From positions 1 to 64,000 of the forward strand of contig NZ_CP025807.1 in the NCBI RefSeq assembly GCF_003352085.1: 64,000 nt of DNA. Direction: 5' to 3'. The position numbers were made by a program, and so were the translations under genes. Origin of the DNA: Sulfitobacter sp. SK012 (lineage in GTDB: Bacteria > Pseudomonadota > Alphaproteobacteria > Rhodobacterales > Rhodobacteraceae). The notes beneath the pieces were generated by a model, which was not told where the DNA came from, did not search any database, and saw only the letters and a list, made by a program, of their open reading frames with translations. Shown in pieces: positions 1 through 64,000 of the stretch. How positions within the stretch are numbered: the first letter of the stretch is position 1; every line of letters begins with the position of its first letter.

Positions 1-972
1 ATGGCACGTAAATCACTTCAGGATTTAAGCGGAATTGCCAAAACAATTGCCAATTCCAGCCCTCAGCCCAAGGATCGAACTACAAAGACCACAGCACCCG
101 CCTTAGGCGCATTGCAAGGATCGCTGTCAGCCATTCGCGAACTAGATCCAGCCCTCATTGACGACTGGGGACCGAAAGACCGCCTTGACGGGTTTACAGC
201 TGTAAACTCCGAAGACGACGGAGACGGCTTTGAAACCTTGAAATCCAGCATCAAAGACGGCGGCCAACAGGTTCCCATTTTGGTCCGCAGGGCAGGGACC
301 GAGGGCCGGTTTGAAATCATCTATGGCCGCAGACGCCTGCGCGCCTGCCGAGACCTTGGCCTGAAAGTCCGCGCCAACGTGCAAGATCTCGATGACGCCA
401 CGGCCCTTCTCGCCAAAGGCCTTGAGAATGCCGCTCGTCGCAACTTGTCGTTCTACGAGAAGGCACGGTTTGCCGCGGTTATTCAGGCGGCAGGCCATAA
501 CACCAAAACCGTCCGCCAGGTTCTGAGCCTGTCCGCGTCTGGGCTTTCACACCTGACCAAGGTTACCGACAATATTCCCGACGATGTTGGCGATCAAATT
601 GGAGCCGCTCCAAAGTCGGGCCGCCCGAAGTGGACCGCTTTGGCCGAAGCCTTCGCATCCAAGAAGGTCAATGCATCATCGTCCTTCGCAATCCTGTCAA
701 AGTTGAGCGCCGAGCTGTCGTCAGATGACCGCCTTGAGCAGCTTATGAGAGAGATTACACGGCGTGGAGCGCGTCCAAGCGAGGGCAGGGAGGCAACACC
801 GGTCCCGGGCGTCACAATCAAATCGGGACGCGCAACAATCGCGATGTCTATCAAACGGGCAGGGGAGAACGCAGCTTTTGCTGAGTGGCTCGACCGTGAG
901 CTCGAAGACATCATCAGGAAATCCTACCAGGAGTTTACAGCTGTAAACCCTGTGGATGACACCAGAGGCTAG
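1..972 (+). CDS. repB: RepB, ParB-type plasmid partitioning protein
   Basis: DNA-binding partition protein of a RepABC replicon. It binds parS sites and works with the ParA-type ATPase RepA to segregate the plasmid. The 323-residue product has a ParB/Srx-type domain at about residues 75-165, with GRRRLRA at 109-115 and the ENAARRNLSFYEKARF block at 142-157, followed by a helix-turn-helix region. The ATG is base 1 of the window, so neither its ribosome-binding site nor the expected upstream repA is visible. The gene carries two identical 16-bp parS-like palindromes inside its coding sequence, at 192-207 and 933-948, both read as FTAVN. repC follows after the antisense-RNA region, as in all repABC operons. 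Length and order fit the family. Confidence 0.95.
   Translation: MARKSLQDLSGIAKTIANSSPQPKDRTTKTTAPALGALQGSLSAIRELDPALIDDWGPKDRLDGFTAVNSEDDGDGFETLKSSIKDGGQQVPILVRRAGTEGRFEIIYGRRRLRACRDLGLKVRANVQDLDDATALLAKGLENAARRNLSFYEKARFAAVIQAAGHNTKTVRQVLSLSASGLSHLTKVTDNIPDDVGDQIGAAPKSGRPKWTALAEAFASKKVNASSSFAILSKLSAELSSDDRLEQLMREITRRGARPSEGREATPVPGVTIKSGRATIAMSIKRAGENAAFAEWLDRELEDIIRKSYQEFTAVNPVDDTRG
192..207. promoter_or_regulatory. parS centromere site, copy 1 (inside repB)
   Basis: Perfect 16-bp palindrome GTTTACAGCTGTAAAC. It fits the RepABC parS consensus GTTN4GCN4AAC. It lies inside repB, encoding residues FTAVN 65-69, and is identical to the copy at 933. Confidence 0.85.
933..948. promoter_or_regulatory. 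parS centromere site, copy 2 (3' end of repB)
   Basis: Second perfect copy of GTTTACAGCTGTAAAC, encoding FTAVN 312-316 a few codons before the repB stop. Two identical copies in one gene make a chance palindrome very unlikely. Confidence 0.85.
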
Positions 973-997
973 AGCAACAAAGGAGGACGTAAGCAAA

Positions 998-1059
998 GAG
1001 AAACCCCCGAAACCGAAGCTTCGAGGGCTGAACGTATTTCTACGCTTCTCAGATTAGAC
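998..1059 (-). ncRNA. Antisense countertranscript RNA (incA/ctRNA) of the repABC operon
   Basis: The repB-repC spacer contains a full minus-strand transcription unit. It has a -35 TTGCTT (1094-1089), a 17-nt spacer and a -10 TACGAT (1071-1066), giving a start near 1059. A hairpin with arms at 1020-1027 and 1004-1012 (CCCTCGAA pairing with TTTCGGGGG, one G-U) is followed by a T-rich stretch. The predicted RNA is about 60 nt, as expected for RepABC antisense RNAs, which repress repC and contribute to incompatibility. The ends are inferred from the promoter and terminator only. Confidence 0.75.
1004..1027 (-). terminator. Rho-independent terminator of the ctRNA
   Basis: Hairpin on the minus strand, CCCTCGAA / loop / TTTCGGGGG, followed by TTTCTCTTT. 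It ends the antisense RNA. On the plus strand the same segment is the leader that the ctRNA would target. Confidence 0.65.
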
Positions 1060-1124
1060 ACCTGAATCGTAGCAGCCACCGAATCGCTAAGCAATAAAAA
1101 ACGCTCTTGGGCGAACGGGAAATC

Positions 1125-1140
1125 TTTGCCTGCAGGCAAA
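1125..1140 (+). promoter_or_regulatory. Palindrome sequestering the repC ribosome-binding site
   Basis: Perfect 16-bp palindrome TTTGCCTGCAGGCAAA ending 2 nt before the ATG at 1143. The only Shine-Dalgarno-like AGG (1134-1136) sits in its right arm. In mRNA it could fold and hide the start, matching the known logic of ctRNA-controlled repC expression. The role is inferred from position. Confidence 0.55.
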
Positions 1141-1142
1141 TT

Positions 1143-2195
1143 ATGAGAACAATTCAAGGAATGGCTCCTGCTGGAGCACGCTCGTCGCGCAAAGCGACGG
1201 GGCAGGGAGGTATTGCCCAAGGTAAATGGCAACTCCTCAAGGTAATCGAAGACATCCGGGAACCGCTCGGCTTGAAAGGCACGTCCATCTCTCTTCTCAG
1301 AGCGATGATCTCTTTCCTACGTGTGGATCAAGTCGATGCCATGCGCGACGACGGGCATATTTGCTTTGCATCAAATGCCTCTCTCGCAAAGCGCGCCCAT
1401 GTCAGCATCCAAACCGTTGAGCGCCACATTGCAAAGCTGGTGTCCTTGGGCCTGCTGACGCGGCGATCGAGCGGCAATGGCAAACGGTGGGCACGCCGAG
1501 ACCGGCAGGGCAGCATTGTCCTTGCAACAGGCCTGTCACTCTTGCCCCTCGCAGAGCGTTACCCTGAGTTCCTGCGCATGGCGCAAAACCACCAGGACCA
1601 TCAAAACGAACTGGGACGGCTCAGAGACATGTGCTCAGCAGCTCTGAGCAACCTCAAAGCACATCTCATGCCCGCCAATTGGGACGAAGGCTTGCTCTCA
1701 AAGGCACGCAATCTATTGAGACGCCAGCCAAACAAGCAAGCTTTGAGCGATCTTCTGGTTGAAATCACTGTGGAAATCTCGAAGATAAGCTCTGCAGAAC
1801 CAGATGATTTGAGGGCCACTGCCCCCGAAATTGAGGGGCACAAAGAAACTTCCAAGACTCAGTATGTTAAAGAAGAAACTTCTTTTCAAATTGAAGTTGG
1901 CCAAGAGGAGATGGAGCGCGCCTACCCAAGGCTCTGCGCTGAACTAAGATTTGCTAAAAACCAGGAAGACTGCCGCCGCTTAATGGATGATCTTGCCGGA
2001 TATCTCAACCTTGGGAACACCTGGTTCTCAATAAAGGACCTTGGTCCTGCGCTCAGTTTCATGATCTTAGGATATCTGTTGGAACGCACTGAGACGATCA
2101 GCAATCACCGTGGCTACGCGTTCAAATTGTCCCAGGACCTTGCGAGTAAGAGCCTTGATTGGCGTACGCTCCTGAAGAAACCGAGGTCAAAATAG
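1143..2195 (+). CDS. repC: RepC, replication initiator of the RepABC replicon
   Basis: Replication initiator. In characterised RepABC plasmids the origin lies within repC itself. The N-terminal half matches the RepC winged-helix region, with the block SNASLAKRAHVSIQTVERHI followed by LGLLTRRSSGNGKRWARRD. The C-terminal half is more variable, as usual. The ORF is open back to a TTG at 1107, but I chose ATG 1143 (350 aa). It has AGG six bases upstream, set in a palindrome, and the recognisable family sequence MAPAGARSSRKATGQGG begins soon after. ATG 1161 is a weaker alternative, with GGA directly against it. Expression is probably limited by the antisense RNA at 998-1059. Confidence 0.93.
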   Translation: MRTIQGMAPAGARSSRKATGQGGIAQGKWQLLKVIEDIREPLGLKGTSISLLRAMISFLRVDQVDAMRDDGHICFASNASLAKRAHVSIQTVERHIAKLVSLGLLTRRSSGNGKRWARRDRQGSIVLATGLSLLPLAERYPEFLRMAQNHQDHQNELGRLRDMCSAALSNLKAHLMPANWDEGLLSKARNLLRRQPNKQALSDLLVEITVEISKISSAEPDDLRATAPEIEGHKETSKTQYVKEETSFQIEVGQEEMERAYPRLCAELRFAKNQEDCRRLMDDLAGYLNLGNTWFSIKDLGPALSFMILGYLLERTETISNHRGYAFKLSQDLASKSLDWRTLLKKPRSK

Positions 2196-2255
2196 CACCG
2201 GTTGCATGATTTCATTCTAGTGTTTGTACTATTGCCTTCGAAATTTGAGCAATTT

Positions 2256-2464
2256 GCGTTTCATTTTTGCTGGTCCGATACATCTACACTCAGTAATAGC
2301 TGTTCGGTCTCAATGGCTTAATCGTTTCATGCGGCAGATTTTGCCGCTCTACTGCTTCCAAGCCCCTTAATCGTTTCATATTGAGTGAAACGAAAGCTTG
2401 ATGAGTACGCAATACCTATATATTGCTGACGCTAATCGTTTCACTTTCTCAGGTTTTCGTTTCA
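2256..2464 (+). repeat. Five TCGTTTCA repeats in the leader of the fic gene
   Basis: The octamer TCGTTTCA occurs at 2322-2329, 2371-2378, 2436-2443 and 2457-2464, plus GCGTTTCA at 2256-2263. The 2371 copy forms an inverted repeat with TGAAACGA at 2386-2393. Two copies carry the longer TTAATCGTTTCAT. The last copy contains the A of the proposed start codon at 2464. They look like operator or iteron sites. Binding by the N-terminal winged helix of the Fic protein is my inference. Confidence 0.6.
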
Positions 2465-3750
2465 TGGCCCTCACAGACCAAGCTGTTTTGGATTTCATCA
2501 CTGCGCACCCAAATGCGGGTCGTGAGGCAATCCGAAAAGGCGTGGCTCCGAATGCCGGAGATACAACCGTTTGGCGCTCTCTGAAGCGCCTTGTCGAGAG
2601 CGGGCGTTTGGAAGTCTCGGGGAAGGGGCGTGCGACCAGTTATGCCATCGCCGGCGCTGCGGTGGTGCGCGCGCATTTAACAACTCCCTACAATCAGCGC
2701 CCGCCGGTCTTTTACCACAAAAAATTCCTTGATGCCTATGTGCCGGGGAAAACCTGGTATTTGCCGGAGACTGACAGAAAACGGCTTCTGGAGGCTGGTC
2801 AGCCGCGGGGCAGAGGGATGCCGGCCGGGACCTATGCGCGCCGTATTCTCGAGCAGCTCCTTGTCGATCTCAGTTGGGCCTCTTCGCGCATGGAAGGGAA
2901 CACCTATGACATCTTGCAGACAGAACGGTTGATCCGCTTTGGTGAAGAAGTTGCGGGCAAGGATCGCAAAGAAGCTTTGATGATCCTGAACCACAAAGAA
3001 GCCATCCAGTACGTTGTCGACAATCTCGATGAAATTGGGCTTGGCCGCGCTGACTTGTTCGCCATACACGCGCTCCTGTCTGACGGTCTGCTGGCCGATC
3101 CTGCAATGTCGGGTCGCCCCCGAACCATGGCTGTTGGCATATCCCATTCAAGCTACCAGCCACTAGATGATGCAGTGGCGATTGCAGAAGAGTTTGATAT
3201 CGTGGCCGCGAAAGCTGCGCAGATTGCAGATCCATTTGAACAGTCTTTCTTCCTCTTGGTTCACATTCCTTATCTGCAGGCATTCGCCGATGTGAACAAG
3301 CGGACCTCTCGTGTGGCTTCCAACATCCCGCTCCTGAAGTCTGATCTTGCGCCCATGTCCTTCACCACGATGAATGACGGCGATTACATTGACGGTCTGA
3401 TCGGCGTTTACGAGCTGAACAACATTGCTCTCCTTCGCGACGTTTATGTCGAGTCCTATTTAGCTTCGGCTGAGAAATATCGGATCTTGCGGGCTGAGGT
3501 AGAGCAACCTGAAAAAGCTGCACTGGCCTACCGGGATTTTGTGCGTACGGCGGTGCGACGGTGCGTTCTGGTGTTCAAGGCCTTTCGCCCTGATGAGGTT
3601 TTGGAGATGGCGGCCCAAGACGGCATCCCTGAAGCAGACAGGGCCGCTGTCGTTGACTATGTTGGGCAGCAGTTAAGCGGCCTTCACGAGGGCAATGTTA
3701 TTAGGTACCGCCTGACACCTGACGACCTGGTAGGTGTTGAGCTAGGCTAG
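2464..3750 (+). CDS. Fic family protein with N-terminal winged-helix domain
   Basis: Fic enzymes usually transfer AMP to a hydroxyl on a target protein. The Fic core is HIPYLQAFADVNKRTSR at residues 267-283, with His267 and a KR/R variant of the GNGR loop, as in the DVNKR subgroup. An upstream S140SRMEGN146 matches the (S/T)xxxE(G/N) inhibitory helix that obstructs ATP binding. Residues 1-60 (ALTDQAVLDFITAHPNAGRE and the following block ending in GRATSYAI) read as a winged helix, so this may be a DNA-binding, self-regulating Fic. The frame is open to 2398, but ATG 2464 is preferred: the upstream stretch holds the TCGTTTCA repeats and the family sequence starts with MALTDQ. No separate antitoxin gene is seen. 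It stands alone between repC and virD1. Confidence 0.85.
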   Translation: MALTDQAVLDFITAHPNAGREAIRKGVAPNAGDTTVWRSLKRLVESGRLEVSGKGRATSYAIAGAAVVRAHLTTPYNQRPPVFYHKKFLDAYVPGKTWYLPETDRKRLLEAGQPRGRGMPAGTYARRILEQLLVDLSWASSRMEGNTYDILQTERLIRFGEEVAGKDRKEALMILNHKEAIQYVVDNLDEIGLGRADLFAIHALLSDGLLADPAMSGRPRTMAVGISHSSYQPLDDAVAIAEEFDIVAAKAAQIADPFEQSFFLLVHIPYLQAFADVNKRTSRVASNIPLLKSDLAPMSFTTMNDGDYIDGLIGVYELNNIALLRDVYVESYLASAEKYRILRAEVEQPEKAALAYRDFVRTAVRRCVLVFKAFRPDEVLEMAAQDGIPEADRAAVVDYVGQQLSGLHEGNVIRYRLTPDDLVGVELG

Positions 3751-4189
3751 TGCCGATGTCGAACCATGGTCTTTGGTTCAGATGCCTCACTTTGAAAATC
3801 GACTGATTTAGGCGTCATGAACACTGAAAATACAGGAAAGCTACACAGAGCACCCAACGCCTTTCCCGTTGGCTATCTGGTCGCCGCCAAATGGCTGATC
3901 CAGAATGGCATCGCTTAGGATACATTCCGAGACAACGTAGCACACTGCCCAGGACGAGTTCTGCGTCGCGTGGAATTCTCAATATTATGAGACAGCCGAA
4001 CAGTGGCTGACGTTCTCACTGGCGGCCCCGCGGTCCGCGGCCTCGCACCTGTGGTGCTCGGCGAGAAGCGGAATACAAGGCTGCTAAGAACCTAATCAAC
4101 ATAAGTATATTATTGACAGGTTGATATAGTTTCGTATGTTGGGTGCAGCCTTGTATGAAGGTGGCAGGAAATAGGGGGTCTTTCTTCGC
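3751..4189. other. Non-coding region upstream of the mob genes (likely oriT zone)
   Basis: 439 bp without a convincing gene. A 33-codon open frame at 3817-3918 (MNTENTGKLHRAPNAF...) may be a gene fragment that I do not recognise. GC-rich inverted repeats occur at 4020-4060 (CCGCGGTCCGCGG and GCACCTGTGGTGC), then an AT-rich stretch. oriT of VirD2-type systems usually sits beside the relaxase genes, so this is the natural place. A nick-like GTCCTG (minus strand, 3955-3950) and TATCCT (minus strand, 3923-3918) are weak candidates only. Confidence 0.5.
4113..4140 (+). promoter_or_regulatory. Promoter of the virD1-virD2-virD4 operon
   Basis: -35 TTGACA (4113-4118), 16-nt spacer and -10 TATGTT (4135-4140), about 50 bp before the virD1 ATG, in an AT-rich segment. 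Confidence 0.55.
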
Positions 4190-4771
4190 ATGTCTCGCTC
4201 GAAACGTCTCACGGATGCGCAACGCATGGAGATCGTGCGTGAAGCTGCTGAAGGAGTGCCCACGTCCGTGCTTGCGGAGCGGTTCGGGGTGACGCCGCGG
4301 GCAGTGCAATACGCGGTGAAGAGTGACGCAGAGCGCCAGCGCGATACCGCCGTGCCGGTCTTGGCGGTGAGTGTAAAAGTAACCTCTGAGGAGATGAAGG
4401 CGTTCGATGGGGTGCTTGCGTCAGCAGGGATAGAGACGCGCTCGGAAGGGCTGCGCCGATTGATGCAAGCGGCAGGTGGCACCTTTGTGGCGGACACATC
4501 GTTGGCGGCAGAGATGGCGCGCTATCGCGCCTCTTTGAATGACGTTGGAAACGGTGTCGCCCAGATTGCCAAGCAGATGCAAAAGGCCAATCGGGCGGGG
4601 CAGGGAACTGGTGCTGAGTTCTCAGAATTGCGGCTTGCGCAGATGCGCGGGTTAGCGCGGTTTATCCTCGACAGTGCAGACGAGATTGACCTGCTTGTGC
4701 GCCGCCGCCGCGATGCGATGCAGCTGGAGGCGACAGCCGCTCTGAGGGAGTTTGCGCATGCGGCTGAATGA
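4190..4771 (+). CDS. virD1: VirD1/MobC-like relaxosome accessory protein
   Basis: 193-residue protein in the position of VirD1, the accessory factor that helps the relaxase open and nick oriT. The N-terminus (LTDAQRMEIVREAAEGVPTS then LAERFGVTPRAVQYAVK) is a helix-turn-helix. Residues 60-100 (LAVSVKVTSEEMKAFDGVLA) resemble the ribbon-helix-helix fold of MobC/VirD1 proteins. The C-terminal half is helical and charged. A GGGGG-containing stretch lies about 10 nt before the ATG. It overlaps virD2 by 14 bp, so translation is probably coupled. The family call rests on both sequence and position. Confidence 0.8.
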   Translation: MSRSKRLTDAQRMEIVREAAEGVPTSVLAERFGVTPRAVQYAVKSDAERQRDTAVPVLAVSVKVTSEEMKAFDGVLASAGIETRSEGLRRLMQAAGGTFVADTSLAAEMARYRASLNDVGNGVAQIAKQMQKANRAGQGTGAEFSELRLAQMRGLARFILDSADEIDLLVRRRRDAMQLEATAALREFAHAAE

Positions 4772-7019
4772 TGCGACACGGGCCGCCGCTGCGGTTGATG
4801 CTGTTACGGGTGAGGTGTTCCGCGATGGGTGGAGCCGGATCCGAGGCTCGATGCAGGGGCTGTATGTGGCCAAGCAAAAGCAGATGGTGCGCGCTGCGGC
4901 AGGACATCGGGCAGCTGTGTTCAAGGCGATCCGGGGGGGTGGGACGCAGAACAAATCCCAGCTCGCAAACCAGCTCGAATACCTGACGACGAAGTCCACC
5001 CATATCGTCGACAGCAGCGGGTTCCTGGATGGCAAATCCAAGCTTGAGCGCGGCGAAATCAAAGACCTGACAGAGCGCTTTGCCAAGCGGTGGAGCGCCG
5101 GTTTCAAACCCAAGCTTGGGCAGACCACACATCTGCTGATGTCGTTTCCTATGGATACGCGCGGAGAGGATGTGCGCGACATCGCCACGGATGTGGCCGA
5201 GCGGTTCTTCCAGAACGATGAGGGGCATTTCGATTACATCATCGCGGTGCATGAGGACCGCGATCACCCGCATGCGCATCTCGTATTGAACCGCCGCTCT
5301 CAAGAGGGCGAGTTTTTCTATTTGGCGCGCAATCATCGGTTCAACTATGACGACTTCCGGTTGGCGATGGTCGAGGAAGCGGAAAAGTATGGCGTGCGGC
5401 TGGAAGCCACGCGGCGGGTTGATCGCGGCGAGGTACATTACCCTCCCCGCACCCGCGAGGTTTATGCCGCCAAGGAAGAAGGCAGGACGCCAATGGAGCG
5501 CGAACGGGTGGGTAAAGACCTGACCCGCACGCTTGCCGAGATCGCAAACACCAAAATCATGTTCCACTCGCTGGCTGCCGAGGCGTCCTCTGAGAACCGC
5601 GAGGATATTGCCGAAGTGCTGTTCCGTGCGGGCGAGGTTTTGGCGAAGGGTGGTCACGTTGAAACCGCAGGAGGCATTTACATGGCCGAAGATGAAACGT
5701 TCGAGGAGCTGCGCAGCCGTTACGCGGAAAAGGTCGCCAACATCACAGACCTGATCGCAGCAAAGCCGGATGCGGAGCGGCCCGCGCTGGAGAAAACCCT
5801 CAACGCAATTCAAGCGCGGGTGCAGCATATGCAGCCGCTCGGGCTTCGGTCGAATTCCCTCTCGGAGGTCCCGTCAGAAGGCGGGGTCTATTCTGAGGCC
5901 AATATTCAGCAAAGCCAGCTGGAGCGTCTGTCTGAGCCACGGGTGCGCGCCCGCATTGATGCGGCCCTGCGCGGCACGGGGATCAGCACATCCGAGGTCG
6001 TGGCTCGGATAGAGACAGGGGCGCAGAACGCGGCTCTGGAACATCAATGGATTGCGGATGATCTGTCCAAGGTGGCCGAGGCGAAGGAACTGAACCTTGA
6101 GCGCCGCGCGGATTTGGAACAGGCACGGAATATTCTTAATGATGTACATGTGCAGCTCGGGACCATGCTGGAGCGGGAAGGTGTGCTGCGCCGTGACGGG
6201 GTCATTGAAGAAGCCCGTGAGGTGCAGGCGCATGTCACGCAAGAGCAGATCGAAACCGCTGCCAATGCCGTTCGCGTCGAGACTCGGATTGAGGCCCCGA
6301 TTGAGAATCTTGATGAGGCCGTGATCGAAAGCCGTGCCGTAGAGCGTTTGGAAGACGAACAGCGGAACTATCTGCGCGACCATCCAGAGCTGATTTCGCG
6401 CCCGAGCGATGTCATCCGCATGAGCGAGGACGGCAGGGCGGTGATCGTAGATCAGGCCGCTGCAGACCGGGTTATCAGTGAGGTCGAAGCGGCGCGTTTG
6501 GGCGCACACAGCAGCACACCAATCTCCGTGTCCGTCGCGCGCGATCTACAGACGCGATATCCCGATATGCCCGAGCAGCTGGCGGAGGGTCTCGGCGACA
6601 CCTACGAGCGCGTCTATGAAGCGCGCGGCGCGGAACGGGAGGAAAATCTTACGTTGCGCGAGACAACTACGATTGATACGCCTGAACTGTCCCGTGTTCT
6701 CGCCCATGAACGAGCAGGGGAATTGTCGTCGCCCTTTGAGACCGAAACCGAACGCGAGGCCTTCCGCACTGAGATGGCGCGGGTTTTGGACACGGCGCAG
6801 CTGGATCGCCTGAACGATGGCGACAGCGATGCTTTGGAAAACATCATCGAAGATCGTCTCGACCGTCTCTATGCCGCAAAGGTCTATTTGCAATCGGATG
6901 CGGCAACGGCAAACTCGGAGGCGTTGCGACAGGTTGTCGATGAGCTGGCAGACGTCGAAGTCGAGAGACACCGCGCGGCGGACGTGGACGGCGAGACAGA
7001 GCGGGGCCAGGTCCATTGA
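4758..7019 (+). CDS. virD2: VirD2-like MOBP relaxase
   Basis: Site-specific DNA nickase that starts conjugative transfer and stays covalently bound to the 5' end of the strand. The metal-binding motif III is clear: HEDRDHPHAH at residues 165-174, followed by LVLNRRS. A candidate nucleophilic tyrosine is Tyr36 (GLYVAKQ). At 753 residues it is longer than Agrobacterium VirD2; residues about 250-750 are acidic, helical and without a recognised enzyme fold. ATG 4758 is chosen over TTG 4752. It overlaps virD1 and its stop lies 8 bp before the virD4 ATG, giving a tight virD1-D2-D4 operon. Confidence 0.88.
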   Translation: MRLNDATRAAAAVDAVTGEVFRDGWSRIRGSMQGLYVAKQKQMVRAAAGHRAAVFKAIRGGGTQNKSQLANQLEYLTTKSTHIVDSSGFLDGKSKLERGEIKDLTERFAKRWSAGFKPKLGQTTHLLMSFPMDTRGEDVRDIATDVAERFFQNDEGHFDYIIAVHEDRDHPHAHLVLNRRSQEGEFFYLARNHRFNYDDFRLAMVEEAEKYGVRLEATRRVDRGEVHYPPRTREVYAAKEEGRTPMERERVGKDLTRTLAEIANTKIMFHSLAAEASSENREDIAEVLFRAGEVLAKGGHVETAGGIYMAEDETFEELRSRYAEKVANITDLIAAKPDAERPALEKTLNAIQARVQHMQPLGLRSNSLSEVPSEGGVYSEANIQQSQLERLSEPRVRARIDAALRGTGISTSEVVARIETGAQNAALEHQWIADDLSKVAEAKELNLERRADLEQARNILNDVHVQLGTMLEREGVLRRDGVIEEAREVQAHVTQEQIETAANAVRVETRIEAPIENLDEAVIESRAVERLEDEQRNYLRDHPELISRPSDVIRMSEDGRAVIVDQAAADRVISEVEAARLGAHSSTPISVSVARDLQTRYPDMPEQLAEGLGDTYERVYEARGAEREENLTLRETTTIDTPELSRVLAHERAGELSSPFETETEREAFRTEMARVLDTAQLDRLNDGDSDALENIIEDRLDRLYAAKVYLQSDAATANSEALRQVVDELADVEVERHRAADVDGETERGQVH

Positions 7020-7027
7020 GTGGATCC

Positions 7028-9019
7028 ATGGGCAAGGCTTGGATTGCTATCGGGGTAGTTCTGGTCACTTTGGTGGCGGGTGCGATGGGCTACACCATTG
7101 CCTCGGCTGTGCTGACCTTCAAGGCACTTGGGTTCAGCGCCGATATCGATTTTGGATATATCGCGCAGAATTACCTCTGGATCAGAGATAGACGGCCTGA
7201 TGATTTCCAACTGATCAACCTGATCATCGGCGGTGCTGCCGTCGCCGGGCTGATGATGAGCCTTGCCATGTCTGGGTCCGCCCTTACGCGCTTTGGTCAG
7301 ACCCATTGGCAAAAGCGCGGCGAGATGAACGCCAACGGGTTCTTTGGCAAGCCGGGAACCGGGTTTATTCTGGGCAAATTGGGCGGTCCGAAATCCCGCG
7401 CCCGCTACATCACCTCGAAGGTCTTTCCCCATGCCCTGATCGTGGCACCAACGGGGCGCGGTAAAACCACAGGCTTTGTGATCCCGAACCTGCTGACGTG
7501 GCAGGGCTCGGCTGTGACGCTCGATGTGAAGGGCGAGTGTTTCGAGGCGACGGCGCGTCACCGTGCCGCCCAAGGCGACAAGGTCTACCGTTTTGCGCCC
7601 ACGGACTGGGAAGGCAAGCGTACCCATCGCTATAATCCGCTTTTGCGCATCTATGAGCTCGAAGACACCGCGCGGCAGCAAATGGAATTGCAGCTACTGG
7701 CGACCTTGTTTCTGCAAAGTGACAATGATCGCGTACAAGGGCTTTTGAAGGGCGGTATTGATCTGTTCGTGGCCGCAGGCTTGTTGGCCTTCCAGCGTAA
7801 AAAGCCGAGCTTGGGCGAGATCTACCGGATCGCGGCCTCGGGGGGTAACAAGCAAAAAGAATATGTGGCGCGGAGCCACGAAATCGACAACAAAGCCGCG
7901 AAGTTGATCTTTACGCGACTGGCGTCCACCAACAACGACACGCTGACCTCCTATGTCTCGCTTCTGATGACGTCAGGCCTGGATCAATGGCAAAACCCCG
8001 CGATTGACGAGGCGACGCAGGTTTCCGACTTTGATTTCCGCACGATCCGAAAGAAGCCCTTCACGGTCTATCTGGTTGTCCAGCCTCTGATGGTAAAGCC
8101 GCTTGCGCCACTGATCCGGTTGTTTTTCTCAGATCTTCTCTCGGCGATGCAAGAGAAGGAACCGGGCAAAGATGAGCCTTGGCCTGTGATGATCATGCTC
8201 GATGAGTTCAACCGCCTTGGCAAAATGCCCATTGTGGTCGAGAGCATAGAAACCCTGCGCACCTATCGCGGCCACTTGGCGGTGGTGACCCAAACCATTC
8301 CCGCTCTCGATGAAATCTATGGTGAAAACACCCGCCGCGCGTTGCAGGGCAACGCAGGCGTAAAGCTCTACCTCACCCCCTCAGATGAAAAGACCATTGA
8401 GGAGCTGAGCAAGGCCGTGGGCAAGACCACGAAGACGGTCATCACGCGGTCGCGGTCCATTGGCAAGAATCCGTTCGAAGGACGCAGTCAGTCCACGCGG
8501 ACGGAAGAAACTTCTCTCTTGCCCGAAGATGAAGCGCGCCGATTACCGCTCGATGAAATTATCATGGTCGTTGATGCGCAGATGCCAGTGCGGGCGAAAC
8601 GGATCCAGTATTTTGATGATCGGCTGTTTGCGGCGATTCATGGTGCGCAAAAGGGTGAGTTGCCGTTTCCGGTGATGGGCGGAGGTGGCGGTAAGGCGCA
8701 CGGGCCAGATTCTTGCGGGTCAAAGCGGGGCCCGAGCCAAGCTGGAACGAGTGCGAAGCCTAATGCGCATGATGAGCGTCTATTTGGCTCAAAAGAGATC
8801 AGCTCAGGTAAATCTGTGCCGCCCACCAAGAAAAGCTCAAAAGCTGTTCAAGCCGTTGTTGAAGAGGAGGAGCGGCAAATGGAAATGAGCTTTGCCGACC
8901 AGTTTGAGATGCAAATTGAGGAACGCGACGGAGGCGATAGAGATCGACTCGATACAGTGGTGGATGATTTGGACGGGCTGGAAAGCTGGTTGAAGCAGGG
9001 GGAAGGGGCTTCTGGCTGA
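7028..9019 (+). CDS. virD4: VirD4/TraG-type coupling protein (T4CP)
   Basis: Inner-membrane ATPase that links the relaxosome to a type IV secretion channel. Two N-terminal membrane segments (about residues 4-25 and 62-85) precede the cytosolic motor. Walker A is APTGRGKTTG at residues 140-149 and Walker B is MIMLDEFNRLG with Asp392-Glu393. The C-terminal 100 residues are charged and of low complexity. The frame opens at TTG 7016 inside the virD2 stop, but ATG 7028 gives the normal N-terminus MGKAWIAIG. No virB2-virB11 genes follow, so transfer needs a channel encoded elsewhere or the plasmid is only mobilisable. Confidence 0.93.
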   Translation: MGKAWIAIGVVLVTLVAGAMGYTIASAVLTFKALGFSADIDFGYIAQNYLWIRDRRPDDFQLINLIIGGAAVAGLMMSLAMSGSALTRFGQTHWQKRGEMNANGFFGKPGTGFILGKLGGPKSRARYITSKVFPHALIVAPTGRGKTTGFVIPNLLTWQGSAVTLDVKGECFEATARHRAAQGDKVYRFAPTDWEGKRTHRYNPLLRIYELEDTARQQMELQLLATLFLQSDNDRVQGLLKGGIDLFVAAGLLAFQRKKPSLGEIYRIAASGGNKQKEYVARSHEIDNKAAKLIFTRLASTNNDTLTSYVSLLMTSGLDQWQNPAIDEATQVSDFDFRTIRKKPFTVYLVVQPLMVKPLAPLIRLFFSDLLSAMQEKEPGKDEPWPVMIMLDEFNRLGKMPIVVESIETLRTYRGHLAVVTQTIPALDEIYGENTRRALQGNAGVKLYLTPSDEKTIEELSKAVGKTTKTVITRSRSIGKNPFEGRSQSTRTEETSLLPEDEARRLPLDEIIMVVDAQMPVRAKRIQYFDDRLFAAIHGAQKGELPFPVMGGGGGKAHGPDSCGSKRGPSQAGTSAKPNAHDERLFGSKEISSGKSVPPTKKSSKAVQAVVEEEERQMEMSFADQFEMQIEERDGGDRDRLDTVVDDLDGLESWLKQGEGASG

Positions 9020-9560
9020 GATGGGTAAGGCGTAACGCAACCATTGAACGCGCGTAGATCACTGAACCAGTCGTTCGCCGCACCAGATTTGAAGGACAAC
9101 AAAGCGGACTTTCCCGACATTCGTTTTTCCCACTTCGCAGACGCAGCATTTACTCGCGCGTGCGGTATACTTGTCACCGCCAAGCGGCACGGGTCTCCAA
9201 AGCGGCCGTTCAATCTAGATCTTATAGGCCAAATCCAAATTTTACTTCAGTTGCGCAATGCTGGAACCAACGTGACGCTGATCATGCCAACGGATGCAAT
9301 GTCGGCTCTCGGCTTTCAGCGGCTTTTGATAATAAAAATTGAATCCAATTGCGACTTTGCCAAACCGAACATTGTAGGGTTGCGCTGCTTCGGATGGCTC
9401 GATGATCTACTGACCGCACGAACCATCCTTTTGAGAGTTGTAACAACCTTATGATAAACTCCGACCATTCCGGCGGCTGTCGGCAATGAAAAACTCGCTT
9501 CTGGCCAGCTGAGACTTTGCAGATCTAAACGATGTGTCTGTCTATTGTTTGGTCCGTGTC
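9020..9560. other. Non-coding region with degenerate intergenic repeat
   Basis: 541 bp between the convergent virD4 and histidine kinase genes. An open frame exists at 9044-9454 but has no recognisable family and overlaps repeat sequence, so I do not call it. GGACTTTCCCGACATT at 9106-9121 is identical to 18649-18664. No clear terminator was found. Confidence 0.55.
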
Positions 9561-11013
9561 TTAAGATCTCTGAATAGCCAGCCGCGCTGTCACGCCCGTT
9601 GCGGAATCTTCGAACGTCAGCTGGCCACCATGCAATTTTGCAATTGTCGCTACTATTGTTAGGCCAAGCCCGTGGCCATCTATCGTTGTGGTGTTTTCAC
9701 CACGTTGAAACGGGGCCAAGAGTTTTTCAATCTCGGCAGCGGAACTTTCAGAGCCTTCATCTTCGATGATGATCGTTGCGGACTGCGCGTTTGCCTCCAG
9801 CGATACCGTAGCGCGGCGGCCGTATTTTAGAGCGTTTTCGATCAAGTTTGTGATGGCCCGTTCAAGCGATACGGGACGGGCATGAACCACAGTGTCACGA
9901 TTGTTGGACACCACGCCGTAGCCTTGTCGTGACATGAAAATAGATTTCCCACCCTTTACAACGACGTCTTTGGCTTTGCGCAATGTCACAGGTCGGCCCA
10001 CGTCTTGGTAATTGGCGACGATGGCATCCAACAGCGACGTCAACGATAGATTTCGGGGTTCTTCGGCACCCATTTCGACATGGGTATAGGTCAGCACGCT
10101 TTCGATGATGCCGGTCATGCTGTCGATGTCGGTTTCAAATTTTTGGCGCAAGTCCGCGTCTTGGATCAACGCGGCGCGCAAGCGCAGCCGTGTGGCGGGT
10201 GTGCCAAGGTCGTGGCTCACTCCTGATAAGACGGCGGCGCGGCCAGCCAACTGCTCGCGTTCAATTTCCAGATAACTGTTAACGGCTGCTATGATTTCTT
10301 GCAGTTCTTGTAGGCCAGTTGGGTCATAGCGGGCGGGGCCGCCGACGCGACGGCGGTTTCTTAGCTGTCCAGCGAAGGACAGGAAGGATACCGGCAAATT
10401 CAATGCGACGGTCATGAGAATACCGGTTGCGACCACCGCCAAGAGCGCTGCGAGGATGCGACGATCAGGGGGGGCAGCGGCGCACCCCCCAAATTGCGTT
10501 GCCTTCTATTTCAACCCAATCGGAATCACCCATGTGGGCCACGACAAACGGATCGTTACAGAAAGTTGCCAGTTTTCGCGTGATTGCGCCCATGGTCTCT
10601 GCCGCTGTCTGCCCGTCGCGGTGCGGCAAATCTGCAAGACCATAGGTTAAATCAGGTGACAGGATCGCCATAGTGACGGAAGCCCCAGTGATCTGATTGG
10701 CAGCATCAGGCAAGATCGGGACAATTGTGACCCGCGGCGCCACCGGAGCACCCGCAATTTGGCGGAATGATCCGTTTGTTGCGTAGACCTGATCGGCGGT
10801 ACTAAGAGGTGTGACCCTTATGCCTGCAGGCGGTGCAGTGCCGTTTTGCATTGCGTAATACATAGTCACGCCAGCGTCGTAGGCCGATGTGCCATGTGCA
10901 CGCCAATCGGACGTGGATTTTCCCCACATCCAAACCGTGCCCCCGCCCATCAAAAGCGCAGCAAGAACCAATATGGGACCTATAATGCGCAGGCTGTTTA
11001 GAGGGTTATTCAC
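9561..11013 (-). pseudogene. EnvZ-type sensor histidine kinase, frameshifted in a 7-base G/C run
   Basis: Membrane sensor kinase paired with the response regulator next to it. The first part (11013-10465) has a GTG start, one N-terminal membrane helix and a periplasmic domain, and stops after VRRCPP. The second part (10442-9561), in another frame, has the second membrane helix, SHDLGTPATRLRLR (H box), NLIENALKYG (N box), IEDEG and GHGLGLTI (G boxes). Dropping one base from the run of seven G (10468-10474 on the plus strand) joins them seamlessly through PPDRRILAALLAVVATG. It is a true frameshift, a phase-variable tract or a sequencing error. The GTGA overlap with the regulator shows a single operon. 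The pair plus glucose transporter context resembles Pseudomonas GtrS/GltR. Confidence 0.85.
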
Positions 11014-11747
11014 GTGTCTGACACCACAACATCCACTGCGAAAACATATCCGACACCGCGTTCGGTTTTCAGGATTTGGGGTTCCTTTGGGGTCGTTTCG
11101 ATCTTGTTGCGCAAGCGCCCTACCAAGACGTCAATCGCGCGACCTGTCGCCTCGTTTGAAGACTGGCTTTCGCCAGTAGCATCTAAGTTGGCCGCAATTT
11201 CTTCTCGCGTGAGTGGGATGTGCGGGTTGGCAAGCAACACTTGCAACAAGGCGGTTTCACGATGAGACAGAGCGACCTGTACATTTGCTGGGGAAAGAAC
11301 CTCACTGGTTTTGGCGTCATAGGTCCAGCCGTGGAACTGAAAGGTTTTGGTGTTCCGTCTGTGCACCAAGGATGCCGAGCGCCGCGTGCGCGATAGCACC
11401 GCTTTGACCCGCGCCAACAACAATTCAGGATTAAACGGTTTGGCAATGTAGTCGTCCGCGCCAACCGCATACCCCTCCATACGTTGGTGATCGGCAGACA
11501 AGGCAGACACCATAATGATAGGCACGTCCTGCTCGCGGCGCAGGTGCTTGCAAATCTCTAAACCGTTCTCGTCGCCTAACATGACGTCCAGTAACACCAG
11601 ATCGACACGGCCACCGTCGATGTGGCGGCGCACCTCCGCTTCGTTTGCGGCAGGCAGGGCAATAGAACCGTTCTCTTGCAGGAATTGCGTCATCATTGCG
11701 CGCATTTCAATGTCGTCATCGACAACCAAGATGCGTGGAATCGACAT
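11010..11747 (-). CDS. OmpR/PhoB-family response regulator (GltR-like)
   Basis: DNA-binding response regulator of 245 residues. The receiver domain shows the acidic pair Asp10-Asp11, phospho-acceptor Asp54 in LVLLDVMLG, and Lys103 in IAKPF. The C-terminal domain is a winged helix ending with TERGVGYVF. It is transcribed away from the sugar ABC operon, with about 220 bp between them that holds two 20-bp direct repeats. The stop overlaps the kinase GTG start (GTGA). By analogy with GltR, which controls glucose uptake genes in Pseudomonas, it probably regulates the divergent transporter. The call as GltR-like is from context. Confidence 0.88.
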   Translation of the reverse strand: MSIPRILVVDDDIEMRAMMTQFLQENGSIALPAANEAEVRRHIDGGRVDLVLLDVMLGDENGLEICKHLRREQDVPIIMVSALSADHQRMEGYAVGADDYIAKPFNPELLLARVKAVLSRTRRSASLVHRRNTKTFQFHGWTYDAKTSEVLSPANVQVALSHRETALLQVLLANPHIPLTREEIAANLDATGESQSSNEATGRAIDVLVGRLRNKIETTPKEPQILKTERGVGYVFAVDVVVSDT

Positions 11748-11793
11748 GTCTGTTTCCCCCTTTGCCAGCCGCTTGAGCAGCGATGACCCTATC

Positions 11794-11843
11794 CTTACGT
11801 AACATTGTGCAACAAAATCGAGCCTTGCGTAACAAGTTGTAAC
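11794..11843. promoter_or_regulatory. Direct-repeat operator between regulator and gtsA
   Basis: Two similar 20-mers, CTTACGTAACATTGTGCAAC (11794-11813) and CTTGCGTAACAAGTTGTAAC (11824-11843), spaced exactly 30 bp start to start (about three helical turns). Direct repeats on one helix face are typical of OmpR-family regulators. Assignment to the adjacent response regulator is inferred. Confidence 0.55.
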
Positions 11844-11904
11844 GGCTTGCCCAGATTAATGCATGATCAGGGCGAAAGGCCGTTAGTCAGCCGTTGCATG
11901 GCTT

Positions 11905-11932
11905 ATGTCGCCGCACCAATGTCGCCGCACCA
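11905..11932 (+). repeat. Tandem 14-bp duplication upstream of gtsA
   Basis: ATGTCGCCGCACCA is repeated perfectly twice head to tail, about 35 bp before the gtsA ATG, in the likely 5' leader. It looks like a recent slippage duplication. Confidence 0.7.
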
Positions 11933-11968
11933 AGCCCGTGATGGGCAATTCTTTGGGAGGAAACCAAA

Positions 11969-13219
11969 ATGAAATCTTACGTATTGAGCACCGCATCCGC
12001 GATTGCAGTTTGTGCCGCTGGCGCAGCTTCCGCAGACGGCCACGCAGAAGCAGAAGTTCTGCACTACTGGACATCCGGTGGCGAAGCTAAATCGGTCGCA
12101 GTTCTGCAAGAAGAGTTCGCTGCAAACGGCGGCACATGGACTGACATGCCAGTTGCTGGCGGCGGCGGTGACGCGGCTGGAACGGCACTTCGTGCACGCG
12201 TTCTGTCCGGCAACGCGCCAACAGCAGCACAGATCAAAGGCCCAGCCATTCAGGAATGGTTTGCAGAAGGCGTTCTGGCTGACATTTCTAGCGTTGCAGA
12301 AGCCAACGATTGGGCAAACCTGCTTCCAGCTTCCATCGCAGCACACATGCAGTGCGATGGCACTTGGTGTGCGGCGCCAGTAAACGTGCACCGCGTTGAC
12401 TGGATCTGGGCCAACACAGAAATCTTGGCCGCGAACGGCATCGAGATGCCAACAACTTGGGACGAGTTCAACGCCGCAGCCGAAAAACTGCAAGCCGCTG
12501 GCATCATTCCACTGGCCCACGGTGGTCAGGCTTGGCAGGACGCGACTGTGTTCGAAACTGTTGTTTTGGGTCTCGGTGGCGCTGAGTTCTATCAGGCAGC
12601 TCTCGTAGATCTCGACCCAGAGGCGCTGACATCTGACACGATGATTGCAGCGTTTGATCAGATGCGCACCATGCGCGGCTATGTTGATCCAAACTTCTCT
12701 GGTCGTGACTGGAACCTCGCCACAGCAATGGTCATGAACGGCGAAGCCGCTTTCCAGATCATGGGTGACTGGGCAAAGGGTGAATTCCTCGCTGCTGGAA
12801 AAGTTCCAGGCGTTGATTTCACATGTGCGTCCACTCCGGGTGACGGCTACCTCTATAACGTAGACAGCTTTGCGATGTTCTCTGTTGAAGGTGACGGCAA
12901 AGCCGCTGGTCAGGAACTTCTGGCGGAACTCATCATGGGGCCAACGTTCCAAGAAGTGTTCAACATGAACAAAGGCTCCATCCCAGCCCGTACAGACGTT
13001 GATCTGTCCGGCTTTGATGAGTGCGCGCAGATTTCTGCTGCTGACATGGCGTCTACGAACGAGGGCGGCACATTGATGCCATCTTACGCGCACGGCATGG
13101 CACTGTTTGGTGCACAGTCCGGCGCGATCACAGACGTTGTTACAGCGCACTTCAACTCTGACATGTCGTCTGCTGACGCTGTTCAGATGTTGTCACAGGC
13201 TGTCGCCAACTCCCAGTAA
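11969..13219 (+). CDS. gtsA: Sugar ABC transporter substrate-binding protein (glucose type, CUT1)
   Basis: Periplasmic binding protein delivering a sugar, most likely glucose and/or mannose, to the permease encoded downstream. A signal peptide covers residues 1-22, with a probable cut after AASA. The mature part begins EAEVLHYWTSGGEAKSV, typical of the bacterial glucose-binding subgroup, and contains the conserved MPTTWDEFNAAA. At 416 residues it has the family length. GGGAGG lies 8-13 bases before the ATG. It is first in a gtsABCD-glk order. The substrate is inferred from family resemblance and from the glucokinase at the end of the operon. Confidence 0.9.
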   Translation: MKSYVLSTASAIAVCAAGAASADGHAEAEVLHYWTSGGEAKSVAVLQEEFAANGGTWTDMPVAGGGGDAAGTALRARVLSGNAPTAAQIKGPAIQEWFAEGVLADISSVAEANDWANLLPASIAAHMQCDGTWCAAPVNVHRVDWIWANTEILAANGIEMPTTWDEFNAAAEKLQAAGIIPLAHGGQAWQDATVFETVVLGLGGAEFYQAALVDLDPEALTSDTMIAAFDQMRTMRGYVDPNFSGRDWNLATAMVMNGEAAFQIMGDWAKGEFLAAGKVPGVDFTCASTPGDGYLYNVDSFAMFSVEGDGKAAGQELLAELIMGPTFQEVFNMNKGSIPARTDVDLSGFDECAQISAADMASTNEGGTLMPSYAHGMALFGAQSGAITDVVTAHFNSDMSSADAVQMLSQAVANSQ

Positions 13220-13243
13220 TCATTTTTTAATGATTACGACACC

Positions 13244-13270
13244 GGCCTTGCCCCGATCTGGGGCAAGGCC
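13244..13270 (+). terminator. Strong intercistronic hairpin between gtsA and gtsB
   Basis: GGCCTTGCCCC, a 5-nt loop, then GGGGCAAGGCC: a perfect 11-bp GC-rich stem. No U run follows. Such hairpins after binding-protein genes usually protect the upstream mRNA or cut readthrough, so that gtsA is made in excess over the permeases. Confidence 0.7.
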
Positions 13271-13292
13271 ACCAATCAAAGGGGGACTTCAC

Positions 13293-14165
13293 ATGACAAG
13301 ATGGTTGCAAGACAACATGCCAAAGATCGTTTTGGCACCGTCATTCATCGCCGTCATGGTGTTTGTTTACGGTTTTATCGCATGGACAGCTTGGGTGTCG
13401 TTGACACGCTCACGTCTGATGCCGCGCTACGAGCTGGACAGCTTTATCCAATATGAGCGTCTGGCCGACTCGCCACGGTTTGAGACCGCGATGGTGAACC
13501 TCGCTATCTTTGGCACTTTATTTATCGTGATCGCTATGGTTCTGGGTCTGCTTCTGGCGATCCTGCTGGACCAGAAAATCCGCACCGAAGGCGCGATCCG
13601 CACGATTTATCTTTATCCCATGGCCCTGTCGATGATCGTCACAGGCACCGCATGGAAATGGATCCTGAACCCTGAACTTGGCATCGAAGCCACCGTCAAA
13701 GGCTGGGGTTTCGCCAATTTTGAATTCAACTGGCTGGTTGATCCTGACATGGCGATCTACACCGTTGTGCTTGCCGCCGTTTGGCAAAGCTCCGGCTTCG
13801 TTATGGCGCTATTCCTTGCCGGGCTTCGCTCTGTGGATGAAGAAATAATCAAGGCCGCACAGGTCGATGGCATCCCCACTTGGCGCGTTTATTCCGCGAT
13901 CATTATTCCGTCGATGGCCCCGATTTTCCTCAGCGCGTTCATCGTGCTGGCCCACCTCGCGATCAAAGCCTTTGACCTCGTCATCGCGCTTACTGGCGGT
14001 GGCCCGGGTTACGCGACCGATCTTCCGGCCACCTACATGTATGCCATGGCGTTTTCGCGCGGTGACATCGGGCAGGCGGCAAGTTCGGCCATGGTCATGA
14101 TGCTTGTCGTGTTCACGATTGTTGTCCCTTACCTCTATTCAGAATTGAGGACCAAAAATGACTGA
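13293..14165 (+). CDS. gtsB: Sugar ABC transporter permease (CUT1, MalF-like)
   Basis: Inner-membrane permease of 290 residues with about six hydrophobic segments. The EAA-type loop that docks the ATPase is at IIKAAQVDGIPTWRVY, followed by IIPSMAPI. The frame is open upstream to 13107, but that part overlaps gtsA and the hairpin. ATG 13293 follows GGGGG at a fitting distance and starts MTRWLQDNMPK, the normal N-terminus. It overlaps gtsC by 8 bp. Confidence 0.9.
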   Translation: MTRWLQDNMPKIVLAPSFIAVMVFVYGFIAWTAWVSLTRSRLMPRYELDSFIQYERLADSPRFETAMVNLAIFGTLFIVIAMVLGLLLAILLDQKIRTEGAIRTIYLYPMALSMIVTGTAWKWILNPELGIEATVKGWGFANFEFNWLVDPDMAIYTVVLAAVWQSSGFVMALFLAGLRSVDEEIIKAAQVDGIPTWRVYSAIIIPSMAPIFLSAFIVLAHLAIKAFDLVIALTGGGPGYATDLPATYMYAMAFSRGDIGQAASSAMVMMLVVFTIVVPYLYSELRTKND

Positions 14166-15051
14166 TATGTCTTACGCCCCAACCCGCACCAAAAGCCCGA
14201 CGACCAAACTGGTTCTGCGCTTTATCCTCTACATCCTGCTTGGTGTCTTTGCGCTGTTTTATCTCATGCCACTGTTTGTGATGATTACCACGTCGCTGAA
14301 GTCTTTGGATGAAATCCGCACGGGCGATCTGGTATCACTGCCACGTGAAGTCACTTTTGATGCTTGGCGCACGGCTTGGTCTGGTGCCTGTACGGGTATT
14401 CAATGTGAAGGCGTGCGCCCTTATTTCCTGAATTCACTTCTAATCGCCATTCCTGCCGTTCTTATTTCTACGATCATCGGCGCGTTGAATGGTTACGTTG
14501 TGGCGCAATGGAAGTTCAAAGGCGCGAACATCTTTTTTGCATTGTTGTTGTTTGGGTGCTTCATCCCGTTTCAGGTCGTGCTGCTGCCAATGGCGATCGT
14601 GCTGGGCAAATTGGGGATCTCTGGCACCATTCCGGGTTTGATTTTTGTCCACGTGATCTATGGCCTTGGTTTTACCACGCTGTTTTTCCGCAACTACTAC
14701 GTCAGCATCCCGTCCGAGCTGACAAAGGCGGCAAAAGTCGATGGCGCAGGGTTCTTTCGAATCTTCTGGTCGATCTTCCTGCCGCTAAGCCTGCCGATCA
14801 TCGTTGTGTCCGTCATCTGGCAATTCACCCAGATCTGGAACGACTTCCTGTTCGGAGTGAGTTTTAGCCAAGCTGGCACTCAGCCTGTGACGGTTGCTCT
14901 TAACAACATCGTAAACTCAACCACTGGCGTCAAAGAATACAATGTCGATATGGCCGCTGCGATCATCGCTGCCCTGCCGACGCTGCTTGTCTATGTCGTT
15001 GCTGGTAAATATTTCATCCGCGGTCTGACCGCTGGTTCTGTAAAGGGATAA
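14158..15051 (+). CDS. gtsC: Sugar ABC transporter permease (CUT1, MalG-like)
   Basis: Second membrane subunit, 297 residues. It has an N-terminal helix and about five further membrane segments, a periplasmic insert containing two cysteines (ACTGIQCEGV), and the EAA loop LTKAAKVDGAGFFRIFW. The C-terminus KYFIRGLTAGSVKG is characteristic of MalG-type permeases. It starts inside the end of gtsB and ends 5 bp before the ATPase ATG, so the genes are co-translated. Confidence 0.92.
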   Translation: MTDMSYAPTRTKSPTTKLVLRFILYILLGVFALFYLMPLFVMITTSLKSLDEIRTGDLVSLPREVTFDAWRTAWSGACTGIQCEGVRPYFLNSLLIAIPAVLISTIIGALNGYVVAQWKFKGANIFFALLLFGCFIPFQVVLLPMAIVLGKLGISGTIPGLIFVHVIYGLGFTTLFFRNYYVSIPSELTKAAKVDGAGFFRIFWSIFLPLSLPIIVVSVIWQFTQIWNDFLFGVSFSQAGTQPVTVALNNIVNSTTGVKEYNVDMAAAIIAALPTLLVYVVAGKYFIRGLTAGSVKG

Positions 15052-15056
15052 ATCAG

Positions 15057-16156
15057 ATGTCACCTATTCTCGAAGTTAAAACCTCTACAAGAACTACGGC
15101 GCAACCGAAGTTCTGAAAGACATCAATGTGTCGATCGAAAAAGGGGACTTTCTGGTCCTCGTCGGGCCCTCCGGCTGCGGTAAGTCAACGCTGTTGAACT
15201 GTATTGCCGGGCTTGAGCCGATCACGGGCGGGGACATGTTTATCGGTGGTCAGAACATGACCAACGTCAGCCCAAAAGACCGCGACATCGCAATGGTGTT
15301 TCAGTCTTACGCTTTGTATCCGACAATGACCGTCGCCAAGAACATCACCTTCGGGATGAAAGTGCGCGGCATCGATCAGGCAACACAAGACGCCAAGCTT
15401 AAGCATGTGTCCACGCAGTTGCAGATCGAACCACTGTTGCACCGCAAGCCGGGCCAGTTGTCCGGTGGTCAGCGCCAGCGTGTCGCGATGGGCCGTGCCT
15501 TGGTGCGGGATCCAAAGTTGTTCCTGTTTGATGAACCGCTCTCCAACTTGGACGCTAAACTACGGGTTGAGATGCGCACAGAAATCAAGGCGCTGCACCA
15601 ACGGCTAGGCGCGTCGATGGTTTACGTCACACACGATCAGATCGAAGCCATGACATTGGCGACCAAGATCGTTGTCATGAAAGGCGGCATCATTCAGCAA
15701 ATCGGCACACCAGCCGAGATATACAATCGTCCTGCCAACTTGTTTGTGGCCGATTTCATGGGCAGCCCTGCGATGAACCTGATCCCAGCCAAGACAAAAG
15801 CGAACGGCAAAGGCATGCAGATTGAAATCGCACGCAAGGACGCCGGTCCGATTGTTTTGACAGACAAGCGCAATACCGACTTGCCCGAGAATTTGTTATG
15901 GAGTGCGTCCTGGAAGATATCGGGAGACACCGCCCTTTGCCCGCACGACGACACGCAAACAAGCGGATTGTCTGATTCCGACATTGTTGAGCCCGCAGGC
16001 GCCGATACGTTTGCTGTGATGCAGCTTGGCGGTAAACACGTGACCGCGCGCTTGCATGCTGAAACAACAGCTGCCGCAGGCACTGTACAACGTCTGGCGT
16101 TTGATCTTGGGAAGGTCTCCTATTTTGAACCCGAGACCGGTTTGCGCCTGAATTAA
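15057..16156 (+). pseudogene. gtsD: Sugar ABC transporter ATPase (MalK/GtsD-like), frameshifted near the start
   Basis: ATPase subunit: Walker A GPSGCGKST, Q-loop FQSYALYP, signature LSGGQRQR, Walker B LFLFDEPLSNLD, H-loop VYVTHDQ, then a C-terminal regulatory region. From ATG 15057 the frame reads SPILEVK and then runs out. The normal sequence LYKNYGATEVLKDI continues in another frame. One extra A in the A run at 15078-15081 (AAAAA instead of AAAA) would restore EVKNLYKNYG. A translatable frame without the ABC N-terminus begins at GTG 15128. The stretch LWSASWKIS near 15900 also looks odd, since GVRP, usual there, is readable in another frame at 15900-15911. Sequencing error or real decay are both possible. 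Confidence 0.85.
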
Positions 16157-16160
16157 CCGC

Positions 16161-17084
16161 ATGCGTTTGGTGGCAGACATTGGCGGGACGAATGCACGAT
16201 TGGCTTTGTGCAAAGACGGTGCAATCGTCCCGCAATCCGTTCGCAATTTCAGCAATGATGACTGGCCGCACCTCTACGATATCGTATCGGCCTACCTCAA
16301 AGAACACGCGCCCGTGCCGCCGGATGAGATGGTCATCGCGGTTGCGGGGCCGGTTCAAGGCGATCAAGCGGTGCTGACAAACCGGAAGTGGACAATTCTA
16401 AGGACTGAATTGATCCAACAGTTCGGCTGTAAGCACGTGGTTTTGGTCAACGATTTGTCGGCACTTGGGTATGCGGTCCCTTCAATGCTCACAACGCAGT
16501 TTCGGCGCATCTTTAACGGTCCCGCGTTGGCGTCCAAGAACGGGCAATCTTTGGTTGTCGGAATCGGGACGGGATTTAACGTTAGCCCTGTTTTGAGTAC
16601 ACCCAACAGCGTTCATTGCTTCGCTGTCGAAGCAGGGCATATTTCTATGCCGAAAGGCGTGTCTGACATGCTTAAGGCAATCGGTCATTCGCCAGACCTG
16701 TTTCCAACGATCGAAACACTGTTTTCAGGACGCGGCTTAACATTGTTTTGCCAGCAGGCGACCGGCGATGATACCTTGCTTGGAACCACTGCGGTCCAGT
16801 CCTACAACACGTCGAGCAACCCTGCCATTTCGAACGCCATTGATGACTACGCCGCACTGATTGGACAGCTGCTGCGTGATCTGTCGCTGGCCTACATGCC
16901 GTCCTGTGGCGTCTATCTTGCAGGCAGTGTTGCGCGGGCTGTTGTAAGCATAGCTACGGCCCGACTTATCGATGTCTTTGCACAACCCTGCGAAATTCTT
17001 GGCGACCGAACACCCAGTCTGTTCACAATCGAAGACGACTTTGCGGCCCTCTATGGGTGTGCCGCCCATGACCATAGACTTTGA
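16161..17084 (+). CDS. glk: Glucokinase
   Basis: Phosphorylates glucose to glucose-6-phosphate with ATP. At 307 residues it has the phosphate-1 motif ADIGGTNARLAL at the N-terminus, VLVNDLSALGYAV with the catalytic Asp, GIGTGFNVS, and EAGHISMP with the sugar-contacting Glu/His. It is the Glk (COG0837) type rather than ROK. It starts 4 bp after gtsD and completes a transport-and-phosphorylation operon that would feed an Entner-Doudoroff route. Confidence 0.92.
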   Translation: MRLVADIGGTNARLALCKDGAIVPQSVRNFSNDDWPHLYDIVSAYLKEHAPVPPDEMVIAVAGPVQGDQAVLTNRKWTILRTELIQQFGCKHVVLVNDLSALGYAVPSMLTTQFRRIFNGPALASKNGQSLVVGIGTGFNVSPVLSTPNSVHCFAVEAGHISMPKGVSDMLKAIGHSPDLFPTIETLFSGRGLTLFCQQATGDDTLLGTTAVQSYNTSSNPAISNAIDDYAALIGQLLRDLSLAYMPSCGVYLAGSVARAVVSIATARLIDVFAQPCEILGDRTPSLFTIEDDFAALYGCAAHDHRL

Positions 17085-17348
17085 GGTTGATTGCAGCTTT
17101 TAACACAAGCCACATCGCAGTTCGCAAGACAGACAGTAATCCTAGGCTTACGAGTTCGTTGCGCAAACTGTTGGTTTTTTAGAAACTGCGTAAAATTGAA
17201 TGCAATCAAAGGGCCGTCTCGCAGGCATCTGATGACGCATGATTGCTTATGGAAGGCGAACGGCTGAGAGTGCTGGACGTCGCTTTTGGATAAGACGCAC
17301 GGACATTCACACAGGATAGTCTTCATATGCCAACAAGGTGAAGCCTAG

Positions 17349-18336
17349 ATGACGAAAAAAACCGACACCGAACCAATGAGCCGTGAATGGCACTGGCATC
17401 CAGACCTGCCGGTCAAGCACGCACCCTATTGGCTGTGGCCGCCCAATCCTGCCGCTCTGGCGAAATGGGTGTGGCAAAACTGGCTACAGTTCTCGGACCG
17501 CTCGATCTTTCTGGTGCTGGCGTTTCTGGTTGCCTTCTGGCTGCAACCAGTAGGGCCAGAGCAAGCTACCTCGGCTTTGGCTGGGTGGCATGGGTATTTT
17601 TGCGCAACTGGATATTTCTGGGCATCGTTGCCGGAGGTCTACACCACTGGTTCTATGGAATCGACGGGCAGGGCAAATTGCTGAAATACGACCCACGCCC
17701 CTATTTCAAACGCAAGAACGCATTGTTCGCATTCGGCTACCAGACATGGGACAATGTCTATTCTATGATTTTGGTGCGACCATTCTTCGGTCTGGAGTGT
17801 TTCCTGCGCTGGTCCTACGCCAGCGGATTGATCGGCACCGTGTCGTTTAGCGCGCATCCCGTCTGGTTCATTTGCTGTTTCCGCTGCTTGCGTTGTGGCA
17901 GAGCTTTCATTTTTACGTCGTGCATCTCATTTTGCATCAGCCCGCGATCTACAAACACGTGCATTCGGTGCATCACCGGAACGTCAATACCGGTCCGTGG
18001 TCTGGCATGTCGATGCACCCCGTCGAAGCCTTGGCATATCTCAGCGCGATCCTGATTGTTTTCGTCCTGCCAAGCCATCCGGTACATATGCTGTTTCTGG
18101 GTTATTGGCTGATGCTGGGTGCTGCCTCGTCGCATTCAGGATACGAGGCGATCTGGACGCAGGATCGTCAAGCCCTGCTGCTTGGTGCGTTCTTTCACCA
18201 ACTGCATCACCGATATTACGAGTGCAACTATGGCAATGCCGAAATGCCTTGGGATAAATGGTTCGGTACCTATCATGATGGTTCAGAAGACGCGACGCAG
18301 CGCACCCGAAATCGTAAACGGCAAATGCATCGCTAG
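17349..18336 (+). pseudogene. Sterol desaturase / fatty acid hydroxylase family gene with two frameshifts
   Basis: Membrane di-iron hydroxylase family. Three frames read on from one another: 17349 to about 17560 (REWHWHPDLPVKHAPYWLWP), about 17560 to 17870 (ASYLGFGWVAWVFLRNWIFL and on), and 17872-18336, which carries the histidine boxes HSVHHRN and HQLHHRYYECNYG. Each junction is repaired by adding one base (near 17559-17561 and near 17870-17872). No product would form as written. Two single-base losses, with coding quality otherwise intact, suggest either very recent inactivation or sequence errors. Family members act on sterols, carotenoids or lipids; the substrate is unknown here. Confidence 0.85.
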
Positions 18337-18926
18337 GGGTTAAGCTACTTGGTTTCACAAGAGTTTCTAGCGCACATTTGATGTCTGTGGGTTTAAGTCG
18401 GCTTAGTCCAGCAGTCTGTCAGCTCGACCTTTGATCCTCGCTGCACTCTGCGCGAATGGCTGGTTTTTCCGCTGCGCGGCAGTACCGAATTTTTCGCTGA
18501 CGCAGCATTTCCCTCGCTGCGCGCGCACGCAGCGTGAAAACCCAATTCACACAATGGGCTCTTATGACACTTTCGCCGCGTGATCTACGAACGACAGGTC
18601 TAAGGAAATGTTCCTTTCGCTGCACCGCGCTTGAACTCCAAAAACGCGGGACTTTCCCGACATTGACGTTTAGCCATGTTGCTAACGCAGTATTGGTTTG
18701 TAGTTGCGGCGGAACACTTTTGACGAAGCGGCGGATTTCACCAGAGCGGCCATTGAGTGGGCCAAAATCGGGCATTCCCTAACTACCCTTTCGCTGCGAC
18801 CCGTTGAAACCGCAGCGAAATGTTGTTGTTCACAGCGTCCAGCTCAGGCGACGCCACCGCTAAAGCACTGGCTTCGTCGGATGACTACAAGCTAACGGTA
18901 CTTTGTCGGATCAGTTTGTGGGGGCA
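18337..18926. other. Non-coding region with degenerate repeats
   Basis: 590 bp without a gene. It contains GGACTTTCCCGACATT (18649-18664), shared with 9106-9121, and an ATGGGCTC block (18554-18561) resembling those in other spacers. No RNA gene was recognised. Confidence 0.6.
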
Positions 18927-19538
18927 TCACTGATCTCTAACAGCACTATCATAGGCGGCCACAATCTTATCTGCGTGGTATGAAACGTCTTTCGCACTGA
19001 ACCCGACCTTGTACAGACCAGAACCGATCCCAAAACCGGTCACACCTGCCTCAAGCCAATCTGCGAAGCTATCAGGCCCCGCGCCACCAACTGCGTAGGT
19101 TTTCGTGCTTTTTGGTAGCACTGCTGATAGGGCTTTGAGGCCGTCCGGGCCGACAAGTGAGCCAGGAAAGAACTTCAACCCGTCCGCGCCATGGCGCAGG
19201 GCGGTGAAGCATTCCGTCGGAGTTAGAACACCGGGGTAAGACGCCATGCCAGCGGCTTTCGTTGCCTCAATTACTTCGGCGTTGGTATCAGGCGAGACGA
19301 TTAGCTTGCCACCAACAGACGCCACTTCGTGCACGGTTTGCGCTGTCAGAACCGTGCCTGCGCCAATGTTTGCTTGTGCACCGAATTCGCGCGCCAACAG
19401 CGCGATGCTATCCAGCGCATCGGGTGAATTCATCGGAACTTCGATTGTTGTGATGCCTGCGTCGATCAGCATTTTGCCAATAGCGAGGACTTCGTCTGGT
19501 TGCACGCCACGCAGAATGGCAATGATTTCTCTAGACAT
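18927..19538 (-). CDS. dgoA: 2-dehydro-3-deoxy-6-phosphogalactonate aldolase
   Basis: Class I aldolase splitting KDPGal into pyruvate and glyceraldehyde-3-phosphate. It belongs to the KDPG/KDPGal aldolase family: IIAILRGVQPDEV at the N-terminus, TTIEVPMNSP with the catalytic Glu, NIGAGTVL, and DGLKFFPGS with the Schiff-base Lys. IEVPMNSPDA favours the galactonate branch (DgoA) over Eda. The frame is open to 19583, but ATG 19538 gives the family start MSREIIAIL and overlaps the dgoK stop by 8 bp. It is the last gene of the minus-strand operon. Confidence 0.93.
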   Translation of the reverse strand: MSREIIAILRGVQPDEVLAIGKMLIDAGITTIEVPMNSPDALDSIALLAREFGAQANIGAGTVLTAQTVHEVASVGGKLIVSPDTNAEVIEATKAAGMASYPGVLTPTECFTALRHGADGLKFFPGSLVGPDGLKALSAVLPKSTKTYAVGGAGPDSFADWLEAGVTGFGIGSGLYKVGFSAKDVSYHADKIVAAYDSAVRDQ

Positions 19539-20439
19539 GATGGGTTTCCTGTTGGATTTGATATGCAAAGAGTAGCCCTGCAACGGTCATCGCTTCGGAA
19601 TCCATTGCTCGTCCAGCAATTCCGATCTGCTCAAATGCTTGTAAATATAGATCGCACAATTTGGGTGCGCCGATGAGCGTCACGTTCTCCTGATCCCAAT
19701 AGGGCCTTGTCGCGACGAGTTCTTGACCAATCAACAGCCCTGACAGGCGCGCACGGGCCTCGGCCGCCGATTGCTCTCCGATCAGCATCTCTGCGCGGAT
19801 GGCGAACAAAAGGCGAGGAACGGATGTAGGATCATCGAGGGCGACTGCGACGGCATTGGCGAACGCTGTATCGCTCCAGCCTTCGACGGTCATCGAGTGG
19901 GACAGCACGGATGTTTCCGAGAAGAATGCAAATTGTTCACCCGTCATGCAGGTTTCAAAGTCGAGGATGGATTTGTCGGCGACACGCACCCATTTTGTAT
20001 GGGTTCCGGGTAGGCACACGGTGCCTGAAAAATCTGGATGGTGGTGCAGCAGACCCGAGATTTGGGTTTCTTCGCCGCGCATAACATTGGCGGGAGACAG
20101 TTGTTTGATGCCGGGCAGGATGCGCACATGCCGCATAGTATTGGCCACGGCCACGGCACATTTGCCAAGCGCGTCAAGCCGTGTTGGTGCTGTCAGGTAT
20201 GGTGCTTCACACCAGCCTTGGGCTGCGCCTGCCATACCACAAATGACCACGGGCACATCGGCGTCTACGCCTAATTTGTTCAAGTTTTCCTCTAACACAC
20301 GGCTAAAGTCAGTTGGTTTGAGACGCGACATGCCAAAGGGGCCTTGGGTAGAATTCAGGACTTCTCCGCTTGCGTCCATGACCCAAAGACGAAAGCTGGA
20401 CGTACCCCAATCGACGGCGACAAATGAAGTTTGTGACAT
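19531..20439 (-). CDS. dgoK: 2-dehydro-3-deoxygalactonokinase
   Basis: Phosphorylates 2-keto-3-deoxygalactonate to KDPGal, the substrate of the adjacent aldolase. Conserved blocks are FVAVDWGTSSFRLWVMD, ICGMAGAAQGW, and LPGTHTKWV. ATG 20439 (MSQTSFVAVDWG) is preferred to the longer frame from 20499. It starts just before the stop of the upstream cycloisomerase gene (20444) and overlaps dgoA by 8 bp. The length of 302 residues is normal. Confidence 0.92.
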   Translation of the reverse strand: MSQTSFVAVDWGTSSFRLWVMDASGEVLNSTQGPFGMSRLKPTDFSRVLEENLNKLGVDADVPVVICGMAGAAQGWCEAPYLTAPTRLDALGKCAVAVANTMRHVRILPGIKQLSPANVMRGEETQISGLLHHHPDFSGTVCLPGTHTKWVRVADKSILDFETCMTGEQFAFFSETSVLSHSMTVEGWSDTAFANAVAVALDDPTSVPRLLFAIRAEMLIGEQSAAEARARLSGLLIGQELVATRPYWDQENVTLIGAPKLCDLYLQAFEQIGIAGRAMDSEAMTVAGLLFAYQIQQETHHV

Positions 20440-20443
20440 CGGG

Positions 20444-21619
20444 TCAGCTTGTGTTGCAAATGTCGTAGTGACGGATGAAGTCGCGATCAGGCGTGACACC
20501 TAAGCCGGGGCCACCGGGTACCGCGATTGTGCCGCCGCTGGTCGCGACCTGGCCTTGAATATCCAGAGAGGTTGTCAGCAATTCATCGCGGAACAGATTG
20601 TGGGTCGTGTCGAATTCGAGCATCGGTTCCCAGGGAAACAGGCCCCCTGGCAGAGGTGGCATTGCGGCCAGCAGATGCATGTTTGTAGCCACGGCAACGG
20701 CAGACCCCCAGACGTGGTTCACAACAGGCGTGAAATGCGCATGGCACAGCGCCAGCACCCTCAGGTACTCAGAGATGCCGCCCAACGCGCAAACCTCGGG
20801 TTGGGCAATATCCAGCCCCCGACTTTCCAAAAGCGCACGCCAACCCCAGCGGTTGAACTCAGCCTCCCCGCCCGAGATGTTGACGCGCAAACCCGCACGC
20901 AGTTCCCGGTAGCCATCCAGATCTTCGGGTGCGACCGGTTCTTCGAACCAATAGGGGTCGAACTCCTCCATCGCGCGACCGACATAGAATGCGTCATGGG
21001 TAGTATAGGCATGGTTGGCATCGACCATGAAGGGATAATCATCGCCCACGCCGCGCCGCACGGCTTCGATCAGGCGAACGTCCTCCTTGGGGCCAAGACC
21101 AATTTTCATCTTGGTGGCCTTAAACCCCATGTCTTTGATTGCTGCAGCTTCGTCCGTGAACCTTGCAACAAGGCTGTCGGCACTTTCGGGGCGCAGCATC
21201 ATGCCGTAGCCGTAAACCTCGATCCGATCGCGGTGCGCGCCGCCGATCAGTTTGTGCAACGGCAATCCTGCGACCTTGCCTGCAATGTCCCACAGCGCGA
21301 TATCAACGCCAGACAAGGATTGCAGCGGCATGCCCTTTTGACCGTGATCGCGCATCAAGTTGTAGACTTTGTGCCAGATCACGTCGCGATCCAACGGGTC
21401 CATCCCTAACACCATCGGCTGAATAACTTTTTCAACAATTCCTTTGTTTGCGAGGGCAATGTTGCCCGCACCAAAGCATTCGCCCCACCCCGTAATCCCT
21501 TCGTCGGTCTCTACTTCGACCAGATGGGCAGTGCGTTTGGTATAATACTGCTGCGAATACCCCAAAGGTTCGGGCAGCTCATAGCCCAAGACATGGCTGG
21601 TAATGCGGACAATCTTCAC
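20444..21619 (-). CDS. Enolase-superfamily enzyme, galactarolactone cycloisomerase-like
   Basis: Mandelate racemase/muconate lactonising enzyme family. Mg ligands and catalytic residues are visible: KATKMKIG (Lys), MVDANHAY (Asp), WFEEPV (Glu), and NHVWGSAVA (His) near the C-terminus. LSGVDIALWDIAGK and PWEPMLEFDTTHNLFRDEL recall D-galactarolactone cycloisomerase (Gci). A cycloisomerase or dehydratase producing a 2-keto-3-deoxy acid fits the downstream dgoK-dgoA. GTG 21619 is chosen: it overlaps the preceding aldehyde dehydrogenase stop (GTGA) and gives the family start VKIVRITSHVL. 3,6-anhydrogalactonate cycloisomerase or an aldonate dehydratase are alternatives. Confidence 0.85.
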   Translation of the reverse strand: MKIVRITSHVLGYELPEPLGYSQQYYTKRTAHLVEVETDEGITGWGECFGAGNIALANKGIVEKVIQPMVLGMDPLDRDVIWHKVYNLMRDHGQKGMPLQSLSGVDIALWDIAGKVAGLPLHKLIGGAHRDRIEVYGYGMMLRPESADSLVARFTDEAAAIKDMGFKATKMKIGLGPKEDVRLIEAVRRGVGDDYPFMVDANHAYTTHDAFYVGRAMEEFDPYWFEEPVAPEDLDGYRELRAGLRVNISGGEAEFNRWGWRALLESRGLDIAQPEVCALGGISEYLRVLALCHAHFTPVVNHVWGSAVAVATNMHLLAAMPPLPGGLFPWEPMLEFDTTHNLFRDELLTTSLDIQGQVATSGGTIAVPGGPGLGVTPDRDFIRHYDICNTS

Positions 21620-23076
21620 GGGTTCACCCCTCCGAATGTGGTGGTATCTAGCGCGCGCGTTATCCGCTTTTGAACAAGATAGTCGTGCAGCGCGAGGGTC
21701 GAGCAATCATGCCCGATCCCGGATTGGCCGATCCCACCATGTGGCAGATCAATGTCATATTTCACGCCGTTGATCTGAATTTCACCGTAACGAAGCTGCG
21801 CCGCGTAGTGTTCAGCGCGCGCTAGATTGCGGGTGAAGATATAGGCTGTCAGCCCGCCCTCTTCACAATCATTTGCCATGCGCAACAGGTCGTTTTCATC
21901 GGCGAACGCAATAAGGCTGACAATCGGACCAAAGGTCTCTTCACGATAAACGCTCATCGTTTCGGACACATCGCTCAGCACCGTTGGGGCAAGATAATGA
22001 CCTGCATTCAAACCCGCTGGTCGTTCGCCGCCCGCCAAAAGCGTGGCACCATCGGATACTGCGGCATCAACCAGCCCCATCAGCCGTGTCCACGCGCGCC
22101 CATCAATCACCGGGCCGGTTGTAATGTCAGCATCCTTATCAAATCCAACTTTCGCTGCCTTTGCCCGATCGACCACCTTTTGGGTGAAGGCTTCGCGTAC
22201 AGCATCCGCCACGAAAACGCGGTTCGGAGAGACACAAATCTGGCCAGCATTGCTGAATTTCACGCCGGTGACGATATCCGCGGCCAGATCTAGATCAGCA
22301 TCCTCAAACACCAAAACCGGTGCATTGCCACCCAGTTCCATCGAATAGCGTTTGATCGAAGTGGCACCAGCGCGCATGATGTGCTGGCCGGTCTTGGTCG
22401 ATCCGATCAGCGTGATGACTTGTGGAATTGTCGAGGCGCTCAATGCATCCGCCACCGCATAGCTTTCTGTCGCCAGAATTTGCACCACCCCTTTGGGCAG
22501 GCCGATTTTTTCGCACAGCGCGCCCACGGCATAAGCTGAGATCGGTGTGGCTTCGGAGGGGCGAATGATGATCGGGCATCCTGCCGCCATGGCCGGGCCA
22601 ATTTTAAAGGCCAAGTTCAGCAGCGGGAAATTCCATGCAAGAAACGCGACGGCCACACCAGCAGGTTCATAGGCCATCCGGTGCGTATGCGTCCCCGCTC
22701 GGTCGACCATACTGTAATCATGCAACCGCGCGATTTCTTCTGCGTAAAAATCCAACGAAGCGACCAGACGATCCCAGTCTTCTTCTGTCTGTGCCCACGG
22801 TTTACCCATCTCGTGATGGACACAGGAACGGAGCCACTCCTGATTTGCGACAACCTCATCACGCAGTTTGCGCATCCATGCCTGACGTTCAGCAATGGAA
22901 GTTGCTGCCCATGCGGGAAAGGCTGCCTTTGCGGCTTGTAATGCACGTTCCGCGTCATCCGCGCCAGCGACGGCAACAGTCGCCACAAGCGTTTCAGTCG
23001 CCGGATTAACAACGTCGCGCGTGGCGTTACCGTCAGTCAGCGCGCCGTCGATATACATTTGAGATGGGAAATTCAT
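21616..23076 (-). CDS. NAD(P)-dependent aldehyde dehydrogenase
   Basis: Oxidises an aldehyde to an acid. At 486 residues it has FLAWNFPLLNLAFKIGPA (cofactor site), MELGGNAPVLV (general-base Glu), NAGQICVSPNR (nucleophilic Cys) and EETFGPIVSL. The frame is open to 23244, but ATG 23076 (MNFPSQMYIDG) is the family start and lies 10 bp after the GMC gene. In this operon it could oxidise a sugar aldehyde such as 3,6-anhydrogalactose, or glycolaldehyde/lactaldehyde. The substrate cannot be decided from sequence. Confidence 0.9.
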   Translation of the reverse strand: MNFPSQMYIDGALTDGNATRDVVNPATETLVATVAVAGADDAERALQAAKAAFPAWAATSIAERQAWMRKLRDEVVANQEWLRSCVHHEMGKPWAQTEEDWDRLVASLDFYAEEIARLHDYSMVDRAGTHTHRMAYEPAGVAVAFLAWNFPLLNLAFKIGPAMAAGCPIIIRPSEATPISAYAVGALCEKIGLPKGVVQILATESYAVADALSASTIPQVITLIGSTKTGQHIMRAGATSIKRYSMELGGNAPVLVFEDADLDLAADIVTGVKFSNAGQICVSPNRVFVADAVREAFTQKVVDRAKAAKVGFDKDADITTGPVIDGRAWTRLMGLVDAAVSDGATLLAGGERPAGLNAGHYLAPTVLSDVSETMSVYREETFGPIVSLIAFADENDLLRMANDCEEGGLTAYIFTRNLARAEHYAAQLRYGEIQINGVKYDIDLPHGGIGQSGIGHDCSTLALHDYLVQKRITRALDTTTFGGVNP

Positions 23077-23086
23077 AACGCGGACC

Positions 23087-24706
23087 TTAGTCAAATAGGG
23101 TTTCAATATTGGTTTTAATGCTGTCGCCGACGTAAAGAGCCATCGCCTGAATTGTGGAGGTCGGATTGACTGCGCCAGCTGTTGGAAAGATCGAGCCATC
23201 GACGATGAACAGGTTCTTGACGTCGTGACTGCGCCCCCAGCCATTCACCACCGACGTTTTGGGATCCTTGCCCATCCGGCAAGTGCCCATTTGATGCCAA
23301 CCCGCGCGCCACCACACTTTGCCGTCAGCTTTGGTCAGAACTTTCTTCGCACCTGCAGCCAGCAAGATATCCGTCGCGCGTTCTTCTCCGTGGCGCAGCA
23401 TTTTGCGGGTATTTTCGCCTAAACGATAGGTGATTTTCGGCGCGGGGATGCCATCGCTGTCGGTCAAGTCCGGGTCGAGCGTGACGCAGTTGTGCTCTTC
23501 GGGCAGATCCTCACAGACGACAGTCAAACCAGCAAGATAAGGATAGACGTTGTCCATAATCTCGCGATGCTCCGCCCCCCACGGGATCGGATTGTCGATG
23601 CCATACCCGCCAAGCGCATAGGTCATCGGCGTTGTGGAGCGCCCCGAATGCAATCCATACCCCCGCACAAAACCTCGGCTTGGGTCCGTTTCATAGAACT
23701 CTTGGCTCAGGATCGAACAGGCCATCGGTCCTTCGTGCCCCAACATCGGTTCATCAAAGACTCCGGAAACCCCTGTCAGGGGATGGAACATCAGGTTTTT
23801 CCCGACCATGCCGTTGCGATTTGCGAGCCCTTCAGGGAAAGCTTTGGATTTCGAGTTTAACAACAGGCGCGGCGTGCCGACGCCATTACATGCGACGACA
23901 ACCAATTCAGTACGCTGTTCGTGAACTTGTCCGTCCGCGCCATGATACAACACACCCGTGGCCATCCCGGTCTTTTCATCCACAAGGATTTCACGCACGC
24001 GACATTCCGAACGCAGCTCAACCCCTGCGTTTTCGAGCACTGGCCAGTACGTGAAGTTGGTGCCGCCCTTTGCGCCGACACTGCACCCTAGATCACAGGT
24101 GCCCGCGTTCACGCATTTTTGTCGCCCATCGTGGTCCTGACTGAGGATCGACACATCAGAAGGCCACCAGTGATAGCCCTTTTCATTGAACCCTCTCGCG
24201 AGCGACTGACCCAACTTGCCCAACGGGATCGGTGGCAGTTCTGGCGTGTAATCTGGATAGGCAGGGTTTCCACCTAAACCCGACACGCCCGTGACGCGGT
24301 CGTTCATATCATAGAATGGGGCAAGCGTTTCGTAATCGACCGGCCAATCTTCACCGACGCCATCAAGCGACTTGGTGCGGAAATCGGAAGGCTTCATTCG
24401 AGGCCAATGGCCCAGAAAGTTAATCGTGGAACCACCGACCGCATTGAAGTTTACCGGCATGATACAGCTGTCATCCGCATTAATCGGATAGTCCTGCTTC
24501 AACCGACGCACATTGGGATCGCAGGAGAACTCACCGTAGCGGGCCAGTTCATAGTTATCATCGCGGCTGGGGAAGTCTTTGTCTTCAAGACGCGGACCTT
24601 GTTCCAAGCACAAAATGCGCATCCGAGTTTCCAAAAGCGACCAGGCAATGGCTGCGCCCGATGCTCCGGCACCAATAATTAAAACATCGACAGGGTCATT
24701 TTGCAT
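23087..24706 (-). CDS. GMC-family FAD-dependent sugar/alcohol dehydrogenase
   Basis: Flavoprotein of about 539 residues. The Rossmann FAD motif is VLIIGAGASGAAIAW at the N-terminus, with NFNAVGGSTINFLGHWPR, HQMGTCRMG, and a C-terminal FIVDGSIFPTAGAVNPTSTI block characteristic of GMC oxidoreductases. Together with the gluconate-dehydrogenase-type small subunit just upstream it resembles the membrane-linked gluconate or fructose dehydrogenase arrangement, though no cytochrome subunit is present. ATG 24706 is preferred over 24730. It overlaps the small-subunit gene. Confidence 0.9.
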   Translation of the reverse strand: MQNDPVDVLIIGAGASGAAIAWSLLETRMRILCLEQGPRLEDKDFPSRDDNYELARYGEFSCDPNVRRLKQDYPINADDSCIMPVNFNAVGGSTINFLGHWPRMKPSDFRTKSLDGVGEDWPVDYETLAPFYDMNDRVTGVSGLGGNPAYPDYTPELPPIPLGKLGQSLARGFNEKGYHWWPSDVSILSQDHDGRQKCVNAGTCDLGCSVGAKGGTNFTYWPVLENAGVELRSECRVREILVDEKTGMATGVLYHGADGQVHEQRTELVVVACNGVGTPRLLLNSKSKAFPEGLANRNGMVGKNLMFHPLTGVSGVFDEPMLGHEGPMACSILSQEFYETDPSRGFVRGYGLHSGRSTTPMTYALGGYGIDNPIPWGAEHREIMDNVYPYLAGLTVVCEDLPEEHNCVTLDPDLTDSDGIPAPKITYRLGENTRKMLRHGEERATDILLAAGAKKVLTKADGKVWWRAGWHQMGTCRMGKDPKTSVVNGWGRSHDVKNLFIVDGSIFPTAGAVNPTSTIQAMALYVGDSIKTNIETLFD

Positions 24707-25139
24707 CGCGATAGACCTTTCCTCGCGCACGCACTGGTGCCGTCAATTTGTCCATGAAGTCCGCACTTTCGCGGTCGACCGGATAGCCCTTGGGGTGGAT
24801 GGGATGCGCTCCGACGCCAACATAGGGGCGCGTGTCAGGGCGGCTGTAGTAACCCATGTAGGTTAGCCGAACGAGCGTCTCGAAAGCTTGAACGTTTGCC
24901 GCTTCTACACGTTTCAAATCCGCGATTTTCTCATCACGTGGTAGGGTCGTGAAATTGGCCGAGATCGCGTTCAGGATCGTCCGCACGGATCCAACCGGAT
25001 CGGGTGCATAGGCATGAGCGGTCGGGAGAAACTCCGCCACACCCAATGCGCCCGCTCCGGGGATGCCACCGTCTCCGCTCTGGGGGATCAGTTCATCAAG
25101 GACTGCATCCAGAGTAGGTCTGTCGTTTTCATTCAACAT
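24696..25139 (-). CDS. Gluconate 2-dehydrogenase subunit 3-like protein
   Basis: 147-residue protein with the family pattern LDELIPQSGDGGIPGAGALG, followed by a helical body and FYMGYYS-like LTYMGYYSRPDTRPY. Such small subunits chaperone or anchor GMC flavoproteins. It lacks the long Tat leader seen in many relatives, so the pair may be cytoplasmic. It overlaps the GMC gene by 11 bp and follows the permease gene. Confidence 0.85.
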   Translation of the reverse strand: MLNENDRPTLDAVLDELIPQSGDGGIPGAGALGVAEFLPTAHAYAPDPVGSVRTILNAISANFTTLPRDEKIADLKRVEAANVQAFETLVRLTYMGYYSRPDTRPYVGVGAHPIHPKGYPVDRESADFMDKLTAPVRARGKVYRDAK

Positions 25140-25145
25140 GACGGA

Positions 25146-26366
25146 TTACCTCTCTGAAGTGCCCGAACGGGACACCGCATCAATAGCCACAGCCAGCAAC
25201 AGGATCGCGCCGGAGAACATCAGCTTATCGGCCGCACTCGCGCCTGACAGGTCCAACCCGTTGCCAAGTGAACCGATAACCAGCGCTCCAAGGATGGCGT
25301 TCCAGACCGATCCACGCCCGCCGAACAGCGACGTCCCTCCGATGACAGCTGCACCGATTGATTCCAGAAGAAGCGAGCCGCCCGCAAAAGCTGTGTAGGA
25401 AACAGAGCCAAAACGGGAGGCACCAAAAATGCCGCCGATCGCCGCCATAAGCCCAACAATGGCAAAAGCAGAAACGCGGATCCGTTTGACATTCATGCCC
25501 ACACGCCGCGCGCTTTCTGCATTGCCGCCAACCGAAAACAGAGAACGGCCATAAGGTGTCGACGTGGTAATCCAGCCGACAAGCGCAGTGATCACCATCA
25601 GCAAAACAATGAGCAAAGGAACCGAACGGTAGGCATTTAGTGTCGCGACCGTTGCCACCATCAAAACGCCGAAGAAGGCGATTTGTCCCCAAACAGCGAA
25701 TGGACTGTCAAGTTCAACCCCACGTGTCTTGCGCTGCGATTGTCTGCGCAGAGAAAGATAGGCAAAGACCACAATACAAGCCAGCGCCAGCACCCATCCC
25801 AATGCATCGGGCAACAGCACACGTGCAAATCCGCGCACGAAAGGATCGCTAACATTGAGGTTTCCAGTGGGAAGGATTTTCTGCATTAGGCCCTGAAAGC
25901 CCAGAAGCCCCGCAAGCGTCACCACAAACGACGGGATACCAACATATGCCACAAGAATGCCCTGTGCCGTCCCCATAATAATGCCGACACCCATCACGAT
26001 CAGGCAGGCAATTGGGCCGGGCACACCGGCAAGAACCAGCACACCTAGCAACGCCGCACAAACGCCAGCGGTCGCGGCGGCTGACAGGTCGATGTCGCCC
26101 AAGAGCAAGACCATAGTAATACCAACAGCGAGCGTGGCAATCACAGCTGATTGCATGAACAAGTTGTAGATGTTTCGAGGGCTGAGGAAAACAAACCGAA
26201 TGCTTTCGGCATCCGCGTCGCCCCAGTATTCCCACAGCGGAACCGCAAGGCCGAAGTAAGCCCAGATCGCCGCAAGCGCCAACAGCACCGGCACAAAGGC
26301 GCCTAACTTTGTTTCACGCATGATCCGCAGTCGGTCGATGAATGTAAGTTTGTGTTCAGGCTGCAT
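25146..26366 (-). CDS. Sugar ABC transporter permease (CUT2, XylH/RbsC-like)
   Basis: Inner-membrane permease with about ten hydrophobic segments. The sequences AVGITMVLLLGDIDLSAAAT, FVVTLAGLLGFQG and VIGGTSLFGGRGSVWNAILG are typical of the monosaccharide CUT2 family, closest in feel to XylH. ATG 26366 overlaps the ATPase stop by 11 bp. ATG 26381 is possible. Confidence 0.9.
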   Translation of the reverse strand: MQPEHKLTFIDRLRIMRETKLGAFVPVLLALAAIWAYFGLAVPLWEYWGDADAESIRFVFLSPRNIYNLFMQSAVIATLAVGITMVLLLGDIDLSAAATAGVCAALLGVLVLAGVPGPIACLIVMGVGIIMGTAQGILVAYVGIPSFVVTLAGLLGFQGLMQKILPTGNLNVSDPFVRGFARVLLPDALGWVLALACIVVFAYLSLRRQSQRKTRGVELDSPFAVWGQIAFFGVLMVATVATLNAYRSVPLLIVLLMVITALVGWITTSTPYGRSLFSVGGNAESARRVGMNVKRIRVSAFAIVGLMAAIGGIFGASRFGSVSYTAFAGGSLLLESIGAAVIGGTSLFGGRGSVWNAILGALVIGSLGNGLDLSGASAADKLMFSGAILLLAVAIDAVSRSGTSER

Positions 26367-27171
26367 TTCCGGCCTCGTCATCCAGGCCGCGCGTCATCGC
26401 CGCGACAATCTCATCAGGGGTGATATCGTCTTTTCTCCACGTCGCGACATTGCCGCCGTGACGGAGAACGCAAATTCGGTCCGCAACCTCAAAGATGTCG
26501 CGCATGTTGTGAGAGATGTAGATGACCGCGTGATTGGTATCGCGCAGCCGTTTAACGACGTCGAGAACCTGCCGGGTCTGAGCCACGCCGAGCGCTGCCG
26601 TTGGCTCATCGAGCATCACGACTGTGCCATCTGCACCGACGGCGCGCGCAATCGCGATAGCCTGACGTTGACCGCCGGACAGACCACCGACTTTGGCGCG
26701 AATGGATTGCAATGTGCGGACCTGTAGGCGATCGATGGCGTCCTGTGCCTTCACTTCCATCTCGAGGTCATCAAGTGGGCGCAGCAAGCGGGGCAAAAAC
26801 GACCATCCGGGTTTCACGGGCTCAGCGCCTAACGACAGGTTCGCAGCCACATCCAGATTTTCACAGAGCGCGAGATCTTGATAGACAATCTGAATGCCCA
26901 AGGCGCTTGCGTCGTGAGGGGTATTCACACTCACAGGGGTTTCATCCATGAAGAACTGACCCTCGTTGGCAGAATGTGCTCCAGCCAAAACCTTCATAAG
27001 AGTTGACTTGCCTGCACCGTTGTCACCAACCAGTGCCATGACTTCCCCTCGGGCGACTTCAAAGTCGATGCCGCGCAAGGCATGAACGCCACCAAATCGT
27101 TTGTGAATACCGCTCACGCGTAGGTGAGGGGGTGGGGCCGATGGCCCCACCTTATTGCTGTTATCAGACAT
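26356..27171 (-). CDS. Sugar ABC transporter ATPase (CUT2, single domain)
   Basis: 271-residue ATPase: Walker A VGDNGAGKSTL, Q-loop IVYQDLALC, signature LSGGQRQA, Walker B VVMLDEPTAALG, H-loop IYISHNM. Most CUT2 ATPases (RbsA, XylG) are double-domain proteins of about 500 residues; this is the one-domain form, which would act as a homodimer. It lies between the binding protein and permease genes. Confidence 0.92.
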   Translation of the reverse strand: MSDNSNKVGPSAPPPHLRVSGIHKRFGGVHALRGIDFEVARGEVMALVGDNGAGKSTLMKVLAGAHSANEGQFFMDETPVSVNTPHDASALGIQIVYQDLALCENLDVAANLSLGAEPVKPGWSFLPRLLRPLDDLEMEVKAQDAIDRLQVRTLQSIRAKVGGLSGGQRQAIAIARAVGADGTVVMLDEPTAALGVAQTRQVLDVVKRLRDTNHAVIYISHNMRDIFEVADRICVLRHGGNVATWRKDDITPDEIVAAMTRGLDDEAGNAA

Positions 27172-27182
27172 CTGATTTCCTG

Positions 27183-28244
27183 CTACTGACAGAAATCTGT
27201 GGCAGCGGCTTCGCCCTGACAGACCATGTCTTTTGTGATGGAAGGATCGTTTTCGATCACATAGGCAACACCTTCGGCACCGACTGCCGAATAGCTATCT
27301 ACTGGAACGAACGCGACATCATTGCCACCAGCGTTCTGAACAACTTCAGTAGCCAGATCAGAATAGTCCGTGCCTTCCAGCATGCGCACAGTCACTTGCG
27401 CTGCCGCAGCGGCCATCTCGTGCAAAGGACGCCAGCCACATTGTGTCTGTTTCCCAAGCAACATGAGCTGCTGCGCCTGAACCGTGCAGTCAAGACCGGA
27501 AACCGGAACGGTCCCTGCCATGCCTTGCTCTTCCATTGCTTCAATGGCCGCACCGGCGTTGCCGTCATTTGACGAGACCACACCTTGCACATTGTTGCTA
27601 AGCTGGGTCAAAGCCTGATCCATGGACCGACGCGCAATGGCCGGGTCCCAGCCCGGGGTCCAGTTCTCATAGCCCATAACGCGCTCACCTGACGCGAAAA
27701 GAGGCTCAAGAACAGAAACCTGACCCGCATGGATAACGGCTGCGTTTGGATCTGTTGGAGACCCTTTAAGCAGCACGAGTGTGTCGCCTTCGCTTGTGTT
27801 GTCTACGACGTGCTGCGCTTGAGCGGCACCCGTCGCAAACATATCCGCCTGTACCCATACAAGAGTATTTGGCGAATTGATCATCCGGTCGTAGGCAACC
27901 GTAGGAATGCCCTCTTCTGCAGCAGAATCTGCGATAATCGCAGAGCTTTCACCGTCAATCGGAATAACAACCAGTACCTTTGCGCCTTGTGTTAAAGCTT
28001 GCTCGGCCTGACGCTGCTGAACAGATGTGTCGTTGTTGGCGTTGAAGACCTCAACTCTCACGTCGGGGGCAATCTCAGCCATCGTGCTCAAAAACGCTGC
28101 TGCGTCCTGCTGCTCCCAGCGTGGGTTCACGTTCTCTGGCAGCAACAGTGCAACCATGTCTTCGGCTGACGCGGATTGCGCGACGAGTGTCGCACTCGCC
28201 AGCATGGTCGTCGCGAGAAGACCTTTTTTTAGATTAGAAAACAT
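27183..28244 (-). CDS. Sugar ABC transporter substrate-binding protein (CUT2, XylF-like)
   Basis: Periplasmic binding protein of 353 residues. The signal peptide ends near AQSASA (about residue 27). The mature region has the periplasmic-binding type 1 fold signs: NANNDTSVQQRQAEQALTQG, VVIPIDGESSA, VAYDRMINS and SSNDGNAGAAIEAME. The VAYDRMI stretch is shared with xylose-binding XylF. The ligand is probably a pentose, hexose or anhydro-sugar handled by the operon. Confidence 0.9.
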   Translation of the reverse strand: MFSNLKKGLLATTMLASATLVAQSASAEDMVALLLPENVNPRWEQQDAAAFLSTMAEIAPDVRVEVFNANNDTSVQQRQAEQALTQGAKVLVVIPIDGESSAIIADSAAEEGIPTVAYDRMINSPNTLVWVQADMFATGAAQAQHVVDNTSEGDTLVLLKGSPTDPNAAVIHAGQVSVLEPLFASGERVMGYENWTPGWDPAIARRSMDQALTQLSNNVQGVVSSNDGNAGAAIEAMEEQGMAGTVPVSGLDCTVQAQQLMLLGKQTQCGWRPLHEMAAAAAQVTVRMLEGTDYSDLATEVVQNAGGNDVAFVPVDSYSAVGAEGVAYVIENDPSITKDMVCQGEAAATDFCQ

Positions 28245-28327
28245 CGTATCCTCCTTGTTGATGTTTTGACGCTCTTTAGAGCGCCTTTTCGTCTGGTGGT
28301 TTCCCCGATATTTTGGGGTGGATCCGG

Positions 28328-28393
28328 TAGCACGACGTTGATTGAATCCGGTGTCGTGCTGCCACCCACTAACCCGCGCTCCACCGCGGGTTA
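28328..28393 (-). promoter_or_regulatory. Nested inverted repeats between the GntR gene and the transporter genes
   Basis: TAACCCGCG (28370-28378) and CGCGGGTTA (28385-28393) form a perfect 9-bp stem with a 6-nt loop, just downstream of the regulator. AGCACGAC (28329-28336) pairs with GTCGTGCT (28353-28360). The first is likely a terminator or attenuator after gntR. The second may be an operator in front of the binding-protein gene. Roles are inferred. Confidence 0.5.
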
Positions 28394-28425
28394 GCGATTT
28401 GCTTGCCCAATTGGGCGTCGCTCCT

Positions 28426-29175
28426 CTATGCCCCTCCAGGCATGTTGCTCAATGCACTCTCAAGACGTTGGCTTGTGTCAGCCAAGTGAGCTGTCATCAT
28501 TTCTTCTGCAAGCGCATGATCCCGCGCCTTGATTGCCTCAAGAACCTTGCGGTGAAAGGGAATTGAATTGGCGTTTTCTCGTGGATCACGATTTGTCAAT
28601 CGGATCGAGCTGAGCAGGGCGGAAAAGATCACCCCCTCCATCGACAATAGAAGCTCGTTGTTTGCAGCACGCAGTATCCCGCGGTGAAACAGGGCGTCGG
28701 CCACCACAAAATCTTCGATAGAGTGAGATTCGTCTTCCATGCGAATTTGTGCGGCTTCGATGTCTGCATGCTGCGCATCTGTGCCGTGCTGCGCGGCCCA
28801 GCCAGCGGCCTTGGGTTCCATCATCTGGCGCATATCCAGCAATTGGCGCAAAAACGCAGGCTTTGGATCGACGGACAGGTGCCACGCCAACACATCGTCA
28901 TCTAACAAAGCCCAGCTCGCCCGACGCCGCACCCGCGTTCCACTGCCGCGCTTCACTTCCAGCAATCCCTTGCCAACCAAAAGCTTAACACCTTCGCGGA
29001 TCACGGACTTACTAACCCCAAACCGTTCCGAGAGTTTCCCCTCATCCTCGATCAAAGCGTCTTCCTTGTAATGACCCGCGACAATGCGGCGTCCCAACTC
29101 CCGCGACACTTGCATCGCGAGCCCGGGAGCAACCCCGCTCGCATCCTTCAGATCGTAGTACAACATCTCATTCAT
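28426..29175 (-). CDS. GntR-family regulator, FadR/FCD subgroup (DgoR-like)
   Basis: 249-residue regulator. The N-terminal winged helix has LSERFGVSKSVIREGVKLL and VKRGSGTRV. The C-terminal FCD domain has the metal/ligand set in LDMRQMMEP, DALFHRGIL and FHRKVLEAI. It precedes the sugar operon on the same strand and probably represses it until a sugar acid binds, as DgoR does for the E. coli dgo genes. The DgoR resemblance is by context and fold. Confidence 0.9.
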   Translation of the reverse strand: MNEMLYYDLKDASGVAPGLAMQVSRELGRRIVAGHYKEDALIEDEGKLSERFGVSKSVIREGVKLLVGKGLLEVKRGSGTRVRRRASWALLDDDVLAWHLSVDPKPAFLRQLLDMRQMMEPKAAGWAAQHGTDAQHADIEAAQIRMEDESHSIEDFVVADALFHRGILRAANNELLLSMEGVIFSALLSSIRLTNRDPRENANSIPFHRKVLEAIKARDHALAEEMMTAHLADTSQRLESALSNMPGGA

Positions 29176-29744
29176 GCAATTAGATTAAACATCAGATGTT
29201 TACGAAGTCCAGATGAATTTTCACATTTTTTATTATCTAAAAAGATATCGACAAATGCCAGGTAACATGTTGTAAAAATTTAAAAAATCAGAAATCACAG
29301 TTGATCTTTGTGTCTGTGCCTAAAGAGGCCGCGAACAAAGAAATGACGGGAAGACATTGTGAATCCTGTCGGACAAAAGCGAATCTGTGGCGCTAAACGA
29401 CGTGCGAGATCTGCCAATTGCGCCCATTGGTGAATGTGCAGCGTAGGCCTGAATTCTCCGCAACGCGATCCTTGACCACCCAAAGTTGCTGCAAAGTGGG
29501 TGAATAGCCGCTTCCTACGCCGCATTGCGGAATCGAGGCTATCGCCAATGCAGCATAAATCGTGCTGCGAGCGCGCGCAGCGAAAAATCAGCACTTCTTC
29601 TATGGGCTCGTTCCTGCCGTTCTCCGCATCGCGGTATCCTACGTGATCCGTCTCGATTGTGGCGTCACTCACGGCCCATTGCGGCCGTTGGCGACGCTAC
29701 CTCATTGCTGCATCGCGGCCCGTCGAAGGAGACATTCGCTGCAT
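29176..29744. other. Non-coding region with degenerate repeats
   Basis: 569 bp. The first 110 bp hold the AT-rich gntR upstream region. The rest is degenerate repeat-like sequence, including AAAATCAGCACTT near 29583-29595 and ATGGGCTCGTTCCTGCCG after it, similar to the start of the repeat at about 60096. No gene is supported. Confidence 0.55.
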
Positions 29745-30485
29745 TCATGGGTTTGTTCCTTCCAGTCGAGCGACCACCGCCATGACGCGGGCCACATGAT
29801 TTTGGGTTTCTCGGTAAGGGGGTATTCCGCCATATTGGCGCACGGCATCGGGGCCTGCGTTGTAGGCCGCCAAGGCGAGGCGCGGATCGCCGAACAGTTC
29901 CAGCATCATCGCGAGATAGCGGGCAGAACCATCGAGGTTCTGGAGGGGATCGCGTGGATCGACGCCAAGGTCGCGCGCTGTCGCTGGCATCAGCTGGCCA
30001 AGACCGATGGCGCCAGCGCTGGAAACCGCAGTCTGACGATAGGCGCTTTCGATTTCGATGTTGGCGCGGAAGAGGATGAGCCAATCTGAAACCGAAAGTC
30101 CCGCGCGGCGCAGGCCGGTATGGCTGCCGTAGCGCAGCGCTGTGGCCTCAATCGCCGAAAGAACGTCTGCGCGGGGCAGGGGAGCACGCGGCGCGACGGC
30201 GGCGATGCGTATTTCTTCTGTTGCTGGGACAACATCAGGTTCGTCAAATATCGCGAGCGCATCGGCCGCCGAGCCTTGGCCTACGCCGTCGTTGTAGTTC
30301 CGAGCAAAGCTGTTTTGCGATTGCGTGGCGGTCAGCGAGCCGTCGCTCTCCATGACCAGAACCATTTGGGCTGCTGCAGGTGGCGCAAGCATCCAAATGA
30401 AGAGAAGGCTAGTCGCTGCTGCCTTTGACGGGCGCAATGAGTTTATGCGTGGTCCGCTGTCCTTCTTCGAGCGGGACATCGGCAT
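29745..30485 (-). CDS. virB1: VirB1-like lytic transglycosylase
   Basis: Exported peptidoglycan-cleaving enzyme that opens the wall for a type IV secretion channel. After a basic N-terminus, a hydrophobic signal (SLLFIWMLAPPAAAQ) leads to a linker and an SLT domain: ANIEIESAYRQTAVSSAGAI with the catalytic Glu, GLGQLMPATARDLGV, then LALAAYNAGPDAV and GIPPYRETQNHV. ATG 30485 (or 30479) is chosen because it gives the signal peptide. It overlaps the upstream gene by about 77 bp. No other virB genes are nearby. Confidence 0.85.
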   Translation of the reverse strand: MPMSRSKKDSGPRINSLRPSKAAATSLLFIWMLAPPAAAQMVLVMESDGSLTATQSQNSFARNYNDGVGQGSAADALAIFDEPDVVPATEEIRIAAVAPRAPLPRADVLSAIEATALRYGSHTGLRRAGLSVSDWLILFRANIEIESAYRQTAVSSAGAIGLGQLMPATARDLGVDPRDPLQNLDGSARYLAMMLELFGDPRLALAAYNAGPDAVRQYGGIPPYRETQNHVARVMAVVARLEGTNP

Positions 30486-30762
30486 GCGAGAAGCCGATGC
30501 CAACCAGGAACGAGACAACGCCCGTGATGGTTTTGAATTCGCGGATTTTGATATCGTTGTGAGTTGTGCGGGTCCGAGCCGTGACCAATAGCTTTTCCAC
30601 GCCATCGTCAGAGACGGCGCGCATGATCCAGATCCCATAATAGCTCGGACCTTTCTTGTGCGCAGTTTCCTGGCACAGGATCTCGGCGCTATAGCCGCTT
30701 TCCACGAGATCGCGGAATCTAGCCTCAGTGACCACATTCGGTGCTTCTACTTCCCAGTTCAT
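30409..30762 (-). CDS. Hypothetical protein upstream of virB1
   Basis: 117-residue soluble protein starting MNWEVEAPNVVTEARFRDLV. No known domain is recognised. Visible features are a cysteine in AEILCQETAHKKG and a basic strand-rich middle (LLVTARTRTTHNDIKIREFK). ATG 30762 is preferred; the frame is open to 30855. It precedes and overlaps virB1, so it may be a T4SS-region accessory gene. Confidence 0.65.
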   Translation of the reverse strand: MNWEVEAPNVVTEARFRDLVESGYSAEILCQETAHKKGPSYYGIWIMRAVSDDGVEKLLVTARTRTTHNDIKIREFKTITGVVSFLVGIGFSHADVPLEEGQRTTHKLIAPVKGSSD

Positions 30763-30836
30763 AACTGCGATCACACTTCTCTTTTCTCGAGACGTAGGAT
30801 CGCCATGCCCACCATGGACATCACGAACATACGAAA

Positions 30837-30864
30837 GTATATTAATGAAACGCAAGGTATATTA
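30837..30864. promoter_or_regulatory. Paired GTATATTA sites in a divergent promoter region
   Basis: GTATATTA at 30837-30844 and 30857-30864, 20 bp apart start to start, lie between the virB1-side genes and the small exported protein gene. The second extends to TATATTATTGCG, similar to sequences near 31515 and 53444. Confidence 0.4.
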
Positions 30865-30951
30865 TTGCGATTCTGATGTAGTATTTGCCCTCGGTCTGAT
30901 CGGTCCGAGGGCCTTGCCATGCCGCGTCATATAAAGGATTCTTGGCGAAAG

Positions 30952-31233
30952 ATGAAGCTACTGCATTTGGTCCCGCAGGTTATACTATTGAGTGCTTTGC
31001 TTGGAAGTTCGGCCAACAGTGCTACCTGTCTCGCTCCGCAACGGCCCTTCGTCCCAAACGATCCGCAAGCTGCTCAAGAATATGCTAATCTTATTCGGAA
31101 CGACTTCGAGATCTACATTCAGGATATACAGAGTTATTTACGCTGCCTCGACGAGGAACGGGCGCGCGCGTTTCAGGAAGCGCGTGAAGTCAGCGAAGAG
31201 TATGGAAGGTTCCATGGATTGGTTGGGCCATAG
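30952..31233 (+). CDS. Small exported hypothetical protein
   Basis: 93-residue protein. Signal peptide MKLLHLVPQVILLSALLGSS ends around SANSA. The mature part has two cysteines (TCLAPQRPF and SYLRCLDEERARAF), forming a probable disulfide, and a helical acidic C-terminus. ATG 30952 is chosen because it starts the signal peptide. It is divergent from the virB1 pair, and I associate it with the T4SS region by position. Confidence 0.7.
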   Translation: MKLLHLVPQVILLSALLGSSANSATCLAPQRPFVPNDPQAAQEYANLIRNDFEIYIQDIQSYLRCLDEERARAFQEAREVSEEYGRFHGLVGP

Positions 31234-31264
31234 TTATGGAATGCAGGGGCTTGTCGAAAAGCAC

Positions 31265-31477
31265 TCAGAATCTGGGATTGAGAAGGTCTCGTGCCTCAAC
31301 GCCCAATGCCTCGGCAATCGCTTCAACCATATCGATCGACGCGGCGTGCTTTGCGTTCTCGATCTTGCCAATATAGCCGCGATCAATGTCCGCGCGATGC
31401 GCAAGGGTTTCCTGGCTGAACCCTTTGGATCGGCGCGCCTCTTGAATATTTAGACCAAGTTGTATCCGTAGCTTCAT
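31265..31477 (-). CDS. XRE-family helix-turn-helix regulator
   Basis: 70-residue DNA-binding protein made almost only of a Cro/C1-type domain: LNIQEARRSKGFSQETLAHR, DIDRGYIGKIENAKHAAS, VEAIAEALGVEARDLL. ATG 31477 gives the compact domain; the frame is open to 31603. The upstream region contains CGCAATATATT (31514-31524). Similar AT-rich TATAYTATTGC elements lie near the other T4SS-type genes, so it may control them. Confidence 0.85.
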   Translation of the reverse strand: MKLRIQLGLNIQEARRSKGFSQETLAHRADIDRGYIGKIENAKHAASIDMVEAIAEALGVEARDLLNPRF

Positions 31478-31828
31478 GCCAAAGGCAGAGCCCAGATGTA
31501 GAGTATTTAACCACGCAATATATTCTACATTCGGATGGTAGACTATTGTCTTCGGCTGATAATTTCCCGAATTGGGGTCCAGCGCCATGATGGGCGAGTA
31601 CAAAGTGGAAGTTGCACGTGAGGGTTGGGCATGAATTTTGACAACGTCAATTTACCAAAAGGGGCCGAAGTACCTCTCAGAATTCATGATCAAAAATATT
31701 CAAGCCGAGGCGGTCTCTAGCCCGCGAATTTCTCGCGCCACCGCTCGAAGATAACCCCTCAATCCCACAAAACTAAGTTGTTTTCCGGCGTTCCGACATC
31801 CGACAGCAAGTCCAAAGTGAATTAGATA
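31478..31828. other. Intergenic region, nothing firm
   Basis: About 350 bp. It holds the XRE promoter side and a TTGACAACGTCAA palindrome near 31629-31641. No gene is supported. Confidence 0.5.
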
Positions 31829-32071
31829 GTGACCCATTTTGACGAAGAAGCATCACCCGTTGCTCGACTGATTGGACCCAATGGCAAGCAAACGGTTGGT
31901 TGGGTGTACGCTTGGGAGACCTCGGAGCTGTCGATCCTATGGATTAATGAGCGAGACGCGGTCGCTTTTATTGACCCTCCATTGTGTCCTGAGAGATTGG
32001 CGAAGGCCAAGGCAACAACGCCTGAGGATGTGATTGCCTTCCTGGCTGCGCTTTTGAAACACAGTCCGTAG
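31829..32071 (+). CDS. Small hypothetical protein
   Basis: 80 residues from a GTG start. The composition is protein-like (LIGPNGKQTVGWVYAWETSE, AVAFIDPPLCPERLAKAKA) with a helical C-terminus, but I recognise no family. It stands alone between the XRE gene and the CMD gene. The start lacks a clear ribosome-binding site. Confidence 0.5.
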   Translation: MTHFDEEASPVARLIGPNGKQTVGWVYAWETSELSILWINERDAVAFIDPPLCPERLAKAKATTPEDVIAFLAALLKHSP

Positions 32072-32376
32072 AGGCGGTTTGCAGCAGGGCAACCTGCTTG
32101 CAAAGATGTGGATTCCATAAGCCTTTGCGGAGGCACGCACCGGCAGGGGCCATGTCGTTAAACTTCAAACCGGCCATTCATCTTTCCTGCGGCTAGCGGC
32201 AAGAAGGAGCCCATTTTGACCGATGCTGCAACGAGCACGAATGTCCGCAATCGGGCCGCGCCAGTTTAGTCGCGTGATTTGCTTTGCGCTGACTATCAGC
32301 GTCGTCTCGAATCCAAACCCTTCGAAACTATTGGCCAAACATTTGATGGAAATCGTATGGTATCGACCATTCGGCA
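32072..32376. other. Intergenic region, nothing recognised
   Basis: About 305 bp between convergent genes. Short open frames only; no repeat or terminator is evident. Confidence 0.5.
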
Positions 32377-32760
32377 CTAAGCAGTGTCGTCGAGAACCTT
32401 GCGCGCGACCCGAAAACACTCAAGCGCTTGTGGGACGCCGCAATAGATACCGATGACGTGGATGATCGCCCGGATTTCTTCTTTTGAGACGCCATTGTTT
32501 AATGCCCCTTTGCAATGGGTTTCCCATTCGGCCATTTTCCCAAGCGCACCGATCATAGACAGGTTCATCATTGAGCGCGTTTTGGCGTCGATCACGTCGT
32601 CACCCCAACCAAAACCCCAACACCAAGCCGTCATCGCTTCTTGAAATGGCCGCGTAAAGTCATCCGCAGCGGCGAGATTCTTTTCAACGTATTGTGCGCC
32701 AAGAGTTGCCTTGCGTTGCTCTAACCCCTTGAGGAACAAGTCTTCATCAAAAGTGCTCAT
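32377..32760 (-). CDS. Carboxymuconolactone decarboxylase (CMD) family protein
   Basis: 127-residue CMD/AhpD-fold protein: DAKTRSMMNLSMIGALGKMA and GALNNGVSKEEIRAIIHVIG are the classic helices of the PcaC/CMD family. It has no CxxC, so a peroxidase role is unlikely; a decarboxylase or lyase-like role on a ring or lactone is possible. Last gene of the RpiR-Rieske-ALDH-CMD arm, 3 bp after the ALDH gene. Confidence 0.88.
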   Translation of the reverse strand: MSTFDEDLFLKGLEQRKATLGAQYVEKNLAAADDFTRPFQEAMTAWCWGFGWGDDVIDAKTRSMMNLSMIGALGKMAEWETHCKGALNNGVSKEEIRAIIHVIGIYCGVPQALECFRVARKVLDDTA

Positions 32761-32763
32761 GTT

Positions 32764-34209
32764 TTATCCTTTAAGTTTGATTGCGACGTTCTTGGTCTGC
32801 ACATAATTCCAAAGGGCTTCGCGACCCTTTTCACGCCCATAGCCAGACCTTCCGTAGCCGCCGAAAGGCGTCTCGACACCGCCAGCGTACCATTCGTTGA
32901 CAAAAACCTGACCTGCGCGGATCTGACGGGCGGCTTGGGTCGCGCGGTTTAGATCATTGGTAAACACCCCACCGACGAGACCATAGGGCGTCCCATTGGC
33001 GATCTCGATTGCCTGCGCGTCAGTATTGAACTTAAGCACAGACAGAACGGGGCCAAAGACCTCTTCATTTGCGATGTTCATGTTAGGGGTGACGTCGGTC
33101 AGGACAGTAGGTTCAAGGAACGCACCGGGGATGTTCATCTTGTGCCCACCCGTCGCGATTTTTGCACCTTCGCTGACAGCCGCTGTGATCATGCCAACCG
33201 CACGGTCACGCTGTGCATCGGATACCATCGCACCCATTGTCGGGCCAAATTCGGGCTGCTCAATGCCGGGACCGACCTTGAGCGATTGGGCAACACCGAC
33301 AATCCGCTCGACCAATTCATCGTGAATGCTGTCGTGGGCAATCACCCGCGACATTGCCGAACAGACTTGTCCTGCATTGAAATAAATGCCCCACCGAACG
33401 TCGTTTTCAAAAGCTGCAAGATCGGCGTCGTCATGCACGATGGCAGCAGATTTCCCGCCAAGTTCCAAGACACATGGCACGACGTTCTTGGCGGCGGCGG
33501 ACGCGATTGCGATGCCTGTTTGCACCGATCCGGTGAACACGATCTGGTTCACCTGAGGATGCGCGGAAAGTGCGGCACCCGCCTCATGTCCCAAACCGCA
33601 CAAGATATTCACAGCGCCTTTCGGCAAACCCACGGCCTCGGCGGCATGAGCGAACCATGCGTTTGTTAGTGGCGTCAATTCGGGTGTTTTGATCACGACC
33701 GTGTTGCCTGTCGCAAGAGCTGCGGACAGGGATCGCGCTGTCATCTCAAGCGGGTAATTCCACGGAATGATTTGGGCTGACACGCCAAAAGGTTCATAGG
33801 TTGTAAAGTCAAAATACCCGGCACCCAATGGGATTGAACGCCCTTCGACCGTCTCGGCTTGATTGCCGTAGTATTCGAAATAGCGTGCAGCACCCTCAAC
33901 TTCTATCCGGCTTTCCCACAGCGGTTTGCCTTGCTCAAGCGTCAGAACTGGTGCGATGTCGTCGATGTTTTCGAGCAGGAAGCGCCCCATGGCTTGGACC
34001 ATGCGACCCCGTTCGACGGGGCGAAGATCGGACAGCTCGCCCGACAGGTGAACGCGCCGTGCGGCCAGGACGGCGCGGTCAACGTCTGCTGCGTCGGCCA
34101 GTGCGTGCTGGGCCAGCTTTTCACCCGTGCCAGGATTGATCACATCAATGCGGCCCGCGCCGCCATCAACCCAAGCGCCGTCGATGTAGTTTTGCCAATA
34201 GTCTTTCAT
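32764..34209 (-). CDS. Aldehyde dehydrogenase (betaine-aldehyde-dehydrogenase-like)
   Basis: 481-residue NAD-dependent enzyme: IIPWNYPLEMTARSLSAALA (cofactor), LELGGKSAAIV (Glu), NAGQVCSAMSRV (Cys), NEEVFGPVLSV. Overall similar to betaine/aminoaldehyde dehydrogenases. In the cluster it may oxidise an aldehyde released by N-demethylation or formed by the MDR alcohol dehydrogenase at 38745. It follows the Rieske gene by 42 bp. Confidence 0.92.
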   Translation of the reverse strand: MKDYWQNYIDGAWVDGGAGRIDVINPGTGEKLAQHALADAADVDRAVLAARRVHLSGELSDLRPVERGRMVQAMGRFLLENIDDIAPVLTLEQGKPLWESRIEVEGAARYFEYYGNQAETVEGRSIPLGAGYFDFTTYEPFGVSAQIIPWNYPLEMTARSLSAALATGNTVVIKTPELTPLTNAWFAHAAEAVGLPKGAVNILCGLGHEAGAALSAHPQVNQIVFTGSVQTGIAIASAAAKNVVPCVLELGGKSAAIVHDDADLAAFENDVRWGIYFNAGQVCSAMSRVIAHDSIHDELVERIVGVAQSLKVGPGIEQPEFGPTMGAMVSDAQRDRAVGMITAAVSEGAKIATGGHKMNIPGAFLEPTVLTDVTPNMNIANEEVFGPVLSVLKFNTDAQAIEIANGTPYGLVGGVFTNDLNRATQAARQIRAGQVFVNEWYAGGVETPFGGYGRSGYGREKGREALWNYVQTKNVAIKLKG

Positions 34210-34251
34210 CGCCGCAAATCCTTGTGTTTTTTGTTATTCGCTTCGGGCTGT

Positions 34252-35343
34252 TTAGGTCTGCTGGTCGCCGTCAATGGCCTCCCGCATCCAGCGCTGAAGA
34301 TGCATTACGGGATGCTCTGAATTAACACCGCCTTTGGGGTCCACGACCAAAGGTCCGGGCCGGTAGCCGCGCGATCCGAGCCCACGTTGCACGGATTCCA
34401 CCAGATGAATGTCTTCTTCCACCGTTGTTGCGCGGTCTTGCTGGGCGAGCTTACGCACGGCCTCGTTGTCTTCGCCGTCCAAAGAATACCAACCCCGCCA
34501 CAAGATCACTTGCGTCGCACTGATGGCGCGCCAGTGATAGGTATTCAGCACATTGCCCGGATAGACCTGAAAGCTGAACATCGGCCACAGGAACCAGCTG
34601 GAATATTCATCAAAATGCTTAAAGCCCGACTGAATGTCGTAGGTCATGCGATCAAGGCTTTGGCATTCGGTTGTGTGACGCAGGCACTGGCCTTGGGGTT
34701 GGATGTCGTAGGTTTCTGGCTTCACCACGCCGCTCGCAAACGTAGGGTGATTCAACGAGCAGTGGTAGCATTCAGAATAATTCTCGACCGAGACTTTCCA
34801 ATTGCAGTTCTCTGGTATTTCCACCCATTCCAGCGGCTTGAGGTCGGCCCAGTTGGGCACCCACTCTTCTAACTCGACGCGTGCGCGTGGGAACCAGTCT
34901 TCCATCGGCTTGGCATCTGGATCAAGATTCACAAAGACGAAACCAAGGAACTCTTCGACGCGCACTTCATTGAGGCAAACAGTGGATTTGTCGAACCCTT
35001 CGACCGCCTTGATATTCGGACCAGCCCGTAATTCGCCCGTCAGTTCATAGGTCCACGCGTGGTAGGGGCACACGACGACGCGGGTCGTGCCTGATCCGCT
35101 GACAAGCTGGTGCGCGCGGTGCTGGCAGACATTGTAGAACACCCGTATTTTGTCATCACGTCCACGGATCGCAAACAGGCTTTCGCCCGCAATCTCAAAT
35201 GTTGTGTAGCACCCTGTTTCGACAAGTTCTGATGAGTGGCAGCCAAACTGCCATGTGCGGGCCAGAAGGCCTGCGCGTTCGATGTCAAACACCTGCGGAT
35301 CAATGTAGTAGCGCGCGTCGAGAGATTTTACCGGGTCAGTCAT
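34252..35343 (-). CDS. Rieske non-heme iron oxygenase, alpha subunit (quaternary-amine demethylase type)
   Basis: 363-residue oxygenase. The Rieske centre is CQHRAHQL plus CPYHAWTY (Cys-x-His and Cys-x2-His), and the mononuclear iron site lies in VENYSECYHCSLNHPTF. The overall type matches glycine-betaine (GbcA), stachydrine and carnitine oxygenases, which demethylate or cleave quaternary amines. No reductase partner (GbcB-like) is encoded nearby, so electrons must come from elsewhere. The ATG overlaps the rpiR stop by 8 bp. Confidence 0.92.
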   Translation of the reverse strand: MTDPVKSLDARYYIDPQVFDIERAGLLARTWQFGCHSSELVETGCYTTFEIAGESLFAIRGRDDKIRVFYNVCQHRAHQLVSGSGTTRVVVCPYHAWTYELTGELRAGPNIKAVEGFDKSTVCLNEVRVEEFLGFVFVNLDPDAKPMEDWFPRARVELEEWVPNWADLKPLEWVEIPENCNWKVSVENYSECYHCSLNHPTFASGVVKPETYDIQPQGQCLRHTTECQSLDRMTYDIQSGFKHFDEYSSWFLWPMFSFQVYPGNVLNTYHWRAISATQVILWRGWYSLDGEDNEAVRKLAQQDRATTVEEDIHLVESVQRGLGSRGYRPGPLVVDPKGGVNSEHPVMHLQRWMREAIDGDQQT

Positions 35344-36226
35344 TCAAACCCTCATCATAAAGTCCAAGGCTATGGCGCCTTTCATGAAACTTCTCGACTC
35401 GCCCCACCATTTCATCGCTGGAAACCGCAATCACAAATGACAAAAGCGTTTCTAAGATTGCAATGGTGCTGACGGACGACGGGAAGAATTGTGGCGTTTC
35501 AGCTGACACGACAAATCCATGGTCGGCTTTGCGAATGATCGGGCTGGCGGGGCTGTCTGAAATTCCAATCACCGTGATCCCTTGTTCATTGGCGACACGC
35601 ACTGCTTCGACCACTTCGCGGCGGTAGGGCTTGCAGGTGATGGCGATCAAAACGTCGCGTTTATCGGCCCATGCAAGATCATCAATGGGAGTCGATCCTG
35701 CACGTGGAATAGCATGAAACTGGGTCATGCCCGTGGAGGCGAGATAGGTGAAATTGCGGGCGTTGGAATTGTTCACCCCGACACCCAGCGTGTAGACATT
35801 GCGCGAGGCCCAAATGGCTTCGGCGGCGGCAACCAGATTCTCGACGGAAATGCCTGCAAACGTGTCTTCGATATTGCTCAATGCGCCTTGGACCATGTCC
35901 GCATAGATACCGCCCAGATCACCTGACTTGCGGATATCTTGCAACCAACGCACCCGATCAGGGAAATTGGCATCACCGCGCCGGATTGCATCACGAAACG
36001 GCTGGCGAAAATCCTCGTAGCCTTCAAACCCGACTTGGCGCGCCATGCGCACGACGGTGTTTGGCTTAACGTTTGCGGCTTGCGCGATTTCACGGACCGT
36101 AGACACTCCCACATCACGCGGGTTTTCCAGCACATAAGTTGCGGCCTTTCTCGCCTCTGGTGTGAGGTCCGAAAGCTCGTCTGCGAGGCGCTCCAGAATC
36201 TTTGATGATACGTTTGTACTATTCAT
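35336..36226 (-). CDS. RpiR/MurR-family transcriptional regulator
   Basis: 296 residues with an N-terminal helix-turn-helix (VSTVREIAQAANVKPNTVVR) and a C-terminal SIS sugar-phosphate-binding domain (VYTLGVGVNNSNARNF and VIGISDSPASPII). It lies at the divergence point between the Rieske arm and the flavoprotein arm, with only 50 bp between start codons. It probably controls both. Its ligand is unknown; many relatives in amine clusters sense non-sugar intermediates. Confidence 0.92.
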   Translation of the reverse strand: MNSTNVSSKILERLADELSDLTPEARKAATYVLENPRDVGVSTVREIAQAANVKPNTVVRMARQVGFEGYEDFRQPFRDAIRRGDANFPDRVRWLQDIRKSGDLGGIYADMVQGALSNIEDTFAGISVENLVAAAEAIWASRNVYTLGVGVNNSNARNFTYLASTGMTQFHAIPRAGSTPIDDLAWADKRDVLIAITCKPYRREVVEAVRVANEQGITVIGISDSPASPIIRKADHGFVVSAETPQFFPSSVSTIAILETLLSFVIAVSSDEMVGRVEKFHERRHSLGLYDEGLND

Positions 36227-36276
36227 TATTGACGATGGTATATTTGTCCGCTTAACCTGTCGAGGACTTTTTACAC

Positions 36277-38748
36277 ATGAGGTGCTGCGTGGCTGAACAA
36301 AATTTCCCGACCCACGCGAAGGTCGTCATTGTGGGCGGCGGTGTCATGGGCTGTGGCCTTGCGTACCATCTTGCACATGAAGGCTGGGACGATGTTGTGC
36401 TGCTTGAAAAGGCGGAACTGACCAGCGGCAGCACTTGGCACGCGGCGGGCCAGATCACCCATTCGACCAGCTCATTCGGGCTGGGCAAATGTGTGGACTA
36501 CAACATCGGGCTGTATTCTGGCGGGCTCGAGACCGAGACCGGCCAGCCCGTCACGTGGCATGGCTGCGGATCCTTCCGTCTTGCCTATACCGAGGATGAG
36601 ATGGATTGGCTGCGCCATACCCTGTCTGTGGGGCGTTCATTAGGCTTCAACATTGAACTGGTCGGGCCGGAAAAGGTCGCTGAACTGCATCCGTTCTATA
36701 ATCTCGAAGGTGTCATAGGGGCTTTGTACACGCCTGATGACGGTCACGTGGACCCATCGAACGTTACGATGGCCATGGCAGCGGGTGCGCGCCAAAAAGG
36801 CGCGCGTATTGTGCGCCATTGCCGCGCGACGAACATCACCCAAGCGGCGAATGGCGAGTGGATTGTAGAGACCGAGAAGGGAGTGATCACCTGCGAGCAT
36901 GTCGTCAATGCGGGCGGCACTTATGCGCGCCAAATGGGCGAATGGTCGGGCCTGCAATTACCGATGACGTCAATGACACACCACTATTTTGTCACTGAAA
37001 ACGTTCCGGAGTTTGAGAGTCTTGACCGCGAGCTCCCCGTTATTCGAGACGACAAAAAGGTGTCAGGCTACATCAGGATGGAGCAAAAGCGGGGGCTGAT
37101 TGGGATCTACGAAAAGGCCAATCCAAATTCTGTTTGGCACGACGAATGTCCTTGGGATTATGAAAACTGGCTGTTCGATGCTGACTATGATCGCGTCATG
37201 CCGTGGCTTGAGGAAAGCCTGAACCGGATGCCAATTTTTGCGGACCTTGGCATCACGCGCGAAGTGCACGGCGCGATTTCACATCCCCCTGATGGCAATC
37301 CGTTGATTGGACCCGCACCCGGTGTGCAGAACTATTGGTGCTGTTGCGGTACGCAGATCGGTATCGGCTGGGGGCCGGGGCTGACGCGCGAATTGGCGCG
37401 TTGGATGGTGCACGGCGCGGCTGATATCTCGATGCGCGATTATGACCCGCGCCGCTTTGGCAGCTACGCAAACAAAGAATGGCAGGTCGTCAAAGCTGAA
37501 GAAGACTACTGCCTGCGCCACGAGATCCCTTTCCCGCATTTCAACCGCCTCGCGGGCCGCCCGATCAAGCCGTCACCGCTGTATGACTTGCTGAATTCCA
37601 AAGGCGCAGTTCACGAAGAGGTTTACGGGTTTGAACGCCCCCGCTGGTTTGCCCGCGATGGAGTGGCGCAAGAAGACCACTATTCATTCCGGCGCAATGC
37701 AGTGCACGACATGGTCGGTGCCGAAGTCAAAGCCGTGCGCGAAGCGGTTGGCATTATGGACGTGACTGCCTTTACCAAAGTGTTGGTCAGTGGCGCGGGC
37801 GCCCATGACCTGCTGGACCGTTTGACGGCCAACAAGATGCCGCAAAAGGTGGGATCGATCACGCTGACCCATATGCTGAACCGTCGCGGGCGGATCGAGT
37901 TGGAAACGACTATCGTCAAGATGGGTGAGGATAGCTATTACCTTGTTTGTGCTGCATTCTTTGAACAACGGCTACTGGATCATCTCAACCACAACCAACG
38001 TGATGAGACCGTGAGTATCACGGCACTTTCATCGGATTGGTCGGCCCTGTCCCTGAACGGCCCAAAGGCACGTGATGTCTTGGCGGCTTGCACGGATACC
38101 CCACTCGATAACGCATCTTTTCGCTGGCTTTCGGCGCAAGAAATCACAGTTTCCGGTCACAAGGTATGGGCATTCCGGATGTCTTACGCGGGGGAGTTGG
38201 GCTGGGAATTCCACATGCCATTTGCTGCCTGTCTGGACGTCTACACCGCACTCTGGGCGGCAGGCGAAGCGCATGGGATTACCAACTACGGGTCATTTGC
38301 GATGAACGTCATGCGGATGGAGAAGGGTTTTAAAGGTGCGGGCGAACTCACCAACGAGGTTACCTTGCCAGAGGCAGACGTGATGCGATTTGTGCGTTCT
38401 GACAAGGCGTATCTGGGCAAAGAGCAGACACTTGCAAATGCGGATGATCTGCCGTGGATTTGTGCCTATTTGGAAATCGAACCTGACGGTGTCGAGGATG
38501 GTCATGGCGGCGAGGCAGTGCTGTTGGAGGGGGCAGTTGTCGGGTCGACGGCATCGGTGGCCTATGGGCATACAGTCGGCAAAATTCTGGCTTTCGCATA
38601 TATCAAGCCACATGCCGCCACGCCGGGAACATCCCTAAAGGTAGTCATCGCAGGCGAGCCCCGCGCCGCCAAAGTATTGGGTGAGGCCGCGTATGATCCA
38701 CAAAGCCTTTTGCCTCGTGTCGATAGCACAGCAAAGGAGCCGCAATGA
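36277..38748 (+). CDS. Dimethylglycine/sarcosine dehydrogenase-like flavoprotein with GcvT domain
   Basis: 823-residue two-domain enzyme. The N-terminal FAD oxidoreductase has VVIVGGGVMGCGLAYHL and SGSTWHAAGQ with His55 at the position of the covalent-FAD histidine in known members. The C-terminal half (about 440-820) is an aminomethyltransferase/GcvT fold (LSLNGPKARDVLAACT, YAGELGWEFHMP, FAMNVMRMEKGFKGAG) that passes the removed methyl to tetrahydrofolate. It would N-demethylate a tertiary or secondary amine after Rieske cleavage. GTG 36289 is an alternative start. It is first in the plus-strand arm and overlaps the next gene (ATGA). Confidence 0.93.
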   Translation: MRCCVAEQNFPTHAKVVIVGGGVMGCGLAYHLAHEGWDDVVLLEKAELTSGSTWHAAGQITHSTSSFGLGKCVDYNIGLYSGGLETETGQPVTWHGCGSFRLAYTEDEMDWLRHTLSVGRSLGFNIELVGPEKVAELHPFYNLEGVIGALYTPDDGHVDPSNVTMAMAAGARQKGARIVRHCRATNITQAANGEWIVETEKGVITCEHVVNAGGTYARQMGEWSGLQLPMTSMTHHYFVTENVPEFESLDRELPVIRDDKKVSGYIRMEQKRGLIGIYEKANPNSVWHDECPWDYENWLFDADYDRVMPWLEESLNRMPIFADLGITREVHGAISHPPDGNPLIGPAPGVQNYWCCCGTQIGIGWGPGLTRELARWMVHGAADISMRDYDPRRFGSYANKEWQVVKAEEDYCLRHEIPFPHFNRLAGRPIKPSPLYDLLNSKGAVHEEVYGFERPRWFARDGVAQEDHYSFRRNAVHDMVGAEVKAVREAVGIMDVTAFTKVLVSGAGAHDLLDRLTANKMPQKVGSITLTHMLNRRGRIELETTIVKMGEDSYYLVCAAFFEQRLLDHLNHNQRDETVSITALSSDWSALSLNGPKARDVLAACTDTPLDNASFRWLSAQEITVSGHKVWAFRMSYAGELGWEFHMPFAACLDVYTALWAAGEAHGITNYGSFAMNVMRMEKGFKGAGELTNEVTLPEADVMRFVRSDKAYLGKEQTLANADDLPWICAYLEIEPDGVEDGHGGEAVLLEGAVVGSTASVAYGHTVGKILAFAYIKPHAATPGTSLKVVIAGEPRAAKVLGEAAYDPQSLLPRVDSTAKEPQ

Positions 38749-39827
38749 CATTACCCGAAAAAATGTGCGCGATGGTCACGATGGGACACGGCGATCTGGA
38801 CCAGATCGAGTTGCACGAAAACTGGCCACGACCCGTTCCCGCTGCGGACGAGGTATTGATCCGCGTGCTGGCTTGCGGGCTCAACAATACGGACGTCAAC
38901 ACGCGTTCGGGCTGGTATTCCAAGGCTGTTTCTGAGGCCACTACCGGTGGCGCTTTTAATGAAGTCTCCGACGAGGACCCGACTTGGGGCGGCGCGCCCA
39001 TCAGCTTTCCGCGGATCCAAGGTGCCGATGTCTGCGGCGAGATCGTGTCGGTTGGCGCGCAAGTCGACCCAGCGCGCATCGGAGACCGGATCATAACGGA
39101 CAACTGGCTGCGTGATGCCGACGATCCTTTGGACAAGAACAAGACGGGCTACTTCGGATCAGAACGTGATGGTGGTTTTGCCGAATTCACGACGATCCCG
39201 TCGCGCAATGCGATCGCCATTCTGTCCGATTTTTCAGACGCTGAACTGGCAACCTTCTCATGCTCTTATTCAACTGCTGAAGGGATGTTGACCCGCGCCA
39301 ATGTTACAAAGGCCGATACGGTGCTGGTGCCAGGCGCATCGGGTGGTGTTGGCGGGGCTTTGGTGCAATTGGCGAAACGGCGCGGGGCACGTGTGATCGC
39401 ACTCGCGTCCGAAGCTAAACACGCGGATGTCACGGCCCTTGGCGCGGATGTGGTTTTGCCTCGTTCGCCAGAAAACCTTCGCACCGCGTTGGGTTCAGAC
39501 AAAATTACTGTGGTCGCGGATGTCGTGGGCGGACCTTATTGGTCAACATTGATTGATATTCTCGAGCGGGGTGGGCGCTATACCTGCTCCGGTGCGATTG
39601 CTGGTCCAATGGTCGATCTTGATTTGCGCACGTTCTATTTGCGCGATCTTACCTTTACGGGTTCCACCGTGATTGACCCCGAAGTAACCGCAAATCTTGT
39701 AGGCTATATCGAAGCCAAAGAGATAAAGCCGTCCCTTGCAGCCACTTACCCGCTGGCCGAACTACGAGAGGCCCAAGCAGCTTTTATCGCCAAGCAACAC
39801 ACCGGAAACATTGTGGTGACCCCATGA
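38745..39827 (+). CDS. MDR-family alcohol dehydrogenase / quinone reductase-like protein
   Basis: 360-residue medium-chain dehydrogenase. GroES-like half with LACGLNNTDVNTRSGWY and GADVCGEIVSVG; NAD(P)-binding half with VLVPGASGGVGGALVQLAKRRG. The catalytic-zinc cysteine is replaced (GLNNTD rather than C-x-TD), and structural-zinc cysteines are absent, so it may be a zinc-free reductase. An insertion (YSKAVSEATTGGAFNEV) follows the substrate loop. It overlaps both neighbours by ATGA. Confidence 0.88.
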   Translation: MTLPEKMCAMVTMGHGDLDQIELHENWPRPVPAADEVLIRVLACGLNNTDVNTRSGWYSKAVSEATTGGAFNEVSDEDPTWGGAPISFPRIQGADVCGEIVSVGAQVDPARIGDRIITDNWLRDADDPLDKNKTGYFGSERDGGFAEFTTIPSRNAIAILSDFSDAELATFSCSYSTAEGMLTRANVTKADTVLVPGASGGVGGALVQLAKRRGARVIALASEAKHADVTALGADVVLPRSPENLRTALGSDKITVVADVVGGPYWSTLIDILERGGRYTCSGAIAGPMVDLDLRTFYLRDLTFTGSTVIDPEVTANLVGYIEAKEIKPSLAATYPLAELREAQAAFIAKQHTGNIVVTP

Positions 39828-40930
39828 AGATATCACGTATCTCCGTCTACCAAGTCGATTTACCGCTCGAGCACCCTTATTGGCTGTCCGGTGGGCGGCT
39901 AAAGTTCGAAGTTCTCGACGCAACGCTGGTCAAAATCGAGACCGATGACGGGCTTGTTGGTTGGGGCGAAGGCACACCTTGGGGCCATACCTATGTGCCT
40001 GCCCACGGACCAGGCATCCGCGCGGGTATTGAGACGATGGCCCCGTTTATCCTTGGCCTTGATCCGCGCCGTGTATTGGATGTTGAGCGTGCGATGGACC
40101 TTGCCTTGCCTGGTCATCTCTATGCGAAATCACCAATTGATATGGCGTGTTGGGATATTGCTGGACAGGCCGCTGGCGTCCCTATTGCCGATCTGATGGG
40201 TGGCGGGTCACGGACCCCGCGCCCGATTGCATCTTCTGTCGGTGCTAAAACCATTGATGAGACCCGGGCGGTTTTGGACCGCTACAGGCAGCGGGGCTAT
40301 GTCGCCCATTCCGTTAAGATCGGCGGCGATGTGGAGCGCGATATCGCACGCGTCCGCGATGTCGAAAGCATCCGACTGCCCGGCGAAATCGTGCTCTATG
40401 ACGTCAATCGTGGCTGGACCCGACAACAGGCGCTGCGGGTGATGCACGCGACCCAAGATTTGCAAGTCATGTTCGAGCAGCCCTGCGAAAGCTTGGATGA
40501 TATCGCTGCCATCAGCGGCAAACATGCAGCACCCGTTTCAGTCGACGAGGCACTTGTGACGTTGCAAGACGCCGCACGTATCGCGCGGGATGGCTGCGCC
40601 GAGGTGTTCGGCATCAAACTAAACCGCGTCGGCGGCCTGACCAAAGCCGCACGCATGCGCGACATCGCTTTGGCGCACGGCATTGATATGTTTGTGATGG
40701 CTACGGGCGGTTCCGTTCTGGCCGACACCGAGGCGCTGCATCTGGCAGCGACAATCACCGACGCAAACTGCCATGCCGTCTGGGCCTGCCAAGATATGCT
40801 GACGGTCGATATCGCAGGGGGGCGCGGTCCACGAAACATTGACGGGCACCTCCACCTGCCTGAAACACCCGGCCTTGGCGTTCACCCTGATGAAGAAATG
40901 CTTGGTGAGGTAGTTGCGCATTATGGATAG
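39824..40930 (+). CDS. Enolase-superfamily enzyme (betaine epimerase / MLE-like)
   Basis: 368-residue mandelate racemase/muconate lactonising subgroup protein. Visible active-site parts: AHSVKIGG (Lys), VLYDVNRGW (Asp), FEQPC (Glu), VSVDEAL (Asp-Glu), FGIKLNRVGG (Lys), which is the Lys/Lys MLE-type arrangement. Overall it resembles hydroxyproline-betaine 2-epimerase (HpbD) and cis-3-hydroxyproline dehydratase. That fits a cluster with Rieske and flavin demethylases. The actual substrate is not proven. Confidence 0.88.
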   Translation: MKISRISVYQVDLPLEHPYWLSGGRLKFEVLDATLVKIETDDGLVGWGEGTPWGHTYVPAHGPGIRAGIETMAPFILGLDPRRVLDVERAMDLALPGHLYAKSPIDMACWDIAGQAAGVPIADLMGGGSRTPRPIASSVGAKTIDETRAVLDRYRQRGYVAHSVKIGGDVERDIARVRDVESIRLPGEIVLYDVNRGWTRQQALRVMHATQDLQVMFEQPCESLDDIAAISGKHAAPVSVDEALVTLQDAARIARDGCAEVFGIKLNRVGGLTKAARMRDIALAHGIDMFVMATGGSVLADTEALHLAATITDANCHAVWACQDMLTVDIAGGRGPRNIDGHLHLPETPGLGVHPDEEMLGEVVAHYG

Positions 40931-42209
40931 ATTGCACACGCAAGCGGACTGGATCGAACGCGCTCTCAAGGTCTTGCCTGCTGGAGGCTTCGGAAATTTT
41001 GATCCAAACGTCATCATCGCACGCGGCAAAGGTAGCCGTGTCTGGGATGAAGATGGCCGTGAATATGTTGACTATCTGATCGGTTCTGGTCCGATGCTGT
41101 TGGGGCATGGGCATCCAGAAGTGATGGAAGCCGTGTTGGAGCAACTGCCGAATGGCATGACGTTTTTTGCCAATAACGCCAAAGGCATCGAGTTGGCAGA
41201 AGCCATAGTTGATGCAGTGCCCTGCTGTGAGCAGGTCCGGTTTGTCGCCTCGGGTGGCGAGGCAGATATGTACGCTATGCGCCTTGCCCGTGCCTACACA
41301 GGGCGTGACAAGATCCTGAAATTTGAGGGCGGATATCACGGCATGAGTGCCGAAGCACAGATGAGCCTTGCGCCCGCAATGCTGACCAATTTTCCGCAAG
41401 CCGTTCCCGACAGCGCAGGCATCCCTCAAAGCGTGGCAGACCAGATGCTGATCGCGCCTTTCAATGACCTTGAGGCCGTCGCAGCCTTGATGAGCGAACA
41501 CTCAGACATTGCAGCGATCATAGTTGAACCGCTGCAAAGGATCATTCCTGCGATGCCAGGATTTCTTCAGGGGCTTCGCGATTTGTGCGACAAACATTCC
41601 GTGCTTTTGATTTTTGACGAAATCGTCACAGGATTTCGCCTCGCCTATGGTGGCGCGCAGGAGAAATACGGTGTGACCCCTGACATCTGCACGCTTGGCA
41701 AAATCATCGGTGGTGGGTTTCCGTTGGCCGCACTTGGCGGCAGCTCGGAGGTGATGCAGCACTTTAACAAAGACGCTATTGGCGCTGACAAATGGCTCAT
41801 GCAACTTGGCACGCTTTCGGGCAACCCGGTCGCCGCAGCAGCAGGGCTTAAGACGATGGAAGTTCTAAAACGCGACGGTGCCTATGACACGCTACGCAAG
41901 CACGGTGCGGCCCTGCAAGACATGCAATCTAAGGCGCTGACCGATGCTGGGATCGCGCACCGCATCTGCGGAGATGAAACCTTGTTCGATCTCTTTTTCA
42001 CAGACAATCCGTGTCGCGATTACCGAACCGCGCGTCATGATAATCCAAGAATGAATGTAGTGTACAATGATGCGCTGCGGGCAAATGGGGTCTTTAAATC
42101 GCCTGGGAAAATGTATCCATCGCTCGCGCTGACTCAAGACGATCTTGCTTTGACGCGCAACGCGATCGAGCAAGCAATTCCGATCTTGAAAGAGTCACTT
42201 GGGAATTGA
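40923..42209 (+). CDS. Class III aminotransferase (glutamate-1-semialdehyde aminomutase-like)
   Basis: 428-residue PLP enzyme. VASGGEADMYAMRLARAYTG, LIFDEIVTGFR (Asp) and TLGKIIGGGFPLAALGG (PLP Lys) are clear. It resembles HemL-type proteins but its context is catabolic, so it is likely a transaminase on an amino acid or keto acid intermediate rather than a heme enzyme. ATG 40923 overlaps the previous stop. Last gene of the plus-strand arm. Confidence 0.92.
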   Translation: MDRLHTQADWIERALKVLPAGGFGNFDPNVIIARGKGSRVWDEDGREYVDYLIGSGPMLLGHGHPEVMEAVLEQLPNGMTFFANNAKGIELAEAIVDAVPCCEQVRFVASGGEADMYAMRLARAYTGRDKILKFEGGYHGMSAEAQMSLAPAMLTNFPQAVPDSAGIPQSVADQMLIAPFNDLEAVAALMSEHSDIAAIIVEPLQRIIPAMPGFLQGLRDLCDKHSVLLIFDEIVTGFRLAYGGAQEKYGVTPDICTLGKIIGGGFPLAALGGSSEVMQHFNKDAIGADKWLMQLGTLSGNPVAAAAGLKTMEVLKRDGAYDTLRKHGAALQDMQSKALTDAGIAHRICGDETLFDLFFTDNPCRDYRTARHDNPRMNVVYNDALRANGVFKSPGKMYPSLALTQDDLALTRNAIEQAIPILKESLGN

Positions 42210-42317
42210 GCGTTGGTCTTGAAGTTAAGGAGTAGGTTCGGATCGACAGACCAGATGGTTGTCGCAGTTCGCATCGCTCGACACCGAAGTTCAATTCACC
42301 TCATGGACGCGCAGCGG

Positions 42318-42626
42318 TTAGTCCGAAAAATGCTGAACGAGTTTAGCAAAACTGACGTGCAGGTCAGAGATGACTTGCTCTCCCAGACAGGCCTCGACTC
42401 CCTCTCGGCGGGCCTTGAAGCGAGGGGTTAGCTCGTCCATTAGCGCCTTGCCTTTGGGTGATAGTGATACAAGTTTTCGACGCTTGTTAGTTGGGTCGCC
42501 ACGGAATGTGACCAAATCCTTCGAAGCAAGGTCCGTTGCAGCACGGCTAATCTGTGCGTTATCTGTCACCATATGACGTCCCAAATCAGCGATTGAGATA
42601 GCTTCAAACGTTTCGACCGTCCGCAT
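42318..42626 (-). CDS. MarR-family regulator, apparently lacking its N-terminal helix
   Basis: 102 residues from ATG 42626. The winged helix is intact: ISIADLGRHMVTDNAQISRA, LASKDLVTFRGDPTNKRRKL, VSLSPKGKAL. Complete MarR proteins have 35-50 more residues forming the dimer interface. The reading frame continues upstream about 20 codons (TPLTLTTYRL before the Met) without another ATG and then meets a stop. Either a non-ATG start is used or the gene is 5'-truncated. It is downstream of the metallo-hydrolase on the same strand. Confidence 0.7.
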   Translation of the reverse strand: MRTVETFEAISIADLGRHMVTDNAQISRAATDLASKDLVTFRGDPTNKRRKLVSLSPKGKALMDELTPRFKARREGVEACLGEQVISDLHVSFAKLVQHFSD

Positions 42627-42686
42627 TAGTCGATAGGTGGTTAAGGTCAGCGGCGTAGGGGTTGTCGAAGTCGATTCGTACCAGCG

Positions 42687-43535
42687 TCAAATGTCGAAGA
42701 CGTCTAGATCTTCCACAATGCCCGTCTCTTCGCCAAAACGCTCGGTCAGATCAGCCAACGCCATCTGATGGCCTTCCGCGCTGTCCATATGAACGCGGAA
42801 ATGGCTGAGATAGAGGCGCTTTACGCCGACACTTCGCGCCATATCCGCGACTTGAGCTGGATCAGGGCAGAAAATTTGAGTTGCGGGATGTAATTGTTCG
42901 CCGGACCCGCGATAGCACCAATGCACTAGGAAATCCGCATCGCGGCAAAGGTTCGTCATCTCGCTGTTGATGCCGGTGTCGCCGGAATAGACAAATTTTT
43001 TGCCGCCTGCTTCAACGGCAAAGCCAAGACAGTCGAGGATTGGTTCAGCGTGGGTTGCCTGAGCAGATGAAAGCGTCCAGCCGTCACCTTGAAACGTAAA
43101 GCCGGCGTGGATTTCCGTGACAATGGGCGCGGGCCATGGACGGGGCAGGGTGCCACCGCGCGCGACCCAAACCTGCTGGCTTTGTGGAAGTTCCGTCCGC
43201 GCCCGTAGGTCATTGTTGAGCACACCATTAGGGCCAAAATACCCGTCTGTAATTGCAGCCAGTGGATTAGGGCCAAATACCTTCAAGGGCGGCGCGCCTT
43301 CGTCCCATGCGGCATGCACCAGTCGCGCGTAATCCATCATATGGTCGCTGTGGTAATGGGTAAAAAACAGATGGGTTATGTCACGGGGCAGGCGGCCTGA
43401 GCGGATCAGATTATCCACCACACCGCCACCGCAATCTAGCAGGATACGATCATCGCCGATTTCCAGCAAAAACCCTGACGACGCGCGCCGGGCATAGGCT
43501 TCGGGTGAGCCTGAACCGAGTATCGTGAGCTTCAT
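42687..43535 (-). CDS. Metallo-beta-lactamase-fold hydrolase (RNase Z / AtsA-like)
   Basis: 282-residue zinc hydrolase. LLDCGGGVVDNLIRS, then the THYHSDHMMD motif, FVYSGDTGIN and SHFRVH are the conserved metal-site blocks. This branch includes RNase Z relatives and the AtsA-type alkyl/aryl sulfatase, which is notable next to a sulfatase gene. A lactonase role is another option. It overlaps the sulfatase gene by 4 bp (ATGA), so both are one operon. Confidence 0.88.
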   Translation of the reverse strand: MKLTILGSGSPEAYARRASSGFLLEIGDDRILLDCGGGVVDNLIRSGRLPRDITHLFFTHYHSDHMMDYARLVHAAWDEGAPPLKVFGPNPLAAITDGYFGPNGVLNNDLRARTELPQSQQVWVARGGTLPRPWPAPIVTEIHAGFTFQGDGWTLSSAQATHAEPILDCLGFAVEAGGKKFVYSGDTGINSEMTNLCRDADFLVHWCYRGSGEQLHPATQIFCPDPAQVADMARSVGVKRLYLSHFRVHMDSAEGHQMALADLTERFGEETGIVEDLDVFDI

Positions 43536-44950
43536 GTTTCTGGCGGGGGGGTCGCCCCCGGTGCGCCGAGTTTCAGCGCGGCCTCACGCCCACCGTGGCT
43601 TGCGATGAGTGCTGCCTGATCCGCGAATGCCATCGCATTGACGGCCTCGGGGTCGATGATCTTGTAAAGTTCTTTGGTCAACTCGGTCATTGCATTTGCA
43701 TGTTTTGGGTCGGCGGCAAGGTTGTTTGCCTCTTCCGGATCTGCAATTAGATCAAATAGTTCCGGTTCGAACCCGATGTAGGTGTTCAATTTGTAACGTC
43801 CCTTGCGCAGCATATAAGCCGCCGAAACCGCCCCAACGGCGTGGTATTCGCTGAAGACCACACGATCGAGGTCATCCTTGCGACCTAAGATCCTGGTGAG
43901 CGGCTCGCCCACGCATTCGAACTCCAACCCGAAATGGGCAGGGATCGTGGCCGAGATATCCAGCAGGTCAACAGGGGTATCACAAGTGCCAATTGGAACG
44001 TCGGGTCCAGCCATAATCATTGGAACGGCTACGGATTCCTGGTACAGGTTGGACTTCCCCCAAAGCCCGCGCGCGCCGACATTGTCACCGTGGTCTGACG
44101 AATAGATCACCGTGGTATCCTGCAACAATCCGGCCTCATCGAGGGCGGCCATTATACGCCCGACGTTGTAGTCCATCCAACTGACCAACCCGTAGTAGGC
44201 GGCAACCGCATCGCGTCGTTCCGCCTCTGAAGAAAACTGCGGTTCGCTGTCCATCTGCGCGTTTTGCAACTCGGCCCAAGGATGGCGTTTGTAGCCGTCT
44301 TTGGGGTTCATCTTTGGCTCTGGTAAACTGTCCGGAGGATAAAGGTCAAAGAACTCTTGCGGGACAACAAGCGGGAAATGTGGTGCGACAAGCCCGACGT
44401 AAAGACACCACGGCTGATCATCTTGCGCGTGATCGGACAGCCAATTCGCCGTGCGTTCGGTCACAGCCTCATCGTAGTCGGTGTATTTGCTGGTGCCCGG
44501 CCCAATGTACTCTCCCAGCATTCGGGTTTTGGGAGAGATCCGCTCGCTCTGTTTTCTGATAGAGCCCCACACCATCCCGACTCCGTTGACTACGTGCATG
44601 GGGATGTGCTCTTGGTCAAATCCAGCCGGATCACCCGCCTTTCGGTAATGGAGCTTGCCGATGCTCTCCACGGGCACACCCGCGTCCTGCAAGCAGTGCC
44701 CCCAACCAGGAATTTGCCCGTGATACGGCATTGCATTGTCCCAAAGGCGATTTTGGTGGGCATATTGGCCCGTTGCAAAGCTCGCTCTTGCGGGAACGCA
44801 GATCGGGGACGGCGTGTAGGCATCGCTAAACCGTGTCCCGCGTGCGGCTAATGCATCAAGGTGCGGGGTTTTGACAAAGGGATGACCAGCACACCCCATC
44901 GCACCAGCCTGATGTTCGTCAGACAATATGACCAAAAGATTTGAGGGCAT
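43532..44950 (-). CDS. Type I sulfatase (choline-sulfatase-like)
   Basis: 472-residue formylglycine-dependent sulfatase. The CVPARASFATG motif (C-x-P-x-R) marks the Cys converted to formylglycine. ILSDEHQAG at the N-terminus and IYSSDHGDNVG supply metal ligands. It resembles choline-O-sulfatase and phosphonate-monoester-hydrolase relatives. No signal peptide, so cytoplasmic: the sulfated substrate must be imported first, consistent with the facing TctCBA transporter. The last 32 residues (FADQAALIASHGG... GAPGATPPPET) recur in the chimeric gene at 51716. Confidence 0.92.
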   Translation of the reverse strand: MPSNLLVILSDEHQAGAMGCAGHPFVKTPHLDALAARGTRFSDAYTPSPICVPARASFATGQYAHQNRLWDNAMPYHGQIPGWGHCLQDAGVPVESIGKLHYRKAGDPAGFDQEHIPMHVVNGVGMVWGSIRKQSERISPKTRMLGEYIGPGTSKYTDYDEAVTERTANWLSDHAQDDQPWCLYVGLVAPHFPLVVPQEFFDLYPPDSLPEPKMNPKDGYKRHPWAELQNAQMDSEPQFSSEAERRDAVAAYYGLVSWMDYNVGRIMAALDEAGLLQDTTVIYSSDHGDNVGARGLWGKSNLYQESVAVPMIMAGPDVPIGTCDTPVDLLDISATIPAHFGLEFECVGEPLTRILGRKDDLDRVVFSEYHAVGAVSAAYMLRKGRYKLNTYIGFEPELFDLIADPEEANNLAADPKHANAMTELTKELYKIIDPEAVNAMAFADQAALIASHGGREAALKLGAPGATPPPET

Positions 44951-45423
44951 CAGAGTTCGACCTCCTTAGCTGCGGTTTCAAGAATAGCGAGCATGCGGCG
45001 CAGGTTCGCAACGTCGTCTGCGCTGAGTTTGGATTGCAGGTTTGCTTGGCGTTGGCGCATCTTGGGCAACGCGATGCTAAAGACCTCTTTGCCCTTTGGC
45101 GTCAGGCTCAGCACATGGACCCTGCTATCTTTGCGGTGCTCGGTCGAAACAATTAAGCCGCCTTCGATCAGCGCCTTTAAATTGCGGCTAACAAGTCCTT
45201 TGTCCATGCCTGTATATCTGACCAACTCTGATGCAGTGACCTTCTCTCCACCGCCAACAAACGCAATCATGCGCCACTGGTTCAGCGTTACGCCGACTGT
45301 GTCGCCCAAGATCTTGGTTGCTTGGGTGTTCAGCTTCTGATGAAGGCGGGCAATGCGGTACGTCAAAAAGCTGCTTAGCTGGGCCAGCTGCGGATTGAAG
45401 TTATCTGGGGTCTCGTCGTTCAT
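44950..45423 (-). CDS. MarR-family transcriptional regulator
   Basis: 157 residues, full-length MarR: dimer helix LSSFLTYRIARLHQKLNTQA, winged helix ASELVRYTGMDKGLVSRNLK, ALIEGGLIVSTEHRKDSRVH, VLSLTPKG. First gene of the MarR-sulfatase-hydrolase operon, overlapping the sulfatase start by one base. A perfect 20-bp palindrome 42 bp upstream, facing tctC, is its likely operator. Confidence 0.92.
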   Translation of the reverse strand: MNDETPDNFNPQLAQLSSFLTYRIARLHQKLNTQATKILGDTVGVTLNQWRMIAFVGGGEKVTASELVRYTGMDKGLVSRNLKALIEGGLIVSTEHRKDSRVHVLSLTPKGKEVFSIALPKMRQRQANLQSKLSADDVANLRRMLAILETAAKEVEL

Positions 45424-45464
45424 CGTCCACCTCTGCGGACGACCATCAATGCAACGAGGGGCAA

Positions 45465-45484
45465 CGTCAACTAATTAGTTGACG
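45465..45484. promoter_or_regulatory. Perfect 20-bp palindromic operator between marR and tctC
   Basis: CGTCAACTAATTAGTTGACG reads the same on both strands. It lies in the 108-bp divergent region and matches the length and symmetry of MarR operators. Binding here would control both the sulfatase operon and tctCBA-sulfatase. Confidence 0.75.
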
Positions 45485-45531
45485 GGACAACCATCATATG
45501 ACTTGCTGTACTCGAAATCTGGGAGGATTCT

Positions 45532-46482
45532 ATGAAAAAGCTAATTGTAGCCGCGACTGCGGCCCTTTCCATCGCGGCATCTGCCGTCACTGTTCAGGCA
45601 CAAGACTGGACGCCACCAGGCCCGATCAAGCTCATGATCGCCTTCGGTGCAGGTGGTGGTGCTGATACGCAAGCCCGCCTGATCGCAACCGAGCTTGAGG
45701 ACCGCTTGGGCTGGGAATTCATTCCCGAGCAGGTGACTGGCAAAGGTGGCGTCAACCTTTTGTTGGAGATGCAGGACGAGGCCAACGACGGAACTGTCAT
45801 CGGCATGGTTGTTACTGAATCGCTCGGTTACAATCTCTACACTGCAGACGTAGGTCTGACGCCCGAAGACTTTACTGTCATCACTACAACCGCAGGCACT
45901 CAGATGGGTATCGTCGCAGGTGCGGGTACTGGCTGGACGTCGTTTGACGACATGGTAGCGGCCGCGGAAGCGGGACAGGAAATCCGCTTTGGGGTTATGA
46001 CCCAGCGACTGGGTGAACTCGCCTATTTATTGGGTCAAGCGCAGGGCATTGACCTAAATATCATCACCGTTCAAGGCGGCCGTGCTGTCTTAAACGGCGT
46101 GACCGCGGGTGACATGGATGTGGGCTTCATGGCGGGCATTCAAGGCCCCGGTGTCGAGGCCGGTGACCTTGTGAACCTCGCCTCAGGAATGGCCAGGCCA
46201 CTGAACCAAACACCGGACGCACCAACGCTACCCGATCTGGGCGTTGATTTTGATGGGGCTGCCGTCTTTTTGTTCGTTGGGCCCGATGGCATGCCAGATG
46301 ACGCGCGCAACGCGATCGCAGCGGCAATTACCGAGGTGACGTCCGATCCTTCAACTGAGGCTGGGGCTTTGATCGAACGTGCGTTTGGAGGATCGATGAA
46401 CCTTCAAGGGGCGGAGCTTGAAGAATTAACCATGCGCGACTTCACCGAATCCGAGGCCCTGATTGAAGCGGCTGCGGAATAA
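45532..46482 (+). CDS. tctC: Tripartite tricarboxylate transporter binding protein TctC
   Basis: 316-residue periplasmic binding protein of the TTT family. Signal peptide to about residue 23 (AVTVQA). The family blocks PIKLMIAFGAGGGADTQARL and VTGKGGVNLLLEMQ are present. Binds an organic acid for the TctBA channel. GGGAGG sits 8 bp before the ATG. First gene of tctCBA-sulfatase; substrate unknown, perhaps a sulfated or betaine-type acid. Confidence 0.92.
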   Translation: MKKLIVAATAALSIAASAVTVQAQDWTPPGPIKLMIAFGAGGGADTQARLIATELEDRLGWEFIPEQVTGKGGVNLLLEMQDEANDGTVIGMVVTESLGYNLYTADVGLTPEDFTVITTTAGTQMGIVAGAGTGWTSFDDMVAAAEAGQEIRFGVMTQRLGELAYLLGQAQGIDLNIITVQGGRAVLNGVTAGDMDVGFMAGIQGPGVEAGDLVNLASGMARPLNQTPDAPTLPDLGVDFDGAAVFLFVGPDGMPDDARNAIAAAITEVTSDPSTEAGALIERAFGGSMNLQGAELEELTMRDFTESEALIEAAAE

Positions 46483-46542
46483 AACCACCTATCTGCGGGC
46501 GTCCTGAAAGGGGCGCCCGTTGTGTATCTGGAGGAATGTCAC

Positions 46543-47109
46543 GTGTCAGCACAATCGCGATCCAACCTATATCTCGGACTGATTTGCGTTGGCGTCGCTT
46601 TGGTGCTGATTTTCATCTGGATACCACTAGACACTAAGACAGGCATCGTTGAGCGGTCGCGGGGCAAATTCATTATCGGCGACGCTTTGGCTCCAACCGT
46701 CGCTGCAGGATTCGTTCTTTTGGGCGGCCTTGTGTTGTGTGTATTTGAGCGAAGTGCGGACGCCCAACCCGATCTGCGCAAAGACCAAATCACATTTGTC
46801 GCCATGCTGTCGGCTGTCGTAATTGTCAGCATCGGTATCATGCGGTTTGCCGGACCTGCCGCCGCCGAGTTCACCAATATGTTTCGGAATGAACCGATTG
46901 AGTATCGCCTTCTGCGCGCCACTCCAGGCTGGAAACACATCGGGTTCATATTGGGTGGCGTGACCATGGTCAGCGGGATCGTTGCCATCGTTGAACATAG
47001 GCTTTCAAGCCGTGCTGTCTTAACAGGCATCGTCGCTGTGTTGGTCTTGATCGCAGTCTTCGACTTACCGTTTGAAGACTTGTTGTTGCCACCTAATGGT
47101 GATGTGTGA
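46543..47109 (+). CDS. tctB: TTT transporter small membrane subunit TctB
   Basis: 188 residues with four hydrophobic segments, typical of the poorly conserved TctB subunit. GTG 46543 is chosen: GGAGGA lies 7 bp upstream. The stop overlaps the first base of tctA. Confidence 0.85.
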   Translation: MSAQSRSNLYLGLICVGVALVLIFIWIPLDTKTGIVERSRGKFIIGDALAPTVAAGFVLLGGLVLCVFERSADAQPDLRKDQITFVAMLSAVVIVSIGIMRFAGPAAAEFTNMFRNEPIEYRLLRATPGWKHIGFILGGVTMVSGIVAIVEHRLSSRAVLTGIVAVLVLIAVFDLPFEDLLLPPNGDV

Positions 47110-48701
47110 TGGACGCCCTAGACTATATCTGGCTAGGCATTCAGGCTGTTTTTATGGGTCCAGAAGCATTTAGCGTCTTGGGTCTCTCGGTATCAATCAC
47201 CGTCATGATGGTGCTGGCAGGGTTCTTATTTGGCATCGTGGTGGGTGCCACGCCAGGATTGGCGGGGCCGTTCGCCATGGCAATTTCCTTGCCTATCCTA
47301 ATCTCGGTGTTCGGTTACTCACCTGACGCATTGTTACCTGTCATGGGTTTCTTAATTGGTATCATGAAAGGGGCTACTATTGGTGGCGCCGTTCCGGCGA
47401 TCCTATTCAACACTCCCGGTACGCCAGACGCCTTCATGACCACTTTGGACGGCTTCCCGATGGCCCAAAAGGGACAAGCGAAGAAGGCGCTGAGGGTAGC
47501 TCATTTTTCCTCAGCATCGGGAGATACGTTCTCCGACCTCGTCCTTTTTGTCTGCGCACCCTTCCTTGCGATCATCGTCGAAAGCTACCTCGATCTGCCC
47601 GAAAAGACCGGACTTTTGATCCTGTCTCTGAGCTTTATTGCAGCCGTCATCGGCGGATCGGTGGGAAAAGGTCTCATCTCCATTGGTCTTGGTTTGTTAG
47701 CAGTTTATGTCGGAACGGGTGAGGATTTCTACCCGCGTCTATCCTTAGGGGCAGACGGCCTGTCGCGCGGATTTCCTATCACGACTTCTGTCCTCGGCGT
47801 GTTGATTATCGGGGCGGTCTTCAAAGAGCTGGATGAGGTATGGCGCCAAAACCGGCGATCCAAAGCAACCCCTGTTATTACCCAAAAAGGTGATCAAAAA
47901 CTCCATTGGGTCGATATCAAACGCCTTTCCCCGTTCATCGCGCGTTCGGCCTTGATCGGAACAGTCATCGGCGCGCTACCGGGCGTTGGGTCCACGCTCG
48001 CAGCAACGCTTGGCTATTCGTCCGGGCGTATGCAGCATCAGAAATCGAAACCGGTCGGTGCGCCCGACTTTGGAGAAGGCGCGCCCGAAGGGATAGCCGC
48101 AACAGAGGCCGCCAACAGTGCGGTTTCTGGAGCAAACCTGATCCCAGTCCTCTCGCTTGGTATTCCGGGCAACGCGGCAGCGGTGTTCTTGATCCTCGCC
48201 GCGGAGTCCATCGGCGGGTTCAACCCGGGCCCAGCCGTGTTCCGGTTCTCACCCGATATCCTGAACCCTGAACTGGTTGTCGCCTTCGGTCTGTTCACTT
48301 GCATGACCATCGCCAACTTTTTCAACTGGACAATTGGCGGCGTTTTCATGCGGTCCATGGGGTTCATGATCAATATCCCCAAATCGCTTTTGCTGCCTGC
48401 AGTACTTTTGCTTACCCTTACTGCTATCTACGTCCAAGAAACGCGGCTCGAAGCTATCTGGTTTGCCCTTGGCTTTGGCGTGCTAGGCTACATCATGCGG
48501 GTTCTGACGATATCCCCGTTACCTTTCATCATCGCCTTTATTCTAGGGCGAAATCTCGAGGAAACCGCCCGTCAGGCCTATTCCGCGACAGGCAACGATC
48601 CGTTTTTCCTCTTTAACAACCCAATCGCTTTGATCTTTATTCTCATGTCCGTCGCCGTGATTATCTTCTCGGGACGAAAACCTAAGAAAGACGCGCAATG
48701 A
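47109..48701 (+). CDS. tctA: TTT transporter large membrane subunit TctA
   Basis: 530-residue permease with about eleven hydrophobic segments. Conserved TctA sequences: FGIVVGATPGLAGPFAMAIS, GGAVPAILFNTPGTPDAF, IGALPGVGSTLAATLGYSS and LSLGIPGNAAAVFLILAA. ATG 47109 overlaps tctB by one base; GTG 47106 is possible. The stop overlaps the sulfatase ATG (ATGA). Confidence 0.95.
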   Translation: MDALDYIWLGIQAVFMGPEAFSVLGLSVSITVMMVLAGFLFGIVVGATPGLAGPFAMAISLPILISVFGYSPDALLPVMGFLIGIMKGATIGGAVPAILFNTPGTPDAFMTTLDGFPMAQKGQAKKALRVAHFSSASGDTFSDLVLFVCAPFLAIIVESYLDLPEKTGLLILSLSFIAAVIGGSVGKGLISIGLGLLAVYVGTGEDFYPRLSLGADGLSRGFPITTSVLGVLIIGAVFKELDEVWRQNRRSKATPVITQKGDQKLHWVDIKRLSPFIARSALIGTVIGALPGVGSTLAATLGYSSGRMQHQKSKPVGAPDFGEGAPEGIAATEAANSAVSGANLIPVLSLGIPGNAAAVFLILAAESIGGFNPGPAVFRFSPDILNPELVVAFGLFTCMTIANFFNWTIGGVFMRSMGFMINIPKSLLLPAVLLLTLTAIYVQETRLEAIWFALGFGVLGYIMRVLTISPLPFIIAFILGRNLEETARQAYSATGNDPFFLFNNPIALIFILMSVAVIIFSGRKPKKDAQ

Positions 48702-50221
48702 GCAGACCCAACATCATCCTGATTTCAGCTGACCAACACCGTGCCGATTTCATGGGCTTTAAGGGGCGCAAGATTAAGACGCCGCATTTGGATCAACTGG
48801 CCACTGAGGGGACCGTATTTGATGCCTGCATCACGCCGTCAGTCGTTTGCCAGCCTGCCCGTGCATCGATCCTGACAGGCCAGCTGTGCCGCACACACGG
48901 GGTCCATGACAACGGGATCGATCTGCCGCCCGAGATTGGTGAAAAGGGCTTTGCCGGTTCAATGGCTGCGGCAGGGTATCAGACCAGCTATTTCGGCAAG
49001 GCGCATTTTTCGACCTACCATACCTACGAGCCGACCGGCACGCCTGAGTGCCTGCGGTCTTCGGCCAGCTACCCCGACACTTGGTACGGACCCTATATGG
49101 GTTTCGAACATGTTGAGTTGATGCTGGTCGGTCACAACTGGTGGGCGCCCGAAAAGCCACCTGCGGGCCAGCACTATGAACGTTTCTACCATATGGACGG
49201 CAAAGGTGATGAACGCACCAAGCTGATGTGGGAAAACGCGGGTGATACCAAGGGGGCGGCACAAGTCTGGCATTCCAAACTGCCCGTGGCCTATCACAAC
49301 ACACCATGGACAGCGGATCGCGCGATTGAATGGCTGCGACATGGGCGGGATGACGAAAAACCGTTCTGCACTTGGATTAGCTTCCCCGATCCACACCACC
49401 CGTTTGATTGCCCCGAACCATGGTCGCGGCTGCATGATCCGGCAGACGTCGATCTGCCCGAAAACCGCTCACGATCCTATGAAGGCAAGCCCTGGTGGCA
49501 CGAGGCCGCGATGGAGGGTGAGCCAGCCGATCCGAAGTTCGCCGACATCCGCAAAGCCTACAGCCGCATCCCGCCACAAACAGATGAACAGTTGCGCGAG
49601 ATTATCGCCAACACCTATGGCCAGATCGCGTTTATTGACCATCAGGTCGGGCGGATCATGAACACGCTTATGGAAGAAGGCCTCGATGAGAACACCATCG
49701 TCATCTACATCTCGGACCACGGCGACTGGATGGGCGACCACGGGTTGATCCTGAAAGGGCCAATGCACTACGAAGGGCTGTTGAAGGTACCGATGATCGT
49801 CAAAGGCCCCGGTGTGCCCGCGGGTAAAGTTGTCGATGAACCCGTCTCGACCCTCGATCTTGGGCCGACCTTCTTTGATTACGGTGGGGCTGATGCGCAT
49901 CTCTCTCAGCACGGCGAAAGCCTGCGCCCCCTCATCGAAGGCGACGCAACCCGCGATTTCGCGCGCAACGAATGGGGGCTTTTGCCGGGCCGCGTTGGCG
50001 TGGCGTTGGAGTTGCGGACAGTGCGCACGCGGACACATAAACTGACCATGGATTTGATCTCAGGCGCCGGTGAAATGTACGACCTTGAAAAGGATCCAGA
50101 CGAAATGGTGAACTTGTTTGACGCGCCCGGAGCCGCCCATGTTCAGGCTGTGTTGAAAGGCTACATCGACAGCCGTCCAAGCGACGTTCTGCCAGATCAG
50201 GTTCCGGTCGGTACTGCGTGA
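48698..50221 (+). CDS. Type I sulfatase (second, co-operonic with tctCBA)
   Basis: 507-residue formylglycine sulfatase. VVCQPARASILTGQL has the C-x-P-x-R motif with Gln in the second position. NIILISADQHRADFMG and VIYISDHGDWMGDHG hold the calcium ligands. It is distinct from the 43532 sulfatase and lacks its GAPGATPPP tail. No signal peptide. Its overlap with tctA says the imported compound is the likely sulfate ester. Confidence 0.93.
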   Translation: MSRPNIILISADQHRADFMGFKGRKIKTPHLDQLATEGTVFDACITPSVVCQPARASILTGQLCRTHGVHDNGIDLPPEIGEKGFAGSMAAAGYQTSYFGKAHFSTYHTYEPTGTPECLRSSASYPDTWYGPYMGFEHVELMLVGHNWWAPEKPPAGQHYERFYHMDGKGDERTKLMWENAGDTKGAAQVWHSKLPVAYHNTPWTADRAIEWLRHGRDDEKPFCTWISFPDPHHPFDCPEPWSRLHDPADVDLPENRSRSYEGKPWWHEAAMEGEPADPKFADIRKAYSRIPPQTDEQLREIIANTYGQIAFIDHQVGRIMNTLMEEGLDENTIVIYISDHGDWMGDHGLILKGPMHYEGLLKVPMIVKGPGVPAGKVVDEPVSTLDLGPTFFDYGGADAHLSQHGESLRPLIEGDATRDFARNEWGLLPGRVGVALELRTVRTRTHKLTMDLISGAGEMYDLEKDPDEMVNLFDAPGAAHVQAVLKGYIDSRPSDVLPDQVPVGTA

Positions 50222-50292
50222 CCGTAGGCTGCTGCACGTCATGTGGCACGTTGTAGCCGCTGTAGATTTGTACGGACTCTAGGGACAGTTTT

Positions 50293-51678
50293 TCAGTTAA
50301 TAGCGACTACCTTGCCCGGGTTCATAAGGTTCTTGGGATCGACTGCGCGTTTCAGGGTTGCCATTAGCGCATAAGCCGCGCCGTGTTCCTCAGCCATGTA
50401 CCCCATCTTGCCGGTCCCTATGCCATGCTCTCCAGTCACCGTCCCGCCGAAGGAAAGTGCCACATGATTAACCTGTGCGGCCAGCGCTTTTGCCTCAATG
50501 AGCTCTTCGGAATCGCTTGGGTCGAACAAAATAAGCAGGTGGAAGTTTCCGTCTCCGACATGTCCTACGATAGGAGCAATTAGACCTGCTTCGCTTACCA
50601 ACTCTTTGGTTCGTGCAATGCATTCGGCCAGCGCCGAAATTGGAACGCAGCAATCAGTGACGACGCCGTCGCAACCCTTACGTAGTGACTTTGCAGCATA
50701 GTAGGCATTGTGGCGGGCTTCCCACAGACGATTGCGATCTTCCGCCTTGGTCGCCCATTCGAAGCCCGAGACGCTAAATTCTTCGCCTACACTTTCAAAC
50801 AGCTCTACCTGCTCTTTCACGCCAGCATCGGAGCCATGAAACTCGAGGAACAAATGCGGCGTCTCGGGCAGGTTCAGATCGGGATTGAAGATGTTCATCC
50901 CTTTCATTTGCAACTCATCCAGAAGCTCAACCCGAGCCAGAGGGAGCCCCATTTGAATAGCCATAATCACAGTATTCACCGCATCATCGACACTATCAAA
51001 CGCGCAGGTGGCGGCGAGGATTGTGTCCGGATGGCCAAACAGGCGTACTGTCAGCTGTGTGATGATCCCCAGCGTCCCTTCCGAGCCAACAAATAGGTGT
51101 GTCAGATCGTATCCGGACGAAGATTTACGCGCCCGCGAACCAGTTTTGATGATCGTTCCGTCAGGCAAAACAACCTCAAGTGCTAGCACATTTTCGCGCA
51201 TGGATCCGTATCGAACGGTGTTGGTTCCCGAGGCCCGGGTCGCAGCCATCCCGCCAAGTGTGGCGTCTGCACCTGGATCGACCGTGAACATCAATCCAGT
51301 AGCACGCAAGTCTTCGTTCAGCTGGGTCCGGGTGACACCGGGCTGTACAACAGCATCCAAGTCGCTTTCGTGGATTTCGAGAACCTTGTTCATTCGGCTC
51401 GTGTCGACACTGATCCCACCGTGGATCGGAATAACATGGCCCTCAAGTGACGTGCCTATGCCGAAAGGTACAACGGGAACCTGGTATTCTGAACAAACCT
51501 TCATCAACGCAGAAACCTCTTCAGTGCTTTCGGGAAATGCCACGGCATCCGGCAGTGCCGGTTTAGAATAAGCCTCGTCACGGCCATGAATTTCCCGGAT
51601 GGAGTCTCCGGTTGAAAGGCGCTCACCCAGTAGGTCTTTTAACGCAGCAATGGCGTTAGCAATATTGTTCTGAACCAC
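50293..51678 (-). CDS. FAD-linked oxidase, D-lactate dehydrogenase / GlcD-like
   Basis: 461-residue flavoprotein oxidising a 2-hydroxy acid. FAD-binding PCMH domain: VVPFGIGTSLEGHVIPIHGG and DPGADATLGGMAATRASGTN; C-terminal cap: VGHVGDGNFHLLI and GTVTGEHGIGTGKMGYM. Family members use D-lactate, D-2-hydroxyglutarate or glycolate. GTG 51678 gives the normal N-terminus; the frame is open to 51780. It lies downstream of the chimeric remnant and is separated from the sulfatase by 71 bp of convergent spacer. Confidence 0.9.
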   Translation of the reverse strand: MVQNNIANAIAALKDLLGERLSTGDSIREIHGRDEAYSKPALPDAVAFPESTEEVSALMKVCSEYQVPVVPFGIGTSLEGHVIPIHGGISVDTSRMNKVLEIHESDLDAVVQPGVTRTQLNEDLRATGLMFTVDPGADATLGGMAATRASGTNTVRYGSMRENVLALEVVLPDGTIIKTGSRARKSSSGYDLTHLFVGSEGTLGIITQLTVRLFGHPDTILAATCAFDSVDDAVNTVIMAIQMGLPLARVELLDELQMKGMNIFNPDLNLPETPHLFLEFHGSDAGVKEQVELFESVGEEFSVSGFEWATKAEDRNRLWEARHNAYYAAKSLRKGCDGVVTDCCVPISALAECIARTKELVSEAGLIAPIVGHVGDGNFHLLILFDPSDSEELIEAKALAAQVNHVALSFGGTVTGEHGIGTGKMGYMAEEHGAAYALMATLKRAVDPKNLMNPGKVVAIN

Positions 51679-51715
51679 TTCAGTTCCCCTTGTTCTTTCT
51701 GGAAGAGATGTCTGG

Positions 51716-52000
51716 TCAAATTTTTGGTGGTGGCGTGGCCGAAGGCGCACCCATGGTCGCCGCAACGGCTTTGCCGCCATAGCCTTCGATCATGGCTTCT
51801 TGGTCTGCGAACAACGGTGTCATCGCAGCATAAGGACCGAAATAAGTCGTATTTCCTGCGGCGTGCCAAGTTGATCCAGACGTCAATTCGCGGCTCTCGA
51901 TCAATAGGCTGTCAGTCCAACCCATCTTTGCGAGCCAATACAGCACCGACGCACCAACGATGCCGCCCCCAACGACCGCAACCTGAACATCAGCTTTCAT
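51716..52000 (-). pseudogene. Chimeric remnant: DMG-dehydrogenase N-terminus fused to a sulfatase C-terminus
   Basis: 94-codon frame. The first 60 codons are an FAD-binding start (VAVVGGGIVGASVLYWLAK, SGSTWHAAGNTTYFGPY), like dimethylglycine/sarcosine dehydrogenases. The last 33 (PLFADQEAMIEGYGG through GAPSATPPPKI) match the C-terminal tail of the sulfatase at 43532 (FADQAALIASHGG, GAPGATPPPET). The in-frame joint is near 51812-51823. A deletion seems to have fused two neighbouring genes and removed about 750 residues of the flavoprotein and most of a third sulfatase. No function is expected. Confidence 0.75.
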
Positions 52001-52198
52001 TTGACCCTCCCAAACGTAACACATTGGAGGCCCAAAGGTGCGATAGGTCAATCAGAGATCCGTTACGTTCAAATACAGACGTTGAGATTTGAAAGTCGTA
52101 CGGCAGAAGATTTTAGAGACCTGCAGTCCCGATCAGTGCAAGTTGTTGCTCAACTACGCACTAGATAATGTGAACTTATAGATACTATCTACTATATC

Positions 52199-52226
52199 TT
52201 GATTTGTTCTTGTAATGTTCTATATT
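52199..52226 (+). promoter_or_regulatory. Promoter upstream of the 52257 gene
   Basis: -35 TTGATT (52199-52204), 16-nt spacer, -10 TATATT (52221-52226). Just upstream, ATACTAT (52182-52188) and ACTATAT (52191-52197) resemble elements near 53444. Confidence 0.5.
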
Positions 52227-52256
52227 GGGTAGAAATCACACTAAGGAGAGATTCCC

Positions 52257-52589
52257 ATGAGTGCTACCCAACAGACGGGTGCGCCGTCGACGCCATCTAA
52301 CGACTACCACCAGGTTCCAGTTACCGGAAAACAGCTGGCCTATGCGCGGCAAATCTCTACGCGCACTGGCGTTGTTCTCCCTTGGGATGTTCAGCAGAAT
52401 CGCTACGCGCTTTCCCGTTGGATTGATACGCACAAGATCGCGAAACAAACCGGGCAGTTTTCGAACTACCCAAGTTCAAAACAGGTGGGCTTTGCCGAGC
52501 GAATTGCGCGCATGAAGCGACGCGAAGTGCCGCGGGAATGCTTTAGAGATCGTACGATAATGTCAAAGTGGATTGACGCAAATCTATGA
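52257..52589 (+). CDS. Small hypothetical protein, T4SS-plasmid type
   Basis: 110 residues, basic. It contains two similar units: VTGKQLAYARQISTRTGV...ALSRWIDTHK and SSKQVGFAERIARMKRREV...IMSKWIDANL, an internal duplication of about 45 residues (KQ-x-A-ARxI ... SxWIDxx). A strong AAGGAGAG lies 8 bp before the ATG. No enzyme motif; a nucleic-acid or protein-binding role is only a guess. It sits beside another T4SS-plasmid-type gene. Confidence 0.75.
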   Translation: MSATQQTGAPSTPSNDYHQVPVTGKQLAYARQISTRTGVVLPWDVQQNRYALSRWIDTHKIAKQTGQFSNYPSSKQVGFAERIARMKRREVPRECFRDRTIMSKWIDANL

Positions 52590-52596
52590 AAATAGG

Positions 52597-52611
52597 GTTA
52601 GTATTACTGAC
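52597..52611. promoter_or_regulatory. Palindrome-like element GTTAGTATTACTGAC
   Basis: 15-bp near-palindrome between the two convergent genes, similar to the perfect GTCAATATTATTGAC at 53566-53580. Function unknown. Confidence 0.35.
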
Positions 52612-52640
52612 TTATTTAACATAGTGCCTACTATGCGCGG

Positions 52641-53405
52641 TCAGTAGTTGACCTGTTCGAACCCATAATTGCCGACATAATCACGCCATTCCACAAAGAC
52701 AGAACGATGATAAATACTTGGGCAATTTGACCCCCAACGCTCTAAGCCAAGGTGGGCGTCCGGCAGGGCCTGTGGAGATGATCGCGACCAAAAAAAGTCG
52801 CCTTGTGTTTTGTAGGTTCCCAAATAAATGTTCGCCGAACGATTGCAGTCGCCATCGCGCCCAGATTCATGTTGACGGGCGTACCGAACATCAAAGACTC
52901 GGATGGAGCGTACGAAATTGAATTCTGGACCGCTGATATCTATGTCAGCGCGATCTTGAACCAGACGGGGAGCAAAATCGCCTTGGGCCAAAACACTGGG
53001 GTTTTCATTTCTTCGCAGAATTACGTGCTCAAGTATTGGCGCAAAGCTTCCATCCATCATTGGCACCGATTGAAGCGGAAGGTCCTTTCGTTCATCCGAT
53101 AATATATCATAGATTCGACCAAAGTGGCTTTCCGTTCGGTCGGTCTGGTATGAGGCACCCATAGGACAACGCCAAATCTGCAATGGAGGCTCAACGGGCC
53201 AAGGAGTGATGCGCCGGATGAATTCCGCGCGCGCGCGTGTACATGGAGCTGATGCCGGCCAGCCTCCCGACAAGCACAAAAGGATTGCGCAATCGATCTG
53301 GTAGGTTTGAGCATTGGCACGGGTCGCAAACCCGACGTTGGTAAAACACAGTGCCATCACGGCAGAAAGAAAGCATATTCTGAGTGAACCTAACATGGAG
53401 ACCAT
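52641..53405 (-). CDS. Exported hypothetical protein, T4SS-plasmid accessory type
   Basis: 254 residues (253 from the second Met region are also possible). Signal peptide with a hydrophobic core (CFLSAVMALCFTNVGFATRA) ending near ANAQ. The mature N-terminus has a striking cysteine-rich block: TYQIDCAILLCLSGGWPASA, then APCTRARAEFIRRITPWPVE and IWRCPMG. I associate this block with proteins encoded on conjugative plasmids of Rhodobacteraceae, but its role is not known to me. Probably periplasmic with disulfides. AT-rich inverted repeats lie upstream at 53444-53470. Confidence 0.75.
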   Translation of the reverse strand: MVSMLGSLRICFLSAVMALCFTNVGFATRANAQTYQIDCAILLCLSGGWPASAPCTRARAEFIRRITPWPVEPPLQIWRCPMGASYQTDRTESHFGRIYDILSDERKDLPLQSVPMMDGSFAPILEHVILRRNENPSVLAQGDFAPRLVQDRADIDISGPEFNFVRSIRVFDVRYARQHESGRDGDCNRSANIYLGTYKTQGDFFWSRSSPQALPDAHLGLERWGSNCPSIYHRSVFVEWRDYVGNYGFEQVNY

Positions 53406-53726
53406 CCTTATCAGAAGGGATGCCCCAGCATGCTATTAATAATATACTATTGCAACTCCAAATATAGTATTATATTTGGGCGCATAAGATTTATTATGTA
53501 AAATAAAAATGTGAGCAAGACGCGTGACCGGCCCAATGCACGACGTAATGACTATTATACGATAAGTCAATATTATTGACCTACTTTACCGAATTTCTCT
53601 ATGCCCCTTCCCTGAAGCGGCCATCAAGACCTGACATTTAGAGGCCCGCTCTGCGGGACGAAGCCGCCGTTAGCGGTGGTTCGACCAATGGCTGCTTTGC
53701 CGCAAGCGAGGTCGTGTTAGGCTTGT
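53406..53726. other. AT-rich regulatory region and degenerate repeat
   Basis: 320 bp. ATACTAT (53444-53450) and ATAGTAT (53464-53470) are inverted, 20 bp apart. A perfect palindrome GTCAATATTATTGAC is at 53566-53580. CTCTGCGGGACGAA at 53649-53662 also occurs at 57723-57736. No gene. Confidence 0.55.
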
Positions 53727-54293
53727 CTATTTCCGCAACATTGGAATCTTTAGCCCGTCATGGGATGATACCATCAGAATGCTAAATCGTTTCTGCCGCG
53801 TTTCTTCCCTTTTGGCGCTCATCACCCACCAGATTGAATCCCGCTTGTAGGAAGGTGCCAAACTGGAAAAGAAGGCCCACGCGGTTTGGTTTGCCATGAA
53901 CTGGACCTCAAACGCGGGGTCGAGCAGCATATTTCTGCTCTGCGATGTGTAGCCTTCTTTGTCGCTTCTGGAGTGAAAGAGCTGCAATCCCGCTGGCTTC
54001 ATCTTTCCAGCACCGATCAGCACATTGACTTTTTGAACATTAACCGCACTCCAAACGCTTTTCTGTTTGCGCGGGGTAAAGCGGATTTTGTAGCTCTGAT
54101 CATCAATCGATTTTCGGATGCCATCGATCCAGCCAAAACATAGCGCGACATCAACGGATGCAGACCAGGATATGCTCGGACGCCCGGTGTTCTTTTTATA
54201 GTACCCCACCCACAGTTCGTCGGCACTGGTACAATGGTCTTCCATCCAATCGTTAAACGCATCTTGCGTGGGGAAAAAGGCAGGGTCTTGCAT
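53727..54293 (-). CDS. YdeI/OmpD-associated family protein
   Basis: 188 residues. DELWVGYYKKNTGRPSISW, VDVALCFGWIDGIRKSID and RFTPRKQKSVWSAVN are hallmarks of the YdeI family, linked to peptide/bacteriocin protection in enterobacteria but biochemically unclear. Single gene, about 90 bp upstream (in map order) of the alpha/beta hydrolase. Confidence 0.88.
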   Translation of the reverse strand: MQDPAFFPTQDAFNDWMEDHCTSADELWVGYYKKNTGRPSISWSASVDVALCFGWIDGIRKSIDDQSYKIRFTPRKQKSVWSAVNVQKVNVLIGAGKMKPAGLQLFHSRSDKEGYTSQSRNMLLDPAFEVQFMANQTAWAFFSSLAPSYKRDSIWWVMSAKREETRQKRFSILMVSSHDGLKIPMLRK

Positions 54294-54383
54294 TGTCTTT
54301 CCCTTTACGGAGATGTGCGCCCACCATTCTTGATGATGGGCGCAACTATCGTGGTGTTTTATCGAAAGTTAGCTTGCTCTGAT

Positions 54384-55313
54384 TTACGCGAGCCAGTCCA
54401 GGATTGCTTTGGTCGTCTCTTCTGGCTTTTCTTCTTGAATCCAGTGGCCTGCGTCAATGCTGACAACGTCAACGTTTGGCACAAAATCACTCAGGTTTGG
54501 CGATTTTGGGATCACGTCATATTCTCCATAAATCATCAGCGCAGGATGCAAAACAATAGGATCAACCTCCGCCAAAAGATGCCAGTTGCGATCTAGGTTT
54601 CGATACCAGTTGATGCTGCCCGTGAAGCCAGAGACTTCGAATGCTTTGTCGAGCACAGACAGCTCGTCATCGCTCAAGAGTGGCTCACCGGCTGCCGTTT
54701 CGGACTCGGCCAGATTGATCATCATCATCCCCGGTTCTGGGGGCAGCAAAGGTTCATTTTTGCGGTAGAGGTTTTGCAGAAACTGCCGCCGGTTGGCCTC
54801 CAGAACCGCATCTGCCACGCCGGGCTTGCGGTTGAAATGCACCATGTAGTTATCTGGCCCCATAAAACTCTCGATCAATTCGACCCACGGTGTCTCTCCG
54901 CGTTCTTGATAAGGAAGCGCCAGAGCGATGACCTTGCTCACGCGCTTGGGGTGCAGCAACGCCATCCCCCAAACAACATTCGCACCCCAGTCATGACCAA
55001 CGAAAACGGCATCATCGTATCCAAAGTGATCAAGCAGCGCGACAAGATCACCAGTCAGATGTGTGAGATCATATGCGGTGACGTCAGTCGGTTGCGACGA
55101 ATGACCATAACCACGTTGATTGGGGACAATGACGTGATAGCCAGCGGCCGCAAGCGCGGACACTTGGTAACGCCATGAAAATGCATGCTCTGGCCAGCCG
55201 TGACATAGCACGATCGGATTCCCTGCATTTTCTCTTCCAGCTTCGAAGACTTCTAGTTCCACACCATTGACTGCGATCATGGTAGGTTGGGGGAAGTCAT
55301 TAGGATAAAACAT
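54384..55313 (-). CDS. Alpha/beta hydrolase, epoxide-hydrolase-like
   Basis: 309 residues. HGWPEHAFSWRYQ is the oxyanion-loop motif of epoxide hydrolases, GHDWGANVVWGMA holds the Asp nucleophile, and DAGHWIQEEKPEE the catalytic His. Soluble epoxide hydrolase or haloalkane-type ester chemistry is likely. ATG 55313 is preferred to 55343. Divergent from the WYL regulator, its likely controller. Confidence 0.88.
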   Translation of the reverse strand: MFYPNDFPQPTMIAVNGVELEVFEAGRENAGNPIVLCHGWPEHAFSWRYQVSALAAAGYHVIVPNQRGYGHSSQPTDVTAYDLTHLTGDLVALLDHFGYDDAVFVGHDWGANVVWGMALLHPKRVSKVIALALPYQERGETPWVELIESFMGPDNYMVHFNRKPGVADAVLEANRRQFLQNLYRKNEPLLPPEPGMMMINLAESETAAGEPLLSDDELSVLDKAFEVSGFTGSINWYRNLDRNWHLLAEVDPIVLHPALMIYGEYDVIPKSPNLSDFVPNVDVVSIDAGHWIQEEKPEETTKAILDWLA

Positions 55314-55476
55314 TAATATGCCATTTCTGCTTATTCGGGGCACTCAGATAGCGACGCTACACCTGATGCTCGGTTGGTTACTCGGTTTGTGTCAAACGCC
55401 CTACTGGCGTCGACATTCGTGACCTATGATGTAATGGTATCAAAATCTGACACCTTTGATCGATGGTACAAACAAA

Positions 55477-56196
55477 ATGAATGTACGCCTTCGCCAAGAA
55501 GCCATCATACGCAGCCTACGTCGCAATGGATCATCAACCATTGCCGCGCTTACCGAACAGGTCGGGGCATCGCGTAGCACCTTGTTGCGCGATATTAGTG
55601 CGCTACGGGATCAGGGTTTTGTCATTCATTCCGAACCCGGTCGCGGCGGAGGACTGCAACTTGATCCGCGTTCAGTTCAGACCGCGCCACGTCTTTCCGT
55701 GACCGAGGTGTTTGCGCTCTTAATCAGTGTCGCGTCTATGCGTGCGGCAGGAAACCTTCCATTTTCAAGCTTCGCTGATGCCGGACTTGCAAAGATCGAA
55801 AAGGCACTGCCGTCAGACAAAATTACCGATCTAAGGGATTTTCTGGACTGCCTGTATATCGGAGAATTAGCCCCGCAGGTGGACAGGTCCAACATTGGCA
55901 CAATGGACCCCGCCTTGCTCCCCGAATTCGAGGTAGCTTTCCTTCATCGATTGTATTTGCAGTTCGATTATTGCGATGTAAAAGGTGTGAGCAGCATACG
56001 AACGGTTGAGCCACAAGCGATGCTGATCCTGCCGCCGCTTTGGTATCTGGTAGCTTGGGATCCAGCGCGTGACGATTTCCGGCATTTCCGCATGGATCGG
56101 ATCAGAGAACCGCACTGTATCGAAGGAACGACATTTCGAAAAAGGCATGTCGTTTTCGACGATACCGTTCGACCTCTGGATAGCACACAACGCTAG
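55477..56196 (+). CDS. HTH/WYL-domain transcriptional regulator (YafY-like)
   Basis: 239 residues. N-terminal HTH_11: QEAIIRSLRRNGSSTIAALT then SRSTLLRDISALRDQGFVIH and GRGGGLQL. The C-terminal WYL region has PPLWYLVAWDPARDDFRHFRMDRI, whose WYLVAWD strand is typical. ATG 55477 is chosen over TTG 55456. Divergent from the hydrolase by about 160 bp. Confidence 0.88.
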   Translation: MNVRLRQEAIIRSLRRNGSSTIAALTEQVGASRSTLLRDISALRDQGFVIHSEPGRGGGLQLDPRSVQTAPRLSVTEVFALLISVASMRAAGNLPFSSFADAGLAKIEKALPSDKITDLRDFLDCLYIGELAPQVDRSNIGTMDPALLPEFEVAFLHRLYLQFDYCDVKGVSSIRTVEPQAMLILPPLWYLVAWDPARDDFRHFRMDRIREPHCIEGTTFRKRHVVFDDTVRPLDSTQR

Positions 56197-56554
56197 TATT
56201 TCCGATTATGGGACAGCGTCTGAACTGAATATCAACGCTCAATTTTGAAATCGCTCGGGCGATCAGATCCTAATCCACATATAATAGCGGACGTTCGCCG
56301 CGATGCAGAAAACTGGTAGAGTGGTCTCGTTACTGCCGTTCGCTGCGTTTGCAAACAAAATCATCGTCAAATCGGAGGGCGAGCGGCGGCTACGCGGGAC
56401 AAAGCAGAACTTCGCTGCGGGTGCACAAATGTCCGCTTCGACGTGCCGTACTGAAATCGACAGTTCTTGCCGATGACCGTAGCGCATGAGTTTCAGTGTA
56501 TTTCTACGCGCTGGGGCTAGGTGCAATTCTTAACTAGATGGCTGGCAGAATTCG
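56197..56554. other. Intergenic region, nothing firm
   Basis: 358 bp between convergent genes. Degenerate sequence with a CGTTCGCTGCGTTTG stretch (56338-56352) like that near 57750 (CTTTCGCTGCGTTTGG). No gene. Confidence 0.5.
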
Positions 56555-57118
56555 TTAAGCGACAGGTTTTTCAAAAGTATATACGGGACGCAGTCCGATA
56601 CCTTTTTCAACCGAACCCCACAGGTCCCTCTCTCCAAGGTACTTCATAGCGATCTTCTGGATTATTCGCTCTGACCCCGTATTTCCAGGTACGAATGACG
56701 CGTAGAAACGATTCCACCGCTCCTGAGACAAAAACCATTCGCGACTGGCAATCGCCGCCTCAAGGCCAACACCCTTACCCCAACTCTCTTGCTTATAGCC
56801 ATAGCCTAGCTCAAGGCGGTACCCATCGATATGCCCCGGCTCAAAGCCACAGAAGCCCAGCAATTCCCCCAATGGCGCGATTGCTTCTGAGTTCGAGCAA
56901 ACCGCCCATCCGCCAAAGTCTTCATCGGACCATTGCGCCATGTACAAGTCGATGTATTCCCGAGCATAGACCCTGCGCTCGTCATCTGTCTGGGGATCAT
57001 GAGGCAGCATCGCCATGACATTTGGATTTCCGAAAATGCCCCTGACCATGGGCTCAATGTCGTCATCCGAAAAGGGACGTAGCAGAAGCCTTTGCGTTTT
57101 CAGGGTTGGCACATCCAC
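56555..57118 (-). CDS. GNAT acetyltransferase (RimJ/RimL type)
   Basis: 187 residues from GTG 57118. LKTQRLLLRPFSDDDIEPM at the N-terminus, LGELLGFCGFEPG, ELGYGYKQESWGKGVGLEAA (acetyl-CoA loop) and FVPGNTGSERIIQKIAMKYL form the classic RimJ/L fold. It acetylates an amine, target unknown. The start is uncertain: the frame is open to an ATG at 57208, but the family sequence begins only at VPTLKTQRLLL. Confidence 0.85.
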   Translation of the reverse strand: MDVPTLKTQRLLLRPFSDDDIEPMVRGIFGNPNVMAMLPHDPQTDDERRVYAREYIDLYMAQWSDEDFGGWAVCSNSEAIAPLGELLGFCGFEPGHIDGYRLELGYGYKQESWGKGVGLEAAIASREWFLSQERWNRFYASFVPGNTGSERIIQKIAMKYLGERDLWGSVEKGIGLRPVYTFEKPVA

Positions 57119-57302
57119 AAGTGGTCTCCAATTCTTATAGTTAACTGATACCGTCCGCGCGTTACCCAAACCACGGCTATTCGAGGGCGCAGGTTTCGGA
57201 CAAATCAAACTCCGCTAAGCGGATAGAAGCAGACAATTGGGACCGAGTTAAGCTGTACGCGGAAACAAAGGTCGTCGCGGATATACCGCCAAACATCGCG
57301 CA

Positions 57303-57620
57303 TCAGGTCCAAGCAATTGCTGTCCCGACCAGCACCAAGCCCATCCCTGATAACTCTCTAAAGGTGTAAGTTTCATCGTAGTGAAGTACGGAAAATGCGC
57401 CAAGGAACACTACTTCAGCCCCCAAAATTCCAACGTAGATCAGTCCGAGCCGTTCATTTCTGAGCGCGAATACCTCAAATGTGGCTGCTGTTAAGAGCGC
57501 GGCCGCAATTATAAGAGCTAAGCCAAGAGTCGGAAGCTCAGCAAGTGACTTCATTGCGATCATGGCAACGCAATAGAAGAGGCCTGAAATCAGCGCGAGT
57601 ATGGCTACTGGTTGAAGCAT
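57303..57620 (-). CDS. Small multidrug-resistance-like membrane protein
   Basis: 105 residues with four hydrophobic helices (MLQPVAILALISGLFYCVAM, LGLALIIAAALLTAATFEVF, LGLIYVGILGAEVVFLGAFS, SGMGLVLVGTAIAWT). EFTLREL-like TYTFRELSGMGLVLVG matches SMR/EamA half-size transporters. ATG 57620 is chosen because upstream codons look non-coding. Single gene. Confidence 0.8.
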   Translation of the reverse strand: MLQPVAILALISGLFYCVAMIAMKSLAELPTLGLALIIAAALLTAATFEVFALRNERLGLIYVGILGAEVVFLGAFSVLHYDETYTFRELSGMGLVLVGTAIAWT

Positions 57621-57815
57621 TTTGAAGAACTCAAATTCCAACGACGAATTTATAGATGATGTAAGGTAAGCCACAGCACCTATTTTGGTCAATGAAAATG
57701 ACTAAACGACAGGTCACAGGTCACTCTGCGGGACGAAATGAGCTTTCGCTGCGTTTGGACCAATGTCAGGTTTTGGCAACAGGCTTTTGACTATCCAGCG
57801 AAAGCCGAATGTCGG

Positions 57816-58598
57816 CTAGCTCGGGTTGAAAAGGGCCTCTCTGAAATCCCTAAGAAATGGCACCTGCGAGCGGGCTTTTGCGATCAGTCCAAGATCGAGA
57901 TCGGCCGAAATAACGTCTTCAGCTTTGCCAGCGCGGGCCAAGTCTGTGCCGAAGGGGTCGACAATGCAACTCAAGCCGCAGAACCCATGGCCGTTTTCCG
58001 CGCCGCAGTAATTGGCATAAACCATGAACACGCCATTTTCGTAGGAGCGTGATGGGACGACGAAATTCGGCACTTGCTCCCAATCTTTGCCACCTGCCGT
58101 CGCAACGATGACAATTTCCGCGCCACCTAGCACTACGCTCCGCACGATTTCGGGGAACTCGCACTCATAGCAAATTATCATAGCAAGCGTTGCGCCCTCA
58201 AATTGGAAAAGGGAGAATCCAGACCCTGTTGCGAACCAGTCATGCTCCATCCCAGGTGGCAAAACCGTTTTGCGATGGTTTGCCAGTATCCTGCCGTGGT
58301 TGTCGATGAAAATGACTGAGTTATAGACGGTGTCGCCATCCCTTTCGGGGTATCCGTAGGCAATGGCGAGGCCGAGTTCTTTTGCAAGAGATTGAGCCTG
58401 TTGTGCGAAGTTCCCGTCTTGCGCCTCAGCGTATCGGTGCTGAGCTTCACCGACGTTGTAGCCGGACAAATACAATTCTGGAAAAACCAATAGGTTTGCG
58501 CCCTCAATTGCAGCCTGTCTGGTTTGCGCCTCAAGCAATCGAAAACGGTTATCCGTTCCTGCCAGACTTGCATCAACCTGCGCTATGGAAATTTTCAT
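57816..58598 (-). CDS. Carbon-nitrogen hydrolase (nitrilase superfamily)
   Basis: 260 residues with the catalytic triad Glu41 (VFPELYLSGYN), Lys110 (HRKTVLP) and Cys143 (IICYECEFPE). Likely an omega-amidase or aliphatic amidase rather than a true nitrilase. It is 21 bp after the MmgE/PrpD gene on the same strand. Confidence 0.92.
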   Translation of the reverse strand: MKISIAQVDASLAGTDNRFRLLEAQTRQAAIEGANLLVFPELYLSGYNVGEAQHRYAEAQDGNFAQQAQSLAKELGLAIAYGYPERDGDTVYNSVIFIDNHGRILANHRKTVLPPGMEHDWFATGSGFSLFQFEGATLAMIICYECEFPEIVRSVVLGGAEIVIVATAGGKDWEQVPNFVVPSRSYENGVFMVYANYCGAENGHGFCGLSCIVDPFGTDLARAGKAEDVISADLDLGLIAKARSQVPFLRDFREALFNPS

Positions 58599-58619
58599 CG
58601 TTTCGGTGTCTCCGCGTTC

Positions 58620-59954
58620 CTAAGTTTGAACCGGCGCAAAGATTAGTGATTGAAGAGCCCCTAATCCCTCTCCGTTGCCCAGTTGACCAACTGCTGTTTC
58701 CAATCCGTCCGCCCGGTCATTCCCTAGTTTGGGTCGTGCATAGGCATGAAATTTTGCTTTGACTTCCTCTTCCGTAACTGGGTTTTCCGGATCACCAAGC
58801 GCCTCGGTGTCACCAGAGGTGAGCTTTTGACCATTTTTAAGGGTCAACATGACACTCGAAATGCGGTTGGCAGGGAATGCCGCGTTGTAGGTGTCGCTCT
58901 CAATCACTGTCATGCCATCAGCAAGTCGTTTGATTTCCGGGTCGCTGAAGCTGTGCTCCATTACGTCATCAGGTGAAACCCGTCCACGAACCATGGCAAC
59001 TGCAGTCGGATAGGCGGTAGAGTATTGAGCCTCTTCGGTAGTTACTGGTGCTCGCTTGGCAAGACGTTTTGAGTTGTGGAAGGTAGTGATTTCGATCCTC
59101 TCGACCTCTTCAGAGCTCAAGTTATGGGCTAGCTTGAGATCAAGAACAGCCTGAACCGGCGGCTGCGCCCACCTGCAAATAGGGTAGTGCTTGTAGTATT
59201 GTTCCGTGATGCGCCAAATCTGTCCCAAATCATCCCACAGGTCAGAAACGTCATCCCCTTCAACGGTAACTGCCGGCGCTCCTGTAAACCCTTCTGCAGC
59301 AAGGTAGGCTGCCGATACGCCCGCCATTGCGCCCCAGCCAGAGCCATCCTTCACCATTGTTGGCGCGTCAATGACCCGCATCATTTGGCTGCGTGGTCCG
59401 TGGTATTCGGCAATGCCAATCGCCTCACGGGTCTCGGCGCTACCCAGCCCCAAGGTCCGCGCTCCAAGGGCGGCAGCCGCAATGGTGATCCAAGCACCCG
59501 AGGTGTGATAGTCACACGCGGTACGGTGCAGTGCGATCCCGGCACGCGTCCCGATCTCATAGCCGACGACCAAGGACGCAAGAAACGCTCTGTCGTCTTT
59601 GAGCTGCTCGGCTTGCGTGAATGACAACAGCGCAGGTAACACCCCACAGCCCACATGGCCTTTCGTCAGCTTGTGACCGTCATGTGCATCCAGGGCATCA
59701 ATTGTAATGCCCCCTGCAAGCGCTGCCCCAGCCGGACTGACCAGCCGTCCATCAAAGAGCATCGGAACCTTGCGTTGCCCTGGCGCGAAATGCTCGGCCG
59801 CGTGGTTACGCATAATGCGCGACATCGACGTTTCTGTTGCTCCGGCCGCGACCCCAAGAAGATCCAACAGCCACTTTCGGCCAAGTCCAAGCATCTCTTC
59901 TGGAATGTTGTCAGCATCAGCCGAATGTAGAAATTCGCTAAAGATTTGTGACAT
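58620..59954 (-). CDS. MmgE/PrpD family protein
   Basis: 444 residues. Matches the 2-methylcitrate dehydratase/cis-aconitate decarboxylase fold: LLDLLGVAAGATETSMSRIM, DALDAHDGHKLTKGHVGCGV, GIAEYHGPRSQMMRVIDAPT, KHYPICRWAQPP. Members eliminate water or CO2 from branched acids. Outside a prp operon and next to an amidase, its substrate is unknown. ATG 59954 is preferred to 59972. Confidence 0.9.
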   Translation of the reverse strand: MSQIFSEFLHSADADNIPEEMLGLGRKWLLDLLGVAAGATETSMSRIMRNHAAEHFAPGQRKVPMLFDGRLVSPAGAALAGGITIDALDAHDGHKLTKGHVGCGVLPALLSFTQAEQLKDDRAFLASLVVGYEIGTRAGIALHRTACDYHTSGAWITIAAAALGARTLGLGSAETREAIGIAEYHGPRSQMMRVIDAPTMVKDGSGWGAMAGVSAAYLAAEGFTGAPAVTVEGDDVSDLWDDLGQIWRITEQYYKHYPICRWAQPPVQAVLDLKLAHNLSSEEVERIEITTFHNSKRLAKRAPVTTEEAQYSTAYPTAVAMVRGRVSPDDVMEHSFSDPEIKRLADGMTVIESDTYNAAFPANRISSVMLTLKNGQKLTSGDTEALGDPENPVTEEEVKAKFHAYARPKLGNDRADGLETAVGQLGNGEGLGALQSLIFAPVQT

Positions 59955-59972
59955 CCCAATTTTCCCACGCAA

Positions 59973-60362
59973 GGTAATTTGGAGTCAGTAAATGACGCCG
60001 AAGAACGTGATACTTAGACAAAACCGACATAAGCCGACGAAACTGCCAAAGCGCAGTTCCTATTCACCAGGAACGGCCATTGGGCGCAGGAGCAGAAAAT
60101 CAGCACTTTGGGCTCCTTGCCGCCATTAGATCGGTCGCAGCATTTTGGCCATCAGGCGGCATGGCCTTCGACGAGGACGGCCCATACCGGCCATTCGCCC
60201 ATCGTCGCTCATGCCGCACTGCGGCCCGCCAGACCGGCCATTCGCCGCAACCGCGAAATCAAGAGGTTTGCGAATTCACGGTTCGCGGACTGAGTTAGCT
60301 TTAGCTGCAATTGCGCCAATGACGGCTTTCGGTTTTTGGCACCGACATATTGCTATCCCGCG
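59973..60362. other. Non-coding region carrying a 75-bp dispersed repeat
   Basis: 390 bp. It contains repeat copy A (60110-60184). No gene is supported; the open frames here are overlapping, low-complexity repeat translations. Confidence 0.65.
60110..60184 (+). repeat. Dispersed intergenic repeat, copy A
   Basis: 75 bp beginning GGGCTCCTTGCCGCC and ending GACGAGGACGGCCCA. 74 of 75 positions match copy B (61621-61695). A diverged copy C lies at about 63337-63411. Confidence 0.85.
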
Positions 60363-61016
60363 TCAGCCAAACTGACGTTTTCGGTAGCACAGAGCATAAG
60401 CTTGATCGGACGAATGATCATGGCCTGCCTTGTTGTACATGGGAACTTCAACCAAAGTCAGGTCCGTAATTGCGCCGCGCGCTTCAAGGTCGCGGATCAC
60501 TGGGTCGAAGTCAGCCTCTAAGTAGAATGTCTTGTTAACTCCGATGATAAAAAGCGCATCCGGTCGAGCAATGTCGAGAAGGCTTTCGAGTGGGGCTGGT
60601 CCTAAATGCCCGGACGTGAACGTTCCAGCAGACACAACCGCTCCATAGGCGTTCTTGATGGGGCCAAGGTCGGCCATCAGATCGGCTTGGATCGTCTTCC
60701 TGTATAGTGCCTTGCTGCGCGAGATTGCCAACATCTCTTCAGAGATATCAATGCCGTCAATCTGTTCGGGGCTTACCGCCAATGCCTCCGCTACTAGGCC
60801 GGTTCCGCAGCCGATATCAGCGATAGGTACATGGTCAGTATCAGCATTTTCCCGGTACAAAGTTGCAATAGCATTGGGGTATTCCCAGCCCAAAGCGCGT
60901 GCGAATTCGTCGTCATATGTCTCAGCGAACTCGTCGTAGTAGACTTTGTTGTCCTGCGGTGTCGCAAGTTTATATGCGTTTTCGAGGAGTGTCTGCCCCT
61001 TGCTCTTTGCTGTCAT
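60363..61016 (-). CDS. Class I SAM-dependent methyltransferase
   Basis: 217 residues. VPIADIGCGTGLVAEALA is the SAM-binding motif I, with IDGIDISEEMLAISR (motif II acidic). The N-terminus YYDEFAETYDDEFARALGWE is common in small-molecule methyltransferases. Target unknown. Starts with a 4-bp overlap on the membrane protein gene (ATGA). Confidence 0.88.
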   Translation of the reverse strand: MTAKSKGQTLLENAYKLATPQDNKVYYDEFAETYDDEFARALGWEYPNAIATLYRENADTDHVPIADIGCGTGLVAEALAVSPEQIDGIDISEEMLAISRSKALYRKTIQADLMADLGPIKNAYGAVVSAGTFTSGHLGPAPLESLLDIARPDALFIIGVNKTFYLEADFDPVIRDLEARGAITDLTLVEVPMYNKAGHDHSSDQAYALCYRKRQFG

Positions 61017-61498
61017 GTCATGCTCTTGGTTTCGGGTTGCTCTGGAAATCGCTCTCTAATTAAATCTTGGAAGCTTTTTGGGTAACCGACGCCAATACGT
61101 AGCCAAGCCTCGGCGAAGCCGGGTGCCTGCATATGGCGCGCAAGAGCGTTCAAATAGGCGTCCCAGACCTCATCTTCCACCAATTCGCGTTCATGTTGCA
61201 TGTAGGCGGAGTAGATCAATGAGAAGTAGGTCCCAACGCCGCGTTCATACTGATACTGCTCGACTTCAGTGAGCTCGGTGGGGTTTGCGCCGCCCTTGGT
61301 CATCAGCTCGGCGTTCTCAGCGAGAAGGCCAAAAACCTCCCGTTCAAGCGTCATCAATGACTGGACAGTGGCACCCTCAATCGCGCGTGCATTGTGACGC
61401 ACTTCATAGATCAAGAAAATGATAGAGATAACAACACCAATCGCTCCGGCAACAGAAGCGGTGCCTTCGATTGCGGGCCAGTTCAAATTGCTAAGCAT
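61013..61498 (-). CDS. Hypothetical membrane-anchored protein
   Basis: 161 residues with one N-terminal helix (AGAIGVVISIIFLIYEVRHN) and a soluble helical C-terminal part (LMTLEREVFGLLAENAELM...). I recognise it only as a frequent uncharacterised bacterial protein type. Transcribed before and overlapping the methyltransferase gene. Confidence 0.8.
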   Translation of the reverse strand: MLSNLNWPAIEGTASVAGAIGVVISIIFLIYEVRHNARAIEGATVQSLMTLEREVFGLLAENAELMTKGGANPTELTEVEQYQYERGVGTYFSLIYSAYMQHERELVEDEVWDAYLNALARHMQAPGFAEAWLRIGVGYPKSFQDLIRERFPEQPETKSMT

Positions 61499-61895
61499 TT
61501 CTCTTTAACTTCTTGGTTGCCATATATTCACCGTAACTCGGATTAAGACAGCTTTGCTACTTTTTTGGTTTGTCTTCTGAAAATGCGGGCATTCAGGCAC
61601 CATGCAGCATCCGTCAAAACGGGCTCCTTGCCGCCAATAGATCGGTCGCAGCATTTTGGCCATCAGGCGGCATGGCCTTCGACGAGGACGGCCCAAAGCC
61701 GCCGTTCGTCGAGGGTAGCGATGCTACGACGCAGCTTACCTGAAAGCAGCCATTGGCCACGCGTCGGTTGCCGAGTTCGATCAGATAGGAGCTTTGCGGT
61801 CAAGTTCAATCACGCGGCCTGAATGTCGCATATGAAGGATATGAGATTTTCCCGAGAGGCTATCGTGCAACAAAGACCTCTTTGAATGGCCCGAT
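61499..61895. other. Non-coding region carrying a 75-bp dispersed repeat
   Basis: About 397 bp between divergent genes, with repeat copy B (61621-61695). No gene. Confidence 0.65.
61621..61695 (+). repeat. Dispersed intergenic repeat, copy B
   Basis: 75 bp differing from copy A (60110-60184) at a single base (CCAATAG versus CCATTAG). The flanks diverge at once on both sides. Confidence 0.85.
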
Positions 61896-62813
61896 ATGAC
61901 ATCTCTAGCACCTCCCACCTCCACAGAGGATGCCCACAAGTATGGTGTGGTTTTCGTGTTTGCGGCTGGGGTTCTGTGGTCAACGGTCGGTCTTGGCATT
62001 CGCATGATAGAAGACGCCGTTGTGTGGCAGATTCTGCTCTATCGGTCGATCAGCATGACGCTTTTTCTTTACGTCGTCATTCGGGTCCGGTCGGGCGAAA
62101 GCCCTTTTGCCCAAATCCGCCGCACAGGCTTTCCCGCTGTGATCGCCGGACTTTCACTGGTTGCTGCCTATTCGGGCGCGATATACGCGATCCAGAATAC
62201 CTCGGTCGCGAATGCAATGCTGCTTTTTGCGACATCACCCTTCATGACGGCGGTCTTGGGGCGGATCGTTCTGGGCGAGCGTGTGCGTACCGCGACATTG
62301 ATCGCGATTGCCGTTGCCATTGGCGGGATCACGATCATGGTGGCCGATAAATCCGGTAGCGTCGTCCTGAAAGGTAGCCTCGCTGCACTAGGTTCGGCGT
62401 TTGGCTTCGCCGTTTTCACCGTTACTCTGCGATGGGGGCGAGCGGGTGAAATGCTCCCATCGGTATTCCTGTCCAGCGTGTTCGCGATCGTCGTTACAGT
62501 TGGTATATGCCTATTCTCGGGACTATCCCTTGCTCTTAGCTTGAACGACGGCGCGATATCCATGGGTATGGGCGTTTTTCAGGTGGGTGCGGGATTGATC
62601 CTGTACACGCTCGGGTCACGCAGCCTCCCTGCTGCTGAACTTGCCCTGCTGTCGCTGGCCGAGGTTCTGCTTGGCCCGCTTTGGGTCTGGCTCTTCCTTG
62701 GTGAAACAGCAACCTTCAATACGCTGATCGGAGGTGCCGTGCTGCTTGCGGCAATTGCAGGCAATGCAGTTTCAGGCAAGCGCCGTAAGCCTCCGCCAAT
62801 AGCCACAATTTGA
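61896..62813 (+). CDS. EamA-family (DMT) transporter
   Basis: 305 residues, about ten membrane helices in two EamA repeats: FAAGVLWSTVGLGIRMIEDA ... NAMLLFATSPFMTAVLGRI and GSAFGFAVFTVTLRWGR ... LPAAELALLSLAEVLLGPLWVWLFLGE. Probably exports metabolites or drugs. Single gene with a weak ribosome-binding site before the ATG. Confidence 0.9.
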   Translation: MTSLAPPTSTEDAHKYGVVFVFAAGVLWSTVGLGIRMIEDAVVWQILLYRSISMTLFLYVVIRVRSGESPFAQIRRTGFPAVIAGLSLVAAYSGAIYAIQNTSVANAMLLFATSPFMTAVLGRIVLGERVRTATLIAIAVAIGGITIMVADKSGSVVLKGSLAALGSAFGFAVFTVTLRWGRAGEMLPSVFLSSVFAIVVTVGICLFSGLSLALSLNDGAISMGMGVFQVGAGLILYTLGSRSLPAAELALLSLAEVLLGPLWVWLFLGETATFNTLIGGAVLLAAIAGNAVSGKRRKPPPIATI

Positions 62814-63018
62814 GGATGCATTCGGCCCGAACCGGACCCAGGGCGAGACTGCGACGCTACAGTGCCGCTTACAGATAGCGGTAATTGGGACAGCATGTGT
62901 GAAAAAGGGCATGTTCACTGAACCGCGTTATGATCTGTCAGCTGACGAATTTGCTGAGCAGAAAGCATAGCAGGACACGGCAACCCAATTCTCACTGAGA
63001 ATATTTTATTGTTTGATA

Positions 63019-63038
63019 TTGCCAATATTTGCTGGCAA
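63019..63038. promoter_or_regulatory. Inverted repeat upstream of rpsU
   Basis: TTGCCA, 8 bp, TGGCAA in an AT-rich region about 40 bp before the rpsU ATG. Possible operator or promoter element; unproven. Confidence 0.35.
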
Positions 63039-63077
63039 GTCGTATTTGATAATTTCTAGGAAAGCAGCAGAACTAAA

Positions 63078-63278
63078 ATGCAAGTAAGTGTTCGTGATAA
63101 CAACGTGGATCAAGCGCTTCGGGCGCTCAAGAAAAAGCTGCAGCGTGAAGGTGTATTCCGAGAAATGAGGCTCAAAGAACATTTCGAGAAGCCGTCAGTT
63201 AGCAAGGCGCGCGAGAAAAAAGAAGCCATTAGTCGTCAGCGTAAACTGGCACGTAAAAAGGCCGAACGTGAAGGTTGA
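63078..63278 (+). CDS. rpsU: 30S ribosomal protein S21
   Basis: 66 residues: [40 protein letters not shown], then a Lys/Arg-rich tail. A typical alphaproteobacterial bS21, which binds the 16S rRNA 3' region and supports initiation. Its presence on a RepABC replicon is unusual; it is either a second copy or a chromid-located core gene. AGGAAAG lies about 15 bp before the ATG. Confidence 0.95.
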
Positions 63279-63640
63279 GGTCAAACCATCTATCTCGATA
63301 GCAGATATCAACTGTGTTGCAGAAACTCTGTAAAGCAGGCTCTCTGCCAACATTTGATCGGTCGCAGCGTGTTCAGCCAACGGATCGTGTTGCGCCAGCA
63401 GGGACGGCCCATTGCGGACTTTGGCACCAGTCTTCAGCGCTGCAGTGCTGCTTTTGCATTGCTGACATTAATGCACCGCGCAGCATTTGTAGACCCATCG
63501 TCGGTCTGTAAATCCAAAGATCAACAACCGCGTTAGCCTGCGCCGAATTTATCCAACCGAGTCAGAGCGATTAACGTTGCCCCGTTCCCGCAAGTTCAAA
63601 GTCTAGGTTTTGAAGGGTGCCAATTGGACTTAATTGGGGT
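63279..63640. other. Non-coding region with diverged dispersed repeat
   Basis: 362 bp between convergent genes. Contains diverged repeat copy C (about 63337-63411), and no supported gene. Confidence 0.55.
63337..63411 (+). repeat. Dispersed intergenic repeat, copy C (diverged)
   Basis: Shares GATCGGTCGCAGC, the CAGGGACGGCCCA end and the spacing of copies A and B, with many substitutions between. Probably an older copy of the same family. Confidence 0.55.
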
Positions 63641-64000
63641 TCAGGCAACTGCTCCTGCGGATTGCAGATCCGCCACCTGATCCTCGACGAAGGCATACGA
63701 CTCCGTGTTGATATCTCCGCTCCAGCGCCAGATCGCGAGAAATCCTTCAGGCCCGGTCTTGAAGGCATGCGGCATTTGGCTGGGGTGATGGATCATGTCG
63801 CCAGCCCCCCGCATCCGGATATCATCGCCAGCAATCCAAAGGGCCTGCCCCGCAATAATGACATAGGTCTCATCGGCATCATGAAGATGCAGCGGATAAT
63901 AAGATTCTGGCCGCATATAGACCAAGCCCAACCTCACGTCCGGTGCCGGGATCGGACCGTCTGGCCCCATCAGCGTGGCCACGCTGATCATCTCGGCAAT
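63641..64000 (-). CDS. Cupin-domain protein, DMSP-lyase-like (cut by window edge)
   Basis: C-terminal 119 residues of a protein whose reading frame stays open to the right edge (IAEMISVATLMGPDG...), so the start is outside. The cupin metal motif is clear: YYPLHLHDADETYVIIAG (H-x-H and Glu) and HHPSQMPHAF (His), then FLAIWRWSGD. This pattern, and GPDGPIPAPDVRLGLVYMRP, resembles the cupin domain of DddL-type dimethylsulfoniopropionate lyases. Other cupins of unknown function are possible. Metal ligands appear complete. Confidence 0.75.
   Translation of the reverse strand: MAEMISVATLMGPDGPIPAPDVRLGLVYMRPESYYPLHLHDADETYVIIAGQALWIAGDDIRMRGAGDMIHHPSQMPHAFKTGPEGFLAIWRWSGDINTESYAFVEDQVADLQSAGAVA

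Follow-up and report, generated by a model that had tools for sequence, protein, structure and literature searches.

Two probable catabolic modules, one with N-demethylase-type genes and one with sulfatase genes, adjoin on a plasmid of a marine bacterium

A 20-kb block in the window (the whole stretch of DNA that was analysed, 64,000 nucleotides) very probably consists of two self-contained catabolic modules adjoining on a plasmid of a marine bacterium. Module R (32377-42209) has CMD, ALDH, Rieske and RpiR genes on one side of a divergent promoter and DMGDH-GcvT, MDR, enolase-superfamily (ENO) and aminotransferase (AT3) genes on the other, and module S (42687-50221) has MBL, sulfatase (SULF1) and MarR genes facing TctCBA and a second sulfatase (SULF2). 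We computed the gene families, the recurrence of the modules, their independent occurrence and their distinct conserved promoters. The original prediction had read the block as a single pathway for a sulfated, N-methylated acid, with two neighbouring unrelated pathways as the alternative. The single pathway was unsupported by the neighbourhood comparison and the promoter motifs, and the alternative is favoured because R and S occur independently, as seen in 80 ENO loci, 295 genomes and ten further SULF2 genomes.

Coordinates and family profile searches showed that two divergent pairs of gene runs make up the block, and the gene families named in the original prediction were all found where it had placed them. 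The packing described there as tight ATGA overlaps was borne out by five 4-bp overlaps (DMGDH/MDR, MDR/ENO, SULF1/MBL, TctB/TctA and TctA/SULF2), with further overlaps of 1 bp at MarR/SULF1 and 8 bp at RpiR/Rieske, but it did not extend to Rieske/ALDH (42-bp gap) and ALDH/CMD (3-bp gap) in the otherwise packed run 36226-32377, nor to TctC/TctB, which are spaced by 39 bp. Three regulators had been placed at the divergence points; of these, RpiR and MarR (44950) are complete, whereas the only other candidate found within the block is a MarR-family remnant without the N-terminal part (42318..42626, minus strand), whose PF01047 match begins at profile position 9. The view that these functions are seldom seen together held for the block as a whole, but each half recurs as a unit.

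The minus strand of R encodes a carboxymuconolactone-decarboxylase family protein (CMD, 32377..32760, PF02627 67.4 bits), an aldehyde dehydrogenase that is optional in R (ALDH, 32764..34209, PF00171 519 bits), a Rieske oxygenase of the quaternary-amine type (34252..35343, PF00355 and PF00848) and the RpiR-family regulator (35336..36226, PF01418 and PF01380). The top NCBIfam model for ALDH was BADH (TIGR01804), below cut-off at 429 of 668.6 bits, and the PDB structure closest to the Rieske protein was 6y8j (216 bits). On the plus strand, the DMGDH-GcvT flavoprotein (36277..38748), with a folate-binding domain, has the complete DAO, FAO_M, GCV_T and GCV_T_C architecture (PF01266, PF16350, PF01571 and PF08669) and is predicted to be an N-demethylase of the dimethylglycine dehydrogenase type; it scored 503 bits against the dimethylglycine dehydrogenase structure 5l46 and retained WHAAG. 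Downstream are an MDR-family dehydrogenase/reductase (38745..39827, PF08240 and PF00107), ENO (39824..40930), which PDB comparison placed near 3eez, and a class-III aminotransferase resembling glutamate-1-semialdehyde aminomutase (AT3, 40923..42209, PF00202 219 bits; GSAM structures scored at most 309 bits). AT3 may start at ATG 40923 rather than TTG 40914, and overlaps ENO in both cases.

Module R recurred in many relatives. Around ENO, 80 named loci were compared, 60 of which are at least 20 kb long and extend ~10 kb from ENO. RpiR and ENO were present in all 60, Rieske in 58, DMGDH in 57, MDR in 55, AT3 in 54, CMD in 41 and ALDH in 15, and RpiR, DMGDH and ENO occurred together in 66 of the 80. 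Many Roseobacters contributed loci, as did records titled SAR116, Halieaceae and Gammaproteobacteria. The ENO family is wide, with 1506 clusters of close relatives (E ≤ 1e-120; 7998 candidates scored), and the 120 matches listed were 87–92% identical. Although structures near two of the operon's enolases have been solved (3eez and 2rdx), no assigned substrate was found. ENO alone is an imperfect marker, because only MDR accompanies it in one genome (G176).

The window's R follows the dddQ-operon pattern, with the order RpiR, Rieske, DMGDH, MDR, ENO, AT3 and the conserved RpiR-DMGDH promoter, and its MDR gene is the positional counterpart of the MDR adjoining dddQ in relatives. The relatives' R is longer; genes for ENOa, ENOc, a cupin, an AMDase/EutA-like protein and GFA are missing from the window's R, and its pathway may therefore be shortened. 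Contig C3 of the window's genome carries a divergent MDR and ENO pair next to genes for an ABC importer of the glycine-betaine type, with two OpuAC proteins and one ATPase. The GFA gene was present in 16 of the 60 R loci. A sulfate theme near R recurs, since a sulfotransferase-family gene was found in 27 of these loci and a true choline sulfatase lies near R in one R locus (L020). In the regions flanking ENO, at most 21 of the 80 loci shared a neighbourhood, with an exporter-like ABC ATPase/permease pair, and the six shown were from Ruegeria. Among the 30 largest flank ORF clusters, judged by their first 50 residues, no importer was common across genera.

On the minus strand of S lie genes for a metallo-beta-lactamase-fold hydrolase (MBL, 42687..43535, PF12706 61.8 bits, HYHSDH), SULF1 (43532..44950, PF00884 150 bits, CVPAR at residue 51) and the MarR regulator (44950..45423, PF12802 55.2 bits). 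The plus strand encodes the TctC solute-binding protein with a signal peptide recognised by eye (45532..46482, PF03401 41.5 bits), a TctB-like small protein between tctC and tctA (46522..47109), the TctA permease (47106..48701, PF01970 309 bits) and SULF2 (48698..50221, PF00884 154 bits, CQPAR at residue 51; top PDB match 6pt4, 167 bits). With C-x-P-x-R and PF00884 over the cut-off, both sulfatases are of the formylglycine (S1) type, and no signal peptide was visible by eye in either, in agreement with the earlier view that they are not secreted. TctA and TctC of the tripartite transporter scored over their cut-offs; TctB was under (PF07331 weak, 17.7 bits vs 29.1), though its position fits. 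Across 30 S loci, SULF2 was found in 30, TctA in 28, SULF1 and TctC in 27 each, MarR in 24 and MBL in 21. Convergent with SULF2 is a GlcD-like FAD-linked oxidase (50293..51780, minus strand, PF01565 and PF02913), which scored 336.6 bits against the glycolate oxidase model TIGR00387, under the cut-off of 567.9. GlcD-like genes 71% and 79% identical to it adjoin S-type clusters in two loci (L126 and L153), and the oxidase is a possible partner of S; homologues (≥60%) were found in 2 of the 30 S loci and were missing from most. FMN-dehydrogenase homologues occurred in 5 of the 30, two of them confirmed by Pfam.

The two divergent promoters differed. Alignment of 71 R promoter regions, which include at least two pairs drawn from one record each, revealed conserved gATTGACGATGGTA and TTAgCCTGTCGAG, with columns 92–100% and 82–100% identical, respectively. 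In the window this promoter/operator region spans 36227..36276 (no strand assigned), and the motif copy at 36237-36254, with 2 mismatches, is its single occurrence. Between marR and tctC, the perfect palindrome GTCAACTAATTAGTTGAC (45466..45483, no strand assigned) is a likely S operator and the sole exact match in the window, where three further matches had 2 mismatches (4 found vs 2.6 expected). GTCAA-N8-TTGAC was present in 14 of 24 S promoters. In genome G020 the R and S promoters each carry their own motif with 1 mismatch, and two further S matches with 2 mismatches lie elsewhere. The different motifs in the window and in G020 speak against an operator common to R and S.

The neighbourhood comparison with Rhodobacteraceae genomes suggested in the original prediction found R and S occurring independently, the outcome it had named as telling against a single pathway. 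No S orthologues were found in the 80 named ENO loci, which gave only 22–33% matches, and R genes lay within the fetched stretch in one of the 30 S loci. A sample of 295 genomes of the family, with strict sets of ENO and SULF2 as markers, contained 30 genomes with ENO, 24 with SULF2 and 10 with both; SULF2 was missing from 20 of the 30 ENO genomes and ENO from 14 of the 24 SULF2 genomes. Eight of ten further SULF2 genomes were without an R-type ENO, three of those eight having distant homologues (33–40%). A plasmid collection searched at E ≤ 1e-100 yielded one ENO match (48%) and six SULF2 matches. The co-occurrence of ENO and SULF2 was above chance both in the 295 genomes (10 vs 2.4 expected, p = 2e-5) and within 149 dmdA-positive genomes (9 vs 3.3 expected, p = 0.001), with phylogeny only partly controlled, which leaves room for a loose R-S link. 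R and S adjoin in two genomes, the window's and G020, with S on opposite sides of R; many contigs are short, and such linkages may be missed.

A single pathway, in which Tct imports a sulfated N-methylated acid, the sulfatases desulfate it and R demethylates and degrades the product, would be consistent with this excess over chance and with the two adjacencies in opposite arrangements. R could also borrow an importer, since none was shared across genera among the 30 largest flank clusters. However, the absence of S orthologues from all 80 ENO loci, the many genomes that carry one marker without the other and the differing regulators and promoter motifs argue against it, as does G352, in which SULF2 (92%, the nearest found) and ENO (89%) are on separate contigs. 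We consider a single pathway quite unlikely. Of the route originally inferred, N-demethylation of the Rieske/DMGDH type, cytoplasmic desulfation and Tct import agree with the gene content; their joining into one pathway is not supported.

For the two separate modules, the reactions, the two substrates and the pairing of regulators with operators are all inferred. R most likely N-demethylates a chiral compound resembling a betaine, and S is probably for the uptake and desulfation of a sulfated carboxylate. The compound degraded by R, under the putative control of RpiR, would be of the amino-acid type, quaternary or N-methylated and probably chiral. The Rieske oxygenase, supplied by an unlinked reductase, would release formaldehyde from one methyl group, the DMGDH-GcvT flavoprotein would move further methyls onto tetrahydrofolate, ENO would work at the alpha-carbon by racemisation, epimerisation or elimination, and AT3 and ALDH would pass the freed amino acid into central metabolism. 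The betaine reading of R is based on the CntA-like Rieske protein, the DMGDH-like enzyme, the GFA genes in R loci and the C3 pair beside the betaine-type importer. For S, TctCBA would import an anionic sulfate ester, which one or both sulfatases would hydrolyse in the cytoplasm; MBL may act as an additional hydrolase, the GlcD-like enzyme would probably oxidise the freed 2-hydroxy acid, and MarR would control S via the GTCAAC-N6-GTTGAC site. The GlcD and FMN-dehydrogenase homologues in S loci suggest the hydroxy-acid reading. S is proposed as a compact, testable unit for sulfate-ester use in the cytoplasm.

In the dddQ cluster of Roseobacters (Ruegeria pomeroyi SPO1593 and SPO1596, Roseovarius nubinhibens ISM_14095), MDR adjoins the cupin, which in relatives lies in one run with RpiR, Rieske, DMGDH, ENO and AT3. 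A DddQ-family cupin was found in 51 of the 80 ENO loci (one compared with PDB, two with Pfam, the others by similarity) and not in the other 29, some of which end at contig ends. MDR precedes the cupin CUP1 by -30 to 60 bp in all 45 MDR-CUP1 pairs, with a 4-bp overlap in 33. Unlike the dddQ gene cluster, the window's R is without a cupin: none was found among the genes of 36277-42209 by family profile search, and the genome's single PF16867 match (C4:63737-64072, 25% to CUP1) lies at the right window edge. An operon specifically for DMSP or DMSOP would fit the presence of this lyase family within the relatives' R and its overlap with MDR. It would also fit the link of dddQ to an MDR gene and the more efficient action of DddQ on DMSOP than on DMSP, as reported in PMC3338564 and PMC10686828, respectively. 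However, DMSP contains no nitrogen, whereas the core of R is a Rieske/DMGDH set plus an aminotransferase, and the cupin was found neither in the 29 loci nor in the window's R; we therefore regard this specific role as very unlikely. Tentatively, R may instead be a widespread marine chiral-betaine operon, for example for a hydroxylated amino-acid betaine or an algal betaine-lipid head group, in which DddQ could have evolved as an elimination step for a betaine intermediate and would cleave DMSP/DMSOP only as a side activity. If the substrate of R is found, the placement of dddQ in a nitrogen-demethylation operon would bear on the natural role of DddQ and on the marine sulfur cycle.

A search covering titles and abstract openings, with subscription literature mostly outside its scope, found no publication that treats R or S as a system. 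The pathway of HpbD (4-hydroxyproline betaine 2-epimerase) comprises an enolase-superfamily enzyme, a Rieske oxygenase and N-demethylation, all of which have counterparts in R, and the Rieske and N-demethylase genes are of the kinds expected if R were a variant of the hydroxyproline-betaine/proline-betaine pathway. ENO also matches 4e8g (219 bits), 4h2h and 2pmq (179 bits each), which we take to be betaine epimerases or racemases, but it is much nearer 3eez (745 bits) and 2qdd (370 bits). Hydroxyproline-betaine clusters carry a hydroxyproline oxidase and a DHDPS-family deaminase, both missing from R, and that pathway is not known to include an aminotransferase, which R has. Such a variant is accordingly unlikely. 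On the side of S, choline sulfatase BetC is, like SULF1 and SULF2, a formylglycine sulfatase without a visible signal peptide; the two are not BetC itself, scoring 265 and 202.7 bits against TIGR03417 (cut-off 433.45). The Rieske protein of R is of the same quaternary-amine kind as glycine betaine monooxygenase GbcA and carnitine monooxygenase CntA. It was rejected as GbcA, with 150.7 bits against NF058607, far under the cut-off of 670, and no reductase gene is present in the block. CntA has a bridging Glu within ECYHC, plus iron ligands, and in the alignment with CntA the Rieske protein of R conserves the aligned residues, retaining ECYHC and the ED..VESVQRGL segment.

The assembly comprises 5.18 Mb in four contigs, and the window covers positions 1–64,000 of contig C4 (92,816 bp). 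At the left end (1–7019), a MobA/VirD2-type relaxase and genes for RepB/ParB and RepC identify C4 as a RepABC plasmid of 92.8 kb. The genes named in the original prediction were all present within 32377–51780. They form module R (32377–42209; CMD, ALDH, Rieske and RpiR divergent from DMGDH-GcvT, MDR, the enolase-superfamily gene ENO and the class-III aminotransferase AT3) and module S (42687–50221; MBL, the sulfatase SULF1 and MarR divergent from TctC, TctB, TctA and the sulfatase SULF2), followed by a GlcD-like gene (50293–51780). A candidate regulator at 42318–42626 turned out to be a piece of MarR, not a whole gene. A further metabolic set at 20444–29175 contained a mandelate-racemase-type enzyme (20444–21619), a GMC oxidoreductase, an ABC ATPase, a periplasmic binding protein and a GntR-type regulator.

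The R operon is widespread and conserved, which is a more interesting outcome than the joint pathway first proposed. An ENO scan of named genomes gave 556 confirmed matches, and the best 80 loci (85–92% identity) were all examined over at most ~10 kb either side of ENO, 20 of them being shorter than 20 kb. With a cut-off of ≥28% identity over 40% of the query and short contigs counted, these loci held ENO (80), ENOc (73), DMGDH (72), MDR (70), RpiR (70), AT3 (69), Rieske (68), the cupins CUP1 (49) and CUP2 (2), ENOa (45), CMD (45), AMD (31), a sulfotransferase (29), ALDH (18) and GFA (17); RpiR, DMGDH and ENO occurred jointly in 66. Among the 60 loci of at least 20 kb, at a 45% identity threshold (except for cupins and GFA), the counts were 60 for RpiR and ENO, 58 for Rieske and ENOc, 57 for DMGDH, 55 for MDR, 54 for AT3, 43 for cupins, 41 for CMD, 38 for ENOa, 28 for AMD, 27 for the sulfotransferase, 16 for GFA and 15 for ALDH. 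The sulfotransferase-family gene (PF19798; e.g., L136:2211–2957) was absent from R of the window and of genome G020, in both of which S adjoins R. In L020, module R is followed directly downstream, at 14687–18131, by a further Rieske gene, an SDR gene and a choline sulfatase that clears its family model (698.7 bits against a cut-off of 433.45).

At E ≤ 1e-120, 29 of 295 family genomes had a SULF2 match; at E ≤ 1e-170, 16 of 390 order genomes did. Both counts include the genome of the window. From a subset of these matches, 30 S loci were fetched (SULF2 ≥55%; the window uncounted and L139, at 44%, left out), some ending at contig ends. They contained SULF2 (30), TctA (28), TctB (28), TctC (27), SULF1 (27), MarR (24) and MBL (21). 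The loci were of two kinds: the first, which includes the window, has the layout MBL-SULF1-MarR divergent from TctCBA-SULF2, and the second has nearby FMN-dependent dehydrogenase homologues (5/30, two confirmed by Pfam), AbrB (5), FGE (5) or GlcD (2). We counted the window's GlcD-like gene with S since its homologues lie in the S-type clusters L126 (71% identity), on contig C3 of the same genome, and L153 (79%). L126 also holds two intradiol-dioxygenase-type genes, and an aromatic acid is therefore one possible substrate class for S. In one S locus, a trimethylamine-methyltransferase-family (MTTB) gene immediately follows SULF1 (L133:15958–17451). The genome thus has a second catabolic contig, C3 (L126, L162 and L163; 107 kb), on which two TctCBA/sulfatase clusters occur together with FGE-type and intradiol-dioxygenase-type genes and an FMN-dependent dehydrogenase.

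The original prediction read R and S as one block for a sulfated, N-methylated organic acid, or else as two unrelated neighbouring pathways. Both modules and their genes are real, but we consider a joint pathway unlikely. No S orthologue was found within ~10 kb of ENO in any of the best 80 of 556 ENO loci, the S-query matches, confined to five of them (L016, L020, L035, L053 and L059), being 22–33% identical, and R genes occurred in one of 30 S loci (G020). The above-chance co-occurrence of ENO and SULF2 in the 295 genomes speaks against complete separation of the modules: strict sets gave 24 SULF2, 30 ENO and 10 double-positive genomes vs. 2.4 expected (Fisher p = 2e-5), and loose sets gave 29, 32 and 12 vs. 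3.1 (p = 5e-6), the strict sets omitting SULF2 genomes G007, G025, G201, G210 and G243 and ENO genomes G140 and G194 (lower identity). Restriction to the 149 dmdA-positive genomes (E ≤ 1e-100; 125 exceed the family's cut-off), a partial control for phylogeny, gave 19, 26 and 9 vs. 3.3 (p = 0.001). ENO loci from five double-positive genomes showed the R module in G020, G126, G190 and G230; G176 held only MDR and ENO, so ENO is an imperfect marker of R.

ENO and SULF2 lay within 20 kb of each other only in the window's genome and G020. In G176 a single contig carries both, separated by ~172 kb. The remaining seven strict double-positives have them on separate contigs, several of which are short; G352 and G427, which also have both markers, likewise had them on separate contigs. 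The arrangement differs between the two adjacencies, S being next to the CMD end of R in G020 and next to the AT3 end in the window. In G352, whose SULF2 is the nearest to that of the window (92%), ENO (89%) is unlinked to it. At E ≤ 1e-170, SULF2 was absent from all 16 further genomes of the genus that are listed in the order sample. The adjacency in the window is therefore most simply explained as a recent plasmid arrangement.

Each module also has its own conserved promoter motif. The RpiR-DMGDH intergenic alignment (71 regions: 66 of the 80 named loci, four more and the window, with at least two pairs being the same record) contained gATTGACGATGGTA, with columns 92–100% identical, and TTAgCCTGTCGAG, with columns 82–100% identical, separated by a more variable part. 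The MarR-TctC regions of 24 loci shared the palindrome GTCAAC-N6-GTTGAC, with exact GTCAA-N8-TTGAC in 14. In the window the R and S motifs each occur at their own promoter, other S-motif matches having two mismatches (chance level), and G020 has the same assignment with one mismatch apiece. From their positions, these would be RpiR and MarR sites, respectively.

We infer every reaction and substrate assigned to R and S. Carnitine monooxygenase is the nearest match of the window's Rieske protein (216 bits), in which ECYHC and the ED..VESVQRGL segment are conserved; no reductase gene for it was found in the block. For the DMGDH-GcvT flavoprotein the nearest match is dimethylglycine dehydrogenase (503 bits), and for AT3 the glutamate-1-semialdehyde aminomutases. 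On C3, an MDR (52%) and ENO (38%) pair adjoins two OpuAC-type binding proteins and an ABC ATPase (a glycine-betaine-type importer), which supports a betaine as putative substrate of this enzyme pair. As read from sequence, SULF1 and SULF2 have formylglycine motifs and no signal peptide, and TctC has a signal peptide.

In relatives, R is longer, with up to two extra enolase-superfamily genes between DMGDH and AT3. The ENOa of L020 closely matches PDB 2rdx (682 bits); ENOc of L020 had no close structure in PDB (best match 268 bits). About two thirds of the ENO loci examined (51 of the best 80 of 556) carried a DddQ-family gene encoding a DMSP-lyase-family cupin, two confirmed by Pfam and the rest assigned by similarity to these or to the L134 cupin, some down to 33%. 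The L134 cupin, the sole one compared with PDB, best matched DddQ structures (189 bits). Junction distances were −30 to 60 bp in 45/45 MDR-CUP1 pairs (4-bp overlap in 33) and 31/31 CUP1-ENOa pairs (4-bp overlap in 27), the start codon being taken nearest to the preceding stop, which biases towards tight junctions. In the 295-genome sample, tables read by eye placed a PF16867 match within 4 kb of ENO in at least 13 of 30 strict ENO genomes. The window's module R has no cupin. The single PF16867 match in its genome (C4:63737–64072, 71 bits) lies in an ORF at C4:63641–64276 (window 63641–64000, right edge), a distant DMSP-lyase-family cupin 25% identical to that of L134, on the same plasmid as module R and ~21 kb away.

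Our literature search, whose coverage mostly excluded subscription papers, returned no description of R or S as a system. In one report (PMC3338564), co-transcription with an MDR028 gene is considered likely for R. pomeroyi dddQ and Rv. nubinhibens dddQ1 and dddQ2, and an E. coli yhdH mutant was not corrected by the Rv. nubinhibens MDR gene. For DddQ itself, DMSOP is a better substrate than DMSP by efficiency, according to PMC10686828.
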